Source of the DNA: Parabacteroides sp. An277
Lineage (GTDB): Bacteria > Bacteroidota > Bacteroidia > Bacteroidales > Tannerellaceae
Length of the DNA stretch: 64,000 nt
Assembly (NCBI RefSeq): GCF_002159645.1
Contig: NZ_NFJB01000007.1
Coordinates: 1-64,000, forward strand
Reading direction: 5' to 3'
The position numbers and the translations under genes were made by a program. The notes beneath the pieces were generated by a model. The model made no database searches. It was given only the letters and a program-made list of their open reading frames with translations, and was not told where the DNA came from. Positions 1 to 64,000 of the stretch are shown in pieces (position 1 is the first letter of the stretch; each line of letters opens with the position of its first letter).

Positions 1-52
1 CGTCGGTAGTCACGGCATTGTCTACCAACCAGGCCTTTAATGCTAATTCCAT
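1..52 (-). CDS. HU-like DNA-binding protein, N-terminal fragment (partial)
   Basis: Only the first 17 codons are present; the gene runs off the left edge. The start reads MELALKAWLVDNAVTTD. From memory this resembles the N-terminus of Bacteroidales HU-like proteins that end in an Ig-like DUF4469 domain, but no domain can be confirmed from so short a piece. The ATG at 50-52 is the first one in frame. The protein at 23746 and the remnant at 45650 may carry a related C-terminal Ig-like fold. Confidence 0.4.
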   Translation of the reverse strand, partial: MELALKAWLVDNAVTTD

Positions 53-91
53 GATTTCATGTACTTAAGAGTTATACAATAAACGCAAAAA

Positions 92-126
92 GCCCGTGCA
101 CAGAGCTTCCTGCTCCGCACACGGGC
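92..126 (-). terminator. Hairpin terminator
   Basis: The arms GCCCGTG (92-98) and CACGGGC (120-126) pair, with an inner GAGC/GCTC extension. On the minus strand the stem is followed by TTTTT, so it fits an intrinsic terminator for the minus-strand MATE/cyclophilin operon, about 250 bases past the MATE stop codon. Confidence 0.6.
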
Positions 127-159
127 CTTTCACGTCGTGAATTATTTGCTTAATGTTTA

Positions 160-228
<69 letters not shown>

Positions 229-382
229 AACATATTATCGCCTTTCACCAAGCGATTCATGGTAAAAGATGTTAACGGACAATATGTTTCGCAAGTACTT
301 GTCATTTTATGCTTTGTTTAATCCATGCCAAAGGTACGACTTGTTTCTTATTTTACAAAACATTCGGAAGCTTTTTACGCCA

Positions 383-1696
383 TTATTTTCGCGTCAACCG
401 ATAAAAACGGCGGGCAAGCAACAGACCCAATACCGTCAGACTGACAGGAAAGCCGAACCATACGCCTATCGCCCCCCAATCCAGCAGGAAGCCGCACGCA
501 TAGCCAATAGGGAGCGCCAAGCCGAAATGGCACACAAAAGCCATCTTCGCCATATAATGTACGTCGGCCAACCCGCGCAGGGCATTGGCGAAAAGGATTT
601 GCAAGCCGTCGCCAAACTGGTAGAGCATGATGGGCCAGCAGAACAGCGCCACCAGGCGCACCACATCGGCCTCGGGCGTGAAGAGATAACCGATTTCAGT
701 CCGGAATGCCAGCAGGAACGTCACAAACAGCAAGGCGCAGGTATTGATGATGACAAATCCGGCCCACGTCGCCCGACGAACTTCCTGCGCGTCACTATTC
801 CCGCTGAAATGGCTCACCCGAATCGAGACAGCCGCGCCAATACCGTAATAGAGCATGAAACCGAGCGTCGTAATCACACCCCCGACCTGATAGGCCGCCA
901 ACGCCATGCTGCCAATCCAACCCATCATAATGACGCTCAAGCTGAACGAAGCTGTCTCGACACCCATCTGGAGACCGACGGGCAACCCCAGCCGCACTAG
1001 CTTCCGGAGGGAATCCCGCCCCACCTTCGCTGCCCGGAAGCCAGCCCGATAGGCTGCATACTTCCCACAGCGGAAAAATAACCCGGCGAAAACGACCAAC
1101 GTCAGTACCCGGCTCAATAGCGTAGAAATCCCTGCGCCCGTCAGGCCCAATTCCGGAAATCCGCCATGCCCGTAGATGAGGAAATAATTCCCAATGATAT
1201 TCAAGACATTCGCCCCCAACATGATACACATCGGCGTGAGTGTATCCGTCGTCCCGTCGCTAAATTGCTTGAACGAATTGAACAGCATCGCGAAGATGAC
1301 CGAGAAAAGTTGGAGGATATAATACGGTATAATATACGGATAGAGTTCGCGCGGTTGCCCCAAAGCATCCAACTGAAAAAGAAGCCCCAACATGCAAAGG
1401 CTCAGCAATACGCCCACTGCGAAGTTGATGCAAAGGCTATTCTTCAGCATCGCGCCCGCTTCCTCCCGTTCGCCAGCGGCAAACAGACGGCCGATGAGGG
1501 GTGTCAAGCCGTAGGAGAAACCCATCCCGAAGATAAAGGCCAAATTGAAGAAGTTATTCACAAACGAGGCAGCCGCCAGCTCCGCCGTGCTGTGATGCCC
1601 CACCATGATATTGTCCGCAAATCCGACTACAATGATACCCAACTGTCCCAACATAATAGGGACACCCAAGCGGATAGTCTCTTTGTAGTGGTTCAT
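383..1696 (-). CDS. MATE family multidrug/cation efflux transporter
   Basis: An inner-membrane antiporter of the MATE (NorM-type) family, which exports cationic drugs or metabolites using an ion gradient. The 437 residues match the usual length for about 12 membrane helices in two six-helix halves. The N-terminus (RLGVPIMLGQLGIIVVGFAD) and the segment GHHSTAELAAASFVNNFF are typical of the first bundle, and LRKLVRLGLPVGLQMGVETA opens the second half. The start codon overlaps the stop of the upstream cyclophilin gene in an ATGA arrangement, so the two are probably co-transcribed and translationally coupled. Substrate cannot be told from sequence. Confidence 0.93.
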   Translation of the reverse strand: MNHYKETIRLGVPIMLGQLGIIVVGFADNIMVGHHSTAELAAASFVNNFFNLAFIFGMGFSYGLTPLIGRLFAAGEREEAGAMLKNSLCINFAVGVLLSLCMLGLLFQLDALGQPRELYPYIIPYYILQLFSVIFAMLFNSFKQFSDGTTDTLTPMCIMLGANVLNIIGNYFLIYGHGGFPELGLTGAGISTLLSRVLTLVVFAGLFFRCGKYAAYRAGFRAAKVGRDSLRKLVRLGLPVGLQMGVETASFSLSVIMMGWIGSMALAAYQVGGVITTLGFMLYYGIGAAVSIRVSHFSGNSDAQEVRRATWAGFVIINTCALLFVTFLLAFRTEIGYLFTPEADVVRLVALFCWPIMLYQFGDGLQILFANALRGLADVHYMAKMAFVCHFGLALPIGYACGFLLDWGAIGVWFGFPVSLTVLGLLLARRFYRLTRK

Positions 1697-2385
1697 TTCT
1701 CTACCACCTTCATCGATTTGATACGGATATTCTTCAGCGGACGATCTTCCGAATTGGTTTCTTCCATCTGAATCTTAAAGACCGCCTTCATGCCGTCTAC
1801 CACTTCACCAAAGACTGTATACTTTTCGTCCAAATCGGGGCGGCCGCCTTCCAGCATATAAGCCTCGCGCTGTTCGGGCGTGAACTTTTTGCCTTGCTCC
1901 TTCTCCATCTTATCTAATTCCATGGAGGTATAGAATTTACCCGTGACAATATAGAATTGCGAAGCCGAGGAGGCGCGTTCCGGATTTACGTCATCGCTCG
2001 TCCGCGCCGCGCAAAGGGCTCCCGCTTTATGGAAATGCGTTGGATAGACAATTTCTGCCGGGACGGTATAATCCGGATCGCCGTCGCCCAAGTGTTGTTC
2101 TTCTGGGGCATCCTTCGAGTTAATATCTCCCGCCTGAATCATGAATTGCTTAATCACGCGATGGAAAAGCAGGCCATCGTAGAGATGCGATTCCACGTTT
2201 TTAAGGAAGTTATCCCGATGTTTTGGCGTATCGTTATACAGTTTCACCTTAATCTTTCCCTTATCCGTATCAATCAATACCAGGGTTTCTTTTTCTTCCT
2301 GCGCCTCTTGGGCTTTCACGCCTGCCACCGAAGCAAGCAAAGCCATTGCTATCAGCAAACTTGTCAATAGTCGTCTCATCATCAT
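1693..2385 (-). CDS. Periplasmic cyclophilin-type peptidyl-prolyl isomerase
   Basis: Catalyses cis-trans isomerisation of prolyl bonds in exported proteins. A signal peptide (about residues 1-25, ending VKA before QEA) sends it to the periplasm. The cyclophilin core follows: FHRVIKQFMIQAGD at 74-87 holds the catalytic Arg of the FHRV motif, and SQFYI at 142-146 lines the active site. A lysine- and glutamate-rich insert (about 155-170) is common in Bacteroidetes members. It is first in an operon with the MATE gene (4-base overlap). A TAnnTTTG box at 2412-2419 lies 26 bases upstream of the start and is divergent from the ribE promoter. Confidence 0.92.
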   Translation of the reverse strand: MMMRRLLTSLLIAMALLASVAGVKAQEAQEEKETLVLIDTDKGKIKVKLYNDTPKHRDNFLKNVESHLYDGLLFHRVIKQFMIQAGDINSKDAPEEQHLGDGDPDYTVPAEIVYPTHFHKAGALCAARTSDDVNPERASSASQFYIVTGKFYTSMELDKMEKEQGKKFTPEQREAYMLEGGRPDLDEKYTVFGEVVDGMKAVFKIQMEETNSEDRPLKNIRIKSMKVVEK

Positions 2386-2411
2386 CTTTCTTTAAATTAA
2401 AATTCCGACAG

Positions 2412-2419
2412 CAAATGTA
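2412..2419 (-). promoter_or_regulatory. -7 box of the cyclophilin-MATE operon
   Basis: TACATTTG on the minus strand fits the Bacteroidetes -7 consensus TAnnTTTG and lies 26 bases before the cyclophilin ATG. No clear -33 TTTG is visible. Confidence 0.6.
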
Positions 2420-2442
2420 ATGCCTTTTTCTGTTTTTTCCCC

Positions 2443-2450
2443 TATCTTTG
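2443..2450 (+). promoter_or_regulatory. -7 box of ribE
   Basis: TATCTTTG lies 29 bases upstream of the ribE ATG and fits the Bacteroidetes -7 consensus. It is divergent from the box at 2412-2419, so the two promoters share about 90 bases. Confidence 0.65.
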
Positions 2451-2479
2451 CCCGCAAATCATCTAAATAGAATCGCAAT

Positions 2480-3082
2480 ATGTTTTCAGGAATTGTAGAA
2501 GAAGCTGCCCGTGTGGTAGCCATTGAACAAGAGAAAGGGAATATTCACCTCACGATGGAATGTTCGTTTACCGATGAATTGAAAATCGACCAGAGCGTGG
2601 CGCACAACGGCGTTTGCCTCACGGTCGTCAAGAAAGAAGGTAAGACGTACACCGTGACAGCCGTCCAGGAGACGCTCGAACGTTCGAATTTAGGGAATCT
2701 CCGGCCGGGCAGCCTCGTGAACTTGGAGCGTAGCATGCTGATGAACGGTCGCCTCGACGGACATATTGTCCAGGGACACGTAGACCAAACCGCCCGCTGC
2801 ACCCGCGTGGAAGAGGCCGACGGCAGCTGGTATTACACCTTCGAATATAAGTTCGACCCGGCGATGGCACAGCAAGGTTATCTGACGGTTGAAAAGGGCT
2901 CGGTCTGCGTGAACGGGGTCAGTCTCACGGTATGCAACTCCCAGCAGAACAGCTTCCAGGTTGCTATTATTCCTTATACGCACGACCATACAAACTTCTG
3001 CGAAATAGAACCGGGGACGGTCGTGAACCTCGAGTTCGACATCGTAGGGAAATACATCAGCAAACTGATGCAATACAAATAA
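2480..3082 (+). CDS. ribE: Riboflavin synthase, alpha subunit
   Basis: Converts two molecules of 6,7-dimethyl-8-ribityllumazine to riboflavin and a pyrimidine, the last step of riboflavin synthesis in the cytosol. The 200 residues hold the expected tandem lumazine-binding barrels. The first has MFSGIVEE at 1-8 and HNGVCLTV at 42-49. The second has VNGVSLTV at 144-151 and the substrate-binding YTHDHTNF at 166-173. The linker motif GHIVQGHVD (94-102) is conserved in the family. The gene stands alone and converges on the CDF exporter; a GC-rich hairpin lies between them. Confidence 0.97.
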   Translation: MFSGIVEEAARVVAIEQEKGNIHLTMECSFTDELKIDQSVAHNGVCLTVVKKEGKTYTVTAVQETLERSNLGNLRPGSLVNLERSMLMNGRLDGHIVQGHVDQTARCTRVEEADGSWYYTFEYKFDPAMAQQGYLTVEKGSVCVNGVSLTVCNSQQNSFQVAIIPYTHDHTNFCEIEPGTVVNLEFDIVGKYISKLMQYK

Positions 3083-3090
3083 CTCGAATG

Positions 3091-3118
3091 GGAGGCGGTC
3101 CGGTAGCGGTCCGCCTCC
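3091..3118. terminator. Hairpin between convergent ribE and the CDF gene
   Basis: GGAGGCGG (3091-3098) pairs with CCGCCTCC (3111-3118). It lies between two stop codons of converging genes. There is no U-run on either side, so its role as an intrinsic terminator is uncertain. Confidence 0.45.
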
Positions 3119-3137
3119 GTTCGTATCGGGATTTCGC

Positions 3138-4058
3138 TTAGTGGCAATGCTCGTCGGCACAGCGCGCACCTGCCGATTCGCACTCGACGGTGCTGTGCTG
3201 CACATTTTCTTCGCGGAACAACTCCTTCACCGCCCGCTTTACCGTTTCCATTTGTGTAATATCACGGAGCACCACATGGACAGTCGCCGCATTTTCGGTC
3301 GTGCTCACCGCCCACACGTGCAAATGGTGCCAACTCTCGATTCCTTCCAGCCCGGCAAGCCGCTGCTTCAAATGCGCCATATCCACGCTCCGGGGGACGG
3401 CATCCATCGATAGGCAAAGGCTTTCTTTCAACAAATTCCACGTAGAAAAGAAAATAATCACCACGATAACCCAACTGACGACCGCATCCAGCACAACCCA
3501 ACCCGTATACATAATCATCAGACCTGACGCTACGACGCCTACCGAGACGAGCGTATCCATCGCCATGTGGAGAAACGCGCCGCGCACGTTCAGGTCTCCC
3601 TTTTGCTGCTTCATCAAAAGCCAAGCCGTGAGACCGTTTACCACGATGCCCACGCCCGCCGTCCACGAAATCGCTTCGCCCGAAACCGGCTCCGGATAAC
3701 GCAATTTATGAATGCTCTCCAGCAAAATCGCCCCAATCGCGACCAACAGGATAATCGCATTGGCCAGCGAAACCAAAATCGTACCCTTCTTATACCCATA
3801 CGTGAAATGCTCCGTCACCGGCCGCTTGGCCATCTGGAGTGCCATCAGCGAAAGCAGCAGGCTGAAGACGTCGCTCAGGTTGTGGCCTGCGTCGGAGAGC
3901 AAGCCGAGCGAGTGATACATAAATCCTACCCCCGCTTCCACGAGGACAAACAGCAGATTCAACGCTATACATATAATAAAGATAGCATTCAGCGAAGCGG
4001 GCGCTTCGGGGTGGTGGTGGTGAGGGTGCGAACCTCCATGCGCGTGAATAGATACCAT
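3138..4058 (-). CDS. Cation diffusion facilitator (zinc-type) exporter
   Basis: A CDF-family inner-membrane antiporter expected to export Zn2+ or similar divalent metals in exchange for protons. The 306 residues give six membrane helices and a cytosolic C-terminal domain. The N-terminus is histidine-rich (HPHHHH at 11-16). Metal-site motifs are SDAGHNLSD (55-63) and HMAMD (164-168), the two HxxxD pairs of the ZitB/CzcD type. The C-terminus ends with a Cys/His-rich tail (CADEHCH). The open frame extends 34 codons further upstream, but I chose the ATG at 4056-4058 because the histidine-rich start is typical and the -7 box at 4088-4095 lies inside the longer frame. Confidence 0.92.
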   Translation of the reverse strand: MVSIHAHGGSHPHHHHPEAPASLNAIFIICIALNLLFVLVEAGVGFMYHSLGLLSDAGHNLSDVFSLLLSLMALQMAKRPVTEHFTYGYKKGTILVSLANAIILLVAIGAILLESIHKLRYPEPVSGEAISWTAGVGIVVNGLTAWLLMKQQKGDLNVRGAFLHMAMDTLVSVGVVASGLMIMYTGWVVLDAVVSWVIVVIIFFSTWNLLKESLCLSMDAVPRSVDMAHLKQRLAGLEGIESWHHLHVWAVSTTENAATVHVVLRDITQMETVKRAVKELFREENVQHSTVECESAGARCADEHCH

Positions 4059-4087
4059 ATCTTCTTTTTTTAGCTTTAAACCGGAGG

Positions 4088-4095
4088 CAAAAGTA
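4088..4095 (-). promoter_or_regulatory. -7 box of the CDF exporter gene
   Basis: TACTTTTG on the minus strand, 29 bases before the chosen start codon, matches the Bacteroidetes -7 consensus. It also argues against the longer reading frame. Confidence 0.65.
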
Positions 4096-4196
4096 ACAGG
4101 TCTGCGCCAAAACGCCAACCCCCAAGGCGGAATATTTCCCCTCCGCGCCCCTCTTTGCAAACAGGTTGCAATCTGCCTCGCTTTCGCCCCGGCTTA

Positions 4197-4588
4197 ACCG
4201 GCAGAGGCTAAATCAGGAATACTTTCGCCAAAGTAAACCCGATAGAGACTAAATCAGGGGCACTTTCGCCAAAGTAAACTCGATAGAGGCTAAATCAGGG
4301 GCACTTTCGTCAAAGTAAACCCGATAGAGGCTAAATCAAGAGCACTTTCGCCAAAGTAAACCCGATAGAGGCTAAATCAGGGGCACTTTCGCCAAAGTAA
4401 ACCCGATAGAGGCTAAATCAGGGGCACTTTCGCCAACGCAAACCCGATAGAGACTAAATCAGGGGTACTTTCGCCAACGCAAAGGTTTCTATCGCTGAAT
4501 CGAGGGCACTTTCACCAAAGCAAAGGTTTTTACCGCTGAATCGAGGGCACTTTCACCAAAGCAAAGACTTCTACCGCTGAATCGGGCA
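4197..4588. repeat. 41-bp tandem array A (nine copies)
   Basis: The anchor ACTTTC recurs at 4221, 4262, 4303, 4344, 4385, 4426, 4467, 4508 and 4549, always exactly 41 bases apart. Most units contain ACTTTCGCCAAAGT, an inverted repeat (ACTTT/AAAGT). The first six to seven copies have a CCGATAGAGGCTAAATCAGG half. The last copies change to a TACCGCTGAATCGAGGG half while keeping the period, so the array drifts along its length. It fills most of the 650-base gap between the CDF promoter and pheS. No gene is seen in it, and 41 is not a multiple of three. Confidence 0.95.
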
Positions 4589-4644
4589 AACGGAACCCAA
4601 ATCCAATTATTCGCGCCTCTCGATGCGAATGATTTCCCTAAATG

Positions 4645-4675
4645 TTGCAATATTCAAAATAAAGCCCTACATTTG
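4645..4675 (+). promoter_or_regulatory. pheS promoter
   Basis: TTG at 4645-4647 and TACATTTG at 4668-4675 are separated by 20 bases, the arrangement of Bacteroidetes housekeeping promoters. The -7 box is 32 bases before the pheS ATG. Confidence 0.7.
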
Positions 4676-4707
4676 CGACAAAATTATAAAAAAGCATTTT
4701 TGACGAA

Positions 4708-5727
4708 ATGATTGACAAGATAAAAGCCCTGCTCGAAGAGGTAGGACAACTGACAGCAGCCAACGCGGAGGAACTGGAAGCCCTTCGCATTAAATATTTG
4801 AGCAAAAAGGGAGCCATTTCCCAATTGATGAACGACTTCCGCAACGTCCCAGCCGAACATAAACGCGAAGTGGGCATCTACATCAACGAACTGAAAGAGA
4901 AAACCCAACAGAAAATCAATGAACTGAAAGAAAGTTTCGAGAACCAGCAAACCAGTTATAATGACATCGACCTGACGCGCACCGCTTACCCCATCGAACT
5001 GGGTACGCGCCATCCGCTCTCGCTCGTCAAGAAGGAGATTTGCGACATCTTCGGCCGCCTGGGCTTCAGCATCGCGGAAGGCCCTGAAGTAGAAGACGAC
5101 TGGCATGTGTTCTCATCGCTCAACTTCGCGGAAGACCATCCGGCACGCGACATGCAGGATACGTTCTTCATCCAACATGCCCCCGACGTCCTTTTGCGCA
5201 CGCATACCTCGTCGGTACAAACGCGCGTGATGGAAAAGCAACAACCGCCTATCCGCATCATCTGCCCGGGACGCGTCTACCGCAACGAAGCGATTTCCTA
5301 TCGCGCCCACTGCTTCTTCCACCAGGTAGAAGGACTTTACATCGACAAGAACGTATCGTTTGCCGACTTGAAACAGGCGTTGCTTTTCTTTGCCAAAGAG
5401 ATGTTTGGCGCAGACACGAAAATCCGCTTGCGTCCCTCCTATTTCCCCTTCACCGAGCCTTCGGCCGAGATGGATATCTCGTGCAACATTTGCGGAGGTA
5501 AAGGCTGTGCCTTCTGCAAACACACGGGGTGGGTGGAAATCTTAGGCTGCGGCATGGTCGACCCGAACGTGCTGGAAAACTGCGGTATCGACAGCCAGAT
5601 TTATTCCGGCTACGCGCTCGGCATGGGAATCGAACGAATTACAAACCTAAAATATAGAGTCAAGGACTTGCGCATGTTCTCGGAAAACGACATACGCTTC
5701 CTTGAGGAATTTGAATCAGCCAATTAA
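4708..5727 (+). CDS. pheS: Phenylalanine-tRNA ligase alpha subunit
   Basis: Catalytic subunit of the heterotetrameric enzyme that charges tRNA-Phe. The 339 residues hold an N-terminal coiled coil (about 1-85) and a class II synthetase core: motif 2 in GRVYRNEAISYRAHCFFHQ and motif 3 in GYALGMGIERI near the end. A cysteine cluster (CNICGGKGCAFC) precedes GWVEILGCGMV, as in many bacterial PheS. The beta subunit gene is not next to it in this window. Its promoter (4645-4675) directly follows array A, and a hairpin follows the gene at 5764-5792. Confidence 0.97.
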   Translation: MIDKIKALLEEVGQLTAANAEELEALRIKYLSKKGAISQLMNDFRNVPAEHKREVGIYINELKEKTQQKINELKESFENQQTSYNDIDLTRTAYPIELGTRHPLSLVKKEICDIFGRLGFSIAEGPEVEDDWHVFSSLNFAEDHPARDMQDTFFIQHAPDVLLRTHTSSVQTRVMEKQQPPIRIICPGRVYRNEAISYRAHCFFHQVEGLYIDKNVSFADLKQALLFFAKEMFGADTKIRLRPSYFPFTEPSAEMDISCNICGGKGCAFCKHTGWVEILGCGMVDPNVLENCGIDSQIYSGYALGMGIERITNLKYRVKDLRMFSENDIRFLEEFESAN

Positions 5728-5763
5728 AATTGTGACCAAACAATCATTGATGTACCAAACAAT

Positions 5764-5792
5764 CCCCGGACTTTCATAACCTGAGTCCGGGG
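5764..5792. terminator. Hairpin after pheS
   Basis: CCCCGGACT (5764-5772) pairs perfectly with AGTCCGGGG (5784-5792) around an 11-base loop, 37 bases after the pheS stop. It is followed by AAAA rather than U residues, so termination may be weak. Confidence 0.55.
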
Positions 5793-5819
5793 AAAACACA
5801 CCATATAAAACCTATCCAC

Positions 5820-6461
5820 ATGCGCAAAGAAGAACGATACAAAGGCATCTTAACGTGGTTCCAAACCCACGTGCCCGTAGCGGAAACGGAGCTTCATTAC
5901 GACGGAGATCCATACAAGCTCCTCGTGGCCGTCATTCTTTCGGCGCAATGCACAGACAAGCGAGTAAACCAAGTGACGCCTGCCCTGTTCGAAGCCTTTC
6001 CCACGGCAGAGGTCATGGCCGCTTCCTCGCCGGAAGTAATCTATGAATACATCAAAAGCGTCTCATATCCTCACAACAAAGCTAAGCATCTGGCCGGCAT
6101 GGCGCAAATGCTGATGGAAAAGTTTGGCGGGCAAGTGCCCTCAGAGGTGAAAGAACTAATGACGTTACCCGGCGTGGGACGTAAAACGGCGAACGTCGTA
6201 GCCTCCGTTATCTTTGGTGCACCCACCATGGCCGTCGATACACACGTGTTCCGCGTGGCCAACCGCCTCGGACTGACACTCGACAGCCGGACGCCCTTAG
6301 AGACAGAGAAAGAGTTGACACGCCACATACCCAAGGAACTCATCCCCATAGCCCATCATTGGCTGATTTTGCACGGCCGTTATACATGCCTTGCCCGCAA
6401 ACCCAAATGCATGGAATGCGGGCTCGCGCCGTGGTGTTTATACTTCTCCCAACAGAAATGA
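5820..6461 (+). CDS. nth: Endonuclease III (DNA glycosylase/AP lyase)
   Basis: Removes oxidised pyrimidines from DNA and nicks the abasic site in base excision repair. At 213 residues it has normal family length. The helix-hairpin-helix LMTLPGVGRKTANVV carries the catalytic Lys, and MAVDTHVFRV carries the catalytic Asp. The C-terminal cysteines form the C-X6-C-X2-C-X5-C iron-sulfur loop (CLARKPKCMECGLAPWC). Its stop codon overlaps the start of the next gene (ATGA), so the two are coupled. Confidence 0.97.
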   Translation: MRKEERYKGILTWFQTHVPVAETELHYDGDPYKLLVAVILSAQCTDKRVNQVTPALFEAFPTAEVMAASSPEVIYEYIKSVSYPHNKAKHLAGMAQMLMEKFGGQVPSEVKELMTLPGVGRKTANVVASVIFGAPTMAVDTHVFRVANRLGLTLDSRTPLETEKELTRHIPKELIPIAHHWLILHGRYTCLARKPKCMECGLAPWCLYFSQQK

Positions 6462-7261
6462 GACGATATCAGCGGGAATTGGGATTCGTACTCGTGGCTT
6501 TTCTCGTAGTAGGAAGTATCGTAAGTTATTTCTTCAACCAACTCAAACGGGAAAAGAGCGAGACGGCCGCTACGGTTTATTCCTTCGTGCCACCACATCC
6601 GGAAGCCCTCCTGCGTATCCAAGAAACAAACACTTGGCTGAAACTGATTGCCGGCGGAGAACGGGAACGACGATTGTTCGAGGAACATATTCCCGTTTTC
6701 TTCTTCCATCTTTTCGAGGAAATACCGGTACACGAAGCCCTTTTCAGCTTTCATGCCGAAGGCGTCGTCTGTTTGGTAAAAGCAAATCCCCTTGAGGCCA
6801 AACGACTATCGGCTACGACTCAACATTTATTGGATAACTATCCTCCGAAAAAGCAAGTCATCGGAACCACGCAACTCTCCTATTATACGGACGGACCGCA
6901 ACGTTTCCTGGGGACATTCTATCGGGAAGGCATTTGGGTGGCCTCTTATCATAAACTATTGCTCGAACAAGCAGGACAAACCACGCATTCACTCCCTCAT
7001 TTCCCGGCAGCTTCTTCCACCGTGAACCTGCTCTTTCCTTATGATAAGGAATGGATGCAGGCGAATATCTATAAATCCGAAGGGCGACTGTCGGCTTTCC
7101 TGCGTTTCCCCGTGGATACATTTCCAAATGATTCGCTCCAGATCTCCCTGGCTGACACGCTTCAACGCCGCTTCTGCCACCGTTTGCATTTACCACTCGA
7201 CAGCGTAACGGTGGAATCTACGTCAGATGACGACGCGCTTTACCTCACCCTCCGGTATTGA
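6458..7261 (+). CDS. Membrane-anchored protein of unknown function
   Basis: I do not recognise this family. The start was set to the ATG overlapping the nth stop codon (MRRYQRELGF); the frame is open further upstream but only inside nth. The protein has 267 residues: one N-terminal membrane helix (about 8-23, FVLVAFLVVGSIVSYFF), then a soluble domain that should face the periplasm. No catalytic motif is visible. It is translationally coupled to nth, although a periplasmic protein is an odd partner for a DNA glycosylase. Its stop abuts the stop of the converging MBL gene with no base between. Confidence 0.75.
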   Translation: MRRYQRELGFVLVAFLVVGSIVSYFFNQLKREKSETAATVYSFVPPHPEALLRIQETNTWLKLIAGGERERRLFEEHIPVFFFHLFEEIPVHEALFSFHAEGVVCLVKANPLEAKRLSATTQHLLDNYPPKKQVIGTTQLSYYTDGPQRFLGTFYREGIWVASYHKLLLEQAGQTTHSLPHFPAASSTVNLLFPYDKEWMQANIYKSEGRLSAFLRFPVDTFPNDSLQISLADTLQRRFCHRLHLPLDSVTVESTSDDDALYLTLRY

Positions 7262-8023
7262 TCAAAACTCAACGCTTAAATTATCATACGCCAAATGCAC
7301 ATGCGGAGGGAGCAACTTCTCGACCTCGGCATGCAAACCAATCTTGTGCGATTCATGCACCAGATAAGCCTCTTTCGGAGCAATCCGGCGAATGTAAGCC
7401 AATGCCTCGTCCAGTCCGGCATGCGTCGGGTGCTTGCTATCACGGCGAAGAGCATTAATCACGAGCAAATCCACACCTTCGAGCTTCGGAAATTCGCTTT
7501 CCGGTATGGTCTTCAGGTCTGTCAAGTAAGCTAAACGTCCGATGCGATAACCCAAGATAGGCAGTTTCCCGTGCATGAGCCGAATGGGCACAATCTCCAA
7601 ACCTGCCGCCTCGAAGGGTTCCGTCGTAATGGCATGCATATTAATATTCGGTACACCTGGATATTTATGCTCCGCAAAGACATAGGGAATACGCGTCTTT
7701 ATCGCATACGCCACATTCTCTTCGGCATAGACATTCACCTCGCCATAACGGCAAAACGGACGCAAATCGTCGAGGCCACCGACGTGGTCGTAATGCTCAT
7801 GCGTAATCAATACAGCATCCAACTGGTAGATACGATTCGTAATCACTTGCCAACGGAAATCCGGTCCGCAATCTATCAAAATGCGCCGTCCTTTCGTTTC
7901 GACGACGGCCGACGTCCGGAGCCGCCAATCTCGCTTGTCCTTGCTGGTACATACTTCGCACTGGCATCCGATTTCCGGTACACCCGTCGAGGTTCCTGTT
8001 CCTAAAAAGATGATTTTCATCAT
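7262..8023 (-). CDS. MBL-fold metallohydrolase (PhnP-like)
   Basis: A cytosolic metallo-beta-lactamase-fold hydrolase, probably a phosphodiesterase of the PhnP group. The 253 residues contain the metal motif HEHYDH at 75-80 and a CQCEVC cysteine group at 20-25, which in PhnP relatives helps form an extra zinc site. Later ligands are in MHGKLP, YLTDLK and VHESHK. The start overlaps the murB stop (ATGA), so it is the second gene of a murB operon. The true substrate is unknown; no phosphonate genes are nearby. Confidence 0.88.
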   Translation of the reverse strand: MMKIIFLGTGTSTGVPEIGCQCEVCTSKDKRDWRLRTSAVVETKGRRILIDCGPDFRWQVITNRIYQLDAVLITHEHYDHVGGLDDLRPFCRYGEVNVYAEENVAYAIKTRIPYVFAEHKYPGVPNINMHAITTEPFEAAGLEIVPIRLMHGKLPILGYRIGRLAYLTDLKTIPESEFPKLEGVDLLVINALRRDSKHPTHAGLDEALAYIRRIAPKEAYLVHESHKIGLHAEVEKLLPPHVHLAYDNLSVEF

Positions 8024-9018
8024 GCAATATATTTTACTTCCGGCATCAATTCAATGCCAAAACGTTCCTTTACTGCCGCACGGATACTCTCGGCCATCAA
8101 TGCGATTTCATCGCCCGTTGCCTCTCCGTAATTCACCAGGATAAGCGCTTGCTTTTCATAAACACCCACATGCCCGTGCCGTTTCCCTTTGAAACCACAT
8201 TGCTCGATCAGCCAGGCGGCGGGCACCTTCACTTTATCCGCTGCCGGGTATCCGGGCACCTGCGGATAGGTTTGGCGGATGCGTTCAAAGTGTTCCTTCG
8301 AAACCAGCGGGTTCATGAAGAAACTACCGGCATTCCCCAAGTGGGCGGGGTCGGGAAGTTTTTCGTTCCGGATAGCCAGCACGGCCTCGCGCACCTGCGC
8401 CAATGTCGGTTCATGCAACTCCTGCAAGGGACCATATTCCAGATTAAATACCGGGTTCTTCGCCAATTTCAGAACAACATAAGTCACGATATGCGGGTCG
8501 GCATGCGGGTCTTTGAAGCGGCTCCACCGATAGGCATAGCCGCATTCCTCGGCCGAAAAATAATGTTTCTCGAATGTCAGTTGGTTCCACGCCTCGACAG
8601 TCTCGATGGCATCTTTTATCTCCATCCCATACGCGCCGATATTCTGTACGGCCGCTGCGCCCGTTTCGCCCGGAATGCCGGAGAGGTTTTCGATGCCGCC
8701 CCAACCTTGCGCCACGGCATATGCCACGACCTCGTCCCATATTTCACCAGCCCCGACACGGAGCCAAACCGCCTCGTTCGTTTCCCGCACGACCTCCATC
8801 CCCCGGATGGCCGAATGCAGGATGATACCGTTATAATCGTTCAGGAAGAGGAGGTTGCTCCCCTGCCCGATGTGTTGCGAAAGGCATTCTTGAAAGTATT
8901 CATCGTGCAAAACTTTCTGCAAATCCGTCTCGTCTGCATATTCCAAAAACCAACGCGTTTTCACCGGCAAATGGAACGTATTATATTTCTCCAACGAGAT
9001 ATTTTGTTCGATTCTCAT
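8020..9018 (-). CDS. murB: UDP-N-acetylenolpyruvoylglucosamine reductase
   Basis: NADPH- and FAD-dependent reduction of UDP-GlcNAc-enolpyruvate to UDP-MurNAc in peptidoglycan precursor synthesis. The 332 residues match the longer, E. coli-like MurB. Visible features are the FAD-binding SGIPGETGAAAVQNIGAYG, the YRWSRFK segment with active-site Tyr and Arg, and GNAGSFFMNP, whose Ser acts as proton donor in the family. It leads a two-gene operon with the MBL hydrolase. A TACCTTCG box 32 bases upstream (9051-9058) is a near-consensus -7 element. Confidence 0.97.
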   Translation of the reverse strand: MRIEQNISLEKYNTFHLPVKTRWFLEYADETDLQKVLHDEYFQECLSQHIGQGSNLLFLNDYNGIILHSAIRGMEVVRETNEAVWLRVGAGEIWDEVVAYAVAQGWGGIENLSGIPGETGAAAVQNIGAYGMEIKDAIETVEAWNQLTFEKHYFSAEECGYAYRWSRFKDPHADPHIVTYVVLKLAKNPVFNLEYGPLQELHEPTLAQVREAVLAIRNEKLPDPAHLGNAGSFFMNPLVSKEHFERIRQTYPQVPGYPAADKVKVPAAWLIEQCGFKGKRHGHVGVYEKQALILVNYGEATGDEIALMAESIRAAVKERFGIELMPEVKYIA

Positions 9019-9050
9019 ATTGTATGTATGTTTCGTTTTTTAATCCCTGG

Positions 9051-9058
9051 CGAAGGTA
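9051..9058 (-). promoter_or_regulatory. Probable -7 box of murB
   Basis: TACCTTCG on the minus strand differs by one base from TAnnTTTG and is suitably placed before the murB start. Confidence 0.45.
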
Positions 9059-9111
9059 CGCATTTTATTTGGAGCAACCAGCAAACGAACCGGACAAAAT
9101 AGAAAGCGCAG

Positions 9112-9373
9112 CGTACGATTCGTCACCGATGAACAAATATGACGAATCTACCTTGTAGATTCATTTCCGTTGGTCAAATAAAAAGAATTGAATCTGTAGT
9201 TTCGTTTCCTTTAATCAACGGTAAAGAATCGACCTTGTAGATTCGTTATCGTTGACCAAAGATAAAGAATCGACGTTGTCGTTTCGTTACCGTTGAACAA
9301 AGGAAGAGAATCGACGTTGTAGACTTGTCATCGTTGACTAAAGATAACGAATCGACCTTGTCGTTTCATTGCC
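9112..9373. repeat. 41-bp tandem array B (seven copies)
   Basis: Aligned units begin at 9112, 9153, 9194, 9235, 9276, 9317 and 9358, exactly 41 bases apart. The consensus core is TTGTAGATTCGTT, then a CGTTGA/CCAAAGATAA part and GAATCGAC. Unit junctions form inverted repeats; around 9144-9162 GAATCTAC and GTAGATTC pair over eight bases. The array fills most of the gap between the murB promoter and the SMR gene stop. It shares the register of GATTCGTT and GAATCG with array C, so those two may be related. Confidence 0.93.
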
Positions 9374-9428
9374 AGAAGCTAAAAATAGAGAATTTACGTC
9401 CTCATAGAAGGAAAAACAGGGCCAGCAC

Positions 9429-9755
9429 TCAATGCGAGACCCATTTCAGCCCGATAATGGAAGCGATCAACGTCGTGATGAAAAAAAGACGGGCCCACGA
9501 AGCGGGTTCATGAAGAAAAAGAATGCCCAAAAGGACTGTCCCGACCGCCCCGATACCGGTCCACACGGGATAGGCCGTTCCGATAGGCAAAGTCTGTACT
9601 GCCTTGGCCAACAAGACCATGCTTAATATCAAACTCACTAAAAAACCTGCACCCCAAAGGTAATAGGCCATGCCCGCAGCCTCTTTCATCTTCCCCAAAC
9701 AAAACGCAAAGCCCGATTCAAAAAAACCGGCAATCACAAGTATCATCCAATCCAT
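9429..9755 (-). CDS. SMR-family exporter, SugE/Gdx type
   Basis: A 108-residue, four-helix small multidrug resistance protein that works as a dual-topology dimer exchanging cargo for protons. The sequence follows the SugE/Gdx subgroup (guanidinium exporters): it opens MDWMILVIAGFFESGFA with the central Glu of helix 1 at about residue 13, and has GTAYPVWTGIGAVGT in helix 3 and IIGLKWVSH at the end. No guanidine riboswitch was recognised upstream. A standard -7 box lies at 9784-9791. Substrate is inferred from subgroup only. Confidence 0.88.
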   Translation of the reverse strand: MDWMILVIAGFFESGFAFCLGKMKEAAGMAYYLWGAGFLVSLILSMVLLAKAVQTLPIGTAYPVWTGIGAVGTVLLGILFLHEPASWARLFFITTLIASIIGLKWVSH

Positions 9756-9783
9756 ATTTTTCTTTTTTCAATTGATTTGGGCG

Positions 9784-9791
9784 CAAAAGTA
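9784..9791 (-). promoter_or_regulatory. -7 box of the SMR exporter
   Basis: TACTTTTG on the minus strand, 28 bases before the ATG, matches the Bacteroidetes -7 consensus. Confidence 0.65.
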
Positions 9792-9945
9792 AGAAAAGAA
9801 GGCATCGATTCGCTTAAAAAAATCCCTAAAATTCGCCTTTTCGTTTTACTTTTCCGTCCGGGTAGGGTCTTGCATACAGAAACGTTTCCTAAAAAGTGGA
9901 TCCCAATAAATAGGAACGAGATGTATTAATGTCTAATGAATAAAA

Positions 9946-10326
9946 ATGAAACGTATGCAAACGACAGGAATGATAAAGAAAGGGATTTTGGCTATATGTT
10001 TGATATCGATTTGCAGTTGCGCGTCGGCGCATCGATGGCATCGGCATCCGCACGTCCCGCCACGGCCGGTAGCCACTACCATTGTAGTAAAACCAGCTCC
10101 GGCACCGCCTATCCAGGAACGATTCACCCCCAACGAACGCTTTGCGATGGCCCTGGCTTATCTCAAGAAGCATAAGCAACTGAGCAGTAAAAAATATGCT
10201 CAACTGACGGGCCTGACAAAAGCCCGCGCCGAAGCGGAACTCGATGCTTTTGCGGCCGATAAGCGTAAACCCATTGCCCTTGTGGTAAAAGGACGAAAGA
10301 AAACGTATGTCTTAAGCCTCCAATAA
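9946..10326 (+). CDS. Small secreted protein of unknown function
   Basis: 126 residues that I do not recognise. A signal peptide spans about residues 10-28 (GILAICLISICSCASA), followed by a His/Pro-rich stretch (HRWHRHPHVPPRP) and a basic C-terminal half with KYAQLTGLTKARAEAELDAF, which could form a small helical domain. Three in-frame ATGs occur near the start (codons 1, 4 and 9); the third would still keep the signal peptide. The gene ends eight bases before the ECF sigma factor and is probably co-transcribed with it. A palindrome GAAACGTTTC lies about 60 bases upstream. Confidence 0.65.
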   Translation: MKRMQTTGMIKKGILAICLISICSCASAHRWHRHPHVPPRPVATTIVVKPAPAPPIQERFTPNERFAMALAYLKKHKQLSSKKYAQLTGLTKARAEAELDAFAADKRKPIALVVKGRKKTYVLSLQ

Positions 10327-10333
10327 TCCGCTT

Positions 10334-10873
10334 ATGACCGAGGATAAAGAAATCATCCAAGCAATCCGAAAAAATCCGGAGAAGGGGTTCCGTTTGTTTA
10401 TGGACAAATACAAAAAGCCGGTATATTGGCACATTCGGAGGCTCGTCGTCTCGCACGCCGACGCGCAGGACGTAGCGCAAGAGACCTTCATCCGGATTTT
10501 CCGCTCCTTTTCACAATGTCGGGACGACAACTCGTTTAAAGCATGGATATACCGCATCGCCACCCGCGAGGCATTGCGCCTGATGGAATCCCGACATAAC
10601 GAAGGGTCATTTTCGCTGGAGCAAGCCGAGGCAAACGTAAATCGGTTGCCGGCAGATGAATATATAGACTATTCCGACCTCGAATCGGTGAAGCTGCAAC
10701 GTGCTATCCGTTCGCTCCCGACGAAACAACAGCTCGTCTTCAACCTGCGGTATTACGACGAGTTAAGGTATGAGGAAATAGCCGAAATTGCCGCTTGCAC
10801 GGCCCAAAGCGCGAAGGCGAACTACCATATCGCCAAAGAGAAGATTATCCACTATATGAATTCAAATGAATAA
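10334..10873 (+). CDS. ECF-type RNA polymerase sigma factor
   Basis: A 179-residue sigma-70 family factor with only regions 2 and 4. Region 2 holds DVAQETFIRIFRSFSQ and FKAWIYRIATREALR. Region 4 holds LPTKQQLVFNLRYYDELRYEEIAEI and the recognition helix around TAQSAKANYHIAKEKI. It should direct transcription in response to an envelope signal. The following gene overlaps by eight bases and encodes a small membrane protein in the usual anti-sigma position. No SusC/SusD genes are near, so this is not a polysaccharide-locus sigma factor. Confidence 0.93.
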   Translation: MTEDKEIIQAIRKNPEKGFRLFMDKYKKPVYWHIRRLVVSHADAQDVAQETFIRIFRSFSQCRDDNSFKAWIYRIATREALRLMESRHNEGSFSLEQAEANVNRLPADEYIDYSDLESVKLQRAIRSLPTKQQLVFNLRYYDELRYEEIAEIAACTAQSAKANYHIAKEKIIHYMNSNE

Positions 10874-11228
10874 GGTCATGGAAAAAGGTTTTGATTTCAA
10901 CTCAATAGGCAAACGAATGCCGTATCAAGTTCCCGACGGGTTCTTCGACCAATTGGAAAAGGACGTCTGGAAAGAAATAAAGGAAGAACCGAGCCAAGGA
11001 AAAAGCAAGCTGTGCATCCGAACGCACATCGTATGGGGAAGCATAGCCACCCTGGCTGCCGGAATCGCGTTCCTGTTGCTGCTCCGTCCCGTATGGATGC
11101 CCGAGTCAACATACAGTTTTTCTACCGTCGAAGAAGCCTTCAGCAATCTTTGCTTGGAAGACCAAGATTACTTATTCGAAACGTATCAAGACGATGTATT
11201 TTTAGATAATGTATTTTTAAACGAATAA
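10866..11228 (+). CDS. Small membrane protein, candidate anti-sigma factor
   Basis: 120 residues with a cytosolic N-terminal half (MPYQVPDGFFDQLEKDVW), one membrane helix at about 54-76 (VWGSIATLAAGIAFLLLL) and an acidic periplasmic tail. The topology and the overlap with the sigma gene fit a Bacteroidetes anti-sigma factor, but it lacks a recognisable zinc anti-sigma motif. An internal ATG at 10878 (MEKGFDF) is an alternative start. The role is inferred from position. Confidence 0.6.
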   Translation: MNKVMEKGFDFNSIGKRMPYQVPDGFFDQLEKDVWKEIKEEPSQGKSKLCIRTHIVWGSIATLAAGIAFLLLLRPVWMPESTYSFSTVEEAFSNLCLEDQDYLFETYQDDVFLDNVFLNE

Positions 11229-11244
11229 TAAAACAGAAAAAGTC

Positions 11245-11685
11245 ATGAAAGTATTTATTAGAATGCTCGCAGTAGCAATCGCCCTGTTCAGTTTAAGTGG
11301 TTCATTGATTGCCCAGTCTTTCCATCAACGCATTTCGCGAGAAGAACTGGCGGAAACCCAGGCCAAACATATCGCCCATGCATTATCATTCGATGAAGCC
11401 ACCACGCAAAAGTTTGTTGATACTTATTGCCAGTTCCAACAAGAATTATGGACTATCAGACCCCGACCAAAACACAAAGCCTCGAAAGTGATGACCGACG
11501 AAGAAATCGATAACGCTATGCAGGCTCGTTTCAAACAAAGCCAACAAATTTTAGCGTTGCGACAAAAGTATTATACACGTTATCGGGAATTCCTTTCCCC
11601 CAAACAAATTCAAAAAGTCTATCAAAAGGAAAAACAGATGATGAAAAAGCTTCAAGAGAGGAAAAGGGATAAAATACGCAGATAA
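11245..11685 (+). CDS. Periplasmic Spy/CpxP-like helical protein
   Basis: 146 residues: a signal peptide (about 1-23, ending SLIAQ) and a charged all-helical body. It resembles the small Spy/CpxP-type proteins often found behind Bacteroidetes ECF sigma/anti-sigma pairs. The tail is highly basic (KKLQERKRDKIRR). It is last in the operon, 16 bases after the anti-sigma candidate, and a bidirectional hairpin follows. A chaperone or sensor role in envelope stress is an inference. Confidence 0.65.
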   Translation: MKVFIRMLAVAIALFSLSGSLIAQSFHQRISREELAETQAKHIAHALSFDEATTQKFVDTYCQFQQELWTIRPRPKHKASKVMTDEEIDNAMQARFKQSQQILALRQKYYTRYREFLSPKQIQKVYQKEKQMMKKLQERKRDKIRR

Positions 11686-11689
11686 ACCA

Positions 11690-11723
11690 AAGAACCCGGC
11701 CGGACAAAACCAACCGGGTTCTT
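11690..11723. terminator. Bidirectional terminator
   Basis: AAGAACCCGG (11690-11699) pairs with CCGGGTTCTT (11714-11723). The plus side continues into TTCTCTTTTCC. It separates the sigma operon from the converging ABC exporter operon. Confidence 0.8.
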
Positions 11724-11744
11724 TCTCTTTTCCGCAACTTATTT

Positions 11745-12863
11745 TTAAAGGCTTTTCCGATAACTCATCACGGCCCAAGTATTGAATACCACCGCAAAAC
11801 CACAAAGCCAGAAGAAATAAGGCAATAACTCGCCAAAAGAACTTCCTTTCAAATAGATAAGGCGCATTACTTCCGCTTGATAACGGATGGGATTCAAAAT
11901 CGTCAGTCGCTGCATCCAAAGAGGCATACTGTCGACCGGCGTAAAAAGCCCGGACGTAAGCAACAGCATGATAAGAAAGAAAAACAGCACGAACATGGCC
12001 TGTTGCATCGTGTCGGAGTAGTTGGATATCACCATACCCGCACCGGTGACAGCCCAAATGTAAATCATCGAAAAGAAGAAAATCAGTCCCAAACTTCCCT
12101 CGGGCACAATGCCATGCACCGCCCATCCAAACGTCATGCCAAACGTAAGGGCTATGAGACCTATAATCCAATTGGGTATCAACTTCGAAAGGATGAACAG
12201 ATGCTTCGGTATGGGCGACACGTTGATTTGTTCAATCGTGCCCGCTTCTTTTTCGCCTACAATATTAAGGGCGGTCAACGCACCACCTAAGAGCGTCAAC
12301 AACACGACAATCAACCCTGGCACCATGAAGACTTTATAGTCGAGCATAGGATTGAAACGGTAACGTACATGCGTATCAAAGGTCGGGACCTCCGGCATAG
12401 CGAGCGACGCGGCACCGTTCTCTTCCCGCCATTCACGACTGTAGTCGTTTACAAGGGAAGCCAGGTATTGTGCCCCCAAACTTCCTTGCGTACCATTCAC
12501 CGAGTTGGCCGCAATCCTTACCGAAGCAGTTCCTTCGTTTTGAAGGTCGTGCTCGAAATCCGGCGGAATCTCTAATACCAGGTCCACATCGCCCGCCTCT
12601 ATACGTTTCAAGGCGTCGGGATACGTAGGCGAAACATCCGTCAAGCGGAAGTAATCCGTCGAAGCCGCTTTCTGAGTCAATCGCGAAGAAGCGGGACTAT
12701 GGTCGAGGTCGACAATGGAGAGCTTCACGTCGTTCACCTCCTGGTTCGTGACGTATGGAAACACCACGATTGTCATCAGCGGCAATGCAATCAGCAGCTT
12801 CGACATGAAGCGGTTGCGAAGCATCTGCTTGAATTCTTTTTCTAACAAATATTTCAACATCAT
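11745..12863 (-). CDS. ABC-2 type exporter permease (second of two)
   Basis: 372 residues of the YbhR/YhhJ type. One N-terminal helix (about 20-42) is followed by a large periplasmic domain (about 45-175, NQEVNDVKLSIVDLDHSPAS onward) and five C-terminal helices, including EKEAGTIEQINVSPIPKHLF, the conserved ABC-2 stretch before helix 3. It pairs with the permease just upstream (27-base gap) and probably forms a heterodimer driven by the two ATPases at 14292-15951. It is last in the operon and ends at the terminator at 11690-11723. Confidence 0.9.
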   Translation of the reverse strand: MMLKYLLEKEFKQMLRNRFMSKLLIALPLMTIVVFPYVTNQEVNDVKLSIVDLDHSPASSRLTQKAASTDYFRLTDVSPTYPDALKRIEAGDVDLVLEIPPDFEHDLQNEGTASVRIAANSVNGTQGSLGAQYLASLVNDYSREWREENGAASLAMPEVPTFDTHVRYRFNPMLDYKVFMVPGLIVVLLTLLGGALTALNIVGEKEAGTIEQINVSPIPKHLFILSKLIPNWIIGLIALTFGMTFGWAVHGIVPEGSLGLIFFFSMIYIWAVTGAGMVISNYSDTMQQAMFVLFFFLIMLLLTSGLFTPVDSMPLWMQRLTILNPIRYQAEVMRLIYLKGSSFGELLPYFFWLCGFAVVFNTWAVMSYRKSL

Positions 12864-12890
12864 GGTTTCTTTATTCGTGTTCTTTCTCTA

Positions 12891-13994
12891 TTAACTTAAC
12901 CGTACTTTAAAATTCTTCCAGGCTGCCGTCATCAACACGGCGGCCATACCTGCAATGATAGCTAACTCCTTAGCGAAACAGGTAAAGCCCACGCCCTGAA
13001 TCATGATTTTCCGCATGGCCGAAATATACCATCGTGCCGGAATTAGATCTGATATCCATCGCAATACAACCGGTATGTTTTCTATCGGAAATATTAAATC
13101 CGAGAAGATGAGCGTCGGCATCATCAACCCGATGCCCGACACTAACAGTGCCGCCATTTGCGAACTGACTAACGTGGAAATCAACAGACCCAACGAAAGC
13201 GCCACCAAGATGAAAAGCACCGACAGGACAGAAAGCCACCAGAGGCTCCCCCGAATAGGCACGCCCATGACAAACACCGCCAGCAGCAATATCGTAACCA
13301 CATTGGCCACCGAGAGCGTGAAGTAAGGCGCTATCTTCGAGAGAATGATACGCAAGGGCGTCAAGGGTGAAACCAGCAGGATTTCCATGGTCCCGGTCTC
13401 TTTCTCGCGCACGATGGACACGCTCGTCATCATCGCACAGATGAGCATCAGAATCAGTCCCATCACGCCAGGCACGAAATTGTACGCGCTCTCCGATTGC
13501 GGATTGTAGAGCATCCGCGTTTCGGTCCGGATGTGTCCCGACGCCTTCCCTTCCTCCAGCCATTCTGCTTGATAAGAGGCCAATACGCCCTGCGCATAAG
13601 CCGTGAGGAGAGCCGCTTGGTTCGGGTCTGTACCGTCCGCAATCAGTTGGACGGAAGTGCCTCCCCGCAGCAGATCTTCGGCAAAATGTTCGCTGAAAAC
13701 CAACACCAAACTCACCTCTCCTGTGCGAAACACTTCGTTGATTTGCTTCGGTTCTGTTAGTTCGTCGACCACTGTAAAATATTCGCTGGCCTGGAAACGT
13801 TCGATAATGCGCCGCGTCTCGTCGTCTTTCGACGGGTCGAACACGGCCACCTGCGCGCCGTTCAATTCCGTCTTGATGGCATAGCCGAGCAACAACACCA
13901 ATACCAGCGGCATGGCCAAGAGAATGACCAACGTCCGCCTGTCACGAAATATCTGGCGGAATTCCTTCCGCATAAATGATAGGAATTGTTTCAT
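12891..13994 (-). CDS. ABC-2 type exporter permease (first of two)
   Basis: 367 residues of the YbhS/YhhJ type: N-terminal helix (about 22-42), periplasmic domain with AVFDPSKDDETRRIIERF, then five helices. The conserved ABC-2 segment VREKETGTMEILLVSPLTPL precedes helix 3. It belongs to the exporter operon, but about 297 bases separate it from the ATPase gene upstream, a gap mostly filled by the 41-bp array C. That gap is unusual for an operon whose other spacings are 27 bases or less. Confidence 0.9.
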   Translation of the reverse strand: MKQFLSFMRKEFRQIFRDRRTLVILLAMPLVLVLLLGYAIKTELNGAQVAVFDPSKDDETRRIIERFQASEYFTVVDELTEPKQINEVFRTGEVSLVLVFSEHFAEDLLRGGTSVQLIADGTDPNQAALLTAYAQGVLASYQAEWLEEGKASGHIRTETRMLYNPQSESAYNFVPGVMGLILMLICAMMTSVSIVREKETGTMEILLVSPLTPLRIILSKIAPYFTLSVANVVTILLLAVFVMGVPIRGSLWWLSVLSVLFILVALSLGLLISTLVSSQMAALLVSGIGLMMPTLIFSDLIFPIENIPVVLRWISDLIPARWYISAMRKIMIQGVGFTCFAKELAIIAGMAAVLMTAAWKNFKVRLS

Positions 13995-14043
13995 ACGCTT
14001 TTACTCCTTTCGTTCATAAACAAATGCCTTCCCAAAGCCTCAT

Positions 14044-14242
14044 ACTTGTCGCCACGTACAAACTGCAACGAGTCGGGATACGAGATTCGTTGTCTCCGTT
14101 CAATAGCAACGAATCGCAAGGCGCAATTCATTATCTCTTTCCAACGGCAACAAATTACAAGATGCGATTCGTTGTCTCTTTCTAACGACAACAAATTGCA
14201 AGACGCGATTCGTTGTCTCCATCCAACGGCAACGAATCGCAA
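14044..14242. repeat. 41-bp tandem array C inside the exporter operon (five copies)
   Basis: Aligned units start at 14044, 14085, 14126, 14167 and 14208, exactly 41 bases apart. A typical unit runs from GATTCGTTG through a TCTCC/TTCAACGG centre to CAACGAATC, so GATTCGTTG and CAACGAATC pair as nine-base arms around a 14-base loop. The array sits between the ATPase and permease genes of one operon. It could be transcribed as a run of hairpins. No open frame of note covers it. Confidence 0.93.
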
Positions 14243-14291
14243 GGTAAAGAAATTCCTTTTTATCTTCATGTATGCTATCTCCATCCGTTTT

Positions 14292-15035
14292 TTAATCAGA
14301 CCGACGTGTGGATTGCCGCGCTAACTGCTGAAAGACATCGTCCATGGTCTCCGCACGGAATTGGGCACGAAGACGCGCCGGCGAATCGAGCGCACGAATC
14401 TGCCCGTCGACCATAATCGAAACGCGGTCGCAATACTCCGCCTCGTCCATGTAATGCGTGGTAACAAATACCGTAATACCCCGGTCGGAAGCCCGATAAA
14501 TAAGTTCCCAAAACTGGCGGCGCGTAATAGGATCGACGCCTCCCGTCGGCTCATCGAGAAACACAACCTTGGGCTCGTGGAAAATAGACACAGAGAAAGC
14601 CAACTTCTGTTTCCAACCCAGCGGCAAGGCGCGCACGAAAGTATCCCGCTCGGCCTCGAAGCCTAATTCAGCCAACATCTCATCTGACTTTCGGGCAATT
14701 TCCCGGTCGTCCATGCCGTATATTCCGCCAAAGAGGCGAAGATTTTCCCAAACTTTCAAATCCTCGTAGAGCGAGAACTTCTGACTCATATAGCCAATGC
14801 TCCGTTTGACAGCTTCCGGCTGCGTGGAGATGTCGAATCCGGCCACGTACCCCGTCCCCGATGTAGGACAACTCAGCCCACAAAGCATGCGCATCGCGGT
14901 AGTCTTTCCCGCCCCGTTCGCCCCCAGGAAACCGAATATCTCGCCGCGCGCCACGTCGAACGTGATGCGATCCACAGCCGTGAAGTTTCCAAAACGCTTT
15001 GTCAAATCTTTTGTTTCTATTACTTTTTCATTCAT
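14292..15035 (-). CDS. ABC exporter ATPase (YbhF-like half, second)
   Basis: A 247-residue nucleotide-binding subunit. Walker A is GANGAGKTTAMRML (about 35-48) and Walker B is VVFLDEPTGGVDP. The ABC signature is degenerate: LPLGWKQKLAFS replaces LSGG, as in one half of YbhF-type fused ATPases. The switch His lies in FVTTHYMDEAEYC. It overlaps the other ATPase gene by eight bases. In E. coli YbhF both halves are one protein; here they are two genes. Confidence 0.92.
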   Translation of the reverse strand: MNEKVIETKDLTKRFGNFTAVDRITFDVARGEIFGFLGANGAGKTTAMRMLCGLSCPTSGTGYVAGFDISTQPEAVKRSIGYMSQKFSLYEDLKVWENLRLFGGIYGMDDREIARKSDEMLAELGFEAERDTFVRALPLGWKQKLAFSVSIFHEPKVVFLDEPTGGVDPITRRQFWELIYRASDRGITVFVTTHYMDEAEYCDRVSIMVDGQIRALDSPARLRAQFRAETMDDVFQQLARQSTRRSD

Positions 15036-15951
15036 GAGATAACTGTCTGCTTAACCACATAAAACAATCTTCTACAGAAGGAAGAATGGCCTCGATACGT
15101 GCCGCGCGATGCCCCCGCTGAGATAGATAAGCCTGCAAATCGTCGGGTGAACCCTGGGTGTGCATCGTGACATGATACGTCTCACCAAACGAAAACGAAG
15201 TCTGTATGTATGGATAGGCACGCAAGTCGGCCAGTAACCGATGCATGTGCTCCGAACGCACTGCCCAGAGCTTTTCCGGATAGTGCTCGACAAGTCGCTG
15301 TGGCGTATCGACACCCAAGAACTTTCCTCCCTGGATGAGCGCAATGCGATCGCAACGCGTCGCCTCGTCCATATACGGAGTGGAAACCAAAATGGTAATA
15401 CCCTCCTGCTTCAAGCGGAGGAGCATGTCCCAAAATTCCTTGCGCGAAACAGGATCGACACCCGTCGTCGGTTCATCCAGAAACAACACTTCTGGTTTAT
15501 GAATCAACGCGCAGCTTAGCGCCAGCTTCTGTTTCATCCCGCCCGAAAGTTTCCCAGCCAGCCGATGTTTGAACGGTTCGATTTGCTGATAAATGTCCGC
15601 TATCAGATGATAATTGGCCTTCACAGTCGTATGAAATACCGAAGCAAAGAAATCCAGGTTTTCTTCCACCGTCAAGTCCGGATAGAGTGAAAACTTACCC
15701 GGCATATAACCAATGAGATTACGTATCCTCCGATAATCTTGTACCACATCAAACCCCGCTACACGCGCTTCGCCTTTATCGGCCAGCATCAGCGTAGTCA
15801 AGATACGAAAAAGGGTGGTCTTTCCTGCTCCATCCGGTCCAATAAGCCCATAAAGCTCACCCGTTTCAACAGAAAAACTCAAATCGTCCAACGCCTGTAC
15901 CTGCCGTCTGTACGCTTTCGAGAGATGTGCTACTTCTATCGCGTTGCCCAT
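15028..15951 (-). CDS. ABC exporter ATPase (YbhF-like half, first)
   Basis: 307 residues with Walker A GPDGAGKTTLFRIL (about 36-49), a canonical signature LSGGMKQKLALS and Walker B VLFLDEPTTGVDP. The switch position reads LVSTPYMDEATRC, so the usual His is replaced by Pro. Together with the next ATPase, which has a good switch His but a degenerate signature, the pair probably forms one complete and one incomplete ATP site. A C-terminal extension (about 225-307) follows the core. The start lies 11 bases after the HlyD stop. Confidence 0.92.
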   Translation of the reverse strand: MGNAIEVAHLSKAYRRQVQALDDLSFSVETGELYGLIGPDGAGKTTLFRILTTLMLADKGEARVAGFDVVQDYRRIRNLIGYMPGKFSLYPDLTVEENLDFFASVFHTTVKANYHLIADIYQQIEPFKHRLAGKLSGGMKQKLALSCALIHKPEVLFLDEPTTGVDPVSRKEFWDMLLRLKQEGITILVSTPYMDEATRCDRIALIQGGKFLGVDTPQRLVEHYPEKLWAVRSEHMHRLLADLRAYPYIQTSFSFGETYHVTMHTQGSPDDLQAYLSQRGHRAARIEAILPSVEDCFMWLSRQLSHE

Positions 15952-15962
15952 CTTACGACCTA

Positions 15963-16865
15963 TTAATTATTCATTATTTTGATTTCCCCATACATACCGC
16001 GCTTGATATACCCATCATTTCGAACCGAAACTTTGACGGCATACACCAAATTGGCCCGTTCGTCGCGTGTTTGGATGGTCTTGGGCGTGAACTCGGCCTG
16101 GTCAGAAATCCAAGAAATCGTACCTTCATATTCACGCCGACCCTTCTCACCCTCGTCGGCGTACACCTTGACCGGCTGCCCCACTTTAAGCGAAGTCAAT
16201 TGCGGAGCCGTGATATAAGCCCGAAGATACATATTCTCCAAATCGCCCACCTTAAACAAGCTCCGGCCTTGCGTCGCTAATTCACCTTGTTCGGCGTACT
16301 TTGATAGAACAGCACCTTTTACGGGGCTTATAATAAGACTCTTCACTATCTGATCCTCTATTTGTCCAATTTGTGCTTCCAACATCAACACTTGCCCGCC
16401 CACGCTCCGATTTCCATTCTCAAGCGTCTCGATTTGGGCAGCCAGTTGCTTTTCTAACACAGCAAGCCTGGAGTTGATATCATCCAATTGCTTCTGGTTG
16501 GCAGCCTCTACACGCACTAAATTCTCATACCTCTGTTGCTCCCGCTTTTGGGTAGCTATCTCCTGACGAAGAGAAGCTATTTGCCGCCCCACATCATAAC
16601 GCCGACTATCCGTAGCCAACAAGTTGCCCAAAAGCTCTTCTTTTTTCAAATGCAATTGGACAGTATCAATATATCCCACTACCTCGCCTGCCTCCAAATG
16701 GTCTCCTTCTTCCAAATCGAAACGCATGATTTCACCTCCGCCACGAGCTGAAACGGTCACCTCCGTCGTTTCGAATACACCGGAAGCATCATAATCACCT
16801 TCTCCTTTTCCGCAAGAGAGCAAGCAAACGGCCATGCCCCACAAAAAACAAGTAGTTGCTTTCAT
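15963..16865 (-). CDS. HlyD-type membrane fusion lipoprotein of the ABC exporter
   Basis: A periplasmic adaptor linking the ABC permeases to the TolC-like channel. The N-terminus is a lipoprotein signal ending LLSCGKG (Cys18). A biotinyl-lipoyl fold (EVTVSARGGGEIMRFDLEEG) is followed by a long coiled-coil hairpin (about 75-165) and a barrel domain. The 300 residues resemble YbhG/YhiI. It lies 17 bases after the TolC gene and 11 before the first ATPase. Confidence 0.9.
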   Translation of the reverse strand: MKATTCFLWGMAVCLLSCGKGEGDYDASGVFETTEVTVSARGGGEIMRFDLEEGDHLEAGEVVGYIDTVQLHLKKEELLGNLLATDSRRYDVGRQIASLRQEIATQKREQQRYENLVRVEAANQKQLDDINSRLAVLEKQLAAQIETLENGNRSVGGQVLMLEAQIGQIEDQIVKSLIISPVKGAVLSKYAEQGELATQGRSLFKVGDLENMYLRAYITAPQLTSLKVGQPVKVYADEGEKGRREYEGTISWISDQAEFTPKTIQTRDERANLVYAVKVSVRNDGYIKRGMYGEIKIMNN

Positions 16866-16882
16866 ATCATTTCTTATTTAAA

Positions 16883-18154
16883 TTATTCATTCGTAACGTA
16901 TTTCAAATTATAAATCGCTAAGAGTAACTCCATCTCATGAAGAATCTTGTTTTGAATAGCTGATTGCTCGGCATGAATGTCGCGCGTCAAGTCGGTACCA
17001 GACAAAGTCCCGTTCGCCATTTTCGCCTCTGAAGCTCGACGTACCGAAGCATGTAAAGCTATAATCTCATCATCATATTTCAATTGTTCGAAATAGGAAT
17101 CAATTGCCGAATTTCGTTGTGCAATATCTAAATCCGTATTGAAAATAAAGGTCTCTCGCGCGGCTTCGATGGAACGAATCGAAGTCTGTATCTTCGCTTG
17201 GTCGTTTTTCTTTGTCCAGAAATTACCAATATTCCATGAAAGCTTTACACCGGCCAAATAATATGCCTTAAAATCATCTTCCAACATATCCAAACCTGGC
17301 TTTCCATATCCTCCCGTCACAAACAATCCCAAGCGTGGCATTAATCCGGCTCGAATCCGCGCATCTTGAGCCTTCAAGTTTTGTATTTGCGCCTCATACA
17401 AAGCCAACTCCGGACGATTGTTTCTACCTACCAACGGACGTACTACCTCTGGACGCACAAATTCTGTCTTCTCTCCCATCTCTTCGCCTATCAGTTTTGA
17501 AAGCATTGAGACGTAAGCCCGCTTGGTATGCGCATATTGCGCTTCTTGTTGTTTAGCTTGGAGAAGGTCTACACGGAGGGCATCGAGGTCTGATTGGTTA
17601 GCAACACCATTTTCTATATAGGAAGAAACCTGCGCACAATGTCGTTCTAACTCCGCCTGCAACACTTGGTTTTGCTTTATTTGCGCATCGGCCAACAAGA
17701 TTCCAAAGAAAAGTTGATTCACGCGATCATTAATCGCATACAAACTCACATCCAAATCTTTACGCTCGACCTCTGCTTGCGTACGATGTACCTGTTTTTC
17801 CGAACGAACCATACCTCCATCCCAAATAGCTTGGTTCACATCAAGCGTCGCCTTATATTGATCTTGACTTACCGACGGGATTTCTATGCCTTCGAATCCC
17901 AACTCGGCTGGGTCGAAAGGTATTTTCGTCACATCCGATTGGTAAGAAGCTTGTGCCGAAAAGGAAATTTGCGGCAAATATCCTTTGGCGGCATTCGAAA
18001 GATTATACGCTTCGGTCTTTTCGATCAATCCATATCGCTGGATAAGCGGATAATTCGCTTGTGCTTTCCGATAGCACGTCTCGATGCTAAGCTGTGCCCA
18101 TGCAGGCACGCACATCAGTAATACGAAGAGTGAACAGATTGTCTTTGTTTTCAT
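16883..18154 (-). CDS. TolC-family outer-membrane efflux channel
   Basis: 423 residues: signal peptide about 1-20 (CVPAWAQ), then two TolC-type repeats of long helices and strands, with the family stretch PRLGLFVTGGYG and a C-terminal helical hairpin. It provides the outer-membrane exit for the exporter and is first in the operon. The promoter region contains a TetR-type operator (18189-18204) directly downstream of a -7 box (18207-18214), so binding there should block transcription. Confidence 0.9.
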   Translation of the reverse strand: MKTKTICSLFVLLMCVPAWAQLSIETCYRKAQANYPLIQRYGLIEKTEAYNLSNAAKGYLPQISFSAQASYQSDVTKIPFDPAELGFEGIEIPSVSQDQYKATLDVNQAIWDGGMVRSEKQVHRTQAEVERKDLDVSLYAINDRVNQLFFGILLADAQIKQNQVLQAELERHCAQVSSYIENGVANQSDLDALRVDLLQAKQQEAQYAHTKRAYVSMLSKLIGEEMGEKTEFVRPEVVRPLVGRNNRPELALYEAQIQNLKAQDARIRAGLMPRLGLFVTGGYGKPGLDMLEDDFKAYYLAGVKLSWNIGNFWTKKNDQAKIQTSIRSIEAARETFIFNTDLDIAQRNSAIDSYFEQLKYDDEIIALHASVRRASEAKMANGTLSGTDLTRDIHAEQSAIQNKILHEMELLLAIYNLKYVTNE

Positions 18155-18188
18155 TTTCTTATGCTGAATTATGTTTCGTCTTTCATGT

Positions 18189-18204
18189 TCGACAATTTTG
18201 TCGA
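18189..18204. promoter_or_regulatory. TetR-type operator upstream of the exporter operon
   Basis: TCGACAATTTTGTCGA has seven-base inverted arms around TT. An identical 16-mer occurs at 18868-18883 upstream of the TetR gene; the copies extend to a shared ATGTTCGACAATTTTGTCGA. The site lies between the -7 box and the tolC start. Confidence 0.85.
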
Positions 18205-18206
18205 TG

Positions 18207-18214
18207 CAAAGATA
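18207..18214 (-). promoter_or_regulatory. -7 box of the exporter operon
   Basis: TATCTTTG on the minus strand fits TAnnTTTG. It is two bases upstream of the operator, so repressor and RNA polymerase would compete. Confidence 0.7.
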
Positions 18215-18226
18215 AAAAAATTTCCA

Positions 18227-18841
18227 TTATGGACGCAACGCCTCTAAAATCAATTGCATATTATGTGTGCGATACGAGGCAAGCAACTTGGCCACTACCT
18301 CCGAATGAACGCCCTCTTTTCTTTGGCAAGCCACTATGGCTGTTAACGAAGCAGCGTCAAACGTAAGCAACAAAAAGATAAAATCTTCGAAAGATATCGG
18401 ACGGATTCGCCCGGCTTTTATCTCTTCTTCCAATCGTTCGCGTGCTTGCTGGATTGATCCAATCCGATTAAACAAATCAAGCAGTATCCCCCGATTCTCC
18501 GGTTTCAAAAGCATTTCAGACAAAAGGAAATAGGGCATCTGAGGAGATTGCGAGAAGATGTAACGATCACGTACCTCACGTATTCGATTCAACATTTCTT
18601 CGAACGATAAATTTTGCTTGAATACTCCTCTGAACAAAGGTACTATCTCGTCTGTCTTCCTTAATACCACGGCTTGAAATAAATTCTCTTTACTTCTATA
18701 ATAATAATGCAACATCGAATGCGCCACACCCGCCCGTCGAGCTATCGAAAGCATCTTCGCGCCGTTGTATCCCTTCTCTAAAAACTCGGCTTCTGCCGCT
18801 TCCAGGATAATTTGTTCTGTGTTTTGTTCGTTATACTTCAT
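18227..18841 (-). CDS. TetR-family repressor of the exporter operon
   Basis: 204 residues with an N-terminal TetR DNA-binding domain: ILEAAEAEFLEKGYNGAKML, then the recognition region RRAGVAHSMLHYYYRSKENL. The C-terminal helical domain should bind an inducer. The frame is open for 16 more codons upstream, but I chose the ATG at 18839-18841 because the longer version would run across the operator at 18868-18883. The gene reads in the same direction as the exporter and lies 72 bases before it. Two identical operators suggest it represses itself and the exporter. Confidence 0.9.
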   Translation of the reverse strand: MKYNEQNTEQIILEAAEAEFLEKGYNGAKMLSIARRAGVAHSMLHYYYRSKENLFQAVVLRKTDEIVPLFRGVFKQNLSFEEMLNRIREVRDRYIFSQSPQMPYFLLSEMLLKPENRGILLDLFNRIGSIQQARERLEEEIKAGRIRPISFEDFIFLLLTFDAASLTAIVACQRKEGVHSEVVAKLLASYRTHNMQLILEALRP

Positions 18842-18867
18842 CTTTAAATTTGTTTCATCTGTTATGT

Positions 18868-18883
18868 TCGACAATTTTGTCGA
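18868..18883. promoter_or_regulatory. TetR-type operator upstream of the repressor gene
   Basis: Second copy of TCGACAATTTTGTCGA, 26 bases upstream of the chosen repressor start. It supports autoregulation. Confidence 0.85.
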
Positions 18884-18896
18884 TATCATATAAAAT

Positions 18897-18935
18897 AAAA
18901 GTCCATCATTCGGACTACACCAATAATGGACTTTT
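18897..18935 (-). terminator. Terminator after tRNA-Pro
   Basis: AAAAGTCCAT (18897-18906) pairs with ATGGACTTTT (18926-18935), with further pairing inside. On the minus strand it follows the tRNA by nine bases and runs into TTTTATTTTATA. Confidence 0.85.
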
Positions 18936-18944
18936 CTTCATTTG

Positions 18945-19019
18945 TCGGGGTACCAGGATTCGAACCTGGGACCCCCTGCTCCCAAAGCAGGTGCGCTAAC
19001 CGGACTGCGCTACACCCCG
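18945..19019 (-). tRNA. tRNA-Pro (UGG)
   Basis: The minus strand folds as a full cloverleaf: acceptor CGGGGTG with TACCCCG and discriminator A, anticodon stem CCTGC/GCAGG with loop TTTGGGA (anticodon TGG), and T-arm GGTTCGAATCC. CCA is not encoded. A TACCTTTG box lies upstream at 19038-19045. Confidence 0.95.
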
Positions 19020-19037
19020 TTTTTCTCAAATGCGTTG

Positions 19038-19045
19038 CAAAGGTA
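19038..19045 (-). promoter_or_regulatory. -7 box of tRNA-Pro
   Basis: TACCTTTG on the minus strand, 18 bases before the mature tRNA 5' end. The remaining 240 bases to the next gene are AT-rich and show nothing else I can name. Confidence 0.6.
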
Positions 19046-19289
19046 GAGCTTTTGGATGAATTTTCCAAACATTTGTCGCTCTTTTTACTAAACTTTTTTC
19101 TAAACACATAATATCCAAACTATTACCGAATCAAAATTAGATAACTATAATTGGCGGAGAACATAGTTATATTTGTCAACATTTATACCTATGTCTTTTC
19201 AAAATCATAAGTACAAAAAAAATCTTCTTTGAACAAAACATTTTGCAACTAAGGGCTGTTTTATATACGTAAATCCTAAAACAAAAAGA

Positions 19290-21281
19290 ATGAAAACAAA
19301 TTTAAGCTCCCAAATTACGCTCACACGCATTCCGACCAAGTATTATCGGCCGGAGAACGCATTCGAGCATTCGGTTTTAACCCGTTTGGAAAAAGTACCT
19401 ACCACCATTTATGAATCCGCCGAAGAGGGTTCGTTTGCAATCGCCAAAGAAATCGCCCTCCAAATCCGGAAGAAACAAGGAGCGGGTCAGCCGTTCGTGT
19501 TGGCTTTGCCTGGAGGACGCTCGCCGGAAAGCGTATATAAAGAATTAGTTCGTATGCATCGGGAAGACCAATTAAGTTTCCAAAACGTCGTGGTATTCTT
19601 AGAATATGAATTTTATCCTCTTGCCAATTTGAATTCGGGTGTCTTTGCGCATATCAAGAATGAACTACTCGACCATGTGGATATTCTTCCTGAAAACATC
19701 CATTATCCGGATGGACAGATGCCGAAAGATGCTATCCTTGATTTCTGCGCTTCCTACGAAGGGAAAATCGCTTCGCTGGGCGGTATTGATTGCATGTTGT
19801 TGGGCATCGGGCCGAGCAGCAACATCATGTTCAATTCGGCTGGAACACTTCAAAGTTCGCGCACCCGGCTGGTGCTTCTCGAAGGAGCGGCCCGCAAAGA
19901 AGCTGCAGCTACATTCGCTTCGACCGACAATGTCCCGGCCGGTGTCATCACCATGGGTATTTCCAATGTATTGAAGGCGAAGAGCGTCATCCTCATGGCT
20001 TGGGGCGACGATAAAGCGAGCGTGATAGCCAATACGATTGAAGGAAAAATCAGTGATGCTATCCCTTCCACCTATTTGCAAATCCATCCGAACGCAAAAG
20101 CTATCGTAGATTTGACGGCTGCCTACGATTTGACCCGTATCAGCCATCCTTGGTTAGTAACGACTTGCGAATGGGATAATAAACTCATCCGCCGTGCCAT
20201 CGTCTGGCTTTGCCAACGGACAGGCAAACCTATCCTCAAGCTCACCAACCGCGACTATAGCGAAAACAGCTTGGGTGAACTTTTAGCGTTGTATGGCTCA
20301 GCATACAATGTAAACATCAAAATTTTCAATGACATCCAACACACAATCACGGGCTGGCCTGGCGGAAAACCCAATGCCGATGATACCGACCGGCCTGAGC
20401 GTGCAACACCTTATCCCAAACGGGTGATTATTTTCAGTCCGCATCCCGACGATGATGTGATTTCGATGGGCGGTACATTCCGTCGGCTTTGCGACCAGCA
20501 TCATGACGTGCATGTGGCATACCAAACATCGGGTAATATCGCAGTGGGCGACGAAGAGGTCATCCGTTATTGCGAGTACTTGCGCGATGTATGCAACAAA
20601 TATTCCCCTGAAAATACAGCCGTAAAGGAGAAAGCGGAAGAGATTATACATTATCTACGCTACGAAAAAGTGGAAGGAAACCAGGCCGAACGTCCGGATG
20701 TCCTCTTTATGAAAGGTACCATCCGCCGCGAAGAAGCACGACATGCTTGCCGCTATACGGGTATCAAAGACGAGAACCATATCCATTTCCTCGACCTTCC
20801 GTTCTACGAAACGGGGTTAGTCAAGAAAAATCCGATTAGTGAAGCGGATAAGGACATCATCAAAAAGCTTTTGGAAGAGTTGAAGCCCGACCAGATTTTC
20901 GTTGCGGGCGATTTGGCCGACCCGCACGGGACGCATAAAGTCTGCCTTGATGCTATCCTCGCTGCCGTGGATGAAATCAAAGACGAAGAATGGATGCTCA
21001 ATTGCCGCATCTGGATGTACCGCGGCGCATGGGCGGAATGGGAAATGGACCACATCGAAATGGCCGTACCTATTTCTCCGGAAGAACTGCGCCACAAACG
21101 GAATGCAATATTAAAGCACCAGTCGCAAGCCGAAAGCGCACCTTATCTGGGCGACGACGAACGTCTCTTCTGGCAACGCGCCGAAGACCGAAACCGCGCG
21201 ACGGCCGAACTTTACCATCAGCTCGGACTCGCCTCCTACGAGGCTATGGAAGCCTTCGTACAGTATATCCCTGTGAGGTAA
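19290..21281 (+). CDS. NagB-like protein fused to a PIG-L (LmbE-type) deacetylase domain
   Basis: 663 residues in two domains. About 40-310 follows glucosamine-6-phosphate deaminase (LALPGGRSPESVYKELV; GVITMGISNVLKAKSVIL). About 375-600 is a PIG-L/LmbE deacetylase with the zinc motif PHPDDD (384-389) and a DPHGTHK motif further on. Long NagB-PIG-L proteins are common in Bacteroidales. In this copy the deaminase catalytic positions differ from E. coli NagB: the FNMDEY stretch reads FLEYEF (103-108), and GNDGHIAFNEPA reads GPSSNIMFNSAG, so Asp72, Asp141, His143 and Glu148 equivalents are all replaced. The deacetylase half looks intact. Amino-sugar deacetylation is the safer inference. Confidence 0.88.
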   Translation: MKTNLSSQITLTRIPTKYYRPENAFEHSVLTRLEKVPTTIYESAEEGSFAIAKEIALQIRKKQGAGQPFVLALPGGRSPESVYKELVRMHREDQLSFQNVVVFLEYEFYPLANLNSGVFAHIKNELLDHVDILPENIHYPDGQMPKDAILDFCASYEGKIASLGGIDCMLLGIGPSSNIMFNSAGTLQSSRTRLVLLEGAARKEAAATFASTDNVPAGVITMGISNVLKAKSVILMAWGDDKASVIANTIEGKISDAIPSTYLQIHPNAKAIVDLTAAYDLTRISHPWLVTTCEWDNKLIRRAIVWLCQRTGKPILKLTNRDYSENSLGELLALYGSAYNVNIKIFNDIQHTITGWPGGKPNADDTDRPERATPYPKRVIIFSPHPDDDVISMGGTFRRLCDQHHDVHVAYQTSGNIAVGDEEVIRYCEYLRDVCNKYSPENTAVKEKAEEIIHYLRYEKVEGNQAERPDVLFMKGTIRREEARHACRYTGIKDENHIHFLDLPFYETGLVKKNPISEADKDIIKKLLEELKPDQIFVAGDLADPHGTHKVCLDAILAAVDEIKDEEWMLNCRIWMYRGAWAEWEMDHIEMAVPISPEELRHKRNAILKHQSQAESAPYLGDDERLFWQRAEDRNRATAELYHQLGLASYEAMEAFVQYIPVR

Positions 21282-21309
21282 AACCTTCCGGAGAGATAGG
21301 AATAGTATG

Positions 21310-21362
21310 TAACTAAAAATCCCTGCCCTAGGTTGTAGAACTTTTGGCAGGGATTTTAGTTA
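21310..21362. terminator. Bidirectional terminator
   Basis: TAACTAAAAATCCCTGCC (21310-21327) pairs with GGCAGGGATTTTAGTTA (21346-21362). It serves the NagB-like gene on the plus strand and includes the stop codon of the converging gene. Confidence 0.85.
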
Positions 21363-22628
21363 CTCGTAATATTCCAACGTGCGTTGCCAGTCCATGTATT
21401 TGGCTTCGGAATCGCACCGGAGCGAAGTCCAATTGCCTTGTGCGTCGTATTGATATTTTATTTCGTATTGCCGGGCATTTTTTGCACCGTCGGAAAAGGA
21501 TGTCTGTTCCTGGATGTGGCTGATGTTCCCTTGCCCGTTCCGGGTGAAGCGGACTGTGACGAGCCATTCATTTCCCTCCCCATCATCTTCTTGGTATGAA
21601 ATACCGGAACAAGTTCCGGTTTCCGCATACGCATATTTGACAGGGAAATAGAGATTATCTTCCAACACTTTCCCATCGTCCCCGAACACGAAACGATTGT
21701 CCTTGTCTTTGAAAACCGTATACTCTTTCGTAGAGGAACCATCTTCATATTCTTCCGTGATTTTGTATCGCTTCCCGTCTTGGTAGCTGAAATGATACCG
21801 CCAGAAGGGCGTTTCTACATATTCCAACATGCCGGCTTCGTTGAATCGGTAGAGATGGGTTTGCGCCTTCCCGTTCGGGTTCCCATCGATCCGCTTTTCC
21901 TGGATTTGCCTCACCTTCCCGGCAAGCCCCATGCGCGACAGGTCGTTCCCGTCGTCTGGAATATAGGATATGAGCACGGGGGAATAGGACATGCCACTCA
22001 GCTGAACCAGCGGGTCGACGAGCGGATGCGCCGGATGCGGCATGGGCCTCGTCATCGCTATCGGCGGCCTTCTAAGGATAGGTAAATTGTACACTTTAAT
22101 CGGATCGGAACCGCGCAAGTTCAGGCGGGGACAGTTAATGTTCAAATGCAACCGCCGGAACATCTGCACCTCTTCGGGGACATCCTTGATTTGCACGCTC
22201 AGTTTGATGGGCACCTCGGTCGGGAAAAGCCCGGCGGCGGAAGTGGCCGAAACCCATTCGCCATCTGCCACGCGCACCTGCATGGCGTATTGCGTGCCCG
22301 CGTCGTCGATTGCTACATTATTATAAGGCATGAAATCGAGCGTGGCGTCTGCCCCATAATTCACGACATAAAAATCCATCAAAACGGTCGTAGAGGAAGC
22401 GATGCAGCGTTCGCAACTGATTTCCAAATCCGGATGCGGGGACTCGATTCGGAATCCTTTCACGGCTTTCCGCCTGCTGCGTTGCGTATTCTGTCCGCCA
22501 AACAAACGGTCTGCGCTTTCCAATGCTTGGTTTGTTTTTTCCAACCCCTTTACCACTTTGTCCAAAAAGCCCTGCGCTTCCATTTCACCCACCGGAAGAG
22601 CCCCCAGCAACATGGACAAACCCATCAT
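21360..22628 (-). CDS. Secreted protein of unknown function with YD/RHS-like C-terminal strands
   Basis: 422 residues from the first usable ATG. I do not recognise a named family. The N-terminal 19 residues look like the hydrophobic part of a signal peptide without its basic start. The middle (about 70-190) is a beta-rich domain; the C-terminal half has tyrosine-rich strands (LYRFNEAGMLEYVET, EIKYQYDAQGNWTSL) like YD/RHS-type repeats. Just upstream, an ATG at 22643-22645 begins MKKSGL and stops. If the A7 tract at 22636-22642 held eight A residues, it would read MKKKWFMMGLSMLLGA in frame, a perfect signal peptide. So the true start is probably there, with a frameshift, slippage or sequence error in the tract. 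Confidence 0.65.
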   Translation of the reverse strand: MMGLSMLLGALPVGEMEAQGFLDKVVKGLEKTNQALESADRLFGGQNTQRSRRKAVKGFRIESPHPDLEISCERCIASSTTVLMDFYVVNYGADATLDFMPYNNVAIDDAGTQYAMQVRVADGEWVSATSAAGLFPTEVPIKLSVQIKDVPEEVQMFRRLHLNINCPRLNLRGSDPIKVYNLPILRRPPIAMTRPMPHPAHPLVDPLVQLSGMSYSPVLISYIPDDGNDLSRMGLAGKVRQIQEKRIDGNPNGKAQTHLYRFNEAGMLEYVETPFWRYHFSYQDGKRYKITEEYEDGSSTKEYTVFKDKDNRFVFGDDGKVLEDNLYFPVKYAYAETGTCSGISYQEDDGEGNEWLVTVRFTRNGQGNISHIQEQTSFSDGAKNARQYEIKYQYDAQGNWTSLRCDSEAKYMDWQRTLEYYE

Positions 22629-22825
22629 AAACCACTTTTTTTCATATTTAGTTCTTTTGCTCCGTACAATTCCCCAATACGGATGGTTGTTATTCTATGT
22701 TTAGATTAGCATATAAATAAAAAAGCGTGGGAATTGTACCAAAACCTGTTCTCTGCCAAGAAACAAGACGTCTAAGTAAACACCTTTTCACAATATGTCC
22801 GTCTCCTTTTTGCGGGAGACAGAGG

Positions 22826-22833
22826 CAAAGGTA
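22826..22833 (-). promoter_or_regulatory. Possible -7 box for the secreted-protein gene
   Basis: TACCTTTG on the minus strand. It would give a leader of about 180 bases that contains a GTCTCC/GGAGAC hairpin. The distance makes the assignment tentative. Confidence 0.4.
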
Positions 22834-22884
22834 CGAAACATTATTTTAATAAGTGCAAATTTTTAGAAAGAATTTTGCATTTAT

Positions 22885-23116
22885 CCACGGCTCTTTCATT
22901 TAAAAAAGCGGTAACCTTGTAGATCCTAAGGGAACTGGTTCGGAACGCTTGTAGCTGCAGGCCTCGCTCCGCTTCGACCAGCAGCTATGCACAGAAGTCC
23001 TCTTCAAGGACTGTTTTATTACCTATATCGTGCCTCGAAGAGGCGCAATTGTCAAGTAGCCGTAGGTCGAAGCGGAGCGAGGCCTGCGGTATCCAATTTA
23101 AATGAAAGAGCCGTGG
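22885..23116. repeat. Nested inverted-repeat element (232 bp)
   Basis: The outer arms are perfect 20-base inverted repeats (22885-22904 and 23097-23116, starting CCACGGCTCTTTCATTT). Inner arms are perfect 23-base inverted repeats (22957-22979 and 23065-23087, core GGCCTCGCTCCGCTTCGACC). The flanks CATTTAT and CATTCAT resemble a decayed short target duplication. It has no coding frame. It looks like a non-autonomous miniature element. Confidence 0.75.
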
Positions 23117-23161
23117 CATTCATCTCCATTGAAAACACTAACCGGACGGTGAAACCGTCTC

Positions 23162-23344
23162 ACCATGCTTAACCGGCTGGTGACGCGAAGCGGCACCTGC
23201 GGTAGCCGATGTCCCCACGATCCCGACCCCAGCGGGGTCGAACAGGGCGGACACGAAGAGGTTCGACCCCTTCGAGGTCGAGACCATGGGGCGGACTTTG
23301 ACCGCAGGTGCCGCTGGCGCGTCACACAGCGGTTAAGCATGGTT
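23162..23344. repeat. Large imperfect inverted repeat (183 bp)
   Basis: 23162-23203 (ACCATGCTTAACCG to CACCTGCGGT) pairs almost fully with 23301-23344 over about 42 bases. The centre holds smaller hairpins, including GACCCCAGCGGGGTC. A further GACGGTGAAACCGTC hairpin overlaps the left end. It is non-coding and GC-rich compared with its surroundings. Confidence 0.75.
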
Positions 23345-23402
23345 AGACCTCTTGCGAGGTCTCCCGCGCCCGTAACTATATATAAGGTAAGGCGTATCCG
23401 CG

Positions 23403-23646
23403 TGACAAGCCGGAAGAGCCGGCAGCTCCAGCGTGTTGTCGCATGACAAGCAGGAAGAGCTGGCGGCTCCAGCGTGTTGTTGCGTGACAAGTAGAAAGAG
23501 CTGGCGGCTCCGGTGCGTTGTCGCGTGACAAGTAGGAAGAGCCGGCAGCTCCGGTGTATTGTCGCGTGACAAGCCGGAAGAGCCGGCAGCTCCGGTGTAT
23601 TGTCGCGTGACAAGTAGAAAGAGCTGGCGGCTCTGGTGCGTTGTCG
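23403..23646. repeat. 41-bp tandem array D (six copies)
   Basis: TGACAAG recurs at 23403, 23444, 23485, 23526, 23567 and 23608, exactly 41 bases apart. Each unit has GAGCC or GAGCT, a five-base spacer and GGCTC or AGCTC (a short hairpin). The junction TTGTCGCGTGACAA is a second inverted repeat. The array ends 100 bases before the DUF6261-like gene. It is open in several frames on the minus strand, but the frames cycle because 41 is not a multiple of three, so coding is unlikely. Confidence 0.95.
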
Positions 23647-23745
23647 AAATGAAAAATATAAAAAATCAAAAATTTGATGCTTCATCGTTTGTGTTCCGGG
23701 GAAATATGTTTAATTTCGAGACGTTGATTAAAAAAATATTTTGTC

Positions 23746-24828
23746 ATGAAAGTAAAACAGATAGACGAAATTCGCACAGAGGGCTTTGACAATGGAGCCC
23801 ATTTTGCATACCACACTACGGTATTGGGCTGGGTAAAGGCGGATGCTACGATTTCGGCCAAGTGCCCCAAATTTATAAATCCTTATGATACGTCGTTGGC
23901 GGAAGAGGATCGCGTAATGAAAACTTCAACTAAAAGTCTGCTGAGTGACGATATTGCGGCATCAGACCGGTTGCGCGACGAACTTTACCGTTCGTACCGG
24001 GATATGGTGAAGGCCATGAATGGCATTTCAATTCCAGAAATGGCCGAGGCGGCTAAAATCCTACAGCAGCATATCAAAGACTACAAAATTGACGTGCAGG
24101 CGCAACTGGATAAGGAAACGGGTAATTTATTGAACTTTACGAACGATTTGAAAGGTAAATATGCAGAACAAGTAGCCGCGTTGAACCTGACGAATATCGT
24201 GGATAAACTGGCCGAGGCAAACGAGCAGACCGCCGAATTGCTTCGCCAGCGGGATATCGAAAACAAAAGCCGCGAGATAGGCGCTACAAAGCGTGTCCGG
24301 GCAGAGGTGGATGAGGCATACCGCCAATTGATTCAAGTAATTAATGCATACGCTTTGATTGAAGGAGATGCAGATTATGCCGATTTTATCGACCAAATGA
24401 ACTCCCTGATCCGTCGCTATAGGCAACAAGTGTTAGGCCAAACGTCGGGCAATAAGAAGCCGGATGAGGGCGGCGACGAACCCACTCCCGAACCTGTCAC
24501 TCCCGAAATTACGGCCGTCTACCAAAAGGAAGAGGGCGACCCGGAAAATCCGCATCGCATCGAGCGAGGCAAACAAACCGGCGTAAACTATAAAGGCTTT
24601 ACGCTGAAGGGACAAGATGGTACGCTGGAACACGTCATCGGGCTCGTCAATGATTATGATTATGTCGAATGGATTAAGCCAGAGACCATCAGCAATGTCA
24701 CGGAGACCAGCTGCGAATTTACCATGGTCCCTGATTTAACGGAAGGACAATACAAAGTCCGCATCGAAACCTACGACGGCGGCAGTCCGCTGGTGGTGGA
24801 ATATCCGGAGCCCATCACGTTATGGTAA
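23746..24828 (+). CDS. DUF6261-like helical protein with C-terminal Ig-like domain
   Basis: 360 residues, no signal peptide. Residues 1-230 are mostly helical with coiled-coil character and fit, from memory, the Bacteroidales DUF6261 family. A Pro/Glu-rich linker (DEGGDEPTPEPVTPE, about 240-256) leads to a beta-rich domain (about 257-360) similar to the Ig-like DUF4469 fold that caps HU-like proteins. Its function is unknown. The gene stands alone in a repeat-rich kilobase. Its last 66 bases are about 74% identical to a broken stretch at 45688-45753, so a related gene has decayed elsewhere in the window. Confidence 0.75.
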   Translation: MKVKQIDEIRTEGFDNGAHFAYHTTVLGWVKADATISAKCPKFINPYDTSLAEEDRVMKTSTKSLLSDDIAASDRLRDELYRSYRDMVKAMNGISIPEMAEAAKILQQHIKDYKIDVQAQLDKETGNLLNFTNDLKGKYAEQVAALNLTNIVDKLAEANEQTAELLRQRDIENKSREIGATKRVRAEVDEAYRQLIQVINAYALIEGDADYADFIDQMNSLIRRYRQQVLGQTSGNKKPDEGGDEPTPEPVTPEITAVYQKEEGDPENPHRIERGKQTGVNYKGFTLKGQDGTLEHVIGLVNDYDYVEWIKPETISNVTETSCEFTMVPDLTEGQYKVRIETYDGGSPLVVEYPEPITLW

Positions 24829-24873
24829 TGGACAATTGAGAATTGACAATTGACAATTAAAATATGCTTGTAG

Positions 24874-24895
24874 GGGCGGACACGCGGGTCCGCCC
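24874..24895 (+). terminator. Terminator of the DUF6261-like gene
   Basis: GGGCGGAC pairs with GTCCGCCC, followed by TTTTTTT. It is preceded by a run of TTGACAATT motifs (24841-24859). Confidence 0.85.
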
Positions 24896-24942
24896 TTTTT
24901 TTGTACCTGATTGTTTTCCATAAAAACGTTGAAACGCAGAAA

Positions 24943-24962
24943 GGCGGACACCCAGGTCCGCC
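24943..24962 (-). terminator. Terminator of grpE-dnaJ
   Basis: GGCGGAC pairs with GTCCGCC 30 bases past the dnaJ stop codon. With the previous hairpin it forms a larger 14-base inverted repeat (24868-24881 and 24956-24969, TTGTAGGGGCGGAC). Confidence 0.65.
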
Positions 24963-24992
24963 CCTACAAACGGGAAAAATTCCCTATTTCCT

Positions 24993-26147
24993 TTAATTAA
25001 ACAACCGCCGGAACTTGTCGAAGAATTTCTCCTTCATGGTTTTGTTGGGTTGGAAATTAGGCGACTCGTCGAGTTTGCCAAGCGTCTTCTTCTCGGAATC
25101 GGAGAGCGATTCAGGAACATAAATGCTGACATTGACCAGCAAATCGCCCGTGCCGTAGCCATTTACCGAAGGAAGTCCCTTGTTACGCAAGCGAAGGACT
25201 TTGCCCGGTTGCGTACCTGGGTCGATTTTGACCTTCACTTTGCCATCGACCGTCGGGACTTCGACCGAACCGCCCAATGCAGCTTGCGGGAAGCTGAGGA
25301 GGAGGTTGTAAACGAGGTCGTTCTCGTCGCGCAGGAGTTCGGGATGCGGCTCTTCCTCGACGAGGATGAGCAAATCGCCGTTCACACCACCATGCCGCGC
25401 CGCATTTCCTTTGCCGCTCATCGAGAGCTGCATGCCTTCGGCCACGCCCGCGGGGATGTGGATGGTGATGACCTCTTCGTCGCGCACGATGCCTTCGCCG
25501 TTGCAATGCGGGCATTTCTTGACAACTACTTTGCCTTCGCCGCCGCAGGTCGGACAGGTCGTCTGCGTCTGCATCTGGCCGAGAATCGTATTGGCGATGC
25601 GCGTCACCACGCCCGAACCCTTACAGGTATCGCACGTCTTTACCCCGTCTGAACCATCCGCACCCGTCCCGTGACAATGCGAACAAGCCACATATTTCTT
25701 CACTTTGATTTTTTTCTCCACACCCGTAGCGATATCCTTCAGCGAAAGCTTCACCTTTACGCGGAGGTCAGACCCCCGATTCACACGACGCGCACTCCGT
25801 CCGCCGCCGAAACCACCGAATCCGCCAAAACCGCCAAAGTGACCTCCAAAAATATCACCGAACTGCGAGAAAATATCCTCCATCGACATGCCGCCAAAGC
25901 CACCCGTACCACCTGCAGCTCCGCCCACTCCAGCATGACCGAACTGGTCGTAACGCTGACGCTTCTGCGGGTCACTCAAGACATCGTACGCTTCAGCCGC
26001 CTCTTTAAACTTCTCTTCCGCTTCCTTATCACCCGGATTCTTGTCTGGATGATACTGAATGGCTTTCTTGCGATAAGCCTTCTTGATTTCTTCCTCCGTA
26101 GCATTCTTAGCTACGCCTAACACTTCGTAATAATCACGTTTCGCCAT
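24993..26147 (-). CDS. dnaJ: Molecular chaperone DnaJ
   Basis: The Hsp40 co-chaperone that delivers clients to DnaK and stimulates its ATPase. The 384 residues hold, in order, the J domain (1-70, with HPD in YHPDKNPGD), a Gly/Phe-rich linker (about 75-120), four CXXCXGXG zinc motifs ([32 protein letters not shown]) and the C-terminal client domain. It follows grpE by 15 bases in one operon; dnaK is not in this window. Confidence 0.98.
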
Positions 26148-26162
26148 TTCCTTCCTTTTTTA

Positions 26163-26741
26163 TTATTCCCCAACAACTACTTTCGCATGGCGAATCACCT
26201 TCTCGTTCAATGTATAACCAGTCTGTACACAATCCAGTACCTTTCCTTTCTCATCGGGAGTCGGAGCCGGAATCGTCGCAATCGCCTCGCAATAATCCGA
26301 ATCAAACGATTTGCCTACGACCTCCATCGCCTTCACGCCCTGGCTCTTCAGGTAAGCGACGAACTTCGTGTAAATCAAATCAACACCTTCCGCTACGGCC
26401 TTCATGTCTTCCGCCTTCTCGATATTTTGGAGCGCACGCTCGAAGTCGTCGATGACAGGCAAGAGGTTCGTCAATGCATTTTCGCCGCCGCTCTTAATCA
26501 AATCGCTCTTTTCGCGCAACGTACGCTTACGATAATTGTCAAACTCCGCACGCAAACGCAGATGCGTATCGTTCAACTCATCATATTTCTGTTGCAAAGC
26601 AGCCAATTCATCTGACGTATTGTCACCTTCGGCTATTTCTTCTGCCTTTTTTTCGGATTGTTCCTGCAAGTTTGTCGCTTCTTCGTTCGTTACGTTTTGT
26701 TCTTCTACAGGACTTTTCCCTTTAAAATCTTTATTGCTCAT
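26163..26741 (-). CDS. grpE: Nucleotide exchange factor GrpE
   Basis: Releases ADP from DnaK in the Hsp70 cycle. The 192 residues have an acidic disordered N-terminus, a long coiled coil (about 40-95, ELAALQQKYDELNDTHLRLR then AEFDNYRKRTLREK) and the beta-wing with the family signature in VVGKSFDSDYCEAIATIPAP. It is first in the grpE-dnaJ operon. No HrcA CIRCE site was seen upstream. Confidence 0.96.
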   Translation of the reverse strand: MSNKDFKGKSPVEEQNVTNEEATNLQEQSEKKAEEIAEGDNTSDELAALQQKYDELNDTHLRLRAEFDNYRKRTLREKSDLIKSGGENALTNLLPVIDDFERALQNIEKAEDMKAVAEGVDLIYTKFVAYLKSQGVKAMEVVGKSFDSDYCEAIATIPAPTPDEKGKVLDCVQTGYTLNEKVIRHAKVVVGE

Positions 26742-26955
26742 ATTATTTTTTGTTTTATTATCAACCCATTAGAGAAACCCGACCAAACCTTGGCTTCCCA
26801 TTCACGCCTTAGATTCTGCAAAAACATTGCCAAGATAAAACAATACGGCGCACAGAATTCTAAGACCTACGCAAGCAATCGGTATTAGAATTCTGTGCGC
26901 CTTCAAATACACAAACATGGAATTGTTAATTGCCCATTGCCAATTATCAATTGAT

Positions 26956-29900
26956 TCAATATCCTCCGCCCAATGCTCTATAAAGATAGACAATGGAAAG
27001 AAGCTCGTTGCAAACAGCCGAATTAAGTCCGATTTGCGCATTCAACAACTCACGCTGGGCATCAAGCACATCCATATAATTGGTCACACCGTTGATATAT
27101 TGCAGTTGCGCCAATTCCAAATATTTACGAGCTGCTATTTCCAATTTCGCTTGTGATTGGCGTACTTCCTTTGCCTTACGAACCGAGACAATAGCATCAT
27201 TCACCTCCTTAAAAGCCTCGATGACGGTCTTCTCATAACTATAAATTTCCTGCTCATATTGCGCCCGCGCTACTTTCAACCGAGCCTTATTGCGCCCCAT
27301 CGCGAAAATCGGTTGCAACAAATCTACCGCAGGATACCAATAAGGACTTTTCAACAAATTACCCAATTCGTTGCTTTCAAAGCCAAATGTACCTGTCAAA
27401 GAAATCTTCGGGAACAAATTCGTATAAGCCACACCTACTTGCGCATTTGCTTCCTTCAAAGCCATCTCCGCCTGACGGATATCCGGACGGCGTTCAATCA
27501 GAGAAGAAGGAAGCCCTGCCGGCAATGCATCTGGAAGACGTTGTTCGGCAAGGATGCGTCCACGGCGAATCGGGTGCGAATAATCCCCAAGAAGCAACGA
27601 AAGGTCGCTCTCCTTAATCTGAATCTGCTGTTCCAAGTCTGGAATCAACGTTTCGGTACGTGCTAATTCTACCAACGCCTGGTTATAAGCCGTCTCAGAA
27701 GTCAAACCGCCTTCATAACGCAACTTGGCCAAACGAACACCTTCGCGACGAGCTTCCAACGTCTGACGAACGATAGCTAATTCTTCATCCAAAGCACAAA
27801 GTTCATAATAGCCAGCTGCCACACCTGCAATAATCGTTAGTTTCAATGCCCGTTGCGCTTCGATACTTTGCATATAGGCTGCAATATCGGCTTCGTTCGC
27901 CCAACGGATATTTCCCCAAAGATCCAATTCCCAGTTCAGGCCCAATTTCGCATCAAACTCAGGATCGGAACTTCGGTTACTACTTCCATCATAATTCGTA
28001 ACCTCTGTTTCCGCATGCAAATTAGCGTTCGCCGAAGGGAAAAAGCGAGAGAAACTGATACGTTTGGCTGCCATCATTTCTTTAATTTTCGCAGCAGCGA
28101 TTTTCATATCTTTATTATTTTCTAACGCCCGATTAATCAGATTCTGCAATACAGTGTCTTGATATAAACTTTGCCAAGGAATATCGGACACAGAAGCAGT
28201 ATCCGTCGTTTCTCCGTCAATCGTTTCCGGCAGATTCAAATCTGGACGCACGTACTCTTTCCCTAATTTACAAGAAGAGAAGGCGAGGACTAACGCCAAT
28301 ATCAAAATAAAAGGCAGAAACTTCTTGGGACGAATCTTTTTCAATTTATCCATATTAGGACGATAACGAGCCACCTTTTCCATTCGAATTCCCTTCTTTA
28401 TCTTACAAATCAAGACAAAGAAGAAAGGTACCATCACAATGCCGACACTCGTGGCCACTAACATGCCAAAGAAAATACCCGTACCTATGCTATGGCGCGA
28501 CGCCGAACCAGGTCCTGAAGCCAACACCATCGGTAACATACCCAAGATGAACGCCAAAGAGGTCATCAAGATAGGACGGAAACGCATCTGGGCCGCATGA
28601 ACCGCCGCCTGGACGGCATCCACACCTTTATCTACCTGCACTTTGGCAAACTCTACAATCAAGATGGCATTCTTGGCAGCCAAACCGATGAGCGTCACCA
28701 AACCAATCTGAAAATAGACATCGTTCTCCAATCCCGTGACCCAGATACCCAGATAGGCACCCAAAGCCGCAATAGGAAGCGAAAGAAGTACCGCAATCGG
28801 CACAATCCAACTCTCGTATTGTGCGGCCAAGAAAAGGAAGACAAAGAGAAATACCAAAGCCAAAATCATACCCGTCTGTCCACCTGCCTGCTTCTCTTGA
28901 TAAGAAAGGCCGCTCCATTCAAGGGCGATATTGTCGGGTAAATGTTCTTGTACAATACGTTCCATCGCCGCCATCGCATCACCTGTACTATACCCAGATG
29001 CGGCAACAGCATTTATCGGTGCAGTAGAGAACATATTAAAACGCTTAATCGTACCTGGTCCCGTCGTATATTTAGTCGTACCCAAAGCCGTAAGTGGAAC
29101 CATCGAACCATTTTTAGCTCGCACGAAGAAGAGCCCTAAACTTTCTTTATTCGCACGGTAAGGCGCTTCGGCCTGGATATACACACGATAGATACGGTTA
29201 AACATATTGAAGTCATTCACATAAACTGAACCTAAGTAGGCCTTCATGGTCGAGAATATATCTGCCACAGGAATACCCAAGAACTTCGCACGGTCACGGT
29301 CTACGTCAAAATAAATCTGTGGAATCTCTGCTTGTAAGGCCGAAGAGATATTCTGCAACTCCGGAGCTTGACTCGCATAATAAAGAAACGTATCCGTCGC
29401 TTGTACTAAATCATCCCAAGTAGCCTCGCCACGCGCTTCAAGCTGCATCTCCAGCCCGCCACTCTCACCTAAACCAGGTATAACGGGCGGACGATTCACA
29501 TATCCTTTCGCTTCCGGATAATAATACAATTCATTACGGACAGCCTCCATGACATCGGCCACCCCCATATTACCGCCCTTACGCTCTTCCCAAGGCTTAA
29601 GGATAACCGTCAACGTAGTACGGTTTTGTGAAGTTCCCAAACGGCTACTACTTCCTGTTACATTCTGCACATATGCTACGGCTGGCTGCGCTTTCAAGAA
29701 ATCTATCATGCGGTTCGTCACAGTACGTGTACGCTCCAACGTAGCTCCTTCTGGCAATTCCAACTCTACCGTAAAGAAACCTTGATCCTCTTCCGGAATG
29801 AAAGAGGTTGGCAAAACGCGGTTCAATACGAAAATAACTACGATAATCATACCAAAACCTGCCAATATCCGCCGTGGTTGTTGCATCACTTTCCGAAGCA

Positions 29901-31476
29901 ACCCTGTATATTTATGGTTTCCTTTTTCCAGCCATTCGTTTATCTTACGAAAGACAATATTCTTCTCGCCTTTGGTCGGACGAAGCAAAATAGCACAAAG
30001 GGCCGGACTCAAAGTCAAGGCTACAACCGTAGATAGAATTACCGACACGGCTATCGTAATAGAGAACTGGCGATACAATTGCCCCGTGATGCCACTCAAG
30101 AAGCTCACCGGTACAAACACTGCCGCCAAAACCATCGAAGTAGCGATCAAAGCACCTGTCAGTTCCTTCATCGCCCGGTGGGTTGCTTCACGGGGAGAGA
30201 CATCCTCTTCATTAATAATACGCTCCACATTCTCGACCACCACAATCGCATCGTCTACTACAATACCGATGGCCAATACTAAACCCAGCAAAGTCAAAGT
30301 ATTCAAAGAGAAACCCATGACTAACATAAACCCGAACGTACCAATCAACGAAATCGGCACAGCTATTGTCGGAATCAATGCCGCACGCCAGTTCTGCAAC
30401 GATAGGAACACGACCAATATCACCAAAAACAAAGCTTCGAAAAGGGTCTTATACACTTCATGTACGGATTGGGAAATGTATTCCGTCATATCGAAAGGGA
30501 AGTTATACTCCAATCCTTCGGGGAAGTTCTTACTTACCTCCTCCATGACGTTCCGCACATTTTCGGCTACTTCCAAGGCATTCGCGCCAGGAAGCATATA
30601 GATAGCCAGGATGGCCGCATTCTTTCCGTTAATACCACTCTCCGTATTATAGGAAGAGGCTTCGAGCGAGACGCGAGCTACATCGCGCATACGGACAATC
30701 GAACCGTCTGAATTGGCTCGAATCACTATATTTTCAAACTCCTCGACCGTCGAGAGGCGTCCCGAAGCAGTCACGGGGAGCGTCACATCCACATTCAAGA
30801 TAGGTTGCTTACCAAACTCGCCTGCCGCCGACTCACGGTTCTGGTCTTTCAAAGCATCCTGCAAATCCTTTACAGTTAATCCCATCGTCGCCAAACGGTC
30901 TGGATAAACCCATATCTGCATTCCGTAATAACGGCTACCGACATTCGACACGCGACCTACGCCCGGAATACGCCGTATCACGTCCAACACGTTAATCGTA
31001 GCAAAGTTACTTAAATAGATTTCATCAAACTTCGGGTCGTCAGACATCAACGTGAGCGTCATCAACTGGCTGGGCGACTGTTTCTCTATCGAGATACCAT
31101 TCTGAATCACCTCGGCCGGCAAACGGCTTTCGGCCAGCTTCACACGGTTCTGCACTTCTACGGCAGCCAAATCCGGATTCGAAGAGATATCGAACGTGAC
31201 CGTAATCGTCAAACTTCCTGAGTTCGAACAATTACTTTGCATGTAAAGCATACCGGGCGTACCGTTCAATTCTTGCTCGATAGGAGTTGCCACCGCCTGG
31301 GATACTGTCAAGGCATTGGCTCCCGGATAGGAAGCACTCACCCTCACGACAGGTGGCGTAATCTGCGGATATTGCTCAATGGGCAAGGATACCAATCCTA
31401 TCAGTCCGACGAGCACAATCAGCACCGAAATAACCGTCGAGAAGACGGGACGGTCGATAAAAAATCCTGCTCTCAT
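26956..31476 (-). CDS. RND multidrug pump fused in frame to an outer-membrane channel lipoprotein
   Basis: One uninterrupted frame of 1506 codons. Residues 1-1040 are a full HAE1-type RND pump: N-terminal MRAGFFIDRPVFSTVISVL, twelve helices, the proton-relay segment GIVVDDAIVVVENVE in helix 4 and the second-half copy GLAAKNAILIVEFAK. Residues 1042-1506 are a full OprM/NodT-type channel with its own lipoprotein signal: Met1042 at 28351-28353, basic KKIRPKK, a hydrophobic core, and AFSSC with Cys1069. The channel is normally a separate gene. Either signal peptidase II splits the polyprotein, or ribosomes restart at Met1042. The adaptor gene lies four bases upstream. Confidence 0.9.
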   Translation of the reverse strand: MRAGFFIDRPVFSTVISVLIVLVGLIGLVSLPIEQYPQITPPVVRVSASYPGANALTVSQAVATPIEQELNGTPGMLYMQSNCSNSGSLTITVTFDISSNPDLAAVEVQNRVKLAESRLPAEVIQNGISIEKQSPSQLMTLTLMSDDPKFDEIYLSNFATINVLDVIRRIPGVGRVSNVGSRYYGMQIWVYPDRLATMGLTVKDLQDALKDQNRESAAGEFGKQPILNVDVTLPVTASGRLSTVEEFENIVIRANSDGSIVRMRDVARVSLEASSYNTESGINGKNAAILAIYMLPGANALEVAENVRNVMEEVSKNFPEGLEYNFPFDMTEYISQSVHEVYKTLFEALFLVILVVFLSLQNWRAALIPTIAVPISLIGTFGFMLVMGFSLNTLTLLGLVLAIGIVVDDAIVVVENVERIINEEDVSPREATHRAMKELTGALIATSMVLAAVFVPVSFLSGITGQLYRQFSITIAVSVILSTVVALTLSPALCAILLRPTKGEKNIVFRKINEWLEKGNHKYTGLLRKVMQQPRRILAGFGMIIVVIFVLNRVLPTSFIPEEDQGFFTVELELPEGATLERTRTVTNRMIDFLKAQPAVAYVQNVTGSSSRLGTSQNRTTLTVILKPWEERKGGNMGVADVMEAVRNELYYYPEAKGYVNRPPVIPGLGESGGLEMQLEARGEATWDDLVQATDTFLYYASQAPELQNISSALQAEIPQIYFDVDRDRAKFLGIPVADIFSTMKAYLGSVYVNDFNMFNRIYRVYIQAEAPYRANKESLGLFFVRAKNGSMVPLTALGTTKYTTGPGTIKRFNMFSTAPINAVAASGYSTGDAMAAMERIVQEHLPDNIALEWSGLSYQEKQAGGQTGMILALVFLFVFLFLAAQYESWIVPIAVLLSLPIAALGAYLGIWVTGLENDVYFQIGLVTLIGLAAKNAILIVEFAKVQVDKGVDAVQAAVHAAQMRFRPILMTSLAFILGMLPMVLASGPGSASRHSIGTGIFFGMLVATSVGIVMVPFFFVLICKIKKGIRMEKVARYRPNMDKLKKIRPKKFLPFILILALVLAFSSCKLGKEYVRPDLNLPETIDGETTDTASVSDIPWQSLYQDTVLQNLINRALENNKDMKIAAAKIKEMMAAKRISFSRFFPSANANLHAETEVTNYDGSSNRSSDPEFDAKLGLNWELDLWGNIRWANEADIAAYMQSIEAQRALKLTIIAGVAAGYYELCALDEELAIVRQTLEARREGVRLAKLRYEGGLTSETAYNQALVELARTETLIPDLEQQIQIKESDLSLLLGDYSHPIRRGRILAEQRLPDALPAGLPSSLIERRPDIRQAEMALKEANAQVGVAYTNLFPKISLTGTFGFESNELGNLLKSPYWYPAVDLLQPIFAMGRNKARLKVARAQYEQEIYSYEKTVIEAFKEVNDAIVSVRKAKEVRQSQAKLEIAARKYLELAQLQYINGVTNYMDVLDAQRELLNAQIGLNSAVCNELLSIVYLYRALGGGY

Positions 31477-31480
31477 CCTC

Positions 31481-32653
31481 TTATTCCTCCTCTTTTTCTC
31501 TTAATGCTTGGATGGCTTTCTCGTCGCTCGAAAGGATAGGTTGTACTTTCACGTTCGGTTCCAACTTATGATAACCTTCAATTACTACCCGCTCGTTCTC
31601 GCCCAATCCACGTTCGATGACGACCGAGTTTTCTATCTCCGGACCAATCTGTACGAAACGCTTCTCGGCTACATCATCCCTTCTCAACACATAGATAAAC
31701 GCACCACCACCTTCAATTGAAATCGCTTTGCGCGGAATCACAATGGCCCGCTCGCGTACATCCAGCAAAAGCTTGACACGCGTCGACTGCCCCGGCAAGA
31801 GCTTACGGTTCGGGTTCGGAAGGATGGCACGAACGGTAAACGTCCCCGTATTCGGGTCTACCGACGGATCGGCAAAATCCACCACGCCCTTCACGGGATA
31901 TTCTGAATTGTCGGCCAAGGTAACAGACACGGTCGGCTGCCAGGAGCGGGTCGTATCTTGTACGCCGAACTTCACGTTGCGTCTCTCTGCACGCAGGTAA
32001 TCCAACGCTGTCATCTTGAAATCCACGTCTACCGTATCACTCTTTACGACTACAGCCAGTTTCGAGTTCGCGCCCGGTCCTACCAACGTACCGATATCCA
32101 CCAGTCGCTCACTGATATATCCTGAGATGGGGGAAGTCACCCGCGTATAGCTCAACTCCAGTTCCGCCTGCTCCAGGTCGGCCTTGCTCATGGCCACGTC
32201 GGCCTCGGCATTCTCCTTGGCGGCGATAGCATTATCCAAATCCAACTGACTGGCAGCATGTTGTTCATATAGAGGAGCCAAACGTTCTACATCGCGAGCC
32301 GATTTGGCTGCCTGTACCTCGTTCTTGCGCAGTTGCGCCTTGGCTTTTTCAACCCTAGCTTTATAGACAGCAGGACTAATAATAAACAGCGGGTCGCCCT
32401 GTTCCACTCGTTTCCCCTCTTCAAACATCATCCGTTCCAAATATCCTTCGACGCGGGCATGAATTTCGACCGTGCTCTCCGCCCGAATCGTCCCCACATA
32501 CTCGCCATAAATCTGGACATCCTTCTTCACCGGTTTCTCTACAATCACAATGGGCGGCAACGGTTCTTCCTTTTTCTTACAACCCGACATCAGCAGGCTG
32601 AAACACAAGCAAGCGCACGTCCACCACATGGTTCCTTTACTCATACTACGCAT
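31481..32653 (-). CDS. RND efflux adaptor (membrane fusion) lipoprotein
   Basis: Periplasmic AcrA-type adaptor for the pump encoded four bases downstream. Lipoprotein signal ending LLMSGCKKKEE, then lipoyl/barrel halves (GYLERMMFEEGKRVEQGDPL), a coiled-coil hairpin rich in Ala/Lys, and a membrane-proximal domain. I chose the ATG at 32651-32653 (MRSMSKGTMWW), giving 390 residues. An upstream ATG at 32728 is also in frame but adds a basic, non-signal stretch; MSKGTMWW at 32644 is equally good. The order adaptor then pump/channel fits one efflux operon. Export substrate unknown. Confidence 0.9.
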   Translation of the reverse strand: MRSMSKGTMWWTCACLCFSLLMSGCKKKEEPLPPIVIVEKPVKKDVQIYGEYVGTIRAESTVEIHARVEGYLERMMFEEGKRVEQGDPLFIISPAVYKARVEKAKAQLRKNEVQAAKSARDVERLAPLYEQHAASQLDLDNAIAAKENAEADVAMSKADLEQAELELSYTRVTSPISGYISERLVDIGTLVGPGANSKLAVVVKSDTVDVDFKMTALDYLRAERRNVKFGVQDTTRSWQPTVSVTLADNSEYPVKGVVDFADPSVDPNTGTFTVRAILPNPNRKLLPGQSTRVKLLLDVRERAIVIPRKAISIEGGGAFIYVLRRDDVAEKRFVQIGPEIENSVVIERGLGENERVVIEGYHKLEPNVKVQPILSSDEKAIQALREKEEE

Positions 32654-32773
32654 GGATATTCTACCTATAATTAATACTTTTATCTGTCGACGCAGACAGA
32701 GAAATAATCGTTCCAAACTCATACTCATTTCGTTAAATTTACTTAGCCAGCTAATTCATAGAGAACTACGGCG

Positions 32774-32781
32774 TAAAGGTA
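32774..32781 (-). promoter_or_regulatory. Candidate -7 box of the RND operon
   Basis: TACCTTTA on the minus strand differs by one base from TAnnTTTG. It lies about 120 bases before the chosen adaptor start, or 45 before the longer alternative. Confidence 0.4.
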
Positions 32782-33015
32782 CGAAGTTATTTCCAGACTA
32801 CCACACACTTCCCCGTAGAATTATTCCACAACTACGCACCACGCTTCCACACTTCCCCCCTTGCCACACCGTTTCCCATCCCGCATTCCGCCTCCCTTTG
32901 ATAACCTCTGCCCGCCCCCCTTCATCTACGCACCACGGCTCCACCTACATACGGACCTCACCATCATCCACATACGTATATTAGAAATCGTCACTTACAT
33001 AGATAAGCTATTAAT

Positions 33016-33073
33016 ACCTGTACTGGTATCACCCCATAAGCAGTACAGGTATGACCCTCTTAGCAGTACAGGT
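33016..33073. repeat. Three copies of CAGTACAGGT upstream of the RND operon
   Basis: The 10-mer occurs inverted at 33016-33025 (ACCTGTACTG) and direct at 33041-33050 and 33064-33073. The direct pair is 23 bases apart. Together they form a possible operator cluster about 240 bases upstream of the candidate promoter. No regulator gene is adjacent. The rest of this roughly 540-base gap is C-rich and shows no gene. Confidence 0.6.
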
Positions 33074-33195
33074 ATCAAGCGATTACTCTTGGATAAAACC
33101 TGTCATTAGACTAAAGAAAGACGAACGCAGATATACCTATATTCCTGCCTTCAACGTCTTAGATCAAACGCCGCTTGCCTACGAGACAAAAAAAA

Positions 33196-33233
33196 GAGTG
33201 CACCCAGAGCGGAATAACCCGCCGGGTGCACTC
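33196..33233 (-). terminator. Terminator of the alpha-glucan operon
   Basis: GAGTGCACCC (33196-33205) pairs with GGGTGCACTC (33224-33233), followed on the minus strand by eight U residues. It lies 30 bases after the GH57 stop codon. Confidence 0.9.
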
Positions 33234-33263
33234 ACTTCATTTATAAACTATTAAAACAATTGA

Positions 33264-34574
33264 TTACTTCGATGCAGAAGTCTTCTTCGGAGCGGCTTTC
33301 TTCTTATACTTCTCGACCTCCTTCTGGAGCGCTTCAATCTCTTCGCCCTGGTTCTTGATAGTAGTCAAGAGCGAGTTCAACTCTTCATTTTCAATCGTCT
33401 CCGGATACTGTGCGTTCACGCGTTCGATAAAGTCGGAGAGGACGTTCATGTAATTGTTGAACGCATCGTAAGGATTATCATAAGGGCTGAATCCACCATG
33501 CCCCATGTGCTTCGTACTCATATAATAGAAGTGATCGCTGCTCTGGAGCCAATACCAATCCTGACGGATACGGCGCAAGTCACAAAGGCGGACACGTTCG
33601 CCAATTTCGCAAATCTTACGGAAAGCCTCCTGCTGAAGGACATTACCCAACCACGAGCTGCAATCGCGCTCCTCATCGACCCATGAAATCGGGTAAGCCA
33701 CCGAAATGCTATCTACCGGCTTCAAGAGTGTGAACACTTCCGAAGGAGTAGAAAAGCTGATGCCCTTCTCAGCTGCAAAACGAGGCAATGCCTTGAAGAA
33801 CTCGAAGATACCCGTCTCGGCCGGATGCAACGAACCCAAGACCTCGTAGTTCATGAATAGGTTGATAACCTGCTCCGATTCAGGCGTCGACGCAATCCAC
33901 GAGATATACTTGTCGGCCGTAAGCGGATATTCGTTCCAACTATAATCGCTAAAGCGGTCTGAAAGGTCTTCACTGAAGCGGTCGTTCTTCAACAACAAAT
34001 GAAGATTAGGCTGGACAGCCGAGCAATACATGTAGTTCGGGCTCTTCCAACCCAAAACATGCTTAGCGCCTTCTGTCAACATACCTTTGTAACCCATTTC
34101 ATACACCACTTCCGAAATATCGTCTGAGTAAATCAACTCCGTATTGCGGAACACCTTCGGGGTAACGCCAAAGAGAGTTTGAATCTTATCTTCTTGTTTC
34201 TTAATCTGGTGTTTGAACTCGTCCATATCACCCAACGAAGAGAGCGAATGGGCGTAAGTCTCGGAGAGGAACTCCACATTACCGGTAGCGGCCAACTCCT
34301 TGAAACTATCAATCACCTCAGGCGTATAGATTTCCATCTGCTCCAGAGCTACGCCAGAGATAGAGAAAGCCACCTTAAACTTATTGCCACTCGACTTAAT
34401 CATCTCCAGAATCGTCCGGTTAGCCGGAAGATAGCACTTCTCGGCAATACGACGGATGATTTCCTCGTTCTGGAAATCGTCGTAGTAATAATGGTCGTTG
34501 CCTATATCAAAGAAACGATATCTTTTCAAACGGAACGGCTGATGTATTTGGAAATAAAAGCATATTGTTTTCAT
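33264..34574 (-). CDS. GH57 alpha-amylase-like protein
   Basis: 436 residues of the GH57 family, which act on alpha-1,4-glucans inside the cell. HQP (11-13) and ETYAHS (105-110) are early family motifs, and FRNTELIYSDD holds the expected nucleophile Glu146. The later motif, usually FMDYETFG with the acid/base Asp, reads FMNYEVLG here, with Asn242 in place of Asp. GH57 alpha-amylase-like homologues with an incomplete catalytic pair are known in this phylum, so activity is uncertain. The C-terminus is a coiled coil ending in a Lys-rich tail. It is last in an operon with a glycosyltransferase and a debranching enzyme. Confidence 0.9.
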   Translation of the reverse strand: MKTICFYFQIHQPFRLKRYRFFDIGNDHYYYDDFQNEEIIRRIAEKCYLPANRTILEMIKSSGNKFKVAFSISGVALEQMEIYTPEVIDSFKELAATGNVEFLSETYAHSLSSLGDMDEFKHQIKKQEDKIQTLFGVTPKVFRNTELIYSDDISEVVYEMGYKGMLTEGAKHVLGWKSPNYMYCSAVQPNLHLLLKNDRFSEDLSDRFSDYSWNEYPLTADKYISWIASTPESEQVINLFMNYEVLGSLHPAETGIFEFFKALPRFAAEKGISFSTPSEVFTLLKPVDSISVAYPISWVDEERDCSSWLGNVLQQEAFRKICEIGERVRLCDLRRIRQDWYWLQSSDHFYYMSTKHMGHGGFSPYDNPYDAFNNYMNVLSDFIERVNAQYPETIENEELNSLLTTIKNQGEEIEALQKEVEKYKKKAAPKKTSASK

Positions 34575-34613
34575 AATGTCTTTGCTGTTTTTTTAAAGTT
34601 TCTGTTTGTGTTT

Positions 34614-35879
34614 TTATTTGTTACCTGTTACCATATCATATATCCGGCGCACCTTTTGTCCGGCATATTCCCATTTAATCTCATCCACTTCGCGCTTTCC
34701 TTCGACTTTGAGGAACTCGTGCATCGCAGGATAAGTAATAAGCGAATACATGGCATCGGCCAATGCCTCAATATCCCAATAATCCACCTTCATGGCATAG
34801 TTCAGGATTTCAGCACAACCGGACTGCTTCGAGATAATCGACGGGACACCGCACTGCATCGCCTCAAGCGGAGAAATACCGAAAGGCTCGGATACGGAAG
34901 GCATCACATAGACATCACTCGCCTTGAAGACCTCGTATACCTGTTTCCCTTTCATAAAGCCGGTGAAATGGAAACGGTCGGAAATATTACGCGATGCCGC
35001 CAGACGAATCATCTGGTTCATCATATCTCCGCTACCTGCCATGACGAAACGCGCATGAGGTGCACGCTGCAATACCTTAGCAGCCGCTTCGACGAAGTAC
35101 TCAGGCCCTTTCTGCATCGTAATACGGCCCAAGAAAGTAATAACCTTATCCTTCACCCCTTTCTTATCAGGAATGGCCAGGATTTCAGGGCTCAACGGCT
35201 CGACAGCATTATGTACAGTCGTAACCTTGGCCGGATCTTGATGATACTTCTCGATAACAGTTTGACGCGTCAAGTTACTTACGGTAATGATATGGTCCGC
35301 ATGGTCCATACCATTCTTTTCGATGGCATACACATCGGGGTTCACATTCCCACGGCTACGGTCATAATCCGTAGCATGGACATGGATAACCAACGGTTTA
35401 CCCGTGACTTGCTTCGCATGAATACCTGCGGGATACGTCAACCAGTCGTGCGCATGGATTACGTCACAAGGAATTGTACGTGCAATCACGCCCGCCACGA
35501 TGGAATAGTTGTTAATCTCTTCCAGCAAATTGTTCGGATAACGACCTGAAAACTCTAAACATCCCAAATCATTTACATACCGATAAGAAAAGTCAGCATA
35601 AATATTATTCCGAAAATCGAAATACAGCTGAGGGTCCATAAATTTGCCCAAACGCTCGCGGACATAATCCATGTTCACATCGCGCCAAACGATAGGCACA
35701 TTATTTACTCCTATAATCCTCAGGAAGCTTTGGTCTTCATCGCCCCAAGGCTTAGGAATACAAAAAGTAATTTCCATATCTGGTTGTAACGACATGCCTT
35801 TCGTCAAGCCGTAACTGGCCGTTCCTAAGCCTCCCAAGATATGAGGTGGAAACTCCCACCCAAACATTAATGCTTTCAT
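34614..35879 (-). CDS. Glycosyltransferase, glycogen synthase-like
   Basis: A 421-residue GT-B fold enzyme. The N-terminal MKALMFGWEFPPHILGGLGT is like the sugar-nucleotide glycosyltransferases that open with a GG loop. The C-terminal half has FLGRITMQKGPEYFVEAA and the EPFGISPLE nucleotide-sugar motif (E-x7-E). With a debranching enzyme upstream and a GH57 protein downstream, the likely role is alpha-glucan (glycogen) synthesis. The GT5-versus-GT4 assignment would need a profile search. Spacing is 39 bases to GH57 and 18 to the debranching gene. Confidence 0.88.
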   Translation of the reverse strand: MKALMFGWEFPPHILGGLGTASYGLTKGMSLQPDMEITFCIPKPWGDEDQSFLRIIGVNNVPIVWRDVNMDYVRERLGKFMDPQLYFDFRNNIYADFSYRYVNDLGCLEFSGRYPNNLLEEINNYSIVAGVIARTIPCDVIHAHDWLTYPAGIHAKQVTGKPLVIHVHATDYDRSRGNVNPDVYAIEKNGMDHADHIITVSNLTRQTVIEKYHQDPAKVTTVHNAVEPLSPEILAIPDKKGVKDKVITFLGRITMQKGPEYFVEAAAKVLQRAPHARFVMAGSGDMMNQMIRLAASRNISDRFHFTGFMKGKQVYEVFKASDVYVMPSVSEPFGISPLEAMQCGVPSIISKQSGCAEILNYAMKVDYWDIEALADAMYSLITYPAMHEFLKVEGKREVDEIKWEYAGQKVRRIYDMVTGNK

Positions 35880-35897
35880 ATATGGTATTACTATTTT

Positions 35898-37835
35898 TTA
35901 TTCGGCGTTATACTTCTTCAACATATCCAATATCCGCAAGATAGCGGCTACGTTCATGGTAAACGAGATAGCCCCGCGACCAGTGAACGGAGGATTGCCA
36001 TCGTAAATCTCGGAGATAGTCCCTATACAATGGTTGCTCATCTCTTCTTCCATACTGATCAGCATACGTTCCGCAAAGGCTACACCCGATTTGCCAAACA
36101 CACGCAAGTAGGCTTCCAAATAAGCACCCAACAGCCATGGCCACGCCGTCCCTTGATGGTAGGCCAAATCACGTTCCATCTGCGGACCTGTACAATAAGG
36201 ACGATACCCTTCGCTCTTCGGACTGAGTGAACGGATACCCTTCGGAGTCAAGAGCTCTTTCGTCACAATATCCAATACTGAGCGGCGTTGCATACGGGTC
36301 AGTGGCGAATAAGGAAGTGCTACGGCAAAAATCATGTTCGGGCGCACGCTCCAATCCACAAACGAACCATTTACATAGTCGAACAAATAATTGAAACCGT
36401 TCACAAACGTATTCGGGAAAGAGACTTCGATTGCTCTAATCAGATTCTCGACACGTTCGCTCGTTGCTTCGCCATTCAATTCGCGATAGAAACAGAGCGC
36501 GTTATACCAGAGCGCATTGAACTCTACAATATAACCCGAACGAGGTACCACCGGATGCCCGTTTACAGTCGAGTTCATCCACGTGATAGCTTTATCGCGG
36601 CCCCCTTCAGCATAGAGCAATCCGCTGTCCATTACTTTCATGCTCGGATGCTTCTGATTTATAATATAAGTAAGCGCTTCTTCGATGAAATCGTTATACA
36701 ATTCCTTCGCCTTGTCGGCTCCTTGTTCCTTGGCATATTGCTGGATAGCCCAAATAGCCCATAAGATAATATCCGGGTGCTCTATCTCTTGGATAACGGC
36801 GTCTTTAGCTCCATCTTCAATAAATGCTCGCAGGGCAGGAAGCGCTGTAGCCATGATTTTCTCGAAGCGGACAGGGTCTCCTATCGACAACGTACATCCC
36901 GGAGCGGCAATAAACAAATCCCGTGCACGCACCTTAAACCAAGGATAACCAGCCAACAAGTATGCGTCTTGTTTCTTAGGACGGAAATAGAACTGCTGAG
37001 CTGAGTTCTTCAAGCAATTAAAGAAGCTCGAACGCGGCGTACGCGAAGCTACTTCCGTCTCATACGACGACTTCAGACGCGTCGTAGCTACTTGGCTATC
37101 GCCGGCACTAAAGATAATCGATTCGCCCTTCTTTATAGGCACTTCGAAATAGCCTGGGACAAACAAATCCTCTTTATAAGGATATCCTCTTTCTTGCTCC
37201 TTCGAATATTCAATGCCATAATACCACTTCGGGTCGGACACAAAGGTTACCTTTTTGTTAAACTGCATAAACAAGTCCGGATAGCCGGCATAAAGGCACA
37301 TCTTAATACCATTCGGCACTTCCGTATAGTTCTGGTTCAGATTACCATTCGCATACGTCAGTTCCTTTACGCTCCGGAATGCCAAGAACGGACGGAAACG
37401 CAATGTCGTTTCCGAATGGGCATCTTCGAGCGTGTACTTAATCATGATTCGATTTTCAAACATCGAGAAGACCTTCTCTTTCGAGAATACGACACCACCT
37501 ACGCGATAAACCGTCCGAGGCACCGTATCGCACGTGTATTCGCGGATATACTTATGTCCTTTCGGGCTGAAGTTGTTCTCGCCATACTTATGCAATCCCA
37601 GATTGAACTCCGCCCCGTGCTGAATCACCGTCTCGTCTAACGAGGATAGAAGCACATGGTTGTCATCATCCAGAGCTGGTACGGGCATTACTAACAATCC
37701 GTGATATTTACGCGTATTACAATCCACGACAGTGCTACTATGGTAGGCTCCGAGGCGGTTGGTTCTTAAAACTTCGCGCGTCAGAGATTCTCCCAGGTTC
37801 ACCATTACTGTCTTATCAAATTTAAGATAGCTCAT
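35898..37835 (-). CDS. Amylo-alpha-1,6-glucosidase (glycogen debranching enzyme)
   Basis: 645 residues. An N-terminal beta domain (1-250, RTNRLGAYHSSTVVDCNTRK) is followed by an (alpha/alpha)6 catalytic domain of the GDE_C type. LLAGYPWF with the following RARDLF and the segment YAEGGRDKAITWMNSTVNG carry the likely active-site acids. It hydrolyses alpha-1,6 branch stubs of glycogen. It is first in a three-gene operon whose promoter is at 37891-37922. Confidence 0.94.
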   Translation of the reverse strand: MSYLKFDKTVMVNLGESLTREVLRTNRLGAYHSSTVVDCNTRKYHGLLVMPVPALDDDNHVLLSSLDETVIQHGAEFNLGLHKYGENNFSPKGHKYIREYTCDTVPRTVYRVGGVVFSKEKVFSMFENRIMIKYTLEDAHSETTLRFRPFLAFRSVKELTYANGNLNQNYTEVPNGIKMCLYAGYPDLFMQFNKKVTFVSDPKWYYGIEYSKEQERGYPYKEDLFVPGYFEVPIKKGESIIFSAGDSQVATTRLKSSYETEVASRTPRSSFFNCLKNSAQQFYFRPKKQDAYLLAGYPWFKVRARDLFIAAPGCTLSIGDPVRFEKIMATALPALRAFIEDGAKDAVIQEIEHPDIILWAIWAIQQYAKEQGADKAKELYNDFIEEALTYIINQKHPSMKVMDSGLLYAEGGRDKAITWMNSTVNGHPVVPRSGYIVEFNALWYNALCFYRELNGEATSERVENLIRAIEVSFPNTFVNGFNYLFDYVNGSFVDWSVRPNMIFAVALPYSPLTRMQRRSVLDIVTKELLTPKGIRSLSPKSEGYRPYCTGPQMERDLAYHQGTAWPWLLGAYLEAYLRVFGKSGVAFAERMLISMEEEMSNHCIGTISEIYDGNPPFTGRGAISFTMNVAAILRILDMLKKYNAE

Positions 37836-37890
37836 ATATGATAAATTTTATTTGTTTAATCGTGTTTTCCTGTTCCGATTTATTTCAGAC

Positions 37891-37922
37891 CAAAAGTATA
37901 GCATAATCTTTAAAAAAGCAAA
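37891..37922 (-). promoter_or_regulatory. Promoter of the alpha-glucan operon
   Basis: On the minus strand TTTG (37919-37922) and TACTTTTG (37891-37898) are spaced by 20 bases, the standard Bacteroidetes arrangement, 55 bases before the start codon. Confidence 0.75.
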
Positions 37923-38233
37923 TCCTTTTCCAATTATTTTTTTCGCTCCATTTCATCATGCGAATCGTTTCAGTTTATAAATCAACCCATTAAAAACCAT
38001 TCCTATTCATCAATTATGTTGTAAAACATATATTTTATCATCGAATTTTCTTTAAAAAATTCGCAATCATCCCTTGGTGGAATCCAAACAGCGCAAAAAT
38101 CTGTTCCGATTAGGGCTGGACACGACTCCGGACCCTAACGGCGGGACGAATAAAAGGCTTGGGAGGACTCGCAAACCCTCCGCCCGCTTGCCAACGCCTT
38201 TTTCCCCGCCTCCGAAATGCTTTTTTAATCTGT
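37923..38233. other. Intergenic stretch without a recognised gene
   Basis: AT-rich to about 38090, then a GC-rich 130 bases with no usable frame. I see no RNA gene, hairpin with a U-run or operator here. Array G follows directly. Confidence 0.6.
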
Positions 38234-38415
38234 TTTACCGGTGAAATCGATAAAAAACTACTTTTTCATATCATTTCATGGATAAAATATATCAATAAAT
38301 AGAATTTTCATACCATTTCACCGATGAAATCATACAAAAATCATTATTTCTATATTATTTCATCCATGAAATCCATCAACAACCACCATTTTTAGTGTAT
38401 TTCACCGCTGAAACA
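38234..38415. repeat. 40-42-bp tandem array G (five copies)
   Basis: The palindromic core, such as TTTCACCGATGAAA or TTTCATCCATGAAA, recurs at 38234, 38274, 38316, 38358 and 38400 (spacings 40, 42, 42, 42). Each core is a five- to six-base inverted repeat around a four-base centre; the AT-rich bases between the cores vary more. It lies about 120 bases upstream of the GH109 promoter. Confidence 0.85.
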
Positions 38416-38532
38416 ACTCAAAAAAGCATTTCCGAGGTATGCGAAAGCGCGCAAGGAAAGGCGGGATGCACCGGCGGGATACGCCTACGCACGTGATCAA
38501 GCCCGCTTCCGTCCAAAATGCCACGGAAATGC

Positions 38533-38563
38533 TTGTATAGATGAAAAAGAAACTGTACTTTTG
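38533..38563 (+). promoter_or_regulatory. Promoter of the GH109-like gene
   Basis: TTG (38533-38535) and TACTTTTG (38556-38563) are 20 bases apart; the ATG follows 51 bases later. Confidence 0.7.
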
Positions 38564-38614
38564 TCTTTCGTAATAAAATTAGAATACTCACAAACTTTAA
38601 ATGATTGATTTTGT

Positions 38615-40027
38615 ATGGAGAACACTCGTCGCTCTTTTTTAAAGAAAGTATCTGCGGCCGGCTTAGGAGTCGCAGGGTTGGCCATGACTGGTAATGCCGG
38701 AGCTGCTACCGCCCATGTGGTAGCTCCCGAGGCTCAAGCAAAGAAGAAGCCAGCAGGCAAAGATGATGGCAAATTGCGTTTCGGATTTATCGGAACAGGC
38801 TCACGTTGCCACGAACATATTAATAATGTATTAGCGATACCGGGCAATAAAATCGTAGCTATTTGCGATATCCAGCAGGGACCGATCGACCGCACGCTGA
38901 AGCATATCTCTCAATTCGGCGTAGACGCCCCGAAAGTATACAAAGGTGGCGAACGCGAATTTGAACACATGCTCAACAACGAAGACTTTGATTGCGTCAT
39001 CATCGCCAGCCCGTGGGAATGGCACGTGCCGATGTCGGTAGCAGCTATGAAAGCCGGCGTGCCATACGTAGGCGTAGAAGTATCAGCCGCCAATACATTA
39101 GAGGAATGCTGGGACTTGGTGAATGTATCGGAAGCTACCGGTAGCCACCTGAACATCATGGAAAACGTATGCTACCGCCGCGATTGCATGGCAGCTCTCA
39201 ACATGGTCCGCCAAGGTTTGTTTGGCGAATTGCTGCATGGTACCTGCGGATATGAGCATGACTTGCGCGATGTAAAATTCAACGATGGTAAAAATTATAC
39301 CTACCAACCGGGAAGCGGAGACCTGCGCATGGGACCGGATGCCTTTGCAGAAGCGCAATGGCGTACGAACCACTCGGTTCATCGCAACGGAGATGTATAC
39401 CCCACGCACGGTATCGGTCCGGTAGCGCATTGCATGGACATCAACTGTGGCAACCGTTTCCTTTCGCTTTCGGCTATGGCTACGCAATCCAGAGGGTTGC
39501 ATAAGTTTATTGTAGATAATGGAGGTGAAAACCATCCGTTGGCCAAGGTTCGCTTCAACTTGGGCGATATCGTTACATCGATGATTAAATGTGCGAACGG
39601 ACAGACGATTATCGTGACGCACGATACCAACTCGCCTCGTCCTTATTCGCTCGGATTCCGCATCCAAGGGACAGAAGGCTTGTGGATGAACGACGGTGAT
39701 ACGGTATACGTGCAAGGACAATCCAAGCCGCACCGTTGGGACAACTCGGAAGATTGGTTTAAGAAATACGACCACAGGCTCTGGGCAGAACACGAAGCAG
39801 AAGCTGCTGAGGCAGGCCACGGCGGTATGGACTATGTGATGATGTTCGACCTCATCAACGCCATCCATAACAAGATGCCGGCTCCGATGGATTGCTACGA
39901 TGCAGCCGCATGGAGTGCTATCTCGGCTCTTTCGGAAATGTCTATCGCCCGCGGAGGCGCTTTAGTCGATTTCCCGGACTTCACGCGCGGAAAATGGATC
40001 AATCGCAAGAATAACTTCGCGATTTAA
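38615..40027 (+). CDS. GH109-like Gfo/Idh/MocA protein (alpha-N-acetylgalactosaminidase family)
   Basis: 470 residues. A twin-arginine-type signal (RRSFLKK, about 1-32) suggests export with cofactor bound. The Rossmann fold starts KLRFGFIGTGSR, the NAD-binding loop. MENVCYRRDCMAALNMVRQG, EAQWRTNHSVHRNGDVYPTH and RPYSLGFRIQGTEGLWM closely follow the GH109 enzymes, which cleave alpha-N-acetylgalactosamine by an NAD-dependent mechanism. A plain oxidoreductase role cannot be excluded. The gene is a single transcription unit converging on the LuxR gene. Confidence 0.87.
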   Translation: MENTRRSFLKKVSAAGLGVAGLAMTGNAGAATAHVVAPEAQAKKKPAGKDDGKLRFGFIGTGSRCHEHINNVLAIPGNKIVAICDIQQGPIDRTLKHISQFGVDAPKVYKGGEREFEHMLNNEDFDCVIIASPWEWHVPMSVAAMKAGVPYVGVEVSAANTLEECWDLVNVSEATGSHLNIMENVCYRRDCMAALNMVRQGLFGELLHGTCGYEHDLRDVKFNDGKNYTYQPGSGDLRMGPDAFAEAQWRTNHSVHRNGDVYPTHGIGPVAHCMDINCGNRFLSLSAMATQSRGLHKFIVDNGGENHPLAKVRFNLGDIVTSMIKCANGQTIIVTHDTNSPRPYSLGFRIQGTEGLWMNDGDTVYVQGQSKPHRWDNSEDWFKKYDHRLWAEHEAEAAEAGHGGMDYVMMFDLINAIHNKMPAPMDCYDAAAWSAISALSEMSIARGGALVDFPDFTRGKWINRKNNFAI

Positions 40028-40028
40028 G

Positions 40029-40119
40029 CATTGACAATTGACAATTGATTATTGACAATTAAAAATAAGAGGTGACTGCCTGTATAATTTTCAATTGTCA
40101 ATTTTCAATTGTCAATTAT
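40029..40119. terminator. TTGACAATT-rich convergent region
   Basis: Copies of TTGACAATT on the left (40030-40062) face copies of AATTGTCAA on the right (about 40089-40114), giving a long AU-rich inverted repeat between two converging genes. Similar motifs occur at 24835-24859, 26930-26955 and 45822-45835, always near gene ends. A terminator role is inferred. Confidence 0.5.
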
Positions 40120-40698
40120 TTATAAGGAAGGGATTTCATCGCCCGATATAATGCCGTTCATAATGGCATAGAAAGTCAGACCTGGAATGGTCTTTATCCC
40201 CAGTTTGGCAGTAATGTTTTTCCGATGCGTCAGAACCGTGTTCAGGCTGATATGCAAATGTTCTGCTATCTCTTTGTTTGTATAGCCATAGGCCACTTCA
40301 CGGAGCACATTCACCTCGCGCGAGGACAACTCCTTGTTATTTTCTATCGGATTCGAACAACCATTCTCTTGCGCAAAGAATTGGGCCAATTGTTCAATAA
40401 GTGTTTCCAAGCTACTCCGCGCGGAAAGCACATTCACGGGAAAAGAAAGAGACTCCGGCTGACGCACCACGACCATCGTCTTAGCCCGGCGAGGGAGGAA
40501 ATAATCCAAGTTAGCCAGGAATGAATCCGAATCCGTGAAATAATACTCCACCGAATCCGCCTGCTCTTCGCCCAATGCCTGAAAAGAAGCGCAATAGGTA
40601 ATTTCAGCAAAAGAGAAATACTCCTTCAATATACTTTCTAATCCCAACGAACATAAGCGATCTGGAAGCAAAATAATCACTTGTTTGTTCTTTTTCAT
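40120..40698 (-). CDS. LuxR-type helix-turn-helix regulator
   Basis: 192 residues. The C-terminal LuxR/FixJ-type DNA-binding domain (about 124-185) contains LSSREVNVLREVAYGYTNKE and LHISLNTVLTHRKNITAKLG. The N-terminal 110 residues look like a degenerate receiver domain (VIILLPDRLCSLGLESILK) without a clear phospho-accepting Asp. The start overlaps the hemerythrin-like gene stop (ATGA). It is last in a five-gene operon and may control it; the signal is unknown. Confidence 0.85.
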   Translation of the reverse strand: MKKNKQVIILLPDRLCSLGLESILKEYFSFAEITYCASFQALGEEQADSVEYYFTDSDSFLANLDYFLPRRAKTMVVVRQPESLSFPVNVLSARSSLETLIEQLAQFFAQENGCSNPIENNKELSSREVNVLREVAYGYTNKEIAEHLHISLNTVLTHRKNITAKLGIKTIPGLTFYAIMNGIISGDEIPSL

Positions 40699-41414
40699 CT
40701 GCTTGTCTTTTCGATTAACTCCATCTCCTTGACCATCGGCTTCAAGATGCGGTTCCGGATACGGTTATGTTGCTTAATGTCTTTTTCGAGGCTGCTGATG
40801 GCAAATATCACCGCGTAGCACAAATTCTCGTTGTATGCGCCGGATAGGTGCTTGATCATGATGCGCTTCAAGTCTGCCAGGAGCGCTTCTATCGGGTCGT
40901 CGAGGGCTGGCTCGTCGGGTATCGCAAAGGGTGTGTCAGCGTCGAACGTCGGATTCTCTTCCAAGCACCGGCTCAACGCGAGGCAATAGGGGAACCATTC
41001 CTGCTCGTCTTCGTGGATGCGGCGGGTCAGTTGCTCTTCAAACGAAGCGAAGAAACGACCGATTAAGCCCAGCGTCGCATTGACAGGCGTGCTTTGCGTG
41101 ATGAACGAATGCGTATGCCGCGCGATGTTGGGAAGCTGGTAGCGCAGGTAATATTGGTTGGTCTTGTCCAGGTAATCGATGATTTGCGAGACGTGGAACA
41201 TCTTCAGTCTCCGTTCGGGGAAATACTCTTCGTTCAAGAAGGCATTGAGGATAATAAGCACAAAATCGGTATCCAAGCCATGCTCCTCGCACACTTCGCG
41301 CACCGACTTGTCTTGCAATCCCAATCGGATGCCCAGCCGGTTCAAAACAGGAATGAGCGAGGTATGTCCCTCGACCACCCCGCTCATTGTCATATTCGGA
41401 TGTATTAAAGCCAT
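40695..41414 (-). CDS. Hemerythrin-like / RIC-type protein
   Basis: 239 residues resembling the YtfE/ScdA repair proteins: an N-terminal ScdA_N-like part (VLNRLGIRLGLQDKSVREVC, without the usual paired Cys) and a four-helix body with His/Glu candidates in IARHTHSF and RRIHEDEQEWFPY. A di-iron centre for sensing or repairing nitrosative or oxidative damage is possible. It sits directly before the LuxR gene with ATGA overlap, so it may be a sensor for that regulator. Iron binding is inferred. Confidence 0.7.
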   Translation of the reverse strand: MALIHPNMTMSGVVEGHTSLIPVLNRLGIRLGLQDKSVREVCEEHGLDTDFVLIILNAFLNEEYFPERRLKMFHVSQIIDYLDKTNQYYLRYQLPNIARHTHSFITQSTPVNATLGLIGRFFASFEEQLTRRIHEDEQEWFPYCLALSRCLEENPTFDADTPFAIPDEPALDDPIEALLADLKRIMIKHLSGAYNENLCYAVIFAISSLEKDIKQHNRIRNRILKPMVKEMELIEKTSR

Positions 41415-41417
41415 CGC

Positions 41418-42365
41418 TTACGCCTCTTCCCATTGTTTACGGATGAGGTTGAGCGCGTTCACGACCGCTTGTTTCCGGTCTTCGCTCTGGCATCCGCACT
41501 CGAAACTGATGTACTTCTGGTAGCCTATCGCCTTCAAGCCCTTGAAGCCATCTACGAAATTATCTGCCTCGCCGTCTTCGCCCGGCATGCTGCGACGCTT
41601 CAGGCTAGCGATATGCACGTGCTGAAGGTATTCGCCCGCCGAGATGAACGCCGCCATGTCCGACGTTTCCTCCCACGACATGTGCCAGAAGTCGCCCATG
41701 CAACGGACGCCCGGGTTGTTGATGTCGCGGCAAAGAGATGCCGCGTCGGCCACCTGTCGCAGATAAAACGCCTCCTTGCGATTCAGCGGTTCGAAGATGA
41801 CGGTCGTCCCGTGTTCGTGGGCGAAGTTGCCCAGCTCCGTGAACTGCTCACAGAGGAAATCGCGCGTCTCTTGCGTATGCGGCATACAGGGTTTCTGCCC
41901 GTTGAAGGCCGGGACGATGATTACACCCACCGAGCCCAGTTCGCCCGCCGCCGCCAGGATTTCCTTCATCGTATCCATGCACTCTCGACGCGTTTCCGGC
42001 TTCTCCGAAAGGATAAAACCTTTGAAACCGGCGCATATCGCACTGATTTTCACGTTCCGCCCGTTCAGTGCCTGCTGGAACTCATTTACGCGCTTCGCCA
42101 GGTCTCCGCCGCCCGGTTCCAACCCTACGACGCCGTTTTGCTCCATGAAATCCAGCTTTTCCGCCAAGCTTTCACCCGGAGCCACGCCCTCTTGCAGCGA
42201 AATCTTCAGTTGCGCCGCCGGATTATAAGCAATTCCCGCAGATGCTGCCGGAACTGTTTCCGCCGGTTGCGTTTTGCCCGTACAAGCCGTCAGCACGCCA
42301 CCTCCAGCCGTCAATGCCGCGCCTGCCAACGTTGTCTTCAAAAAATTTCTTCTATTCAGTATCAT
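41418..42365 (-). CDS. Exported TIM-barrel sugar isomerase/epimerase
   Basis: 315 residues of the xylose isomerase-like (AP endonuclease 2) TIM-barrel family, close to hydroxypyruvate isomerases. A twin-arginine-type signal (NRRNFLKTTLAGAALTAGGG) followed by LTAC suggests an exported lipoprotein. Likely metal ligands are Glu in FEPLNRKE, Asp/His in GDFWHMSW, His in HVHIAS and Glu in SFECGC. I chose the ATG at 42363-42365; the longer frame runs back into array E. It is three bases before the hemerythrin-like gene. Substrate unknown. Confidence 0.85.
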   Translation of the reverse strand: MILNRRNFLKTTLAGAALTAGGGVLTACTGKTQPAETVPAASAGIAYNPAAQLKISLQEGVAPGESLAEKLDFMEQNGVVGLEPGGGDLAKRVNEFQQALNGRNVKISAICAGFKGFILSEKPETRRECMDTMKEILAAAGELGSVGVIIVPAFNGQKPCMPHTQETRDFLCEQFTELGNFAHEHGTTVIFEPLNRKEAFYLRQVADAASLCRDINNPGVRCMGDFWHMSWEETSDMAAFISAGEYLQHVHIASLKRRSMPGEDGEADNFVDGFKGLKAIGYQKYISFECGCQSEDRKQAVVNALNLIRKQWEEA

Positions 42366-42423
42366 TGTTTTTCTATTTATTCTTAATACTTTACATTTTC
42401 TTTGCCCGACATCATGAGCCGGG

Positions 42424-42544
42424 AAATTTCTACCCAGATTTTTCTTCCCTACCACGTAGAGAGCAAATTTCTGCCCAGATTTTTCTTCCCTACAGCGTAG
42501 GGAGCAAATTTCTGCCCGGATTTTTCTTCCCTACCACGTAGGGA
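42424..42544. repeat. 41-bp tandem array E inside an operon (three copies)
   Basis: AAATTTC recurs at 42424, 42465 and 42506, exactly 41 bases apart, and the units are nearly identical. Each contains CCCTACCACGTAGGG or a close variant, a six-base inverted repeat with a three-base loop. It fills most of the space between the Gfo/Idh and TIM-barrel genes and directly abuts the Gfo/Idh stop codon. Confidence 0.93.
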
Positions 42545-43930
42545 TTACTTCTTCTCAACGGGCGTGCCCGGAACCGGGACGGTAAATCCGCTCATGTCCA
42601 TCTTGCCCAGATTCAAATCCTTCGGCGTGTAATCGAGCGCGGCTGCCGTCATCGCGTCCCACGTCGTTTCAGCACCCGTGTAGGCCGACTCGCGTCCCAT
42701 GATAGCCGCCATGTTCGACACGGCCGTCTCCGAAGCCTGCTCAATGACCTTACCCGCACGGATGCAGTTAATCCAGTTCACATGCTCCAAGGTGTAGGGA
42801 TCGGTCTGCTTGTAGGTATTCTTTTCGGCTTCGAAATCATATTTCCAGACGACGTTGCCCGCCAGGTCCTTAATCTCCATCGTCGAACTGTCCCACGAGC
42901 CGCGCGTTCCCTGAATAAACTCGCTGACATTGTTGGCGCAACCATCAATCTGGCGACACATGCTATGCAGGTGGACGCCGTTCTCCATCGTGAAGTCGAT
43001 GCTGAAATTATCGTACTGATCGCCCGTCAAGCGGCGTTGGCGCGAACCGAACCCGACAGCCTTCGCCGGCTTCAAACCACTGAACCACGTGAACACGTCG
43101 ATGTTATGCACATGCTGCTCGACGATGTGGTCGCCCGACAGCCATTTCCAGTTGACCCAATCCTTAATCATCCATTCGCAATCGCTCCAGCCGGCCTGAC
43201 GCTCGCGGTACCACAACATGCTCTGGTTCCAATAAACCGCACCACCCGTGATTTCGCCAATCGCGCCTTCCATTATCTTCTTATACGACTCGACGTAACT
43301 GCGCTGGTGATGACGCTGCGTGCCCGTCACGACGCACAAGTTCTTGGCCGCCGCCTGCTTTGCCGTCGCCATGATGGTACGATACCCGACAGCATCCACG
43401 CAGATAGGTTTCTCCAAGAAACAATGTTTGTTCTTCTCGACCGCATATTTGAAATGCTCTGGACGGAAAAACGGGGGAGTCGCCACGATGACCACGTCCA
43501 CGCCGCTGTCGATGACCTGCTTGTAAGCATCCAATCCCACGAAACGCCGTTCGGCCGGGATGTCAATGTTCTTTTCCTTCTTCAATTTATCCGCCAGCTC
43601 GTCGACGCGCTCCTGGAACGTATCGCCTAAGGCCGTAATCGTCACACCGTTCGCCGCCGCGAGGAAATTGAATGCCGCGCCCGAACCGCGTCCGCCGCAA
43701 CCAATCACACCCGCCTTCAGCTCTTTGCCGTCTGTTGCCATATCCGGCAGTTCAGGAATGTAATACGACCCCGGTTCCCGAAGCGGCTTCACGGCGCTTT
43801 CCGCGCTGCCACCATTTCCACCACACGAAGTCAATATCGAGGCAGCGCTACCGCCACCTACTGCACTCAAAGCCCCGGCCATGGCCGTGCTCTTCAAAAA
43901 TGAACGTCTGCTTATTCCATTCTTTTTCAT
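42545..43930 (-). CDS. Exported Gfo/Idh/MocA oxidoreductase
   Basis: 461 residues. A twin-arginine signal (SRRSFLKSTAMAGALSAVGG) ends in a lipobox-like LTSCGGNG. The NAD(P)-binding loop is GVIGCGGRGSG; the conserved Lys is in FLEKPICVDAVG. The C-terminal half is the usual Gfo/Idh beta sheet. It lies 23 bases downstream of the cytochrome-SUMF1 gene and upstream of the TIM-barrel isomerase, a pairing typical of exported sugar-oxidation modules in Bacteroidetes. Substrate unknown. Confidence 0.9.
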   Translation of the reverse strand: MKKNGISRRSFLKSTAMAGALSAVGGGSAASILTSCGGNGGSAESAVKPLREPGSYYIPELPDMATDGKELKAGVIGCGGRGSGAAFNFLAAANGVTITALGDTFQERVDELADKLKKEKNIDIPAERRFVGLDAYKQVIDSGVDVVIVATPPFFRPEHFKYAVEKNKHCFLEKPICVDAVGYRTIMATAKQAAAKNLCVVTGTQRHHQRSYVESYKKIMEGAIGEITGGAVYWNQSMLWYRERQAGWSDCEWMIKDWVNWKWLSGDHIVEQHVHNIDVFTWFSGLKPAKAVGFGSRQRRLTGDQYDNFSIDFTMENGVHLHSMCRQIDGCANNVSEFIQGTRGSWDSSTMEIKDLAGNVVWKYDFEAEKNTYKQTDPYTLEHVNWINCIRAGKVIEQASETAVSNMAAIMGRESAYTGAETTWDAMTAAALDYTPKDLNLGKMDMSGFTVPVPGTPVEKK

Positions 43931-43953
43931 ATCTAATCTCTTTAAGTCTGCAA

Positions 43954-45507
43954 TTATTTGTCATATTCACATACTACGCGGAAACCAATCCCCTTCACGT
44001 CCGAATACCACCAGATACTCTTCGGCTGCTGCGGGTCAGTCTTCAGCCAAGCCTCATGCTGGGTATGGGAGCGGGCCGCGCAACGGACATCCGCCGCATC
44101 GGAATCATAAAAACCTCCGCGCACTACCCATTCTTCACCTGTTGTGCAAATCGGGTCGATAACATCTCCGTCTGTCCCATATCCTTCCGGATTATATTTA
44201 TCCGCACAATACTCCATGACGTTTCCCAACATATTCTTCAATCCGAACGGATTCGCTTTCACCGCCGAAGGTTCCTGCGTCCTTCCTCCGCTGTTCTTTG
44301 CATAAATCACATAAGAAGAAATGCTATCCGTCTCCGCATCGAAGAACTTACGCCAGAAACCCTGGTCGGAGAAGTCTTTCGGATTGCCAGCAAAGAAATA
44401 GGGCGTCTCGCTTCCTCCTCGCGCGGCATATTCCCATTCAGCCTCGGTCGGGAGGCGATATTTCTTGCCTGTCTTCTTCGACAACCACTGGCAGAAGGTC
44501 TCGGCGGCGTAATGCGTCATGGTGATGGCCGGCCGCTCGCCACTTCCCCACCCTTGGTCCGGGAAACCGAACGGAGGCGTAGGTCCGGAAATAGCATCCA
44601 CCTCCGGATTGCTGTTGTTGGCGTAAACTACCTCCGGCGGTGTGCGCCCTTCGCTCATCGTCTGCGAGAAGAAAGCCCAATACTGATCCCAGGTAACCTC
44701 TACCTCGGCCATAAAGAAAGGCGATATCGTCACGTTCCGCACAGGCGATTCATCCGGCTGATGAAAGGGTTCGCTGGCCGGACTTCCCATCTGGAAGGTA
44801 CCGCCTGGGATAGCCACCATATTAAAAGAAACCATCGTGCCCGGAATCTGTTCCCGGAAATTCGCGAAGGAGGTAATCGGAGTAGATGTTTTATAATAAA
44901 GACTGGTATCGACCACAGCATTGGCCCGTTGGTTCGGTATGCCCGCCATGCGCGAATGGGCGTAATTGGGATTGTAATGCCCGGCGTCGAGGTGGCAGCT
45001 GATACACTGGAGATCCAGTTTCTTTTCGTTCTCTTCATAATAGAGGTGGGCAGTGATGCCATCGTCTGTAATACCCTCGGGGAAAAGGTTCTGATGACAG
45101 TCCAGGCAAGATTCGTTCGGGATGTACGTCACGGCCTGTTCCAATTCTGACTTCTGGTCCCAATGGAAATCCGCGCTATCTTTCACTAAATATCCCCATA
45201 CATCTTTCAGTCCTAACTTCAGCTTGGCGGAATAGTGCGCCCATGTATCGGACTGGGGAGGAAGATGGCAAGCCACGCAATGCGTCGTAACACCACTCCC
45301 ATTATTGACATGCTTCGAAAGTTTCCAACTATCCTGTACGTGCGGATGGACATGGCACATCATACAAGACTCGTCTGTCGAGAAATAGACAGACGTCTTA
45401 TAAGCCCCTCCTACGATACCGGCTCCTATCACCAAGCCAACCAGCAACCAGAAGGACTTCTTTTGGTAAAAATGCTGCTTCTTTTCTGAGTACGAATGAT
45501 AACTCAT
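43954..45507 (-). CDS. NapC/NrfH-like tetraheme cytochrome fused to a SUMF1 (FGE-type) domain
   Basis: 517 residues. One N-terminal membrane anchor (about 19-35) is followed by four CXXCH haem motifs: CMMCH 48-52, CVACH 77-81, CLDCH 134-138 and CISCH 168-172. This is the NapC/NirT/NrfH plan of a quinol-oxidising periplasmic cytochrome. From about 228 to the end is a SUMF1 domain: MVAIPGGTFQMGSP, RLPTEAEWEYAARGG, NVMEYC, WVVRGGFYDSDAADVRC and GFRVVCEY. SUMF1 relatives include formylglycine-generating and SUMF1-type oxidase proteins. No NrfA or NapA partner is nearby. It leads the five-gene operon. Confidence 0.9.
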   Translation of the reverse strand: MSYHSYSEKKQHFYQKKSFWLLVGLVIGAGIVGGAYKTSVYFSTDESCMMCHVHPHVQDSWKLSKHVNNGSGVTTHCVACHLPPQSDTWAHYSAKLKLGLKDVWGYLVKDSADFHWDQKSELEQAVTYIPNESCLDCHQNLFPEGITDDGITAHLYYEENEKKLDLQCISCHLDAGHYNPNYAHSRMAGIPNQRANAVVDTSLYYKTSTPITSFANFREQIPGTMVSFNMVAIPGGTFQMGSPASEPFHQPDESPVRNVTISPFFMAEVEVTWDQYWAFFSQTMSEGRTPPEVVYANNSNPEVDAISGPTPPFGFPDQGWGSGERPAITMTHYAAETFCQWLSKKTGKKYRLPTEAEWEYAARGGSETPYFFAGNPKDFSDQGFWRKFFDAETDSISSYVIYAKNSGGRTQEPSAVKANPFGLKNMLGNVMEYCADKYNPEGYGTDGDVIDPICTTGEEWVVRGGFYDSDAADVRCAARSHTQHEAWLKTDPQQPKSIWWYSDVKGIGFRVVCEYDK

Positions 45508-45649
45508 CTCTAATCCGTATTAATATGGTATTTTGTTAAGTCTTAAATCGCGGTAAAAGTACTACTTTCTGGTAAAGGAAAACTATATTATGGGAAATTT
45601 AACACATCGACTAACTTTTGCAACTGGATTCCTACGGGATGAGGTTTCG

Positions 45650-45753
45650 GACAATGACCGAAAGTTTACCATGATAAATAAATCCACCTCGAAACTTACA
45701 ATGGCGACAGTTCGCTGGTAGTAGAATATCCGGAGTTAATTACCGCGGGGTAA
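45650..45753 (+). pseudogene. Remnant of a DUF6261/Ig-type protein gene
   Basis: The last 66 bases (45688-45753) align without gaps to the end of the gene at 23746-24828, with 49 of 66 identical. Translated, LETYNGDSSLVVEYPELITA ends at a stop, against IETYDGGSPLVVEYPEPITL in the intact protein. Just upstream, TTTACCATG also matches, but a stretch is missing and TAA interrupts the frame. Further upstream the similarity fades. This is a truncated, dead copy. Confidence 0.75.
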
Positions 45754-45764
45754 TTGATAAATAG

Positions 45765-45808
45765 AAGGGGTGGTTGCTAATAGGAAAACCCAAGCGACCG
45801 CCCCTTTT
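45765..45808. terminator. Hairpin after the remnant
   Basis: AAGGGGTGGTTGCT pairs with AGCGACCGCCCCTT (with two G-U pairs on one strand), followed by TT and a T-rich stretch on the plus strand. It may be the old terminator of the dead gene and can also serve lacZ on the minus strand. Confidence 0.65.
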
Positions 45809-45839
45809 CATTATTCATTTTTTAATTGTCAATTGCCCA

Positions 45840-48944
<3,105 letters not shown>

Positions 48945-48979
48945 TTATAAATCCTTGATAATACAGTTATAAAATCGGA

Positions 48980-48987
48980 CAAATATA
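48980..48987 (-). promoter_or_regulatory. -7 box of the beta-galactosidase gene
   Basis: TATATTTG on the minus strand fits TAnnTTTG, 47 bases before the start codon. Confidence 0.6.
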
Positions 48988-49036
48988 GGTATATTTTCTG
49001 GGACAATCAACTGTTCAAATCCAAAAAGTCCATAAA

Positions 49037-49067
49037 AAAAGGATACACCTTTGCGGCATATCCTTTT
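49037..49067 (-). terminator. Terminator of the ferritin gene
   Basis: AAAAGGATA (49037-49045) pairs with TATCCTTTT (49059-49067). The U-rich tail on the minus strand lies 25 bases after the ferritin stop codon. Confidence 0.8.
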
Positions 49068-49091
49068 CCTTCATTATTTAATCTCTTGATT

Positions 49092-49577
49092 TTATTCGCG
49101 TTTACCCAACTTATGGTCGATGATACCATAGTGATGATCACCATAATTTTTCAAATCATCCAAGATACCTTTTGCCGTTGCTTCTTCTTCTACTTGTTCA
49201 CGAACAAAGTCGAACAAGAAAGCACGAGCTGCATGGTCTTTATCTTCTTCGGCAATATTCAACATATTATCAATCAATTCAGAAACATGTTTCTCATGAT
49301 TATATACATGTTCAAATACTTCTACAGGAGAACCCCATGCCGTCGGAACCACATTTACCTGTCCAATAGCAATATCACCACCTCGTTCGATAGTGAAATT
49401 AATCATCTTACGGGCATGGTCTAATTCCTCTTGAGCTTGCTTTTCCATCCAGCTGGCAAAACCATTCAAAGCCTCCTTTTTGAAATAAACAGCCATCGAA
49501 AGATATAAATTAGCCGACCACATTTCGGCATTTACCTGTGCGTTGAACGCTTCTGATAATTTAGTACTTAATGTCAT
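49092..49577 (-). CDS. ftnA: Bacterial ferritin
   Basis: 161 residues forming the 24-mer iron storage shell. Ferroxidase ligands are visible: Glu in VNAEMWSANLYLSM, Glu and His in QEELDHARK, and Glu residues in DFVREQVEEEA. It oxidises Fe2+ and stores ferric iron, limiting Fenton damage. The non-haem FtnA type is indicated by length and the absence of a haem-ligating Met at the BfrA position. It is monocistronic with a terminator at 49037-49067. Confidence 0.95.
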   Translation of the reverse strand: MTLSTKLSEAFNAQVNAEMWSANLYLSMAVYFKKEALNGFASWMEKQAQEELDHARKMINFTIERGGDIAIGQVNVVPTAWGSPVEVFEHVYNHEKHVSELIDNMLNIAEEDKDHAARAFLFDFVREQVEEEATAKGILDDLKNYGDHHYGIIDHKLGKRE

Positions 49578-49656
49578 AATTCTTTTCCTTTTTAAAATTC
49601 ATCATTTCTGCCTATGTCCTTACAAAAACTAAGCCAAACCCAGACGAAAGTCAGAC

Positions 49657-51363
49657 TTATTTTCGATAATCCGCCAATTCGTCAGCTTGGAACTTACGTA
49701 TGAAGTTGAAGTGCTTCTCTACTTCCGCTTCGGCATAGTTCACATAGACATGAGCTGACTTAGAGAATAACTCCGGTGCCCTTGTCGCATCCTGAATCAG
49801 GAGATGAGACATAATGTTAACGGCTGCCATCTCCATCAAACGGCGTGCTACGAAGTCTTGTAGCTCTTGATTTTGAGCAGCTTTAACTGCATTAGTACAA
49901 GCTTCAAACTTACGTGTCATCTCTTTCACGCGCTCCATCAAACCTCCCATTTCCGGTGAGCAAGGAATCAATTCATAATCATGCAACGTAGATGCATAAG
50001 CACCATTCGTAACATAACGGATAGCCGCAACCGTCTGAAGCTGAGTCGTTCCCTCATAAATACTGGTAATACGCGCATCCCGATAAATACGCTGGCAAGC
50101 ATACTCCATCATGAAACCCGAACCGCCATGTACCTGAATGCAATCATACGCATTCTGGTTAGCATATTCCGAATTCATACCTTTAGCCAAGGGGGTGAAG
50201 CTATCTGCCAATTTAGCATACATCTTTTGCTCCTTACGCTCTTCAGGTGTCAGTTTACGTTCACGTGCGATGTCATCCAACGCTTTATAAATATCCACAT
50301 AGCGAGCAGTCTGATAAAGCAATGCACGACCAGCATCCAACTTTGCCTTGATAGATGCCAACATGTCATATACAGCTGGAAATTCGATAATCGCCTTACC
50401 GAATTGTTTACGTTCTTTGGCATATGCAAAGGCTTCATTGTATGCAGCCTGACTTAATCCAACCGACTGAGCAGCAATACCCAAACGAGCGCCATTCATC
50501 AATGCCATGACATATTTAATCAATCCCAACTTACGTTCGCCACATAATTCAGCCTTGGCATTCTTATAAACCAGCTCGCAGGTAGGCGAACCGTGAATAC
50601 CCAATTTATTCTCGATGCGACGGACATTCACACCACCGTCACGTTTATCATAAATGAACATCGAAAGACCGCGACCATCATGCGTACCCTCTTCCGAACG
50701 AGCCAACACCAGATGTAAATCGGCATCACCATTCGTAATGAAGCGCTTTACGCCATTCAAACGCCAGCAATTGTTGGCTTCATCATAAGTGGCCTTCAAC
50801 ATAACGCTCTGGAGGTCTGAACCAGCATCCGGCTCAGTTAAGTCCATTGACATCGTCTCTCCGGCACAAATACGCGGGATGAAACGGCTATGTTGGTCCT
50901 CGTTACCAAATTCATACAGCGTCTCAATGCAATCTTGCAAAGACCAAATATTACCAAACCCGGCATCTGCAGCAGCCACGATTTCGGCACACATCGTATA
51001 AGGTGTAATTGGAAAGTTCAATCCTCCGAAACGGCGCGGCATTGTCATGCCATTCAATCCTGCCTTCACCATCGTATCGAGATTCTGCTTCGTTCCGGAA
51101 GCATACTCAACTCGTCCGTTCGCGCAATGCGGACCCTCTTCATCCACGCTTTCCGCATTAGCCGCAATCACATCGGCCGTAATCTCTCCAGTTATTTCCA
51201 ACACTTTATCATACGAGTCCATGGCGTCGGCATAATCTTGCGGCGCATAATCGAACTCCTCTTTATCTCGGTACCCACGCTCTTTCAGTTCGCAGATACG
51301 TTCCATCATCGGGTTATTCAAGTGATACTTGAGTTCCGGTACGTCTGTATAGTAATTACTCAT
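49657..51363 (-). CDS. Acyl-CoA dehydrogenase family protein
   Basis: 568 residues, longer than the 380-residue classical enzymes because of an extra C-terminal helical domain (about 450-568). The core has SMDLTEPDAGSDLQ and the C-terminal signature around YACQRIYRDARITSIYEGTT, with Glu in the position of the catalytic base. It reduces FAD with acyl-CoA and passes electrons to the EtfAB encoded just upstream. The start is two bases after the etfA stop. Substrate chain length unknown. Confidence 0.93.
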   Translation of the reverse strand: MSNYYTDVPELKYHLNNPMMERICELKERGYRDKEEFDYAPQDYADAMDSYDKVLEITGEITADVIAANAESVDEEGPHCANGRVEYASGTKQNLDTMVKAGLNGMTMPRRFGGLNFPITPYTMCAEIVAAADAGFGNIWSLQDCIETLYEFGNEDQHSRFIPRICAGETMSMDLTEPDAGSDLQSVMLKATYDEANNCWRLNGVKRFITNGDADLHLVLARSEEGTHDGRGLSMFIYDKRDGGVNVRRIENKLGIHGSPTCELVYKNAKAELCGERKLGLIKYVMALMNGARLGIAAQSVGLSQAAYNEAFAYAKERKQFGKAIIEFPAVYDMLASIKAKLDAGRALLYQTARYVDIYKALDDIARERKLTPEERKEQKMYAKLADSFTPLAKGMNSEYANQNAYDCIQVHGGSGFMMEYACQRIYRDARITSIYEGTTQLQTVAAIRYVTNGAYASTLHDYELIPCSPEMGGLMERVKEMTRKFEACTNAVKAAQNQELQDFVARRLMEMAAVNIMSHLLIQDATRAPELFSKSAHVYVNYAEAEVEKHFNFIRKFQADELADYRK

Positions 51364-51364
51364 C

Positions 51365-52384
51365 TTATTTGCTATTCTTCTTATAATATTTAATCATCTT
51401 CGGAATCACTTCCTCTACCGTCCCATTGATTACATAATCGGCAATCGTATTGATAGGAGCATTCGGGTCGTTATTTACCGAAATTATAATACCGGCGTCT
51501 TGCATACCGGCGATATGTTGGATTTGTCCGGAGATACCGCAAGCGATATAAAGTTTCGGACGAACCGTCACGCCTGTTTGTCCGATTTGGCGGTCATGTT
51601 CACAGAACCCGGCATCCACGGCGGCACGGCTGGCACCTACTTCAGCGTGAAGTTCCTTGGCTAATTCAAAGAGCATATCGAAACCCTCTTTCGAGCCCAT
51701 GCCGTAACCTCCGGCTATCACGATAGGCGCGCCCTTCAAGTTATGTTTTGCCTTTTCTACATGGCGGTCGATTACCTTTACTACATAATCCGTTTCAGGA
51801 ACATACTTGGCTACATCATGTCGAACGACTTCCCCTTGGTAGTTGGCATCAAGGATTTCTTTTTTCATGACACCTTCACGCACGGTAGCCATCTGCGGGC
51901 GATGTTCCGGGTTGATAATCGTAGCGACAATATTTCCTCCGAAGGCAGGGCGGATTTGATAAAGCAGATTCTCGTAGGTCTTGCCGACCTTCTTGTCTTC
52001 ATGCGAGCCGATTTCCAGCGAAGTACAATCAGCCGTTAATCCACTGGTCAAAGCTGAAGATACACGCGGACCCAAGTCGCGCCCAATCACCGTGGCACCC
52101 ATCAGGCAAATCTGCGGCTTCTCCTCTTTGAAGAGGTTAATCAATATCGAAGCATGGGGTAAAGTCGTATAGGGGAACAGTCCCGGCGCATCAAAAACGT
52201 GCACCTTATCCACACCGTACGGCAATACCTGTGTTTCTACGCCTTCCAATCCGCTCCCTGCCACGATGGCTTCCAGTTGGCATCCCAATTCGTTTGCCAA
52301 TTTCCGTCCTTTCGTCAGGAGTTCCAAACTTACATCGGCTACGGTCGTGCCTTCCAGTTCGCAATATACAAATACGTTGTTCAT
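51365..52384 (-). CDS. etfA: Electron transfer flavoprotein alpha subunit
   Basis: 339 residues. Carries the FAD of the Etf heterodimer, here probably the partner of the acyl-CoA dehydrogenase two bases downstream. The C-terminal signature is LYIACGISGQIQHIAGMQDA with INTIADYVINGTVEEVIPK; the preceding GASRAAVDAGF and GQTGVTV also line the FAD site. It is 14 bases after etfB. Confidence 0.95.
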   Translation of the reverse strand: MNNVFVYCELEGTTVADVSLELLTKGRKLANELGCQLEAIVAGSGLEGVETQVLPYGVDKVHVFDAPGLFPYTTLPHASILINLFKEEKPQICLMGATVIGRDLGPRVSSALTSGLTADCTSLEIGSHEDKKVGKTYENLLYQIRPAFGGNIVATIINPEHRPQMATVREGVMKKEILDANYQGEVVRHDVAKYVPETDYVVKVIDRHVEKAKHNLKGAPIVIAGGYGMGSKEGFDMLFELAKELHAEVGASRAAVDAGFCEHDRQIGQTGVTVRPKLYIACGISGQIQHIAGMQDAGIIISVNNDPNAPINTIADYVINGTVEEVIPKMIKYYKKNSK

Positions 52385-52398
52385 GTTTCCTCCTTGTT

Positions 52399-53274
52399 TT
52401 ATCCAATCGTATGATTAGCCAATAGTTCGACAATCAAGTTTTCTACATCCGCGTCCGAACCCGTCAGTGTTTTGCTTTCTTTGGTTTGGAACACAATATT
52501 CTGGATGGCCTTCACCTTCGTAGGCGAACCACTGAGGCCGCATTGCTGCACATCACCATCCACATCTTTCACGCTCCATTCTTGGATATTCAGGTAGGGG
52601 CGCTTCTCGTATAGCTCGGCATAGGGCAGTTCGGCCGGACGTTCCTGCTGTCCCAGGGCGCGTTTGTATTTCTGCACCCATTTTGCATTACGCGGACGGC
52701 AAGGAGCTGCCGAGCCATTCACTGTGATGACGATAGGCAACGGTCCTTCCACCGTCTCCACACCGCCTTCGATATGTCGCTTCACTGTGATTTTCTGCTG
52801 GGCTTCATCTACTTGCAAGATTTCTTCGGCATATGTGATTTGCGCCAGGCCCAACTTCTCGGCCACTTGCGGACCCACTTGCGCCGTATCGCCATCGATA
52901 GCTTGACGTCCGCCGATGATGATATCATACGCTCCGATTTTCCGGATAGCCGTAGCCAACGCATACGAGGTTGCCAGCGTGTCGGCGCCGGCAAAGGCGC
53001 GGTCTGTCAGGAGGTAACCGCCGTCTGCCCCGCGATATAACCCTTCGCGGATGATTTCGGCCGCGCGGCCCGGTCCCATCGTTAATAATGTAACTGTCGA
53101 TCCCGGATGGGTATCTTTCAGGCGCAAAGCCTGTTCCAACGCATTCAGGTCTTCCGGATTGAAGATGGCAGGAAGCGCGGCTCGGTTAATCGTCCCGTCC
53201 TCCTTCATCGCGTCTTTTCCCACGTTCCGCGTATCCGGAACCTGCTTCGCCAATACAATAATTCTTAAACTCAT
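52399..53274 (-). CDS. etfB: Electron transfer flavoprotein beta subunit
   Basis: 291 residues from the ATG at 53272-53274 (MSLRIIVLAKQVPDTRNVG). The open frame continues another 94 codons upstream, but that part crosses the promoter at 53310-53317 and the 21-bp array H and is low-complexity, so it is not coding. Typical EtfB parts include IIGGRQAIDGDTAQVGPQVAE and GPLPIVITVNGSAAPCRPRN. It leads the etfB-etfA-ACAD operon. Confidence 0.94.
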   Translation of the reverse strand: MSLRIIVLAKQVPDTRNVGKDAMKEDGTINRAALPAIFNPEDLNALEQALRLKDTHPGSTVTLLTMGPGRAAEIIREGLYRGADGGYLLTDRAFAGADTLATSYALATAIRKIGAYDIIIGGRQAIDGDTAQVGPQVAEKLGLAQITYAEEILQVDEAQQKITVKRHIEGGVETVEGPLPIVITVNGSAAPCRPRNAKWVQKYKRALGQQERPAELPYAELYEKRPYLNIQEWSVKDVDGDVQQCGLSGSPTKVKAIQNIVFQTKESKTLTGSDADVENLIVELLANHTIG

Positions 53275-53309
53275 CTTTATCGGATTTATTTCTAATTTTC
53301 TTACGCTTG

Positions 53310-53317
53310 CAAAAGTA
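53310..53317 (-). promoter_or_regulatory. -7 box of the etfB operon
   Basis: TACTTTTG on the minus strand, 35 bases before the chosen etfB start, matches the -7 consensus and decides against the long reading frame. Confidence 0.7.
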
Positions 53318-53437
53318 GTTATTAAATGGAAATATACCAGCAAAGAGGGCGAAAAAATCGCAAAAGAAAAACCATTCTCCTCCTCCCAAAACTTAGAAAC
53401 GCCCGACACAAAACCCGAAACATCCGACCTAATCTCT

Positions 53438-53521
53438 ATCTTTAGGCTAAAGATACATATCTTTAAGTTGCAGATACGTATCTTTAGGCTGCATATATAT
53501 ATCTTTAGCCTAAAGATAGAG
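53438..53521. repeat. 21-bp tandem array H (four copies) upstream of etfB
   Basis: ATCTTTA recurs at 53438, 53459, 53480 and 53501, exactly 21 bases apart. The best unit, ATCTTTAGCCTAAAGAT, is a perfect eight-base inverted repeat around one base. 21 bp is two helical turns, about half the period of the other arrays. It lies about 120 bases upstream of the etfB -7 box and about 70 bases past the helicase stop. Confidence 0.92.
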
Positions 53522-53589
53522 ATTTCCTCGAAGGAAAAAAGTTTTCCCCCGGGCACTAATGGGATAAAGTCCTGCTTCTTTTACAATAT

Positions 53590-56500
53590 CTATGGGAGAA
53601 GATCGAAATACCCACCCTGCTCTTTGACAAAGCCAATGAGCTGACGGAAGGTTTCATTGCGTGAAAGGAGGTCGGGATTGCCCACGAGGAAAAGCTGCTC
53701 GCGGGCGCGGGTCAGGGCCACGTTCAGCTTGCGGTCGATTAGGGTACCCTCCTCTTCGAACACATTTCCGGCGAGGAAATCCAGTTGGTAGCCACGCTTC
53801 ACGGTGAATCCATACACAATCACATCCCGTTCGCTTCCCTGGTATCGCTCGACGGTATCAATCGACACGTCCCGCAACGCTTCGATGCCAAACCGCTCTA
53901 TCTCCGAACGAATCACGGCGATTTGATTGCGGTACGGAACGATTACCCCAACCGTCTGTGTCGCCGAAAAAGGCTTTCCGTTTTGCACATAAAGCGACCA
54001 GACGCTCCGTACCAACCGGGCGACCAGACGCGCCTCTGCCCCATTCACTTTGGCGGGCTCGGCACAACGCTCATGCCGTAAAGCGAAAAAGGCCAAACGA
54101 TGGGTAGCCACCAGTTGCTCGATTTCCGACGTTCCCCGGTGTGGGAAATCCAGCTCCCGCAATTGATGCGCCATCGGGACGGGCTTTAATTTGCAACCAT
54201 AAAAGAAAAGATTGGAAAAGAGGCTGACAGCCGGGTGCATACGTCCCTGTTTTTCCATGCAAAAAACAAGCGAGGCATTCCCCTGTTGCAAGCGAAGGAG
54301 GCGTTCGAAGAGCGACTGGCGACAATTCTCCAGGCCGATGGAACGGAGCAACGGCTCGGTCACTTCCGATTCTTTTTCGCTCTGTTGCACCACCGCCGGA
54401 AGCTGTTTATGGTCGCCAATGAGGACAAAGCGGCGGATGGCGTTCTGCTCTCCATGCTTCGCGCTCAAAATGCCGAGCAAATGCGGTTCCAAAATCTGGG
54501 AAGCCTCGTCTACAATTGCCAAAGAAAAGGATTTCAGACTGAAAAGGGCCATTTGGGAACTAAAGGCAGCCGTCGTCCCCACCAGGATGCGCATCTCGCG
54601 GAGCGCGTTTTGGATGTCGGAAAGGCGTGCATAACCTTCCATGCGGTTCCGGAGAAGATAAGGCTTATAAGCGGCATCGCACGAAGCGTCTGTCCCGATG
54701 CGGATAAAATCCAACCCATGCCGGACGAGCTTACTGCAGATTTCATCGACGGCACGATTCGTATACGAGAGCAAAAGGACAGACGCTGTTTCATCTCGAA
54801 GCTCTTCCTGCAAGATGCTCATTAATCCAAAAGAGGTCTTGCCTGTTCCCGGCGGACCAATCAAAAGGAAATAATCTTGTGCCTGTTTTGCCCGGAGCAC
54901 TAGTTCGTTGAACTCCGGACTCTCTCCGCCCAAACTATAATCGCCCATTAGCCGGAGCGACGTGTCTACACGCGGTGCCCGTTGTCCCAAGAGACACATC
55001 CGCCGTTCCTTATGGGCCGAGAGAAAGGCATAGAGTCCTCTATATAATGTGGTATAGGAAGATTCCACGAAATCATGCTCGATAGCCCACCGATACGTAC
55101 TCGGCACGTCGAACACCGCCCGGTTCTTTTGGGGTGCCCGGAGCGAGAGCGTCACCTCGTGGGCCCGCAAATCGCTGAGGCTACAACGAAGCAACAGGGC
55201 ATGACGGACATCCGGTTCCTCTGTAACCGGGTAGGCATAGAGCATCACCACATCCCCTACACGGAAGTTAGGCAGGTCGTTCTCCTCTTCATCCGGGACG
55301 AGGAGCGTCACTTGGTCGATTCCAGTACCCGAAACAGATTCCAATTGTTTCAATTGCAGGCGGTCGAAGATATTTCCTGCTTGTCGTTTCTCATCGAGCG
55401 AAGCATTCCAGAGCGAGGCAAAACCGCTGGCTTCTTGCGTCGCGTTGCCCAATTTGGATAAGATATGTTCCTTCTCGACAAAAGTAAAGAAGCGGTCGAA
55501 GTAGGCGCGCTCCATCTCCGACGCCGTTTGGTACGGACGGAACAGGGCCTGGAGTTGCGGACGAGTGTATTCTTCCCACAACTTGCCCGATACGTTTTTC
55601 ACGTTCAAAGCCTCCGGCGTCAAGGCGTGGAATCTTTTTCCTGCTTCTCCTTCGCCATAGCCTAATTCCAGATGGACAATCTCATTCCGTACCCGGATTG
55701 CTTCAAAAAGCAACTTGGGCGCGGCTCCCTCTTTCAACAAGCCGTCTTCATATTTCGAATAAAGGAGGAAGCAAAGGATTTGCTCGTTGCGCAGTCCGTA
55801 ATTATAATGGAGCAGGGCAAGGTAAAGCAGCATCTGGACATAATGTTTCTCGACGTGACGGTTGGTCAGATACTCTCGTTTGCCCGATTTCTGCTCCATC
55901 AGCACATGCTTGTCCAATTGCAAGAGGTCCATACGTCCTTGGATACCTAACATCTCGGAGACGAACGAAGGTTCCAAGACAATTTGTTCCATGTCGATGC
56001 CCGGTATCCGACAGAATTGTTCCTGTATCATGCGGTGGAGGTTCAGTTGTTGCTTCCGGGCTTCGGTATGGAAGGTCGGGTCCATGTCCGGACAAGTAAC
56101 CAATCCCAGCGGATTGTGTTGGAAGAAACGTTGTACGCTGGCTTTATAGTCTGGCTCGTGCGTCGCTCCGCCATAGATTTCTTCGTCCAAAAGTTGGCTG
56201 GCAAAATTACCCAGCAAGATGGCTTTCGAGTTGGCTGCCGGCTTAATTTTATTCACCAAATAGGTCAACGGCGTCACTCCGTATGTCTCGAAGCAGGCGG
56301 CAATGGAAGAAATATCCAGCAAGAAATCCGGTTCGACGATAATCAACTCCGGGAAATAAACACCCTCCTCCAAGCGTGGATGCACCAGGTTCAGTTGCGT
56401 ATGTGGCGTGAGGAGCTTCCCGATATAATCCCAAGCACCCGAAAAGTTCGTAAAAGCATAACAGGCAGCTATCGTTTCCGATTCCACGCCTACCCTCTTT

Positions 56501-56961
56501 CCATAGATGAGGCGGTCGTCCCAGCGGTCGACGATCATCCGGATGCAGTTCGGCGTCGAAGCGGCATGTACTTCGCTTGTCTCCATCGTTTCGGGCAACT
56601 CGCCGGCCAACTCTTCCGGAATCTCGCACGCATACACGAATGCCACAAATTCTACAAATGCCTTCAAATCATAGCGATACGCCTTCTTCAGAAACGCGTC
56701 TTCGTAGCGCGCCAATTCCCGGCAACGGGCACGAAACCGATTTATGTTCCGATACATCTCGGCGTCCGCCTCCAAACGTTTGCAAATAAAATCCATCCGT
56801 GCAAACGGACCGGCAAAGCTCATCCCGCCTTCTCGCGTATGTTCATTCAATATTTCATTCCATATCCGGTACAGTTCCGCATAACGCACCCGTACATCTT
56901 CGTCTCCGGCAAAATGCACGTCCGCGATTTCCTGCCAATAATTCGCCACGCTTTGTTTCAT
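53590..56961 (-). CDS. Dna2-like nuclease-helicase
   Basis: 1123 residues. The C-terminal half is a superfamily 1 helicase of the Upf1/Dna2 group: Walker A GPPGTGKTS at about 700, Walker B AIVDEASQ at about 815, GDHKQLPAVV, and VERYQGSERDVI and LTRAREQLFLVG near the end. The N-terminal half contains a PD-(D/E)XK-type nuclease core around 335-365 (IQGRMDLLQLDK then MEQKSGK). The likely role is DNA end or flap processing in repair. A TACCTTTG box lies only five bases before the ATG, so the mRNA may be leaderless or the true start may be further in. Confidence 0.87.
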   Translation of the reverse strand: MKQSVANYWQEIADVHFAGDEDVRVRYAELYRIWNEILNEHTREGGMSFAGPFARMDFICKRLEADAEMYRNINRFRARCRELARYEDAFLKKAYRYDLKAFVEFVAFVYACEIPEELAGELPETMETSEVHAASTPNCIRMIVDRWDDRLIYGKRVGVESETIAACYAFTNFSGAWDYIGKLLTPHTQLNLVHPRLEEGVYFPELIIVEPDFLLDISSIAACFETYGVTPLTYLVNKIKPAANSKAILLGNFASQLLDEEIYGGATHEPDYKASVQRFFQHNPLGLVTCPDMDPTFHTEARKQQLNLHRMIQEQFCRIPGIDMEQIVLEPSFVSEMLGIQGRMDLLQLDKHVLMEQKSGKREYLTNRHVEKHYVQMLLYLALLHYNYGLRNEQILCFLLYSKYEDGLLKEGAAPKLLFEAIRVRNEIVHLELGYGEGEAGKRFHALTPEALNVKNVSGKLWEEYTRPQLQALFRPYQTASEMERAYFDRFFTFVEKEHILSKLGNATQEASGFASLWNASLDEKRQAGNIFDRLQLKQLESVSGTGIDQVTLLVPDEEENDLPNFRVGDVVMLYAYPVTEEPDVRHALLLRCSLSDLRAHEVTLSLRAPQKNRAVFDVPSTYRWAIEHDFVESSYTTLYRGLYAFLSAHKERRMCLLGQRAPRVDTSLRLMGDYSLGGESPEFNELVLRAKQAQDYFLLIGPPGTGKTSFGLMSILQEELRDETASVLLLSYTNRAVDEICSKLVRHGLDFIRIGTDASCDAAYKPYLLRNRMEGYARLSDIQNALREMRILVGTTAAFSSQMALFSLKSFSLAIVDEASQILEPHLLGILSAKHGEQNAIRRFVLIGDHKQLPAVVQQSEKESEVTEPLLRSIGLENCRQSLFERLLRLQQGNASLVFCMEKQGRMHPAVSLFSNLFFYGCKLKPVPMAHQLRELDFPHRGTSEIEQLVATHRLAFFALRHERCAEPAKVNGAEARLVARLVRSVWSLYVQNGKPFSATQTVGVIVPYRNQIAVIRSEIERFGIEALRDVSIDTVERYQGSERDVIVYGFTVKRGYQLDFLAGNVFEEEGTLIDRKLNVALTRAREQLFLVGNPDLLSRNETFRQLIGFVKEQGGYFDLLP

Positions 56962-56966
56962 GCACG

Positions 56967-56974
56967 CAAAGGTA
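56967..56974 (-). promoter_or_regulatory. -7 box immediately before the nuclease-helicase gene
   Basis: TACCTTTG on the minus strand, five bases from the ATG. Transcription from it would start at about the start codon. Confidence 0.55.
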
Positions 56975-57014
56975 AAGAGTTTTTAATCTACAAATCGGAA
57001 GATTCTAAAAAGAA

Positions 57015-57063
57015 AAGAACGGAAGTCTATCGCTCTATTTAGCTATTATAGACTTCCGTTCTT
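57015..57063 (-). terminator. Terminator after tRNA-Arg
   Basis: AAGAACGGAAGTCTAT pairs perfectly with ATAGACTTCCGTTCTT (16 bp). On the minus strand it follows the tRNA by two bases and ends in TTTTCTTTTT. Confidence 0.92.
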
Positions 57064-57065
57064 AG

Positions 57066-57139
57066 TGATCGAGTTGGGATTCGAACCCAAGACCCACAGC
57101 TTAGAAGGCTGTTGCTCTATCCAGCTGAGCTACTCGACC
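57066..57139 (-). tRNA. tRNA-Arg (UCU)
   Basis: Full cloverleaf on the minus strand: acceptor GGTCGAG with CTCGATC and discriminator A, D-arm with GCTCAGCTGGATAGAGC, anticodon stem-loop CAGCCTTCTAAGCTG (anticodon TCT), T-arm GGGTTCGAATCCC. CCA not encoded. Confidence 0.96.
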
Positions 57140-57156
57140 ATCCTTTTTTCGTGCTG

Positions 57157-57186
57157 CAAAGGTAGGCGTTTATTTTGAATATACAA
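57157..57186 (-). promoter_or_regulatory. tRNA-Arg promoter
   Basis: On the minus strand TTTG (57183-57186) and TACCTTTG (57157-57164) are spaced by 18 bases, close to the Bacteroidetes consensus, just upstream of the tRNA. Confidence 0.75.
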
Positions 57187-57188
57187 AA

Positions 57189-58280
57189 TTATTTGAGCGT
57201 TTTTAGTTCGCTCTTGTGGCATTGGCTATCTAAATACCATTGATATAAACGTTTTACGCCCTCCTCTATTTCGATTTGATGATGCCATCCGAGGCGGTGG
57301 AGCTTCGTTACGTCGGTCAGTTTGCGCATCGTCCCGTCCGGTTTAGTGGCATCAAAGCGGATTTCTCCTTCGTAACCTACCGTCTTTTGGATGAGACGCG
57401 CCAACGCTGCGATGCTGATTTCTTTTCCTGTTCCGATATTAATATGGCAATTGCGGATTTGCGTCTCTCCGGTTTCGTAAGTGTCTTTGAAATCAACCTG
57501 CTCCATGATGTAGACGGTGGCATCGGCCATTTCTTCACTCCAGAGGAACTCACGCAGCGGTTTGCCGGTTCCCCAGAGCTCGATTCGGTCCGGATAAATG
57601 CCGTATCGGGCCAGTTTCTGCGGAATGGAATCTTCGCTGCCGGACACGGGACGAATCTCCAAATCGCGCCGCAAGGCTTTCTCGTCTCCCTCGCGGAGGC
57701 ATTTTGCCAAATAAATCTTGCGGAGCATGGCGGGAAGCACATGGCTCGTCTGGAGGTCGAAATTATCGTTCGGGCCATACAGATTCGTGGGCATCACGGC
57801 AATGTAGTTCGTACCATATTGCAGATTGAAACTCTCGCACAGTTTCAGCCCCGCGATTTTGGCAATGGCGTACGGTTCGTTGGTGTATTCCAGCGGAGAA
57901 GTCAGTAGCGCCTCCTCACGAATGGGCTGCTCGGCATCGCGCGGATAAATGCAGGTGCTGCCCAAGAATACCAGTTTACGCACGTCGTGTCGGAAGCTCT
58001 CGCCGATAACGTTCTGCTGTATTTGCAGATTCTGATAAATGAAATCCGCGCGGTAACGATTGTTTGCCATAATGCCACCGACGTGGGCCGCTGCGAGGAT
58101 GACACATTCGGGGCGTTCCTCGTCGAAGAAACGACGCACCGCTACGCTGTCCAGCAAATCCAACTCCGCATGTGTCCTTCCCACTAAATTCGTATACCCC
58201 TTTTCCTGCAAATTTTTCCAGATGGCCGAGCCGACCAATCCGCGATGCCCGGCTACATAGATTTTCGTTTGTTTCTCCAT
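57189..58280 (-). CDS. fcl: GDP-L-fucose synthase
   Basis: Epimerises and reduces the 4-keto-6-deoxy-mannose intermediate to GDP-L-fucose with NADPH. 363 residues of the extended SDR family: GHRGLVGSAIW at the NADP-binding loop, catalytic YAIAK in the YxxxK motif and MPTNLYGPNDNFD. It is four bases downstream of gmd, which makes its substrate. The product feeds fucosylated capsule or glycoproteins in Bacteroidales. Confidence 0.96.
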   Translation of the reverse strand: MEKQTKIYVAGHRGLVGSAIWKNLQEKGYTNLVGRTHAELDLLDSVAVRRFFDEERPECVILAAAHVGGIMANNRYRADFIYQNLQIQQNVIGESFRHDVRKLVFLGSTCIYPRDAEQPIREEALLTSPLEYTNEPYAIAKIAGLKLCESFNLQYGTNYIAVMPTNLYGPNDNFDLQTSHVLPAMLRKIYLAKCLREGDEKALRRDLEIRPVSGSEDSIPQKLARYGIYPDRIELWGTGKPLREFLWSEEMADATVYIMEQVDFKDTYETGETQIRNCHINIGTGKEISIAALARLIQKTVGYEGEIRFDATKPDGTMRKLTDVTKLHRLGWHHQIEIEEGVKRLYQWYLDSQCHKSELKTLK

Positions 58281-58284
58281 TTGC

Positions 58285-59373
58285 TTATGCCTCCTCGTTT
58301 AAGTGGTCTTTCAGATAGAGCTTCCGGACGAAACGCATATCGTGGCGCACCATGATACGCACCAACTCTTCGAACGAGGTCTTGCGCGGATTCCATCCCA
58401 AGAGCGTGCGGGCTTTCGTAGGGTCGCCGAGGAGTTGTTCCACTTCGGCCGGACGGAAATATTTCGGATCTACTTCCACCAGCACGCGGCCTGTCGCTTG
58501 GTCGATGCCCTTTTCGTCTACGCCTTCGCCCTCCCAGCGCAAATCGATACCGACTTCATGAAATGCCAACGTGCAGAAATCGCGGACGGAATGATATTCG
58601 CCGGTCGCAATCACAAAGTCTTCCGGCGTCTCGTGTTGCAGCATCAGCCACATGCATTCCACGTAGTCTTTTGCATATCCCCAATCGCGCAGCGCGTTCA
58701 GGTTTCCGAGGTAAAGTTTGTCTTGGTGCCCCTGCCGGATGCGTGCCGCCGCCAAGGTTATTTTCCGCGTCACGAACGTCTCGCCGCGCCGTTCGGATTC
58801 GTGGTTGAACAAGATGCCGTTCACCGCAAACATGCCGTAACTCTCGCGGTAGTTTTTCGTAATCCAGAAGCCGTATTGCTTGGCTACCCCGTAAGGCGAA
58901 CGCGGGTAGAAGGGCGTCGTTTCCCGCTGCGGCACCTCTTGCACGAGTCCGAACAGCTCTGAAGTAGAGGCTTGGTAAATCTTCGTGCGCTGCTCGTATC
59001 CCAAAAGGCGCACCGCTTCGAGGAGGCGGAGCGTCCCGATGGCATCCGCTTCGGCCGTGTATTCCGGCACGTCGAAGCTCACCTTCACGTGGCTCTGCGC
59101 CGCCAGGTTGTAGATTTCGTCCGGTTTTACCGTATGAATGATGCGGACGAGCGAACTCGAGTCCGTCATGTCGCCCCAATGCAGGTTCACGAGCCGCTTG
59201 TTTTTCATATCGCGCACCCATTCGTCGAGGTACAGATGCTCGATTCTTCCCGTATTGAACGACGACGAGCGGCGCATAATCCCATGCACTTCGTATCCTT
59301 TTTCTATCAAAAATTCGGCGAGGAAAGAGCCGTCTTGCCCCGTTATCCCCGTAATCAACGCTACTTTCGACAT
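58285..59373 (-). CDS. gmd: GDP-mannose 4,6-dehydratase
   Basis: Converts GDP-mannose to GDP-4-keto-6-deoxymannose, the first step towards GDP-fucose. 362 residues from the ATG at 59371-59373. Visible features are [20 protein letters not shown], then [17 protein letters not shown], and [10 protein letters not shown] with the YxxxK pair. The frame continues upstream for 116 codons of repetitive Pro/Cys/Leu-rich sequence that is array F, so I excluded it. It leads the gmd-fcl operon; a weak TACCTTAG box lies at 59403-59410. Confidence 0.96.
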
Positions 59374-59450
59374 AATTTCTTCCTTTTTTCCTGTTTTGGC
59401 GACTAAGGTACGCATTTTTCCGCAATTTTGCACGATGGGAAAATGGGGCG

Positions 59451-59707
59451 GAATTCTCCGCAGACCTCCCAACGTTGTCGGCAGCTCGGAGGAATTCTCC
59501 ACAGACCTCCCGCAAGTTGCAGCAAGGCGGCGGAAATCTCCGCAAGCCTCCCACAAGCTGCAGCAAGGCAGCGGGATTTTCCGCAAGCCTCCTGCAAACT
59601 GCAGCAAGGCAGCGGGATTTTCCGCAAGCCTCCCGCAAACTGCAGCAAGGCGGCGGGATTTTCCGCAAGCCTCCTGCAAGCTGCAGCAAGGCGGCGGGAT
59701 TTTCCGC
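59451..59707. repeat. 41-bp tandem array F (seven copies)
   Basis: Aligned positions 59451, 59492, 59533, 59574, 59615, 59656 and 59697 (the last one cut short) are exactly 41 bases apart. A typical unit has GGGATTTTCCGCAAGCCTCC followed by TGCAAACTGCAGCAAGGCAGC. Inverted repeats inside it include TGCAAACTGCA. The array lies between the gmd start and the folB stop. It is open in several frames on both strands, because stops are rare in it, but 41 is not a multiple of three. Confidence 0.95.
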
Positions 59708-59717
59708 TGCTTCCTTT

Positions 59718-60071
59718 TCACCCTTCCAACGTGACCACCGCACTTTCCACGTCTCCCCCAAAGGGCGGATTCCGTTTCGCGACACTCACCTTGGCTTGCA
59801 AAATGCGGGGAAAGCGGCCGCGCAATGCCCGTAGGATGCGCCCCGCCACGGCCTCGAGCAATTGCGAGGGCTGCGCCATCTCCTCCTTCACCACGGCATA
59901 CACGGCGGCGTAATCAATCGTATCGTCCAGGCAATCGGTTTCCGCCGCCCGACCAATGTCTGCCTTCAACCAGACATCCACCACAAACCGGTTCCCTACA
60001 GCCCGCTCCTGCGGCGCCACGCCATGAAATGCATAAAACTTCATGGACTTCAATTCAATCACAGCATTCAT
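59718..60071 (-). CDS. folB: Dihydroneopterin aldolase
   Basis: Cleaves dihydroneopterin to 6-hydroxymethyl-dihydropterin in folate synthesis. 117 residues from the ATG at 60069-60071 ([20 protein letters not shown]). The fold-defining [12 protein letters not shown] and [10 protein letters not shown], then a conserved [10 protein letters not shown], match the family. The upstream 12 codons of the open frame are AT-rich and were left out. Array F begins ten bases past its stop. Confidence 0.93.
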
Positions 60072-60134
60072 TTCACAACCTATTTTAACTGCGTAAAAAT
60101 AATACAATCAAATTATCAAGCCAAAATTTAATCT

Positions 60135-60142
60135 TATCTTTG
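60135..60142 (+). promoter_or_regulatory. -7 box of the bactofilin gene
   Basis: TATCTTTG on the plus strand, 22 bases before the ATG. Confidence 0.6.
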
Positions 60143-60164
60143 CAAAAACGAAATTATCCACATC

Positions 60165-60527
60165 ATGATTATGGGCAAAACAAAAGAAGAACAAACGAGC
60201 AGTGGCCTCCACAACGCCATGGCTGCCGGGAGTTTTGTAAAAGGAAACATCACGAGCGAGGCGGACTTCCGGCTGGACGGACGCGTAGAGGGCGACATCG
60301 CCTGCAGCGGAAAAATCGTAGTCGGGCAAAAAGGTTCGGTGACAGGTAATATCCGTTGCCAAAATGCCGAAATACATGGCGAAATCATAGGAACCATCCA
60401 AACCGACAACCACCTGACGCTGAAAGCCACCGCACGCATCCAAGGCGACATCCGCACGCAAACCCTCGAAATAGAAGCCGGTGCGCAATTCGACGGGACA
60501 TGCCGGATGAAGGGAGAAGGAGAGTAA
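60165..60527 (+). CDS. Bactofilin-type cytoskeletal protein
   Basis: 120 residues forming a right-handed beta helix that polymerises without nucleotide. The repeating hydrophobic/glycine rhythm is clear: EADFRLDGRVEGDIACSG, VVGQKGSVTGNIRCQNAEI and LTLKATARIQGDIRTQTLEI. Bactofilins organise envelope and peptidoglycan enzymes at defined places. The start is at 60165 (MIMGKT); MGKT at codon 3 is an alternative. It is monocistronic and converges on nrdJ. Confidence 0.93.
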   Translation: MIMGKTKEEQTSSGLHNAMAAGSFVKGNITSEADFRLDGRVEGDIACSGKIVVGQKGSVTGNIRCQNAEIHGEIIGTIQTDNHLTLKATARIQGDIRTQTLEIEAGAQFDGTCRMKGEGE

Positions 60528-60587
60528 GACAGGCCGGAATGACACCATACTATCGACTAAAAAACAACACTTGTGGATAATAAAAAA

Positions 60588-60620
60588 GCCCACAAGCGGG
60601 AACTCATCCCCTTGTGAGCC
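60588..60620 (-). terminator. Terminator of nrdJ
   Basis: GCCCACAAGCGGG pairs with CCCCTTGTGAGC, with two mismatches. On the minus strand it is followed by TTTTTTATT, 26 bases past the nrdJ stop. Confidence 0.75.
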
Positions 60621-60645
60621 TTTATCTTTCCTATCATTTATCGAC

Positions 60646-63189
60646 TTATCCGCATCTCGAAGCCCCGCAATTGGTGCAAATCAAGCAACCTTCTTGATAA
60701 ATGAGCGTTTCTTGTCCGCAATTCGGACATTTTTGTCCTTTAGCTTCTGTCCCATTCGGCAAATATTTCTTCAAAGCACGCTCCACACCGTTCTTCCACG
60801 TATTAATGGACTCGTTATTCAAATCCATGCCTTGCACAAGCTTAATGACTTGGTCGATGGGCATACCATAGCGCAAAACGCCCGAAATAAGTTTCGCATA
60901 ATTCCAATATTCCGGGTTGAACTTACCATCCAAACCCTCAATGGTCATCTTATAGCCCCGCTTATTCTTGAATTGGAAATCATAGTGCTTCTTGCCATCT
61001 TCGTCGTAACTTTTAATGATAGACCCCTTGGTGATATTCTTCGGAAGCATGATACCCTCTTCATCGTCGGCCAAACCGGTAAAGATTTCATAAGGACGAC
61101 CATTCAACAACCCTACAAAGGCAATCCATTTCTCCTTATTGTTTTGGAAACGGACCACATCCGCCTCCAATTCACGTGGACGAGTCGATACAATAACCGG
61201 CGGCTGCATGCAATTGCAATCGTCATTCTTTTTCTTTCCCTTCTCGGCAGCCAATAAGACGCCCGAACGCGAACCATCGCGATAAACCGTACAACCTTTA
61301 CATCCGCTCTTCCAAGCTTCGATGTACAAGTCATTCACCAATTCTTCGCTTACGTCGCTCGGCAAGTTGATAGTTACGCTAATGGAATGATCCACCCACT
61401 TTTGAATACGTCCTTGCATACGTACTTTTTGTAACCAATCCACATCGTTAGAAGTAGCTTTATAATAAGGAGACTTAGCGACTAAGTTATCTACCTCTTC
61501 TTGCGTATATTTTCTCGTCAACGAATAGCCTTGTGCTTGCATCCAAGTCACAAACTTATGATGAAATACAATATATTCTTCAAAGGCATCACCCGTTTCA
61601 TCCACGAAGTCCACCCGTGTATCGGCATCATTCGGATTCACCTTGCGACGACGTTTATAAACAGGCAAAAAGACCGGTTCGATACCGGAAGTCGTCTGCG
61701 TCATCAAGCTGGTAGTTCCAGTCGGGGCAATCGTCAAGCACGCAATATTACGCCGCCCATGCTGTACCATATCTGCATACAAGTCCGGGTCAGCCTCTCT
61801 TAAACGATTGATGAATGGATTTTTCTCTTCCCTTTTGGCATCATAAATAGGAAAAGCACCGCGTTCTTTTGCCATCTCGACTGACGAACGATATGCAGCC
61901 AAAGCTAACGCACGTTGCACTTCCTCTGCAAAATCTGTAGCCTCTTCTGTACCATAACGCAAATTCAAAGCCGCCAACATATCGCCTTCAGCCGTAATTC
62001 CTACTCCTGTACGACGTCCCATCAACGTTTTGCGACGGATTTTCTCCCACAAATAATGTTCCGGCTGTTTGATTTCCATAGACTCCGGATCGGATTCAAT
62101 TTTCTTTAAAATCAAATCAATCTTTTCCGATTCCAAATCAATAATATCATCCATGATGCGCTGCGCTAACATGACATGCTTCTTAAACAACTCGAAATCG
62201 AAATAAGCTTCCGAAGTAAATGGATGTATTACATAAGAATATAAATTAATAGCTAACAAACGGCAACTATCGTACGGGCACAATGGAATCTCGCCACACG
62301 GATTTGTTGACACCGTACGAAATCCTAAATCAGCATACGAATCAGGCACCGATTCGCGTAAAATCGTATCCCAAAACAACACACCTGGTTCTGCCGATTT
62401 CCACGCATTATGAATAATTTTCCGCCACAAATCCGCCGCATTTATCTCTTTCGTATATAAAGGATTCGACGAATCTATCGGATATTGTTGGCTATACATC
62501 CGTCCTTCTATCGCTGCCTGCATGAATTCATCATCAATCTTCACAGAAACATTTGCCCCTGTTACTTTCCCTTCCACCATTTTAGCATCGATAAACGATT
62601 CCGAATCCGGATGTTTAATAGAAACGGATAGCATCAAGGCTCCTCTCCGCCCATCTTGCGCCACCTCACGTGTGGAATTAGAATAACGCTCCATAAACGG
62701 CACCAATCCGGTAGAAGTCAACGCCGAGTTCTTCACCGGCGAACCTTTCGGACGAATATGCGACAAATCGTGCCCTACACCTCCGCGCCGCTTCATTAAT
62801 TGCACCTGCTCCTCATCAATGCGGATGATAGCACCATACGAATCAGCCGGGCCATCTAATCCGATTACAAAACAATTTGACAAAGAAGCAACCTGATAAT
62901 CATTACCAATCCCCGTCATCGGACTTCCTTGCGGAATAATATAACGGAAATGGTCAAACAAATCAAAGAGTTCCTGTTCCGTCAACGGATTCGGATAATT
63001 ACGTTCTATACGAGCAATTTCTCGCGCTAAACGACGATGCATATCCGCAGGAGATTGCTCATAAATATTCCCATAAGCATCTTTCAAGGCATATTTGTTC
63101 ACCCATACCTTAGCCGCCAATTCGTCACCGGTAAAATAATCAAAAGATGCTTTATAAGCTTCATCGAATGTATAGATTTTGCTTTCCAC
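60646..63189 (-). CDS. nrdJ: Adenosylcobalamin-dependent (class II) ribonucleotide reductase
   Basis: Reduces ribonucleotides to deoxyribonucleotides using a radical made from adenosylcobalamin, with or without oxygen. 847 residues. SLSNCFVIG (Cys106) and YDSCRLLAINL (Cys309) hold the redox pair, and NPCGEIPL (296-303) holds the thiyl-radical Cys298 and Glu300. GVGHDLSHIRP and LTIAPTGTTSLM are further family motifs. The C-terminus is a zinc ribbon (CPNCGQET, CLICTNCGASRCG), probably carrying reducing equivalents. It lies 35 bases downstream of dnaA and may be co-transcribed with it. Confidence 0.96.
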   Translation of the reverse strand: MESKIYTFDEAYKASFDYFTGDELAAKVWVNKYALKDAYGNIYEQSPADMHRRLAREIARIERNYPNPLTEQELFDLFDHFRYIIPQGSPMTGIGNDYQVASLSNCFVIGLDGPADSYGAIIRIDEEQVQLMKRRGGVGHDLSHIRPKGSPVKNSALTSTGLVPFMERYSNSTREVAQDGRRGALMLSVSIKHPDSESFIDAKMVEGKVTGANVSVKIDDEFMQAAIEGRMYSQQYPIDSSNPLYTKEINAADLWRKIIHNAWKSAEPGVLFWDTILRESVPDSYADLGFRTVSTNPCGEIPLCPYDSCRLLAINLYSYVIHPFTSEAYFDFELFKKHVMLAQRIMDDIIDLESEKIDLILKKIESDPESMEIKQPEHYLWEKIRRKTLMGRRTGVGITAEGDMLAALNLRYGTEEATDFAEEVQRALALAAYRSSVEMAKERGAFPIYDAKREEKNPFINRLREADPDLYADMVQHGRRNIACLTIAPTGTTSLMTQTTSGIEPVFLPVYKRRRKVNPNDADTRVDFVDETGDAFEEYIVFHHKFVTWMQAQGYSLTRKYTQEEVDNLVAKSPYYKATSNDVDWLQKVRMQGRIQKWVDHSISVTINLPSDVSEELVNDLYIEAWKSGCKGCTVYRDGSRSGVLLAAEKGKKKNDDCNCMQPPVIVSTRPRELEADVVRFQNNKEKWIAFVGLLNGRPYEIFTGLADDEEGIMLPKNITKGSIIKSYDEDGKKHYDFQFKNKRGYKMTIEGLDGKFNPEYWNYAKLISGVLRYGMPIDQVIKLVQGMDLNNESINTWKNGVERALKKYLPNGTEAKGQKCPNCGQETLIYQEGCLICTNCGASRCG

Positions 63190-63224
63190 GGCCTATATAT
63201 GTTACCTTTTAATTAATACTCTTA

Positions 63225-64000
63225 TTAACTTCTCAACAGACTTTCAATTTCTTCTACCGATGTCCGAAACGATTTGTTTGTTTCCATCTGGTCTTTGATT
63301 GTCTTACATGCATGAAGCACCGTCGCATGATCCTTCTTTCCCACAATCTTTCCGATATGTGAAAAAGAACAATCTGTATATTTCTTCGCCAAAAACATCG
63401 TTATCTGACGAGCTTGCACAATCTCTCGCTTACGAGAATTAGTCTGAATAACAGATTGATCTAAGTTGAAATATTTACAAACTGTTTCTTGGATTGACTG
63501 AACAGAAAGCTGTTTCTGCTCCAAACGCACCGAATGGCTGACTATTCGCTTCGTAAGAGAAAGATCAATTTCCTTATTGCTTACCAACGCATTCGCCATT
63601 AAAGAGACCAGAATTCCTTCTAAATCTCGAACATTTTCTGTTACATTATCTGCAATGAAATTGAATACATCTTCTGGTACATTCAATCCATCGTGCGTAA
63701 TTTTGTTTTTCAAAATCTTACGACGCAAATCCAAATCCGGATGTTCCAATTCTGCTATCAATCCCCACTTCAACCGAGTGAACAGACGCTTCTCCATGCC
63801 TTGCAACTCTACAGGCGGTTTATCTGATGTCAAAACCAATTGCTTATTCAGCATGTGTAAATGATTGAATATATGGAAGAAGGTATTTTGTGTCTTATCT
63901 TTTCCTATAAACTCTTGGACATCGTCAATAATCAACACATCTACACCTTGATAAAAATATAAGAAATCATTGACATTATTCTTTCGTACTGCTTCCGTAA
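63225..64000 (-). CDS. dnaA: Chromosomal replication initiator DnaA (partial, N-terminus outside the window)
   Basis: The C-terminal part only: the frame continues past the right edge. Domain III has Walker [11 protein letters not shown], sensor ATSDKPP-type [19 protein letters not shown] and the arginine-finger region [16 protein letters not shown]. Domain IV has the DNA-binding helix-turn-helix with the DnaA signature [15 protein letters not shown]. The protein should bind DnaA boxes at the origin and open it with ATP. Confidence 0.96.

Follow-up and report, generated by a model that had tools for sequence, protein, structure and literature searches.

The intergenic regions of Parabacteroides sp. 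An277 carry tandem arrays that fall mainly into two narrow period classes, near 41 and near 22 bp. Their sequences are mostly unrelated, and the feature they have in common is structural: a typical 41-unit consists of two small hairpins, and a typical 22-class unit of one hairpin and a linker. We lean towards reading the arrays as non-autonomous intergenic hairpin repeats of the REP/BIME or BrickBuilt kind, unusually diversified, with a period set by the length of hairpin plus linker.

Period Classes

Tandem Repeats Finder (TRF) was run on a sample of 790,526 b (about 21%) of the genome and, where overlapping rows described one array, the shortest period scoring at least 55% of the top row was kept. 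This led to 138 arrays, 57 with a period of 21-23 and 54 with a period of 40-43. Outside these main classes, periods 24 and 83 were represented by one array each, and periods 25-39 and 44-82 by none. The peaks at 41-42 and 21 expected in a genome-wide histogram are thus present in the 21% covered, and the claim of one period with mostly unlike sequences holds in this sampled fifth of the genome as well as in sister species, which bear such arrays too. Among pooled non-redundant arrays the mean period was 41.35 for the 41-class (n = 65) and 22.07 for the 22-class (n = 116); arrays with a consensus length unequal to the period were omitted from these and from the symmetry statistics. The period of 21 proposed for the small class is that of array H, but once families are collapsed the class is centred on 22.

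A control built on a local first-order Markov model of those 790,526 b yielded 1 array against the 138 observed, as did a 100-kb stretch of E. coli K-12, so the excess is not a matter of chance. With genes called by a simple codon model made for this analysis, 52/54 41-class and 58/60 22-class arrays are intergenic, and the two classes occupy about 9% and 3.7%, respectively, of the non-coding DNA in the sample. No strong motif common to 63 non-redundant 41-units was found in a motif search against four shuffles; the score was barely above all four at each width, with more restarts given to the observed set.

Arrays of the Window

The window, a stretch of 64,000 nucleotides of contig NZ_NFJB01000007.1, had been described from its letters as holding eight arrays, A to H. 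All eight were recovered by TRF at the places given and lie outside genes predicted by the codon model (Table 1); a ninth, of period 23, had gone unlisted. The stretches as first given total about 1.74 kb, in line with the 1.7 kb claimed. Arrays A to F each have an indel-free 41-bp row, B having in addition, on its right-hand side, a second row of 82 bp (4% indels). G is irregular near 41, as had been noted (3% indels).

Table 1. Tandem arrays of the window, with their neighbouring genes.
Array	Coordinates	Strand	Period (bp)	Units	Motif or remark	Neighbours	Method
A	4203..4584	.	41	~9		divergent: CDF cation transporter (minus), pheS (plus)	TRF
B	9117..9393	.	41	~6	GATTC...GAATC inverted repeat	murB and small gene, both minus	TRF
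C	14080..14243	.	41	4	GCGATTCGTTG...CAACGAATCGC	two genes, putative ABC-transporter parts by eye	TRF
D	23399..23646	.	41	6		divergent genes	TRF
Ninth	33020..33077	.	23	2.5	GTACAGGTA family		TRF
G	38233..38413	.	42/84	~4-5	TTTCA-NNNN-TGAAA	divergent genes	TRF
E	42424..42544	.	41	3	CCCTACCACGTAGGG hairpin		TRF
H element	53418..53530	.			~113 b, dispersed		
F	59447..59707	.	41	~6		gmd and next minus gene	TRF

When all candidates were scored genome-wide, the number of 41-class places, own included, was 2 for A, 2 for D, 3 for B and 1 for C; among the matches listed, it was at least 3 for F and at least 1 for E. The window arrays are mostly unlike each other, as claimed, but A and D each have one relative elsewhere. 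In A, the half-unit with CTTTCGCCAAAG is constant while the sequence of the other half switches near the right third; its relative is at C58:49760 (82%), and the orthologous site of the related genome G020 is without an array. The D unit consists, by eye, of two hairpins, TTGTC-GCG-TGACAA and GAGC-CGGCA-GCTC, and its relative at C47:17017 (90%) also has about 139 b of left flank in common. The relatives of B are at C43:9927 (74%) and C9:57437 (71%), and its site in G020 holds palindromic sequence and no 41-array. C has no relative elsewhere in the genome (all 33 candidates scored), and its orthologous site in G020 bears a 42-bp array, which blastn fails to align with C at an E value as high as 10. 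The suspected link between B and C is weak: opposite strands match at 67% across 144 b (two-sequence comparison, E = 4e-4), and neither the genome-wide search nor the array-versus-array comparison at E < 1e-4 showed it.

The last base of E adjoins the stop codon of the minus-strand ORF 42545-43930. No relative of E was found among the best 40 of 154 candidates genome-wide or in the 790-kb sample, and its site in G020 has about two copies with the stem CCCTAA/TTAGGG. Array F has, by eye, the motifs GCGGGATTTTCCGC and GCTGCAGC, with relatives among the matches listed at C48:4187 (76%) and C6:55925 (83%, in part). G has the inverted repeat CCTCSGAAATGCTTTTTT common to both its flanks and is conserved in place in G020, with 74% across 174 b. 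The core of H (53437-53518) consists of four 21-bp units TATCTTTAG-GCTAAAGATA, TRF likewise giving a period of 21; the element occurs elsewhere in this genome at least 29 times, and in G020 it has at least 37 places, own site counted, one copy there, L157, having inverted flanks ATCCGAGAAAAACTC. The ninth array has two relatives in the 790-kb sample.

Hairpin Structure and Covariation

Each of the two hairpins of a typical 41-unit is about 17 nt long, with a stem of about 7 bp and a loop of about 3 nt, and the linkers are of about 3.5 nt. Short inverted repeats are indeed commoner in the units than in shuffles, as the sequence-only reading had suggested. Reflection symmetry of the whole unit exceeded its own 95th shuffle percentile in 37/53 of the 40-43 arrays of this genome, 3/8 of those of G020 and 5/13 from other Bacteroidales, leaving 16/53, 5/8 and 8/13 that did not; at periods 15-19 the count was 0/30. 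Pairing by partner distance was about 0.6-0.8 at 4-16 nt and 0.35-0.5 at 18-21 nt, with shuffled units at about 0.48. The best two dyads are 20-21.5 apart in 19/54 arrays, a count given without a chance value.

Covariation points to hairpins in three alignable sets, in each of which the top-ranked column pair belongs to a hairpin. In the T family, the top column pair, among all pairs at least 3 apart, is the hairpin pair 4-12, which is GC in 19 and TA in 17 of the 36 distinct units with zero exceptions; the covarying pairs ranked 2-5 lie off the hairpins, which speaks against the hairpin reading. In the Q family, where TTCCATTT and CCATT are constant, five of the eight highest-ranked column pairs fall on the two hairpin dyads. 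In the 22-bp array L032/L164, the top three covarying pairs are all on one dyad. Since some stems in these three sets thus change in compensated pairs, relatives come to look unlike while the period and the hairpin places stay constant. Changes within arrays, counted in 100 arrays after omitting those with fewer than three clean units, comprise 436 single and 43 double ones, and most break pairs, again against the hairpin reading; the double changes were complementary in 29/43 cases, compared with 18/60 in the control.

Dispersal of Array Families

Several families are found at many places, among them T (eight, in two species) and Q (eight). All eight T arrays start on the same hairpin, some copies beginning CG|TCC, and six of the eight end on it; L044 terminates past the other hairpin, and L272 continues into a hairpin of the second kind. 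L037 and L277 adjoin the same gene and so may be one old locus. One T array of G020 has a counterpart site here without an array. Related A, K and T arrays have the array alone in common, their flanks being different; Q1 and Q2 have about 50 b of right flank in common besides the array. At L025:2303, as at site C, the two species carry unlike arrays.

The array ends in the families examined are usually just the first hairpin. No terminal repeats common to all arrays were seen, and no clear target duplication was found at the arrays. Inverted flanks were detected at 5/61 41-class and 4/87 22-class arrays, with a score cut-off that swapped flanks reached in 0.3% and 0.9%, respectively. It had been argued that a spread mobile repeat would leave matching sequences. 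This argument is weakened, as families T, Q and H have spread and some stems change in compensated pairs.

Origin of the Arrays and of Their Period

The hairpin structure, the covariation in three sets and the occurrence of some arrays at new sites without their flanks together indicate that the period probably reflects hairpin size; hairpins of nearly equal size would explain the equal repeat length. Arrays would lengthen and shorten unit by unit, through slippage or unequal exchange, and some may have been copied entire, without flanks, to new intergenic sites. Loose retention of the fold, with stems changing in compensated pairs, would come either from selection on the folded strand or from repair in which one arm of the hairpin serves as template for the other. 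Sequences would diverge in this way, and the period, set by hairpin plus linker length, would stay. By analogy with REP/BIME clusters and BrickBuilt, the arrays may be selfish or neutral in the main, perhaps with a secondary role at the 3′ ends of mRNAs.

Hairpin size accounts for the narrow period, but not for the constancy of hairpin size itself, nor for the absence of three-hairpin periods (about 62). We regard as rather unlikely a sequence-blind system, in which an enzyme or replication pathway of the clade would make or copy arrays from any hairpin of about 17 nt, in twos at 41 bp and singly at 22 bp. Arrays in the hundreds, unrelated yet equal in step, would then form, take one another's place at the same sites and retain their fold through arm-to-arm copying. 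The earlier proposal of copying with a fixed step is possible if hairpin size sets the step; no enzyme for it was found.

A purely mutational origin has a similarly small chance of being correct. Here, hairpin-induced polymerase slippage and template switching, with quasipalindrome correction, would raise arrays anew at many intergenic sites without transposition or selection, and loss of the hairpin nuclease SbcCD would favour them. In its favour, two species bear unlike arrays at a shared site, A is absent from its G020 site and C has no relatives in the genome, but related arrays with the same start at sites of different flanks are not what slippage alone yields. An SbcD match above cut-off and a strong SbcC match are both missing from G000 (this genome), G020, G001, G015 and G023. 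Arrays of the 41-class were found in the sample from 4/5 of these SbcD-less genomes, compared with 5/20 genus members with SbcD (one-sided Fisher about 0.04, kinship ignored; the period-84 match of G008, which resembles tandem tRNA genes, and G025, G026, G031 and G039, of other families, are omitted). A prediction was set down before further genomes were fetched and is scored on those later genomes only, the array counts of eight genus members being known beforehand: arrays were present in 2/3 genomes predicted rich (G001 1, G015 2, G023 0) and in 1/12 predicted poor (G011 2). However, the highest density, 4 arrays in 40 kb, belongs to G009, which has SbcD, and SbcD-less G023 has none in 77 kb; moreover, sample sizes are uneven (20 to 791 kb), and the genomes of G015 (76%) and G023 (88%) are incomplete. 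With this mixed outcome, SbcCD loss is weakly associated with the arrays.

Action at the RNA level, with transcribed hairpin runs protecting 3′ ends or attenuating downstream genes, is quite improbable as the main explanation, even though 22-class arrays lie nearer the 3′ end of the upstream gene at 38/51 co-directional sites of G000 and G020 (p = 0.0006). The 41-class tends the same way (22/34 sites of the same kind, p = 0.12). Sense-strand mismatches are more often G-T than A-C (34 vs 20 in the 41-class, 20 vs 14 in the 22-class), but at convergent and divergent sites, which have no favoured strand, the counts are off in the opposite way (12 vs 24; 8 vs 12), placing this bias within noise. 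Furthermore, T arrays occur in both orientations relative to transcription, and in the window Rfam matched two tRNAs and nothing else.

Very unlikely, in our view, is a helically phased nucleoid or structural protein binding the dyads, with selection holding them on one helix face. The 41.35-bp mean lies near four turns, at 10.34 bp each, and the symmetry of both arms would suit a dimer. Yet if the classes were four and two turns of a single helix, their periods should stand at 2:1, and the 22.07 of the small class is about 1.4 bp above half of 41.35 (20.7), so that no single pitch suits both classes and the earlier suggestion of one such protein for the two is unsupported. Other in-phase periods, around 31 and 62-63, are lacking or almost so, and no strong motif common to the 63 units was found. 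Finally, RAYT/IS200-type mobilisation was rejected, as Y1_Tnp (PF01797), with one match in G000, had no match in eight array-bearing relatives (G020, G001, G003, G005, G009, G010, G011 and G015).

Comparison with Known Repeat Elements

CRISPR arrays also have regularly spaced repeats, some of them palindromic, whereas the units described here are contiguous and alike, without unique spacers. The likeness is closer to BrickBuilt, a minisatellite MITE of Porphyromonas gingivalis which consists of intergenic gap-free 23-nt tandem repeats in a small repeat element, present at 19 loci in ATCC 33277 with strain-variable copy number (PMC4596501). The 22-class (22.07) resembles it in its Bacteroidales host and its gap-free intergenic repeat of about 23 nt. 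BrickBuilt is one sequence family with a leader and tail, sometimes absent, and inverted ends matching IS elements (PMC4596501), whereas here there are many unrelated sequences per genome and a second class at 41. Nor is a leader and tail with terminal inverted repeats seen here: A, K and T have the array only, D a left leader and Q1/Q2 the right-hand 50 b.

REP and BIME elements are short intergenic palindromes, often paired, sometimes in tandem and mostly downstream of genes, with one or few high-copy sequences bearing an unpaired tag; of the super-families GTAG and CGTC, the CGTC type is reported from Bacteroidetes, without a dedicated transposase (PMC3733652). The short palindromic unit between genes is a feature in common. 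High copy of one sequence is found in the 21-bp element H and not in the 41-class, which differs from REPs in its gap-free units, fixed period, small families and lack of a strong common motif. The finding of no Y1_Tnp match in the eight array-bearing relatives (G000 having one) also sets those relatives apart from REP systems with a RAYT.

The literature searched, with subscription papers and preprints outside it, gave no match for palindromic tandem arrays between genes of Bacteroidetes or Parabacteroides, and no bacterial paper on 41-bp repeats was among the matches listed. Repeat surveys that cluster by sequence would score these arrays as dozens of unrelated minisatellites. Families alike in shape and not in sequence allow recognition by sequence to be separated from recognition by fold, which usually go hand in hand in work on REPs and MITEs. 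They also make it a testable question whether sequence-reading enzymes disperse small palindromic repeats or whether replication and repair generate them by working on hairpins.

Period classes and genomic positions

The window covers bases 1-64000 of contig C69 in a draft genome of 3.68 Mb in 101 contigs, whose PheS best matches a record named Parabacteroides distasonis An897 (89% of residues), followed by Tannerellaceae bins (85%). TRF (score ≥50, overlapping rows merged) recovered in place all eight arrays (A-H) described in the sequence-only reading. All eight lay outside the genes predicted with a simple codon model, which was built for this analysis and took the place of a standard gene finder, as expected from the intergenic position that had been proposed. 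A ninth array was also found (see table). The period histogram that the same reading had named as a check, drawn for 790,526 b of this genome including the window, peaks at 21-23 (57 arrays) and 40-43 (54) among 138 arrays; one more has a period of 24 and one of 83, and none falls at 25-39 or 44-82. Local Markov sequence of equal length gave 1 array versus 138, and 100 kb of E. coli K-12 gave 1. TRF was able to see other periods, for example 73, 69 and 204 in other Bacteroidales. When sampled arrays having a common 11-mer were collapsed into a non-redundant pool, the 41-class (periods 40-43) had a mean of 41.35 (n=65, sd 0.64) and the 22-class (about 21-23) of 22.07 (n=116, sd 0.90), with 4 arrays at 25-39, 1 at 44-60 and 35 at 15-19.

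Short arrays with a period of 7 bp form a third class (8/138 own arrays; 36 arrays in 80 other Bacteroidales loci). The perfect (TGCT)17 repeat lies near a gene resembling, by eye, a MATE transporter, and is a candidate phase-variable simple repeat. Three contigs begin within 41-42-bp arrays, so copy numbers in the draft assembly are probably underestimated.

Of the 41-class arrays, 31 lay at co-directional sites (64,666 intergenic bases in all), 10 at convergent sites (15,900), 8 at divergent sites (29,739) and 3 at edges. At co-directional sites, arrays were closer to the upstream 3′ end in 38/51 cases for the 22-class and 22/34 for the 41-class.

Further repeat features located by coordinates (units of the period-7 arrays: AATTGAC, ATTGACA, AATTGTC, ACAGTTG)
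Feature	Sequence	Positions	Remark
Ninth array	window	33020-33077	period 23
Period-7 short array	window	24827-24858	
Period-7 short array	window	40030-40060	
Period-7 short array	window	40086-40117	
Period-7 short array	L276	136-245	
(TGCT)17	window	161-228	TRF
77-bp tandem array	L169 (sister species G020)	6801-8381	~20 copies
Array at contig start	L005	1-192	
Array at contig start	L011	3-203	
Array at contig start	L012	1-155	
41-bp array	L034	4271-4627	flanks match G020 L170 3546-3719

Sequence relatedness and dispersal

By blastn at E<1e-4, the 115 own-sample arrays of both classes fell into 80 components. With all candidates in the whole genome scored, arrays A and D had one relative each, B two and C none; among the matches listed in genome-wide searches, F had two, H at least 29 and E none. 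Within the 790-kb sample, no relatives of B, C, E, F or G were detected at E<1e-3. The B-C link previously thought likely survives as a weak likeness, 67% over 144 b on opposite strands (E=4e-4 in a two-sequence comparison). Gibbs sampling of 63 non-redundant 41-units against four shuffles, with more restarts for the observed set, gave 7.51 versus 6.94-7.25 bits at width 10, 8.27 versus 7.60-8.19 at width 16 and 9.55 versus 8.46-8.62 at width 24. These scores are slightly above the shuffles, and any common signal is at most slight. This bears out the proposal that the arrays have a period, and not a sequence, in common.

Array H is a dispersed element. For A and for the further arrays K and T, relatives have the array alone in common and not its flanks; D and its relative also have a left leader of ~139 b in common, and Q1 and Q2 ~50 b to the right. 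The T family (3 copies here, 5 in G020) starts with the same hairpin in 8/8 arrays and ends with that hairpin in 6/8, the exceptions being L044, which stops after the second hairpin, and L272, which continues into a hairpin of the second kind. A neighbouring gene is common to L037:10677 and L277, the remaining T flanks being unlike by eye. L272 has an array-free counterpart site in this genome, and no target duplication could be read from that comparison. Inverted ends around AAATGCC were seen by eye in Q2, Q3 and Q5.

Hairpin structure and covariation

Under the best reflection, 61% of positions paired in own 40-43 units versus 47% in shuffles. Symmetry exceeded the 95th percentile of the units' own shuffles in 37/53 of these, 3/8 in G020 and 5/13 in other Bacteroidales; for periods 20-24 the counts were 18/54, 11/27 and 14/45, and for periods 15-19, 0/5 and 0/25. 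Pairing was high at 4-16 nt between partners and at baseline at 18-21, a profile that resolves 41 into two hairpins of ~17 nt and two linkers of ~3.5 nt. The second-best dyad lay 20-21.5 bases from the best in 19/54 units. The two-hairpin picture is an average from which individual units deviate, and C and K are, by eye, closer to one longer hairpin.

The helically phased protein suggested for both classes is not supported, as half of 41.35 is 20.7, ~1.4 bp from 22.07 with standard errors below 0.1. The own sample has no arrays at the in-phase periods of about 31 and 62. The length of a hairpin with its linker accommodates both classes, and phasing is not needed.

Among T columns at least 3 apart, hairpin pair 4-12 covaries most strongly: of 36 distinct units, 19 have G-C there and 17 have T-A, and array L271 contains both forms. 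The pairs ranked 2-5 do not correspond to hairpin pairs, and lineage may account for them. In the Q family (16 distinct units), 5/8 top column pairs belong to the two hairpin dyads, with TTCCATTT and CCATT unchanged, and in a 22-bp array (29 distinct units) all of the top three belong to a single dyad. Because units are related, cells of these tables are not independent and carry no p-value. Within single arrays pair-breaking changes prevail (436 single versus 43 double), 29/43 double changes being complementary versus 18/60 in the control. Given covariation in families yet pair-breaking within arrays, the fold is kept loosely.

Orthologous sites in the sister species

G020 (pheS 88% identical) has the same two period classes, with a lower 41-class density (11 in 379 kb versus 55 in 791 kb here). 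At orthologous sites, A is absent and B is replaced by a palindromic sequence. Site C is occupied here by a 41-bp array and in G020 by one of 42 bp, with no blastn match between the two even at E 10, and L025:2303 has a 41-bp array here versus a two-copy 82-bp array, with likeness of at most 9 bases. Array G is kept (74% over 174 b). E has 3 copies here versus ~2 and stem CCCTAC/GTAGGG versus CCCTAA/TTAGGG. Two 22-class arrays are found in both species (L032/L164, L029/L165), and the counterparts of L031 (two adjacent 22-class arrays) and L025:16757 (a 40-bp array) are shorter and array-free. The less clear pairs L025:8158, L025:10235 and L029:14044 were left out. Both flanks of the L034 array (~170 b each) match one G020 stretch in opposite orientations, hence this array lies within an inverted repeat.

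Candidate machinery and comparison with known repeats

A Y1 transposase is not what the array-bearing genomes have in common, none being found in eight array-bearing relatives. Among 24 relatives of the same genus and this genome, neither SbcD above cut-off nor a strong SbcC match was found in G000 (this genome), G020, G001, G015 or G023 (G015 and G023 incomplete). Sampled 41-class arrays occurred in 4/5 genomes without SbcD and in 5/20 genus members with it (G003, G005, G009, G010, G011). Among genomes sampled after the prediction from SbcD, arrays occurred in 2/3 predicted rich and 1/12 predicted poor. G023 does not follow the pattern and G009 departs from it strongly, and in the pheS tree, many forks of which are weak, SbcD-less genomes stand at several places. 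The tie between SbcCD loss and arrays is suggestive only. A passage in PMC3733652 puts the minimum stem for E. coli SbcCD at 8-16 bp; 7-bp stems may therefore escape it anyway.

The tendency of these arrays to a common hairpin shape with differing sequences is a real and widespread oddity of the clade. Defining features include one high-copy sequence and a RAYT for REP/BIME, and a common leader and tail for BrickBuilt MITEs; in the tests made here the 41-class did not show them and is therefore filed under neither. In how they work, the arrays resemble REP/BIME clusters and BrickBuilt.
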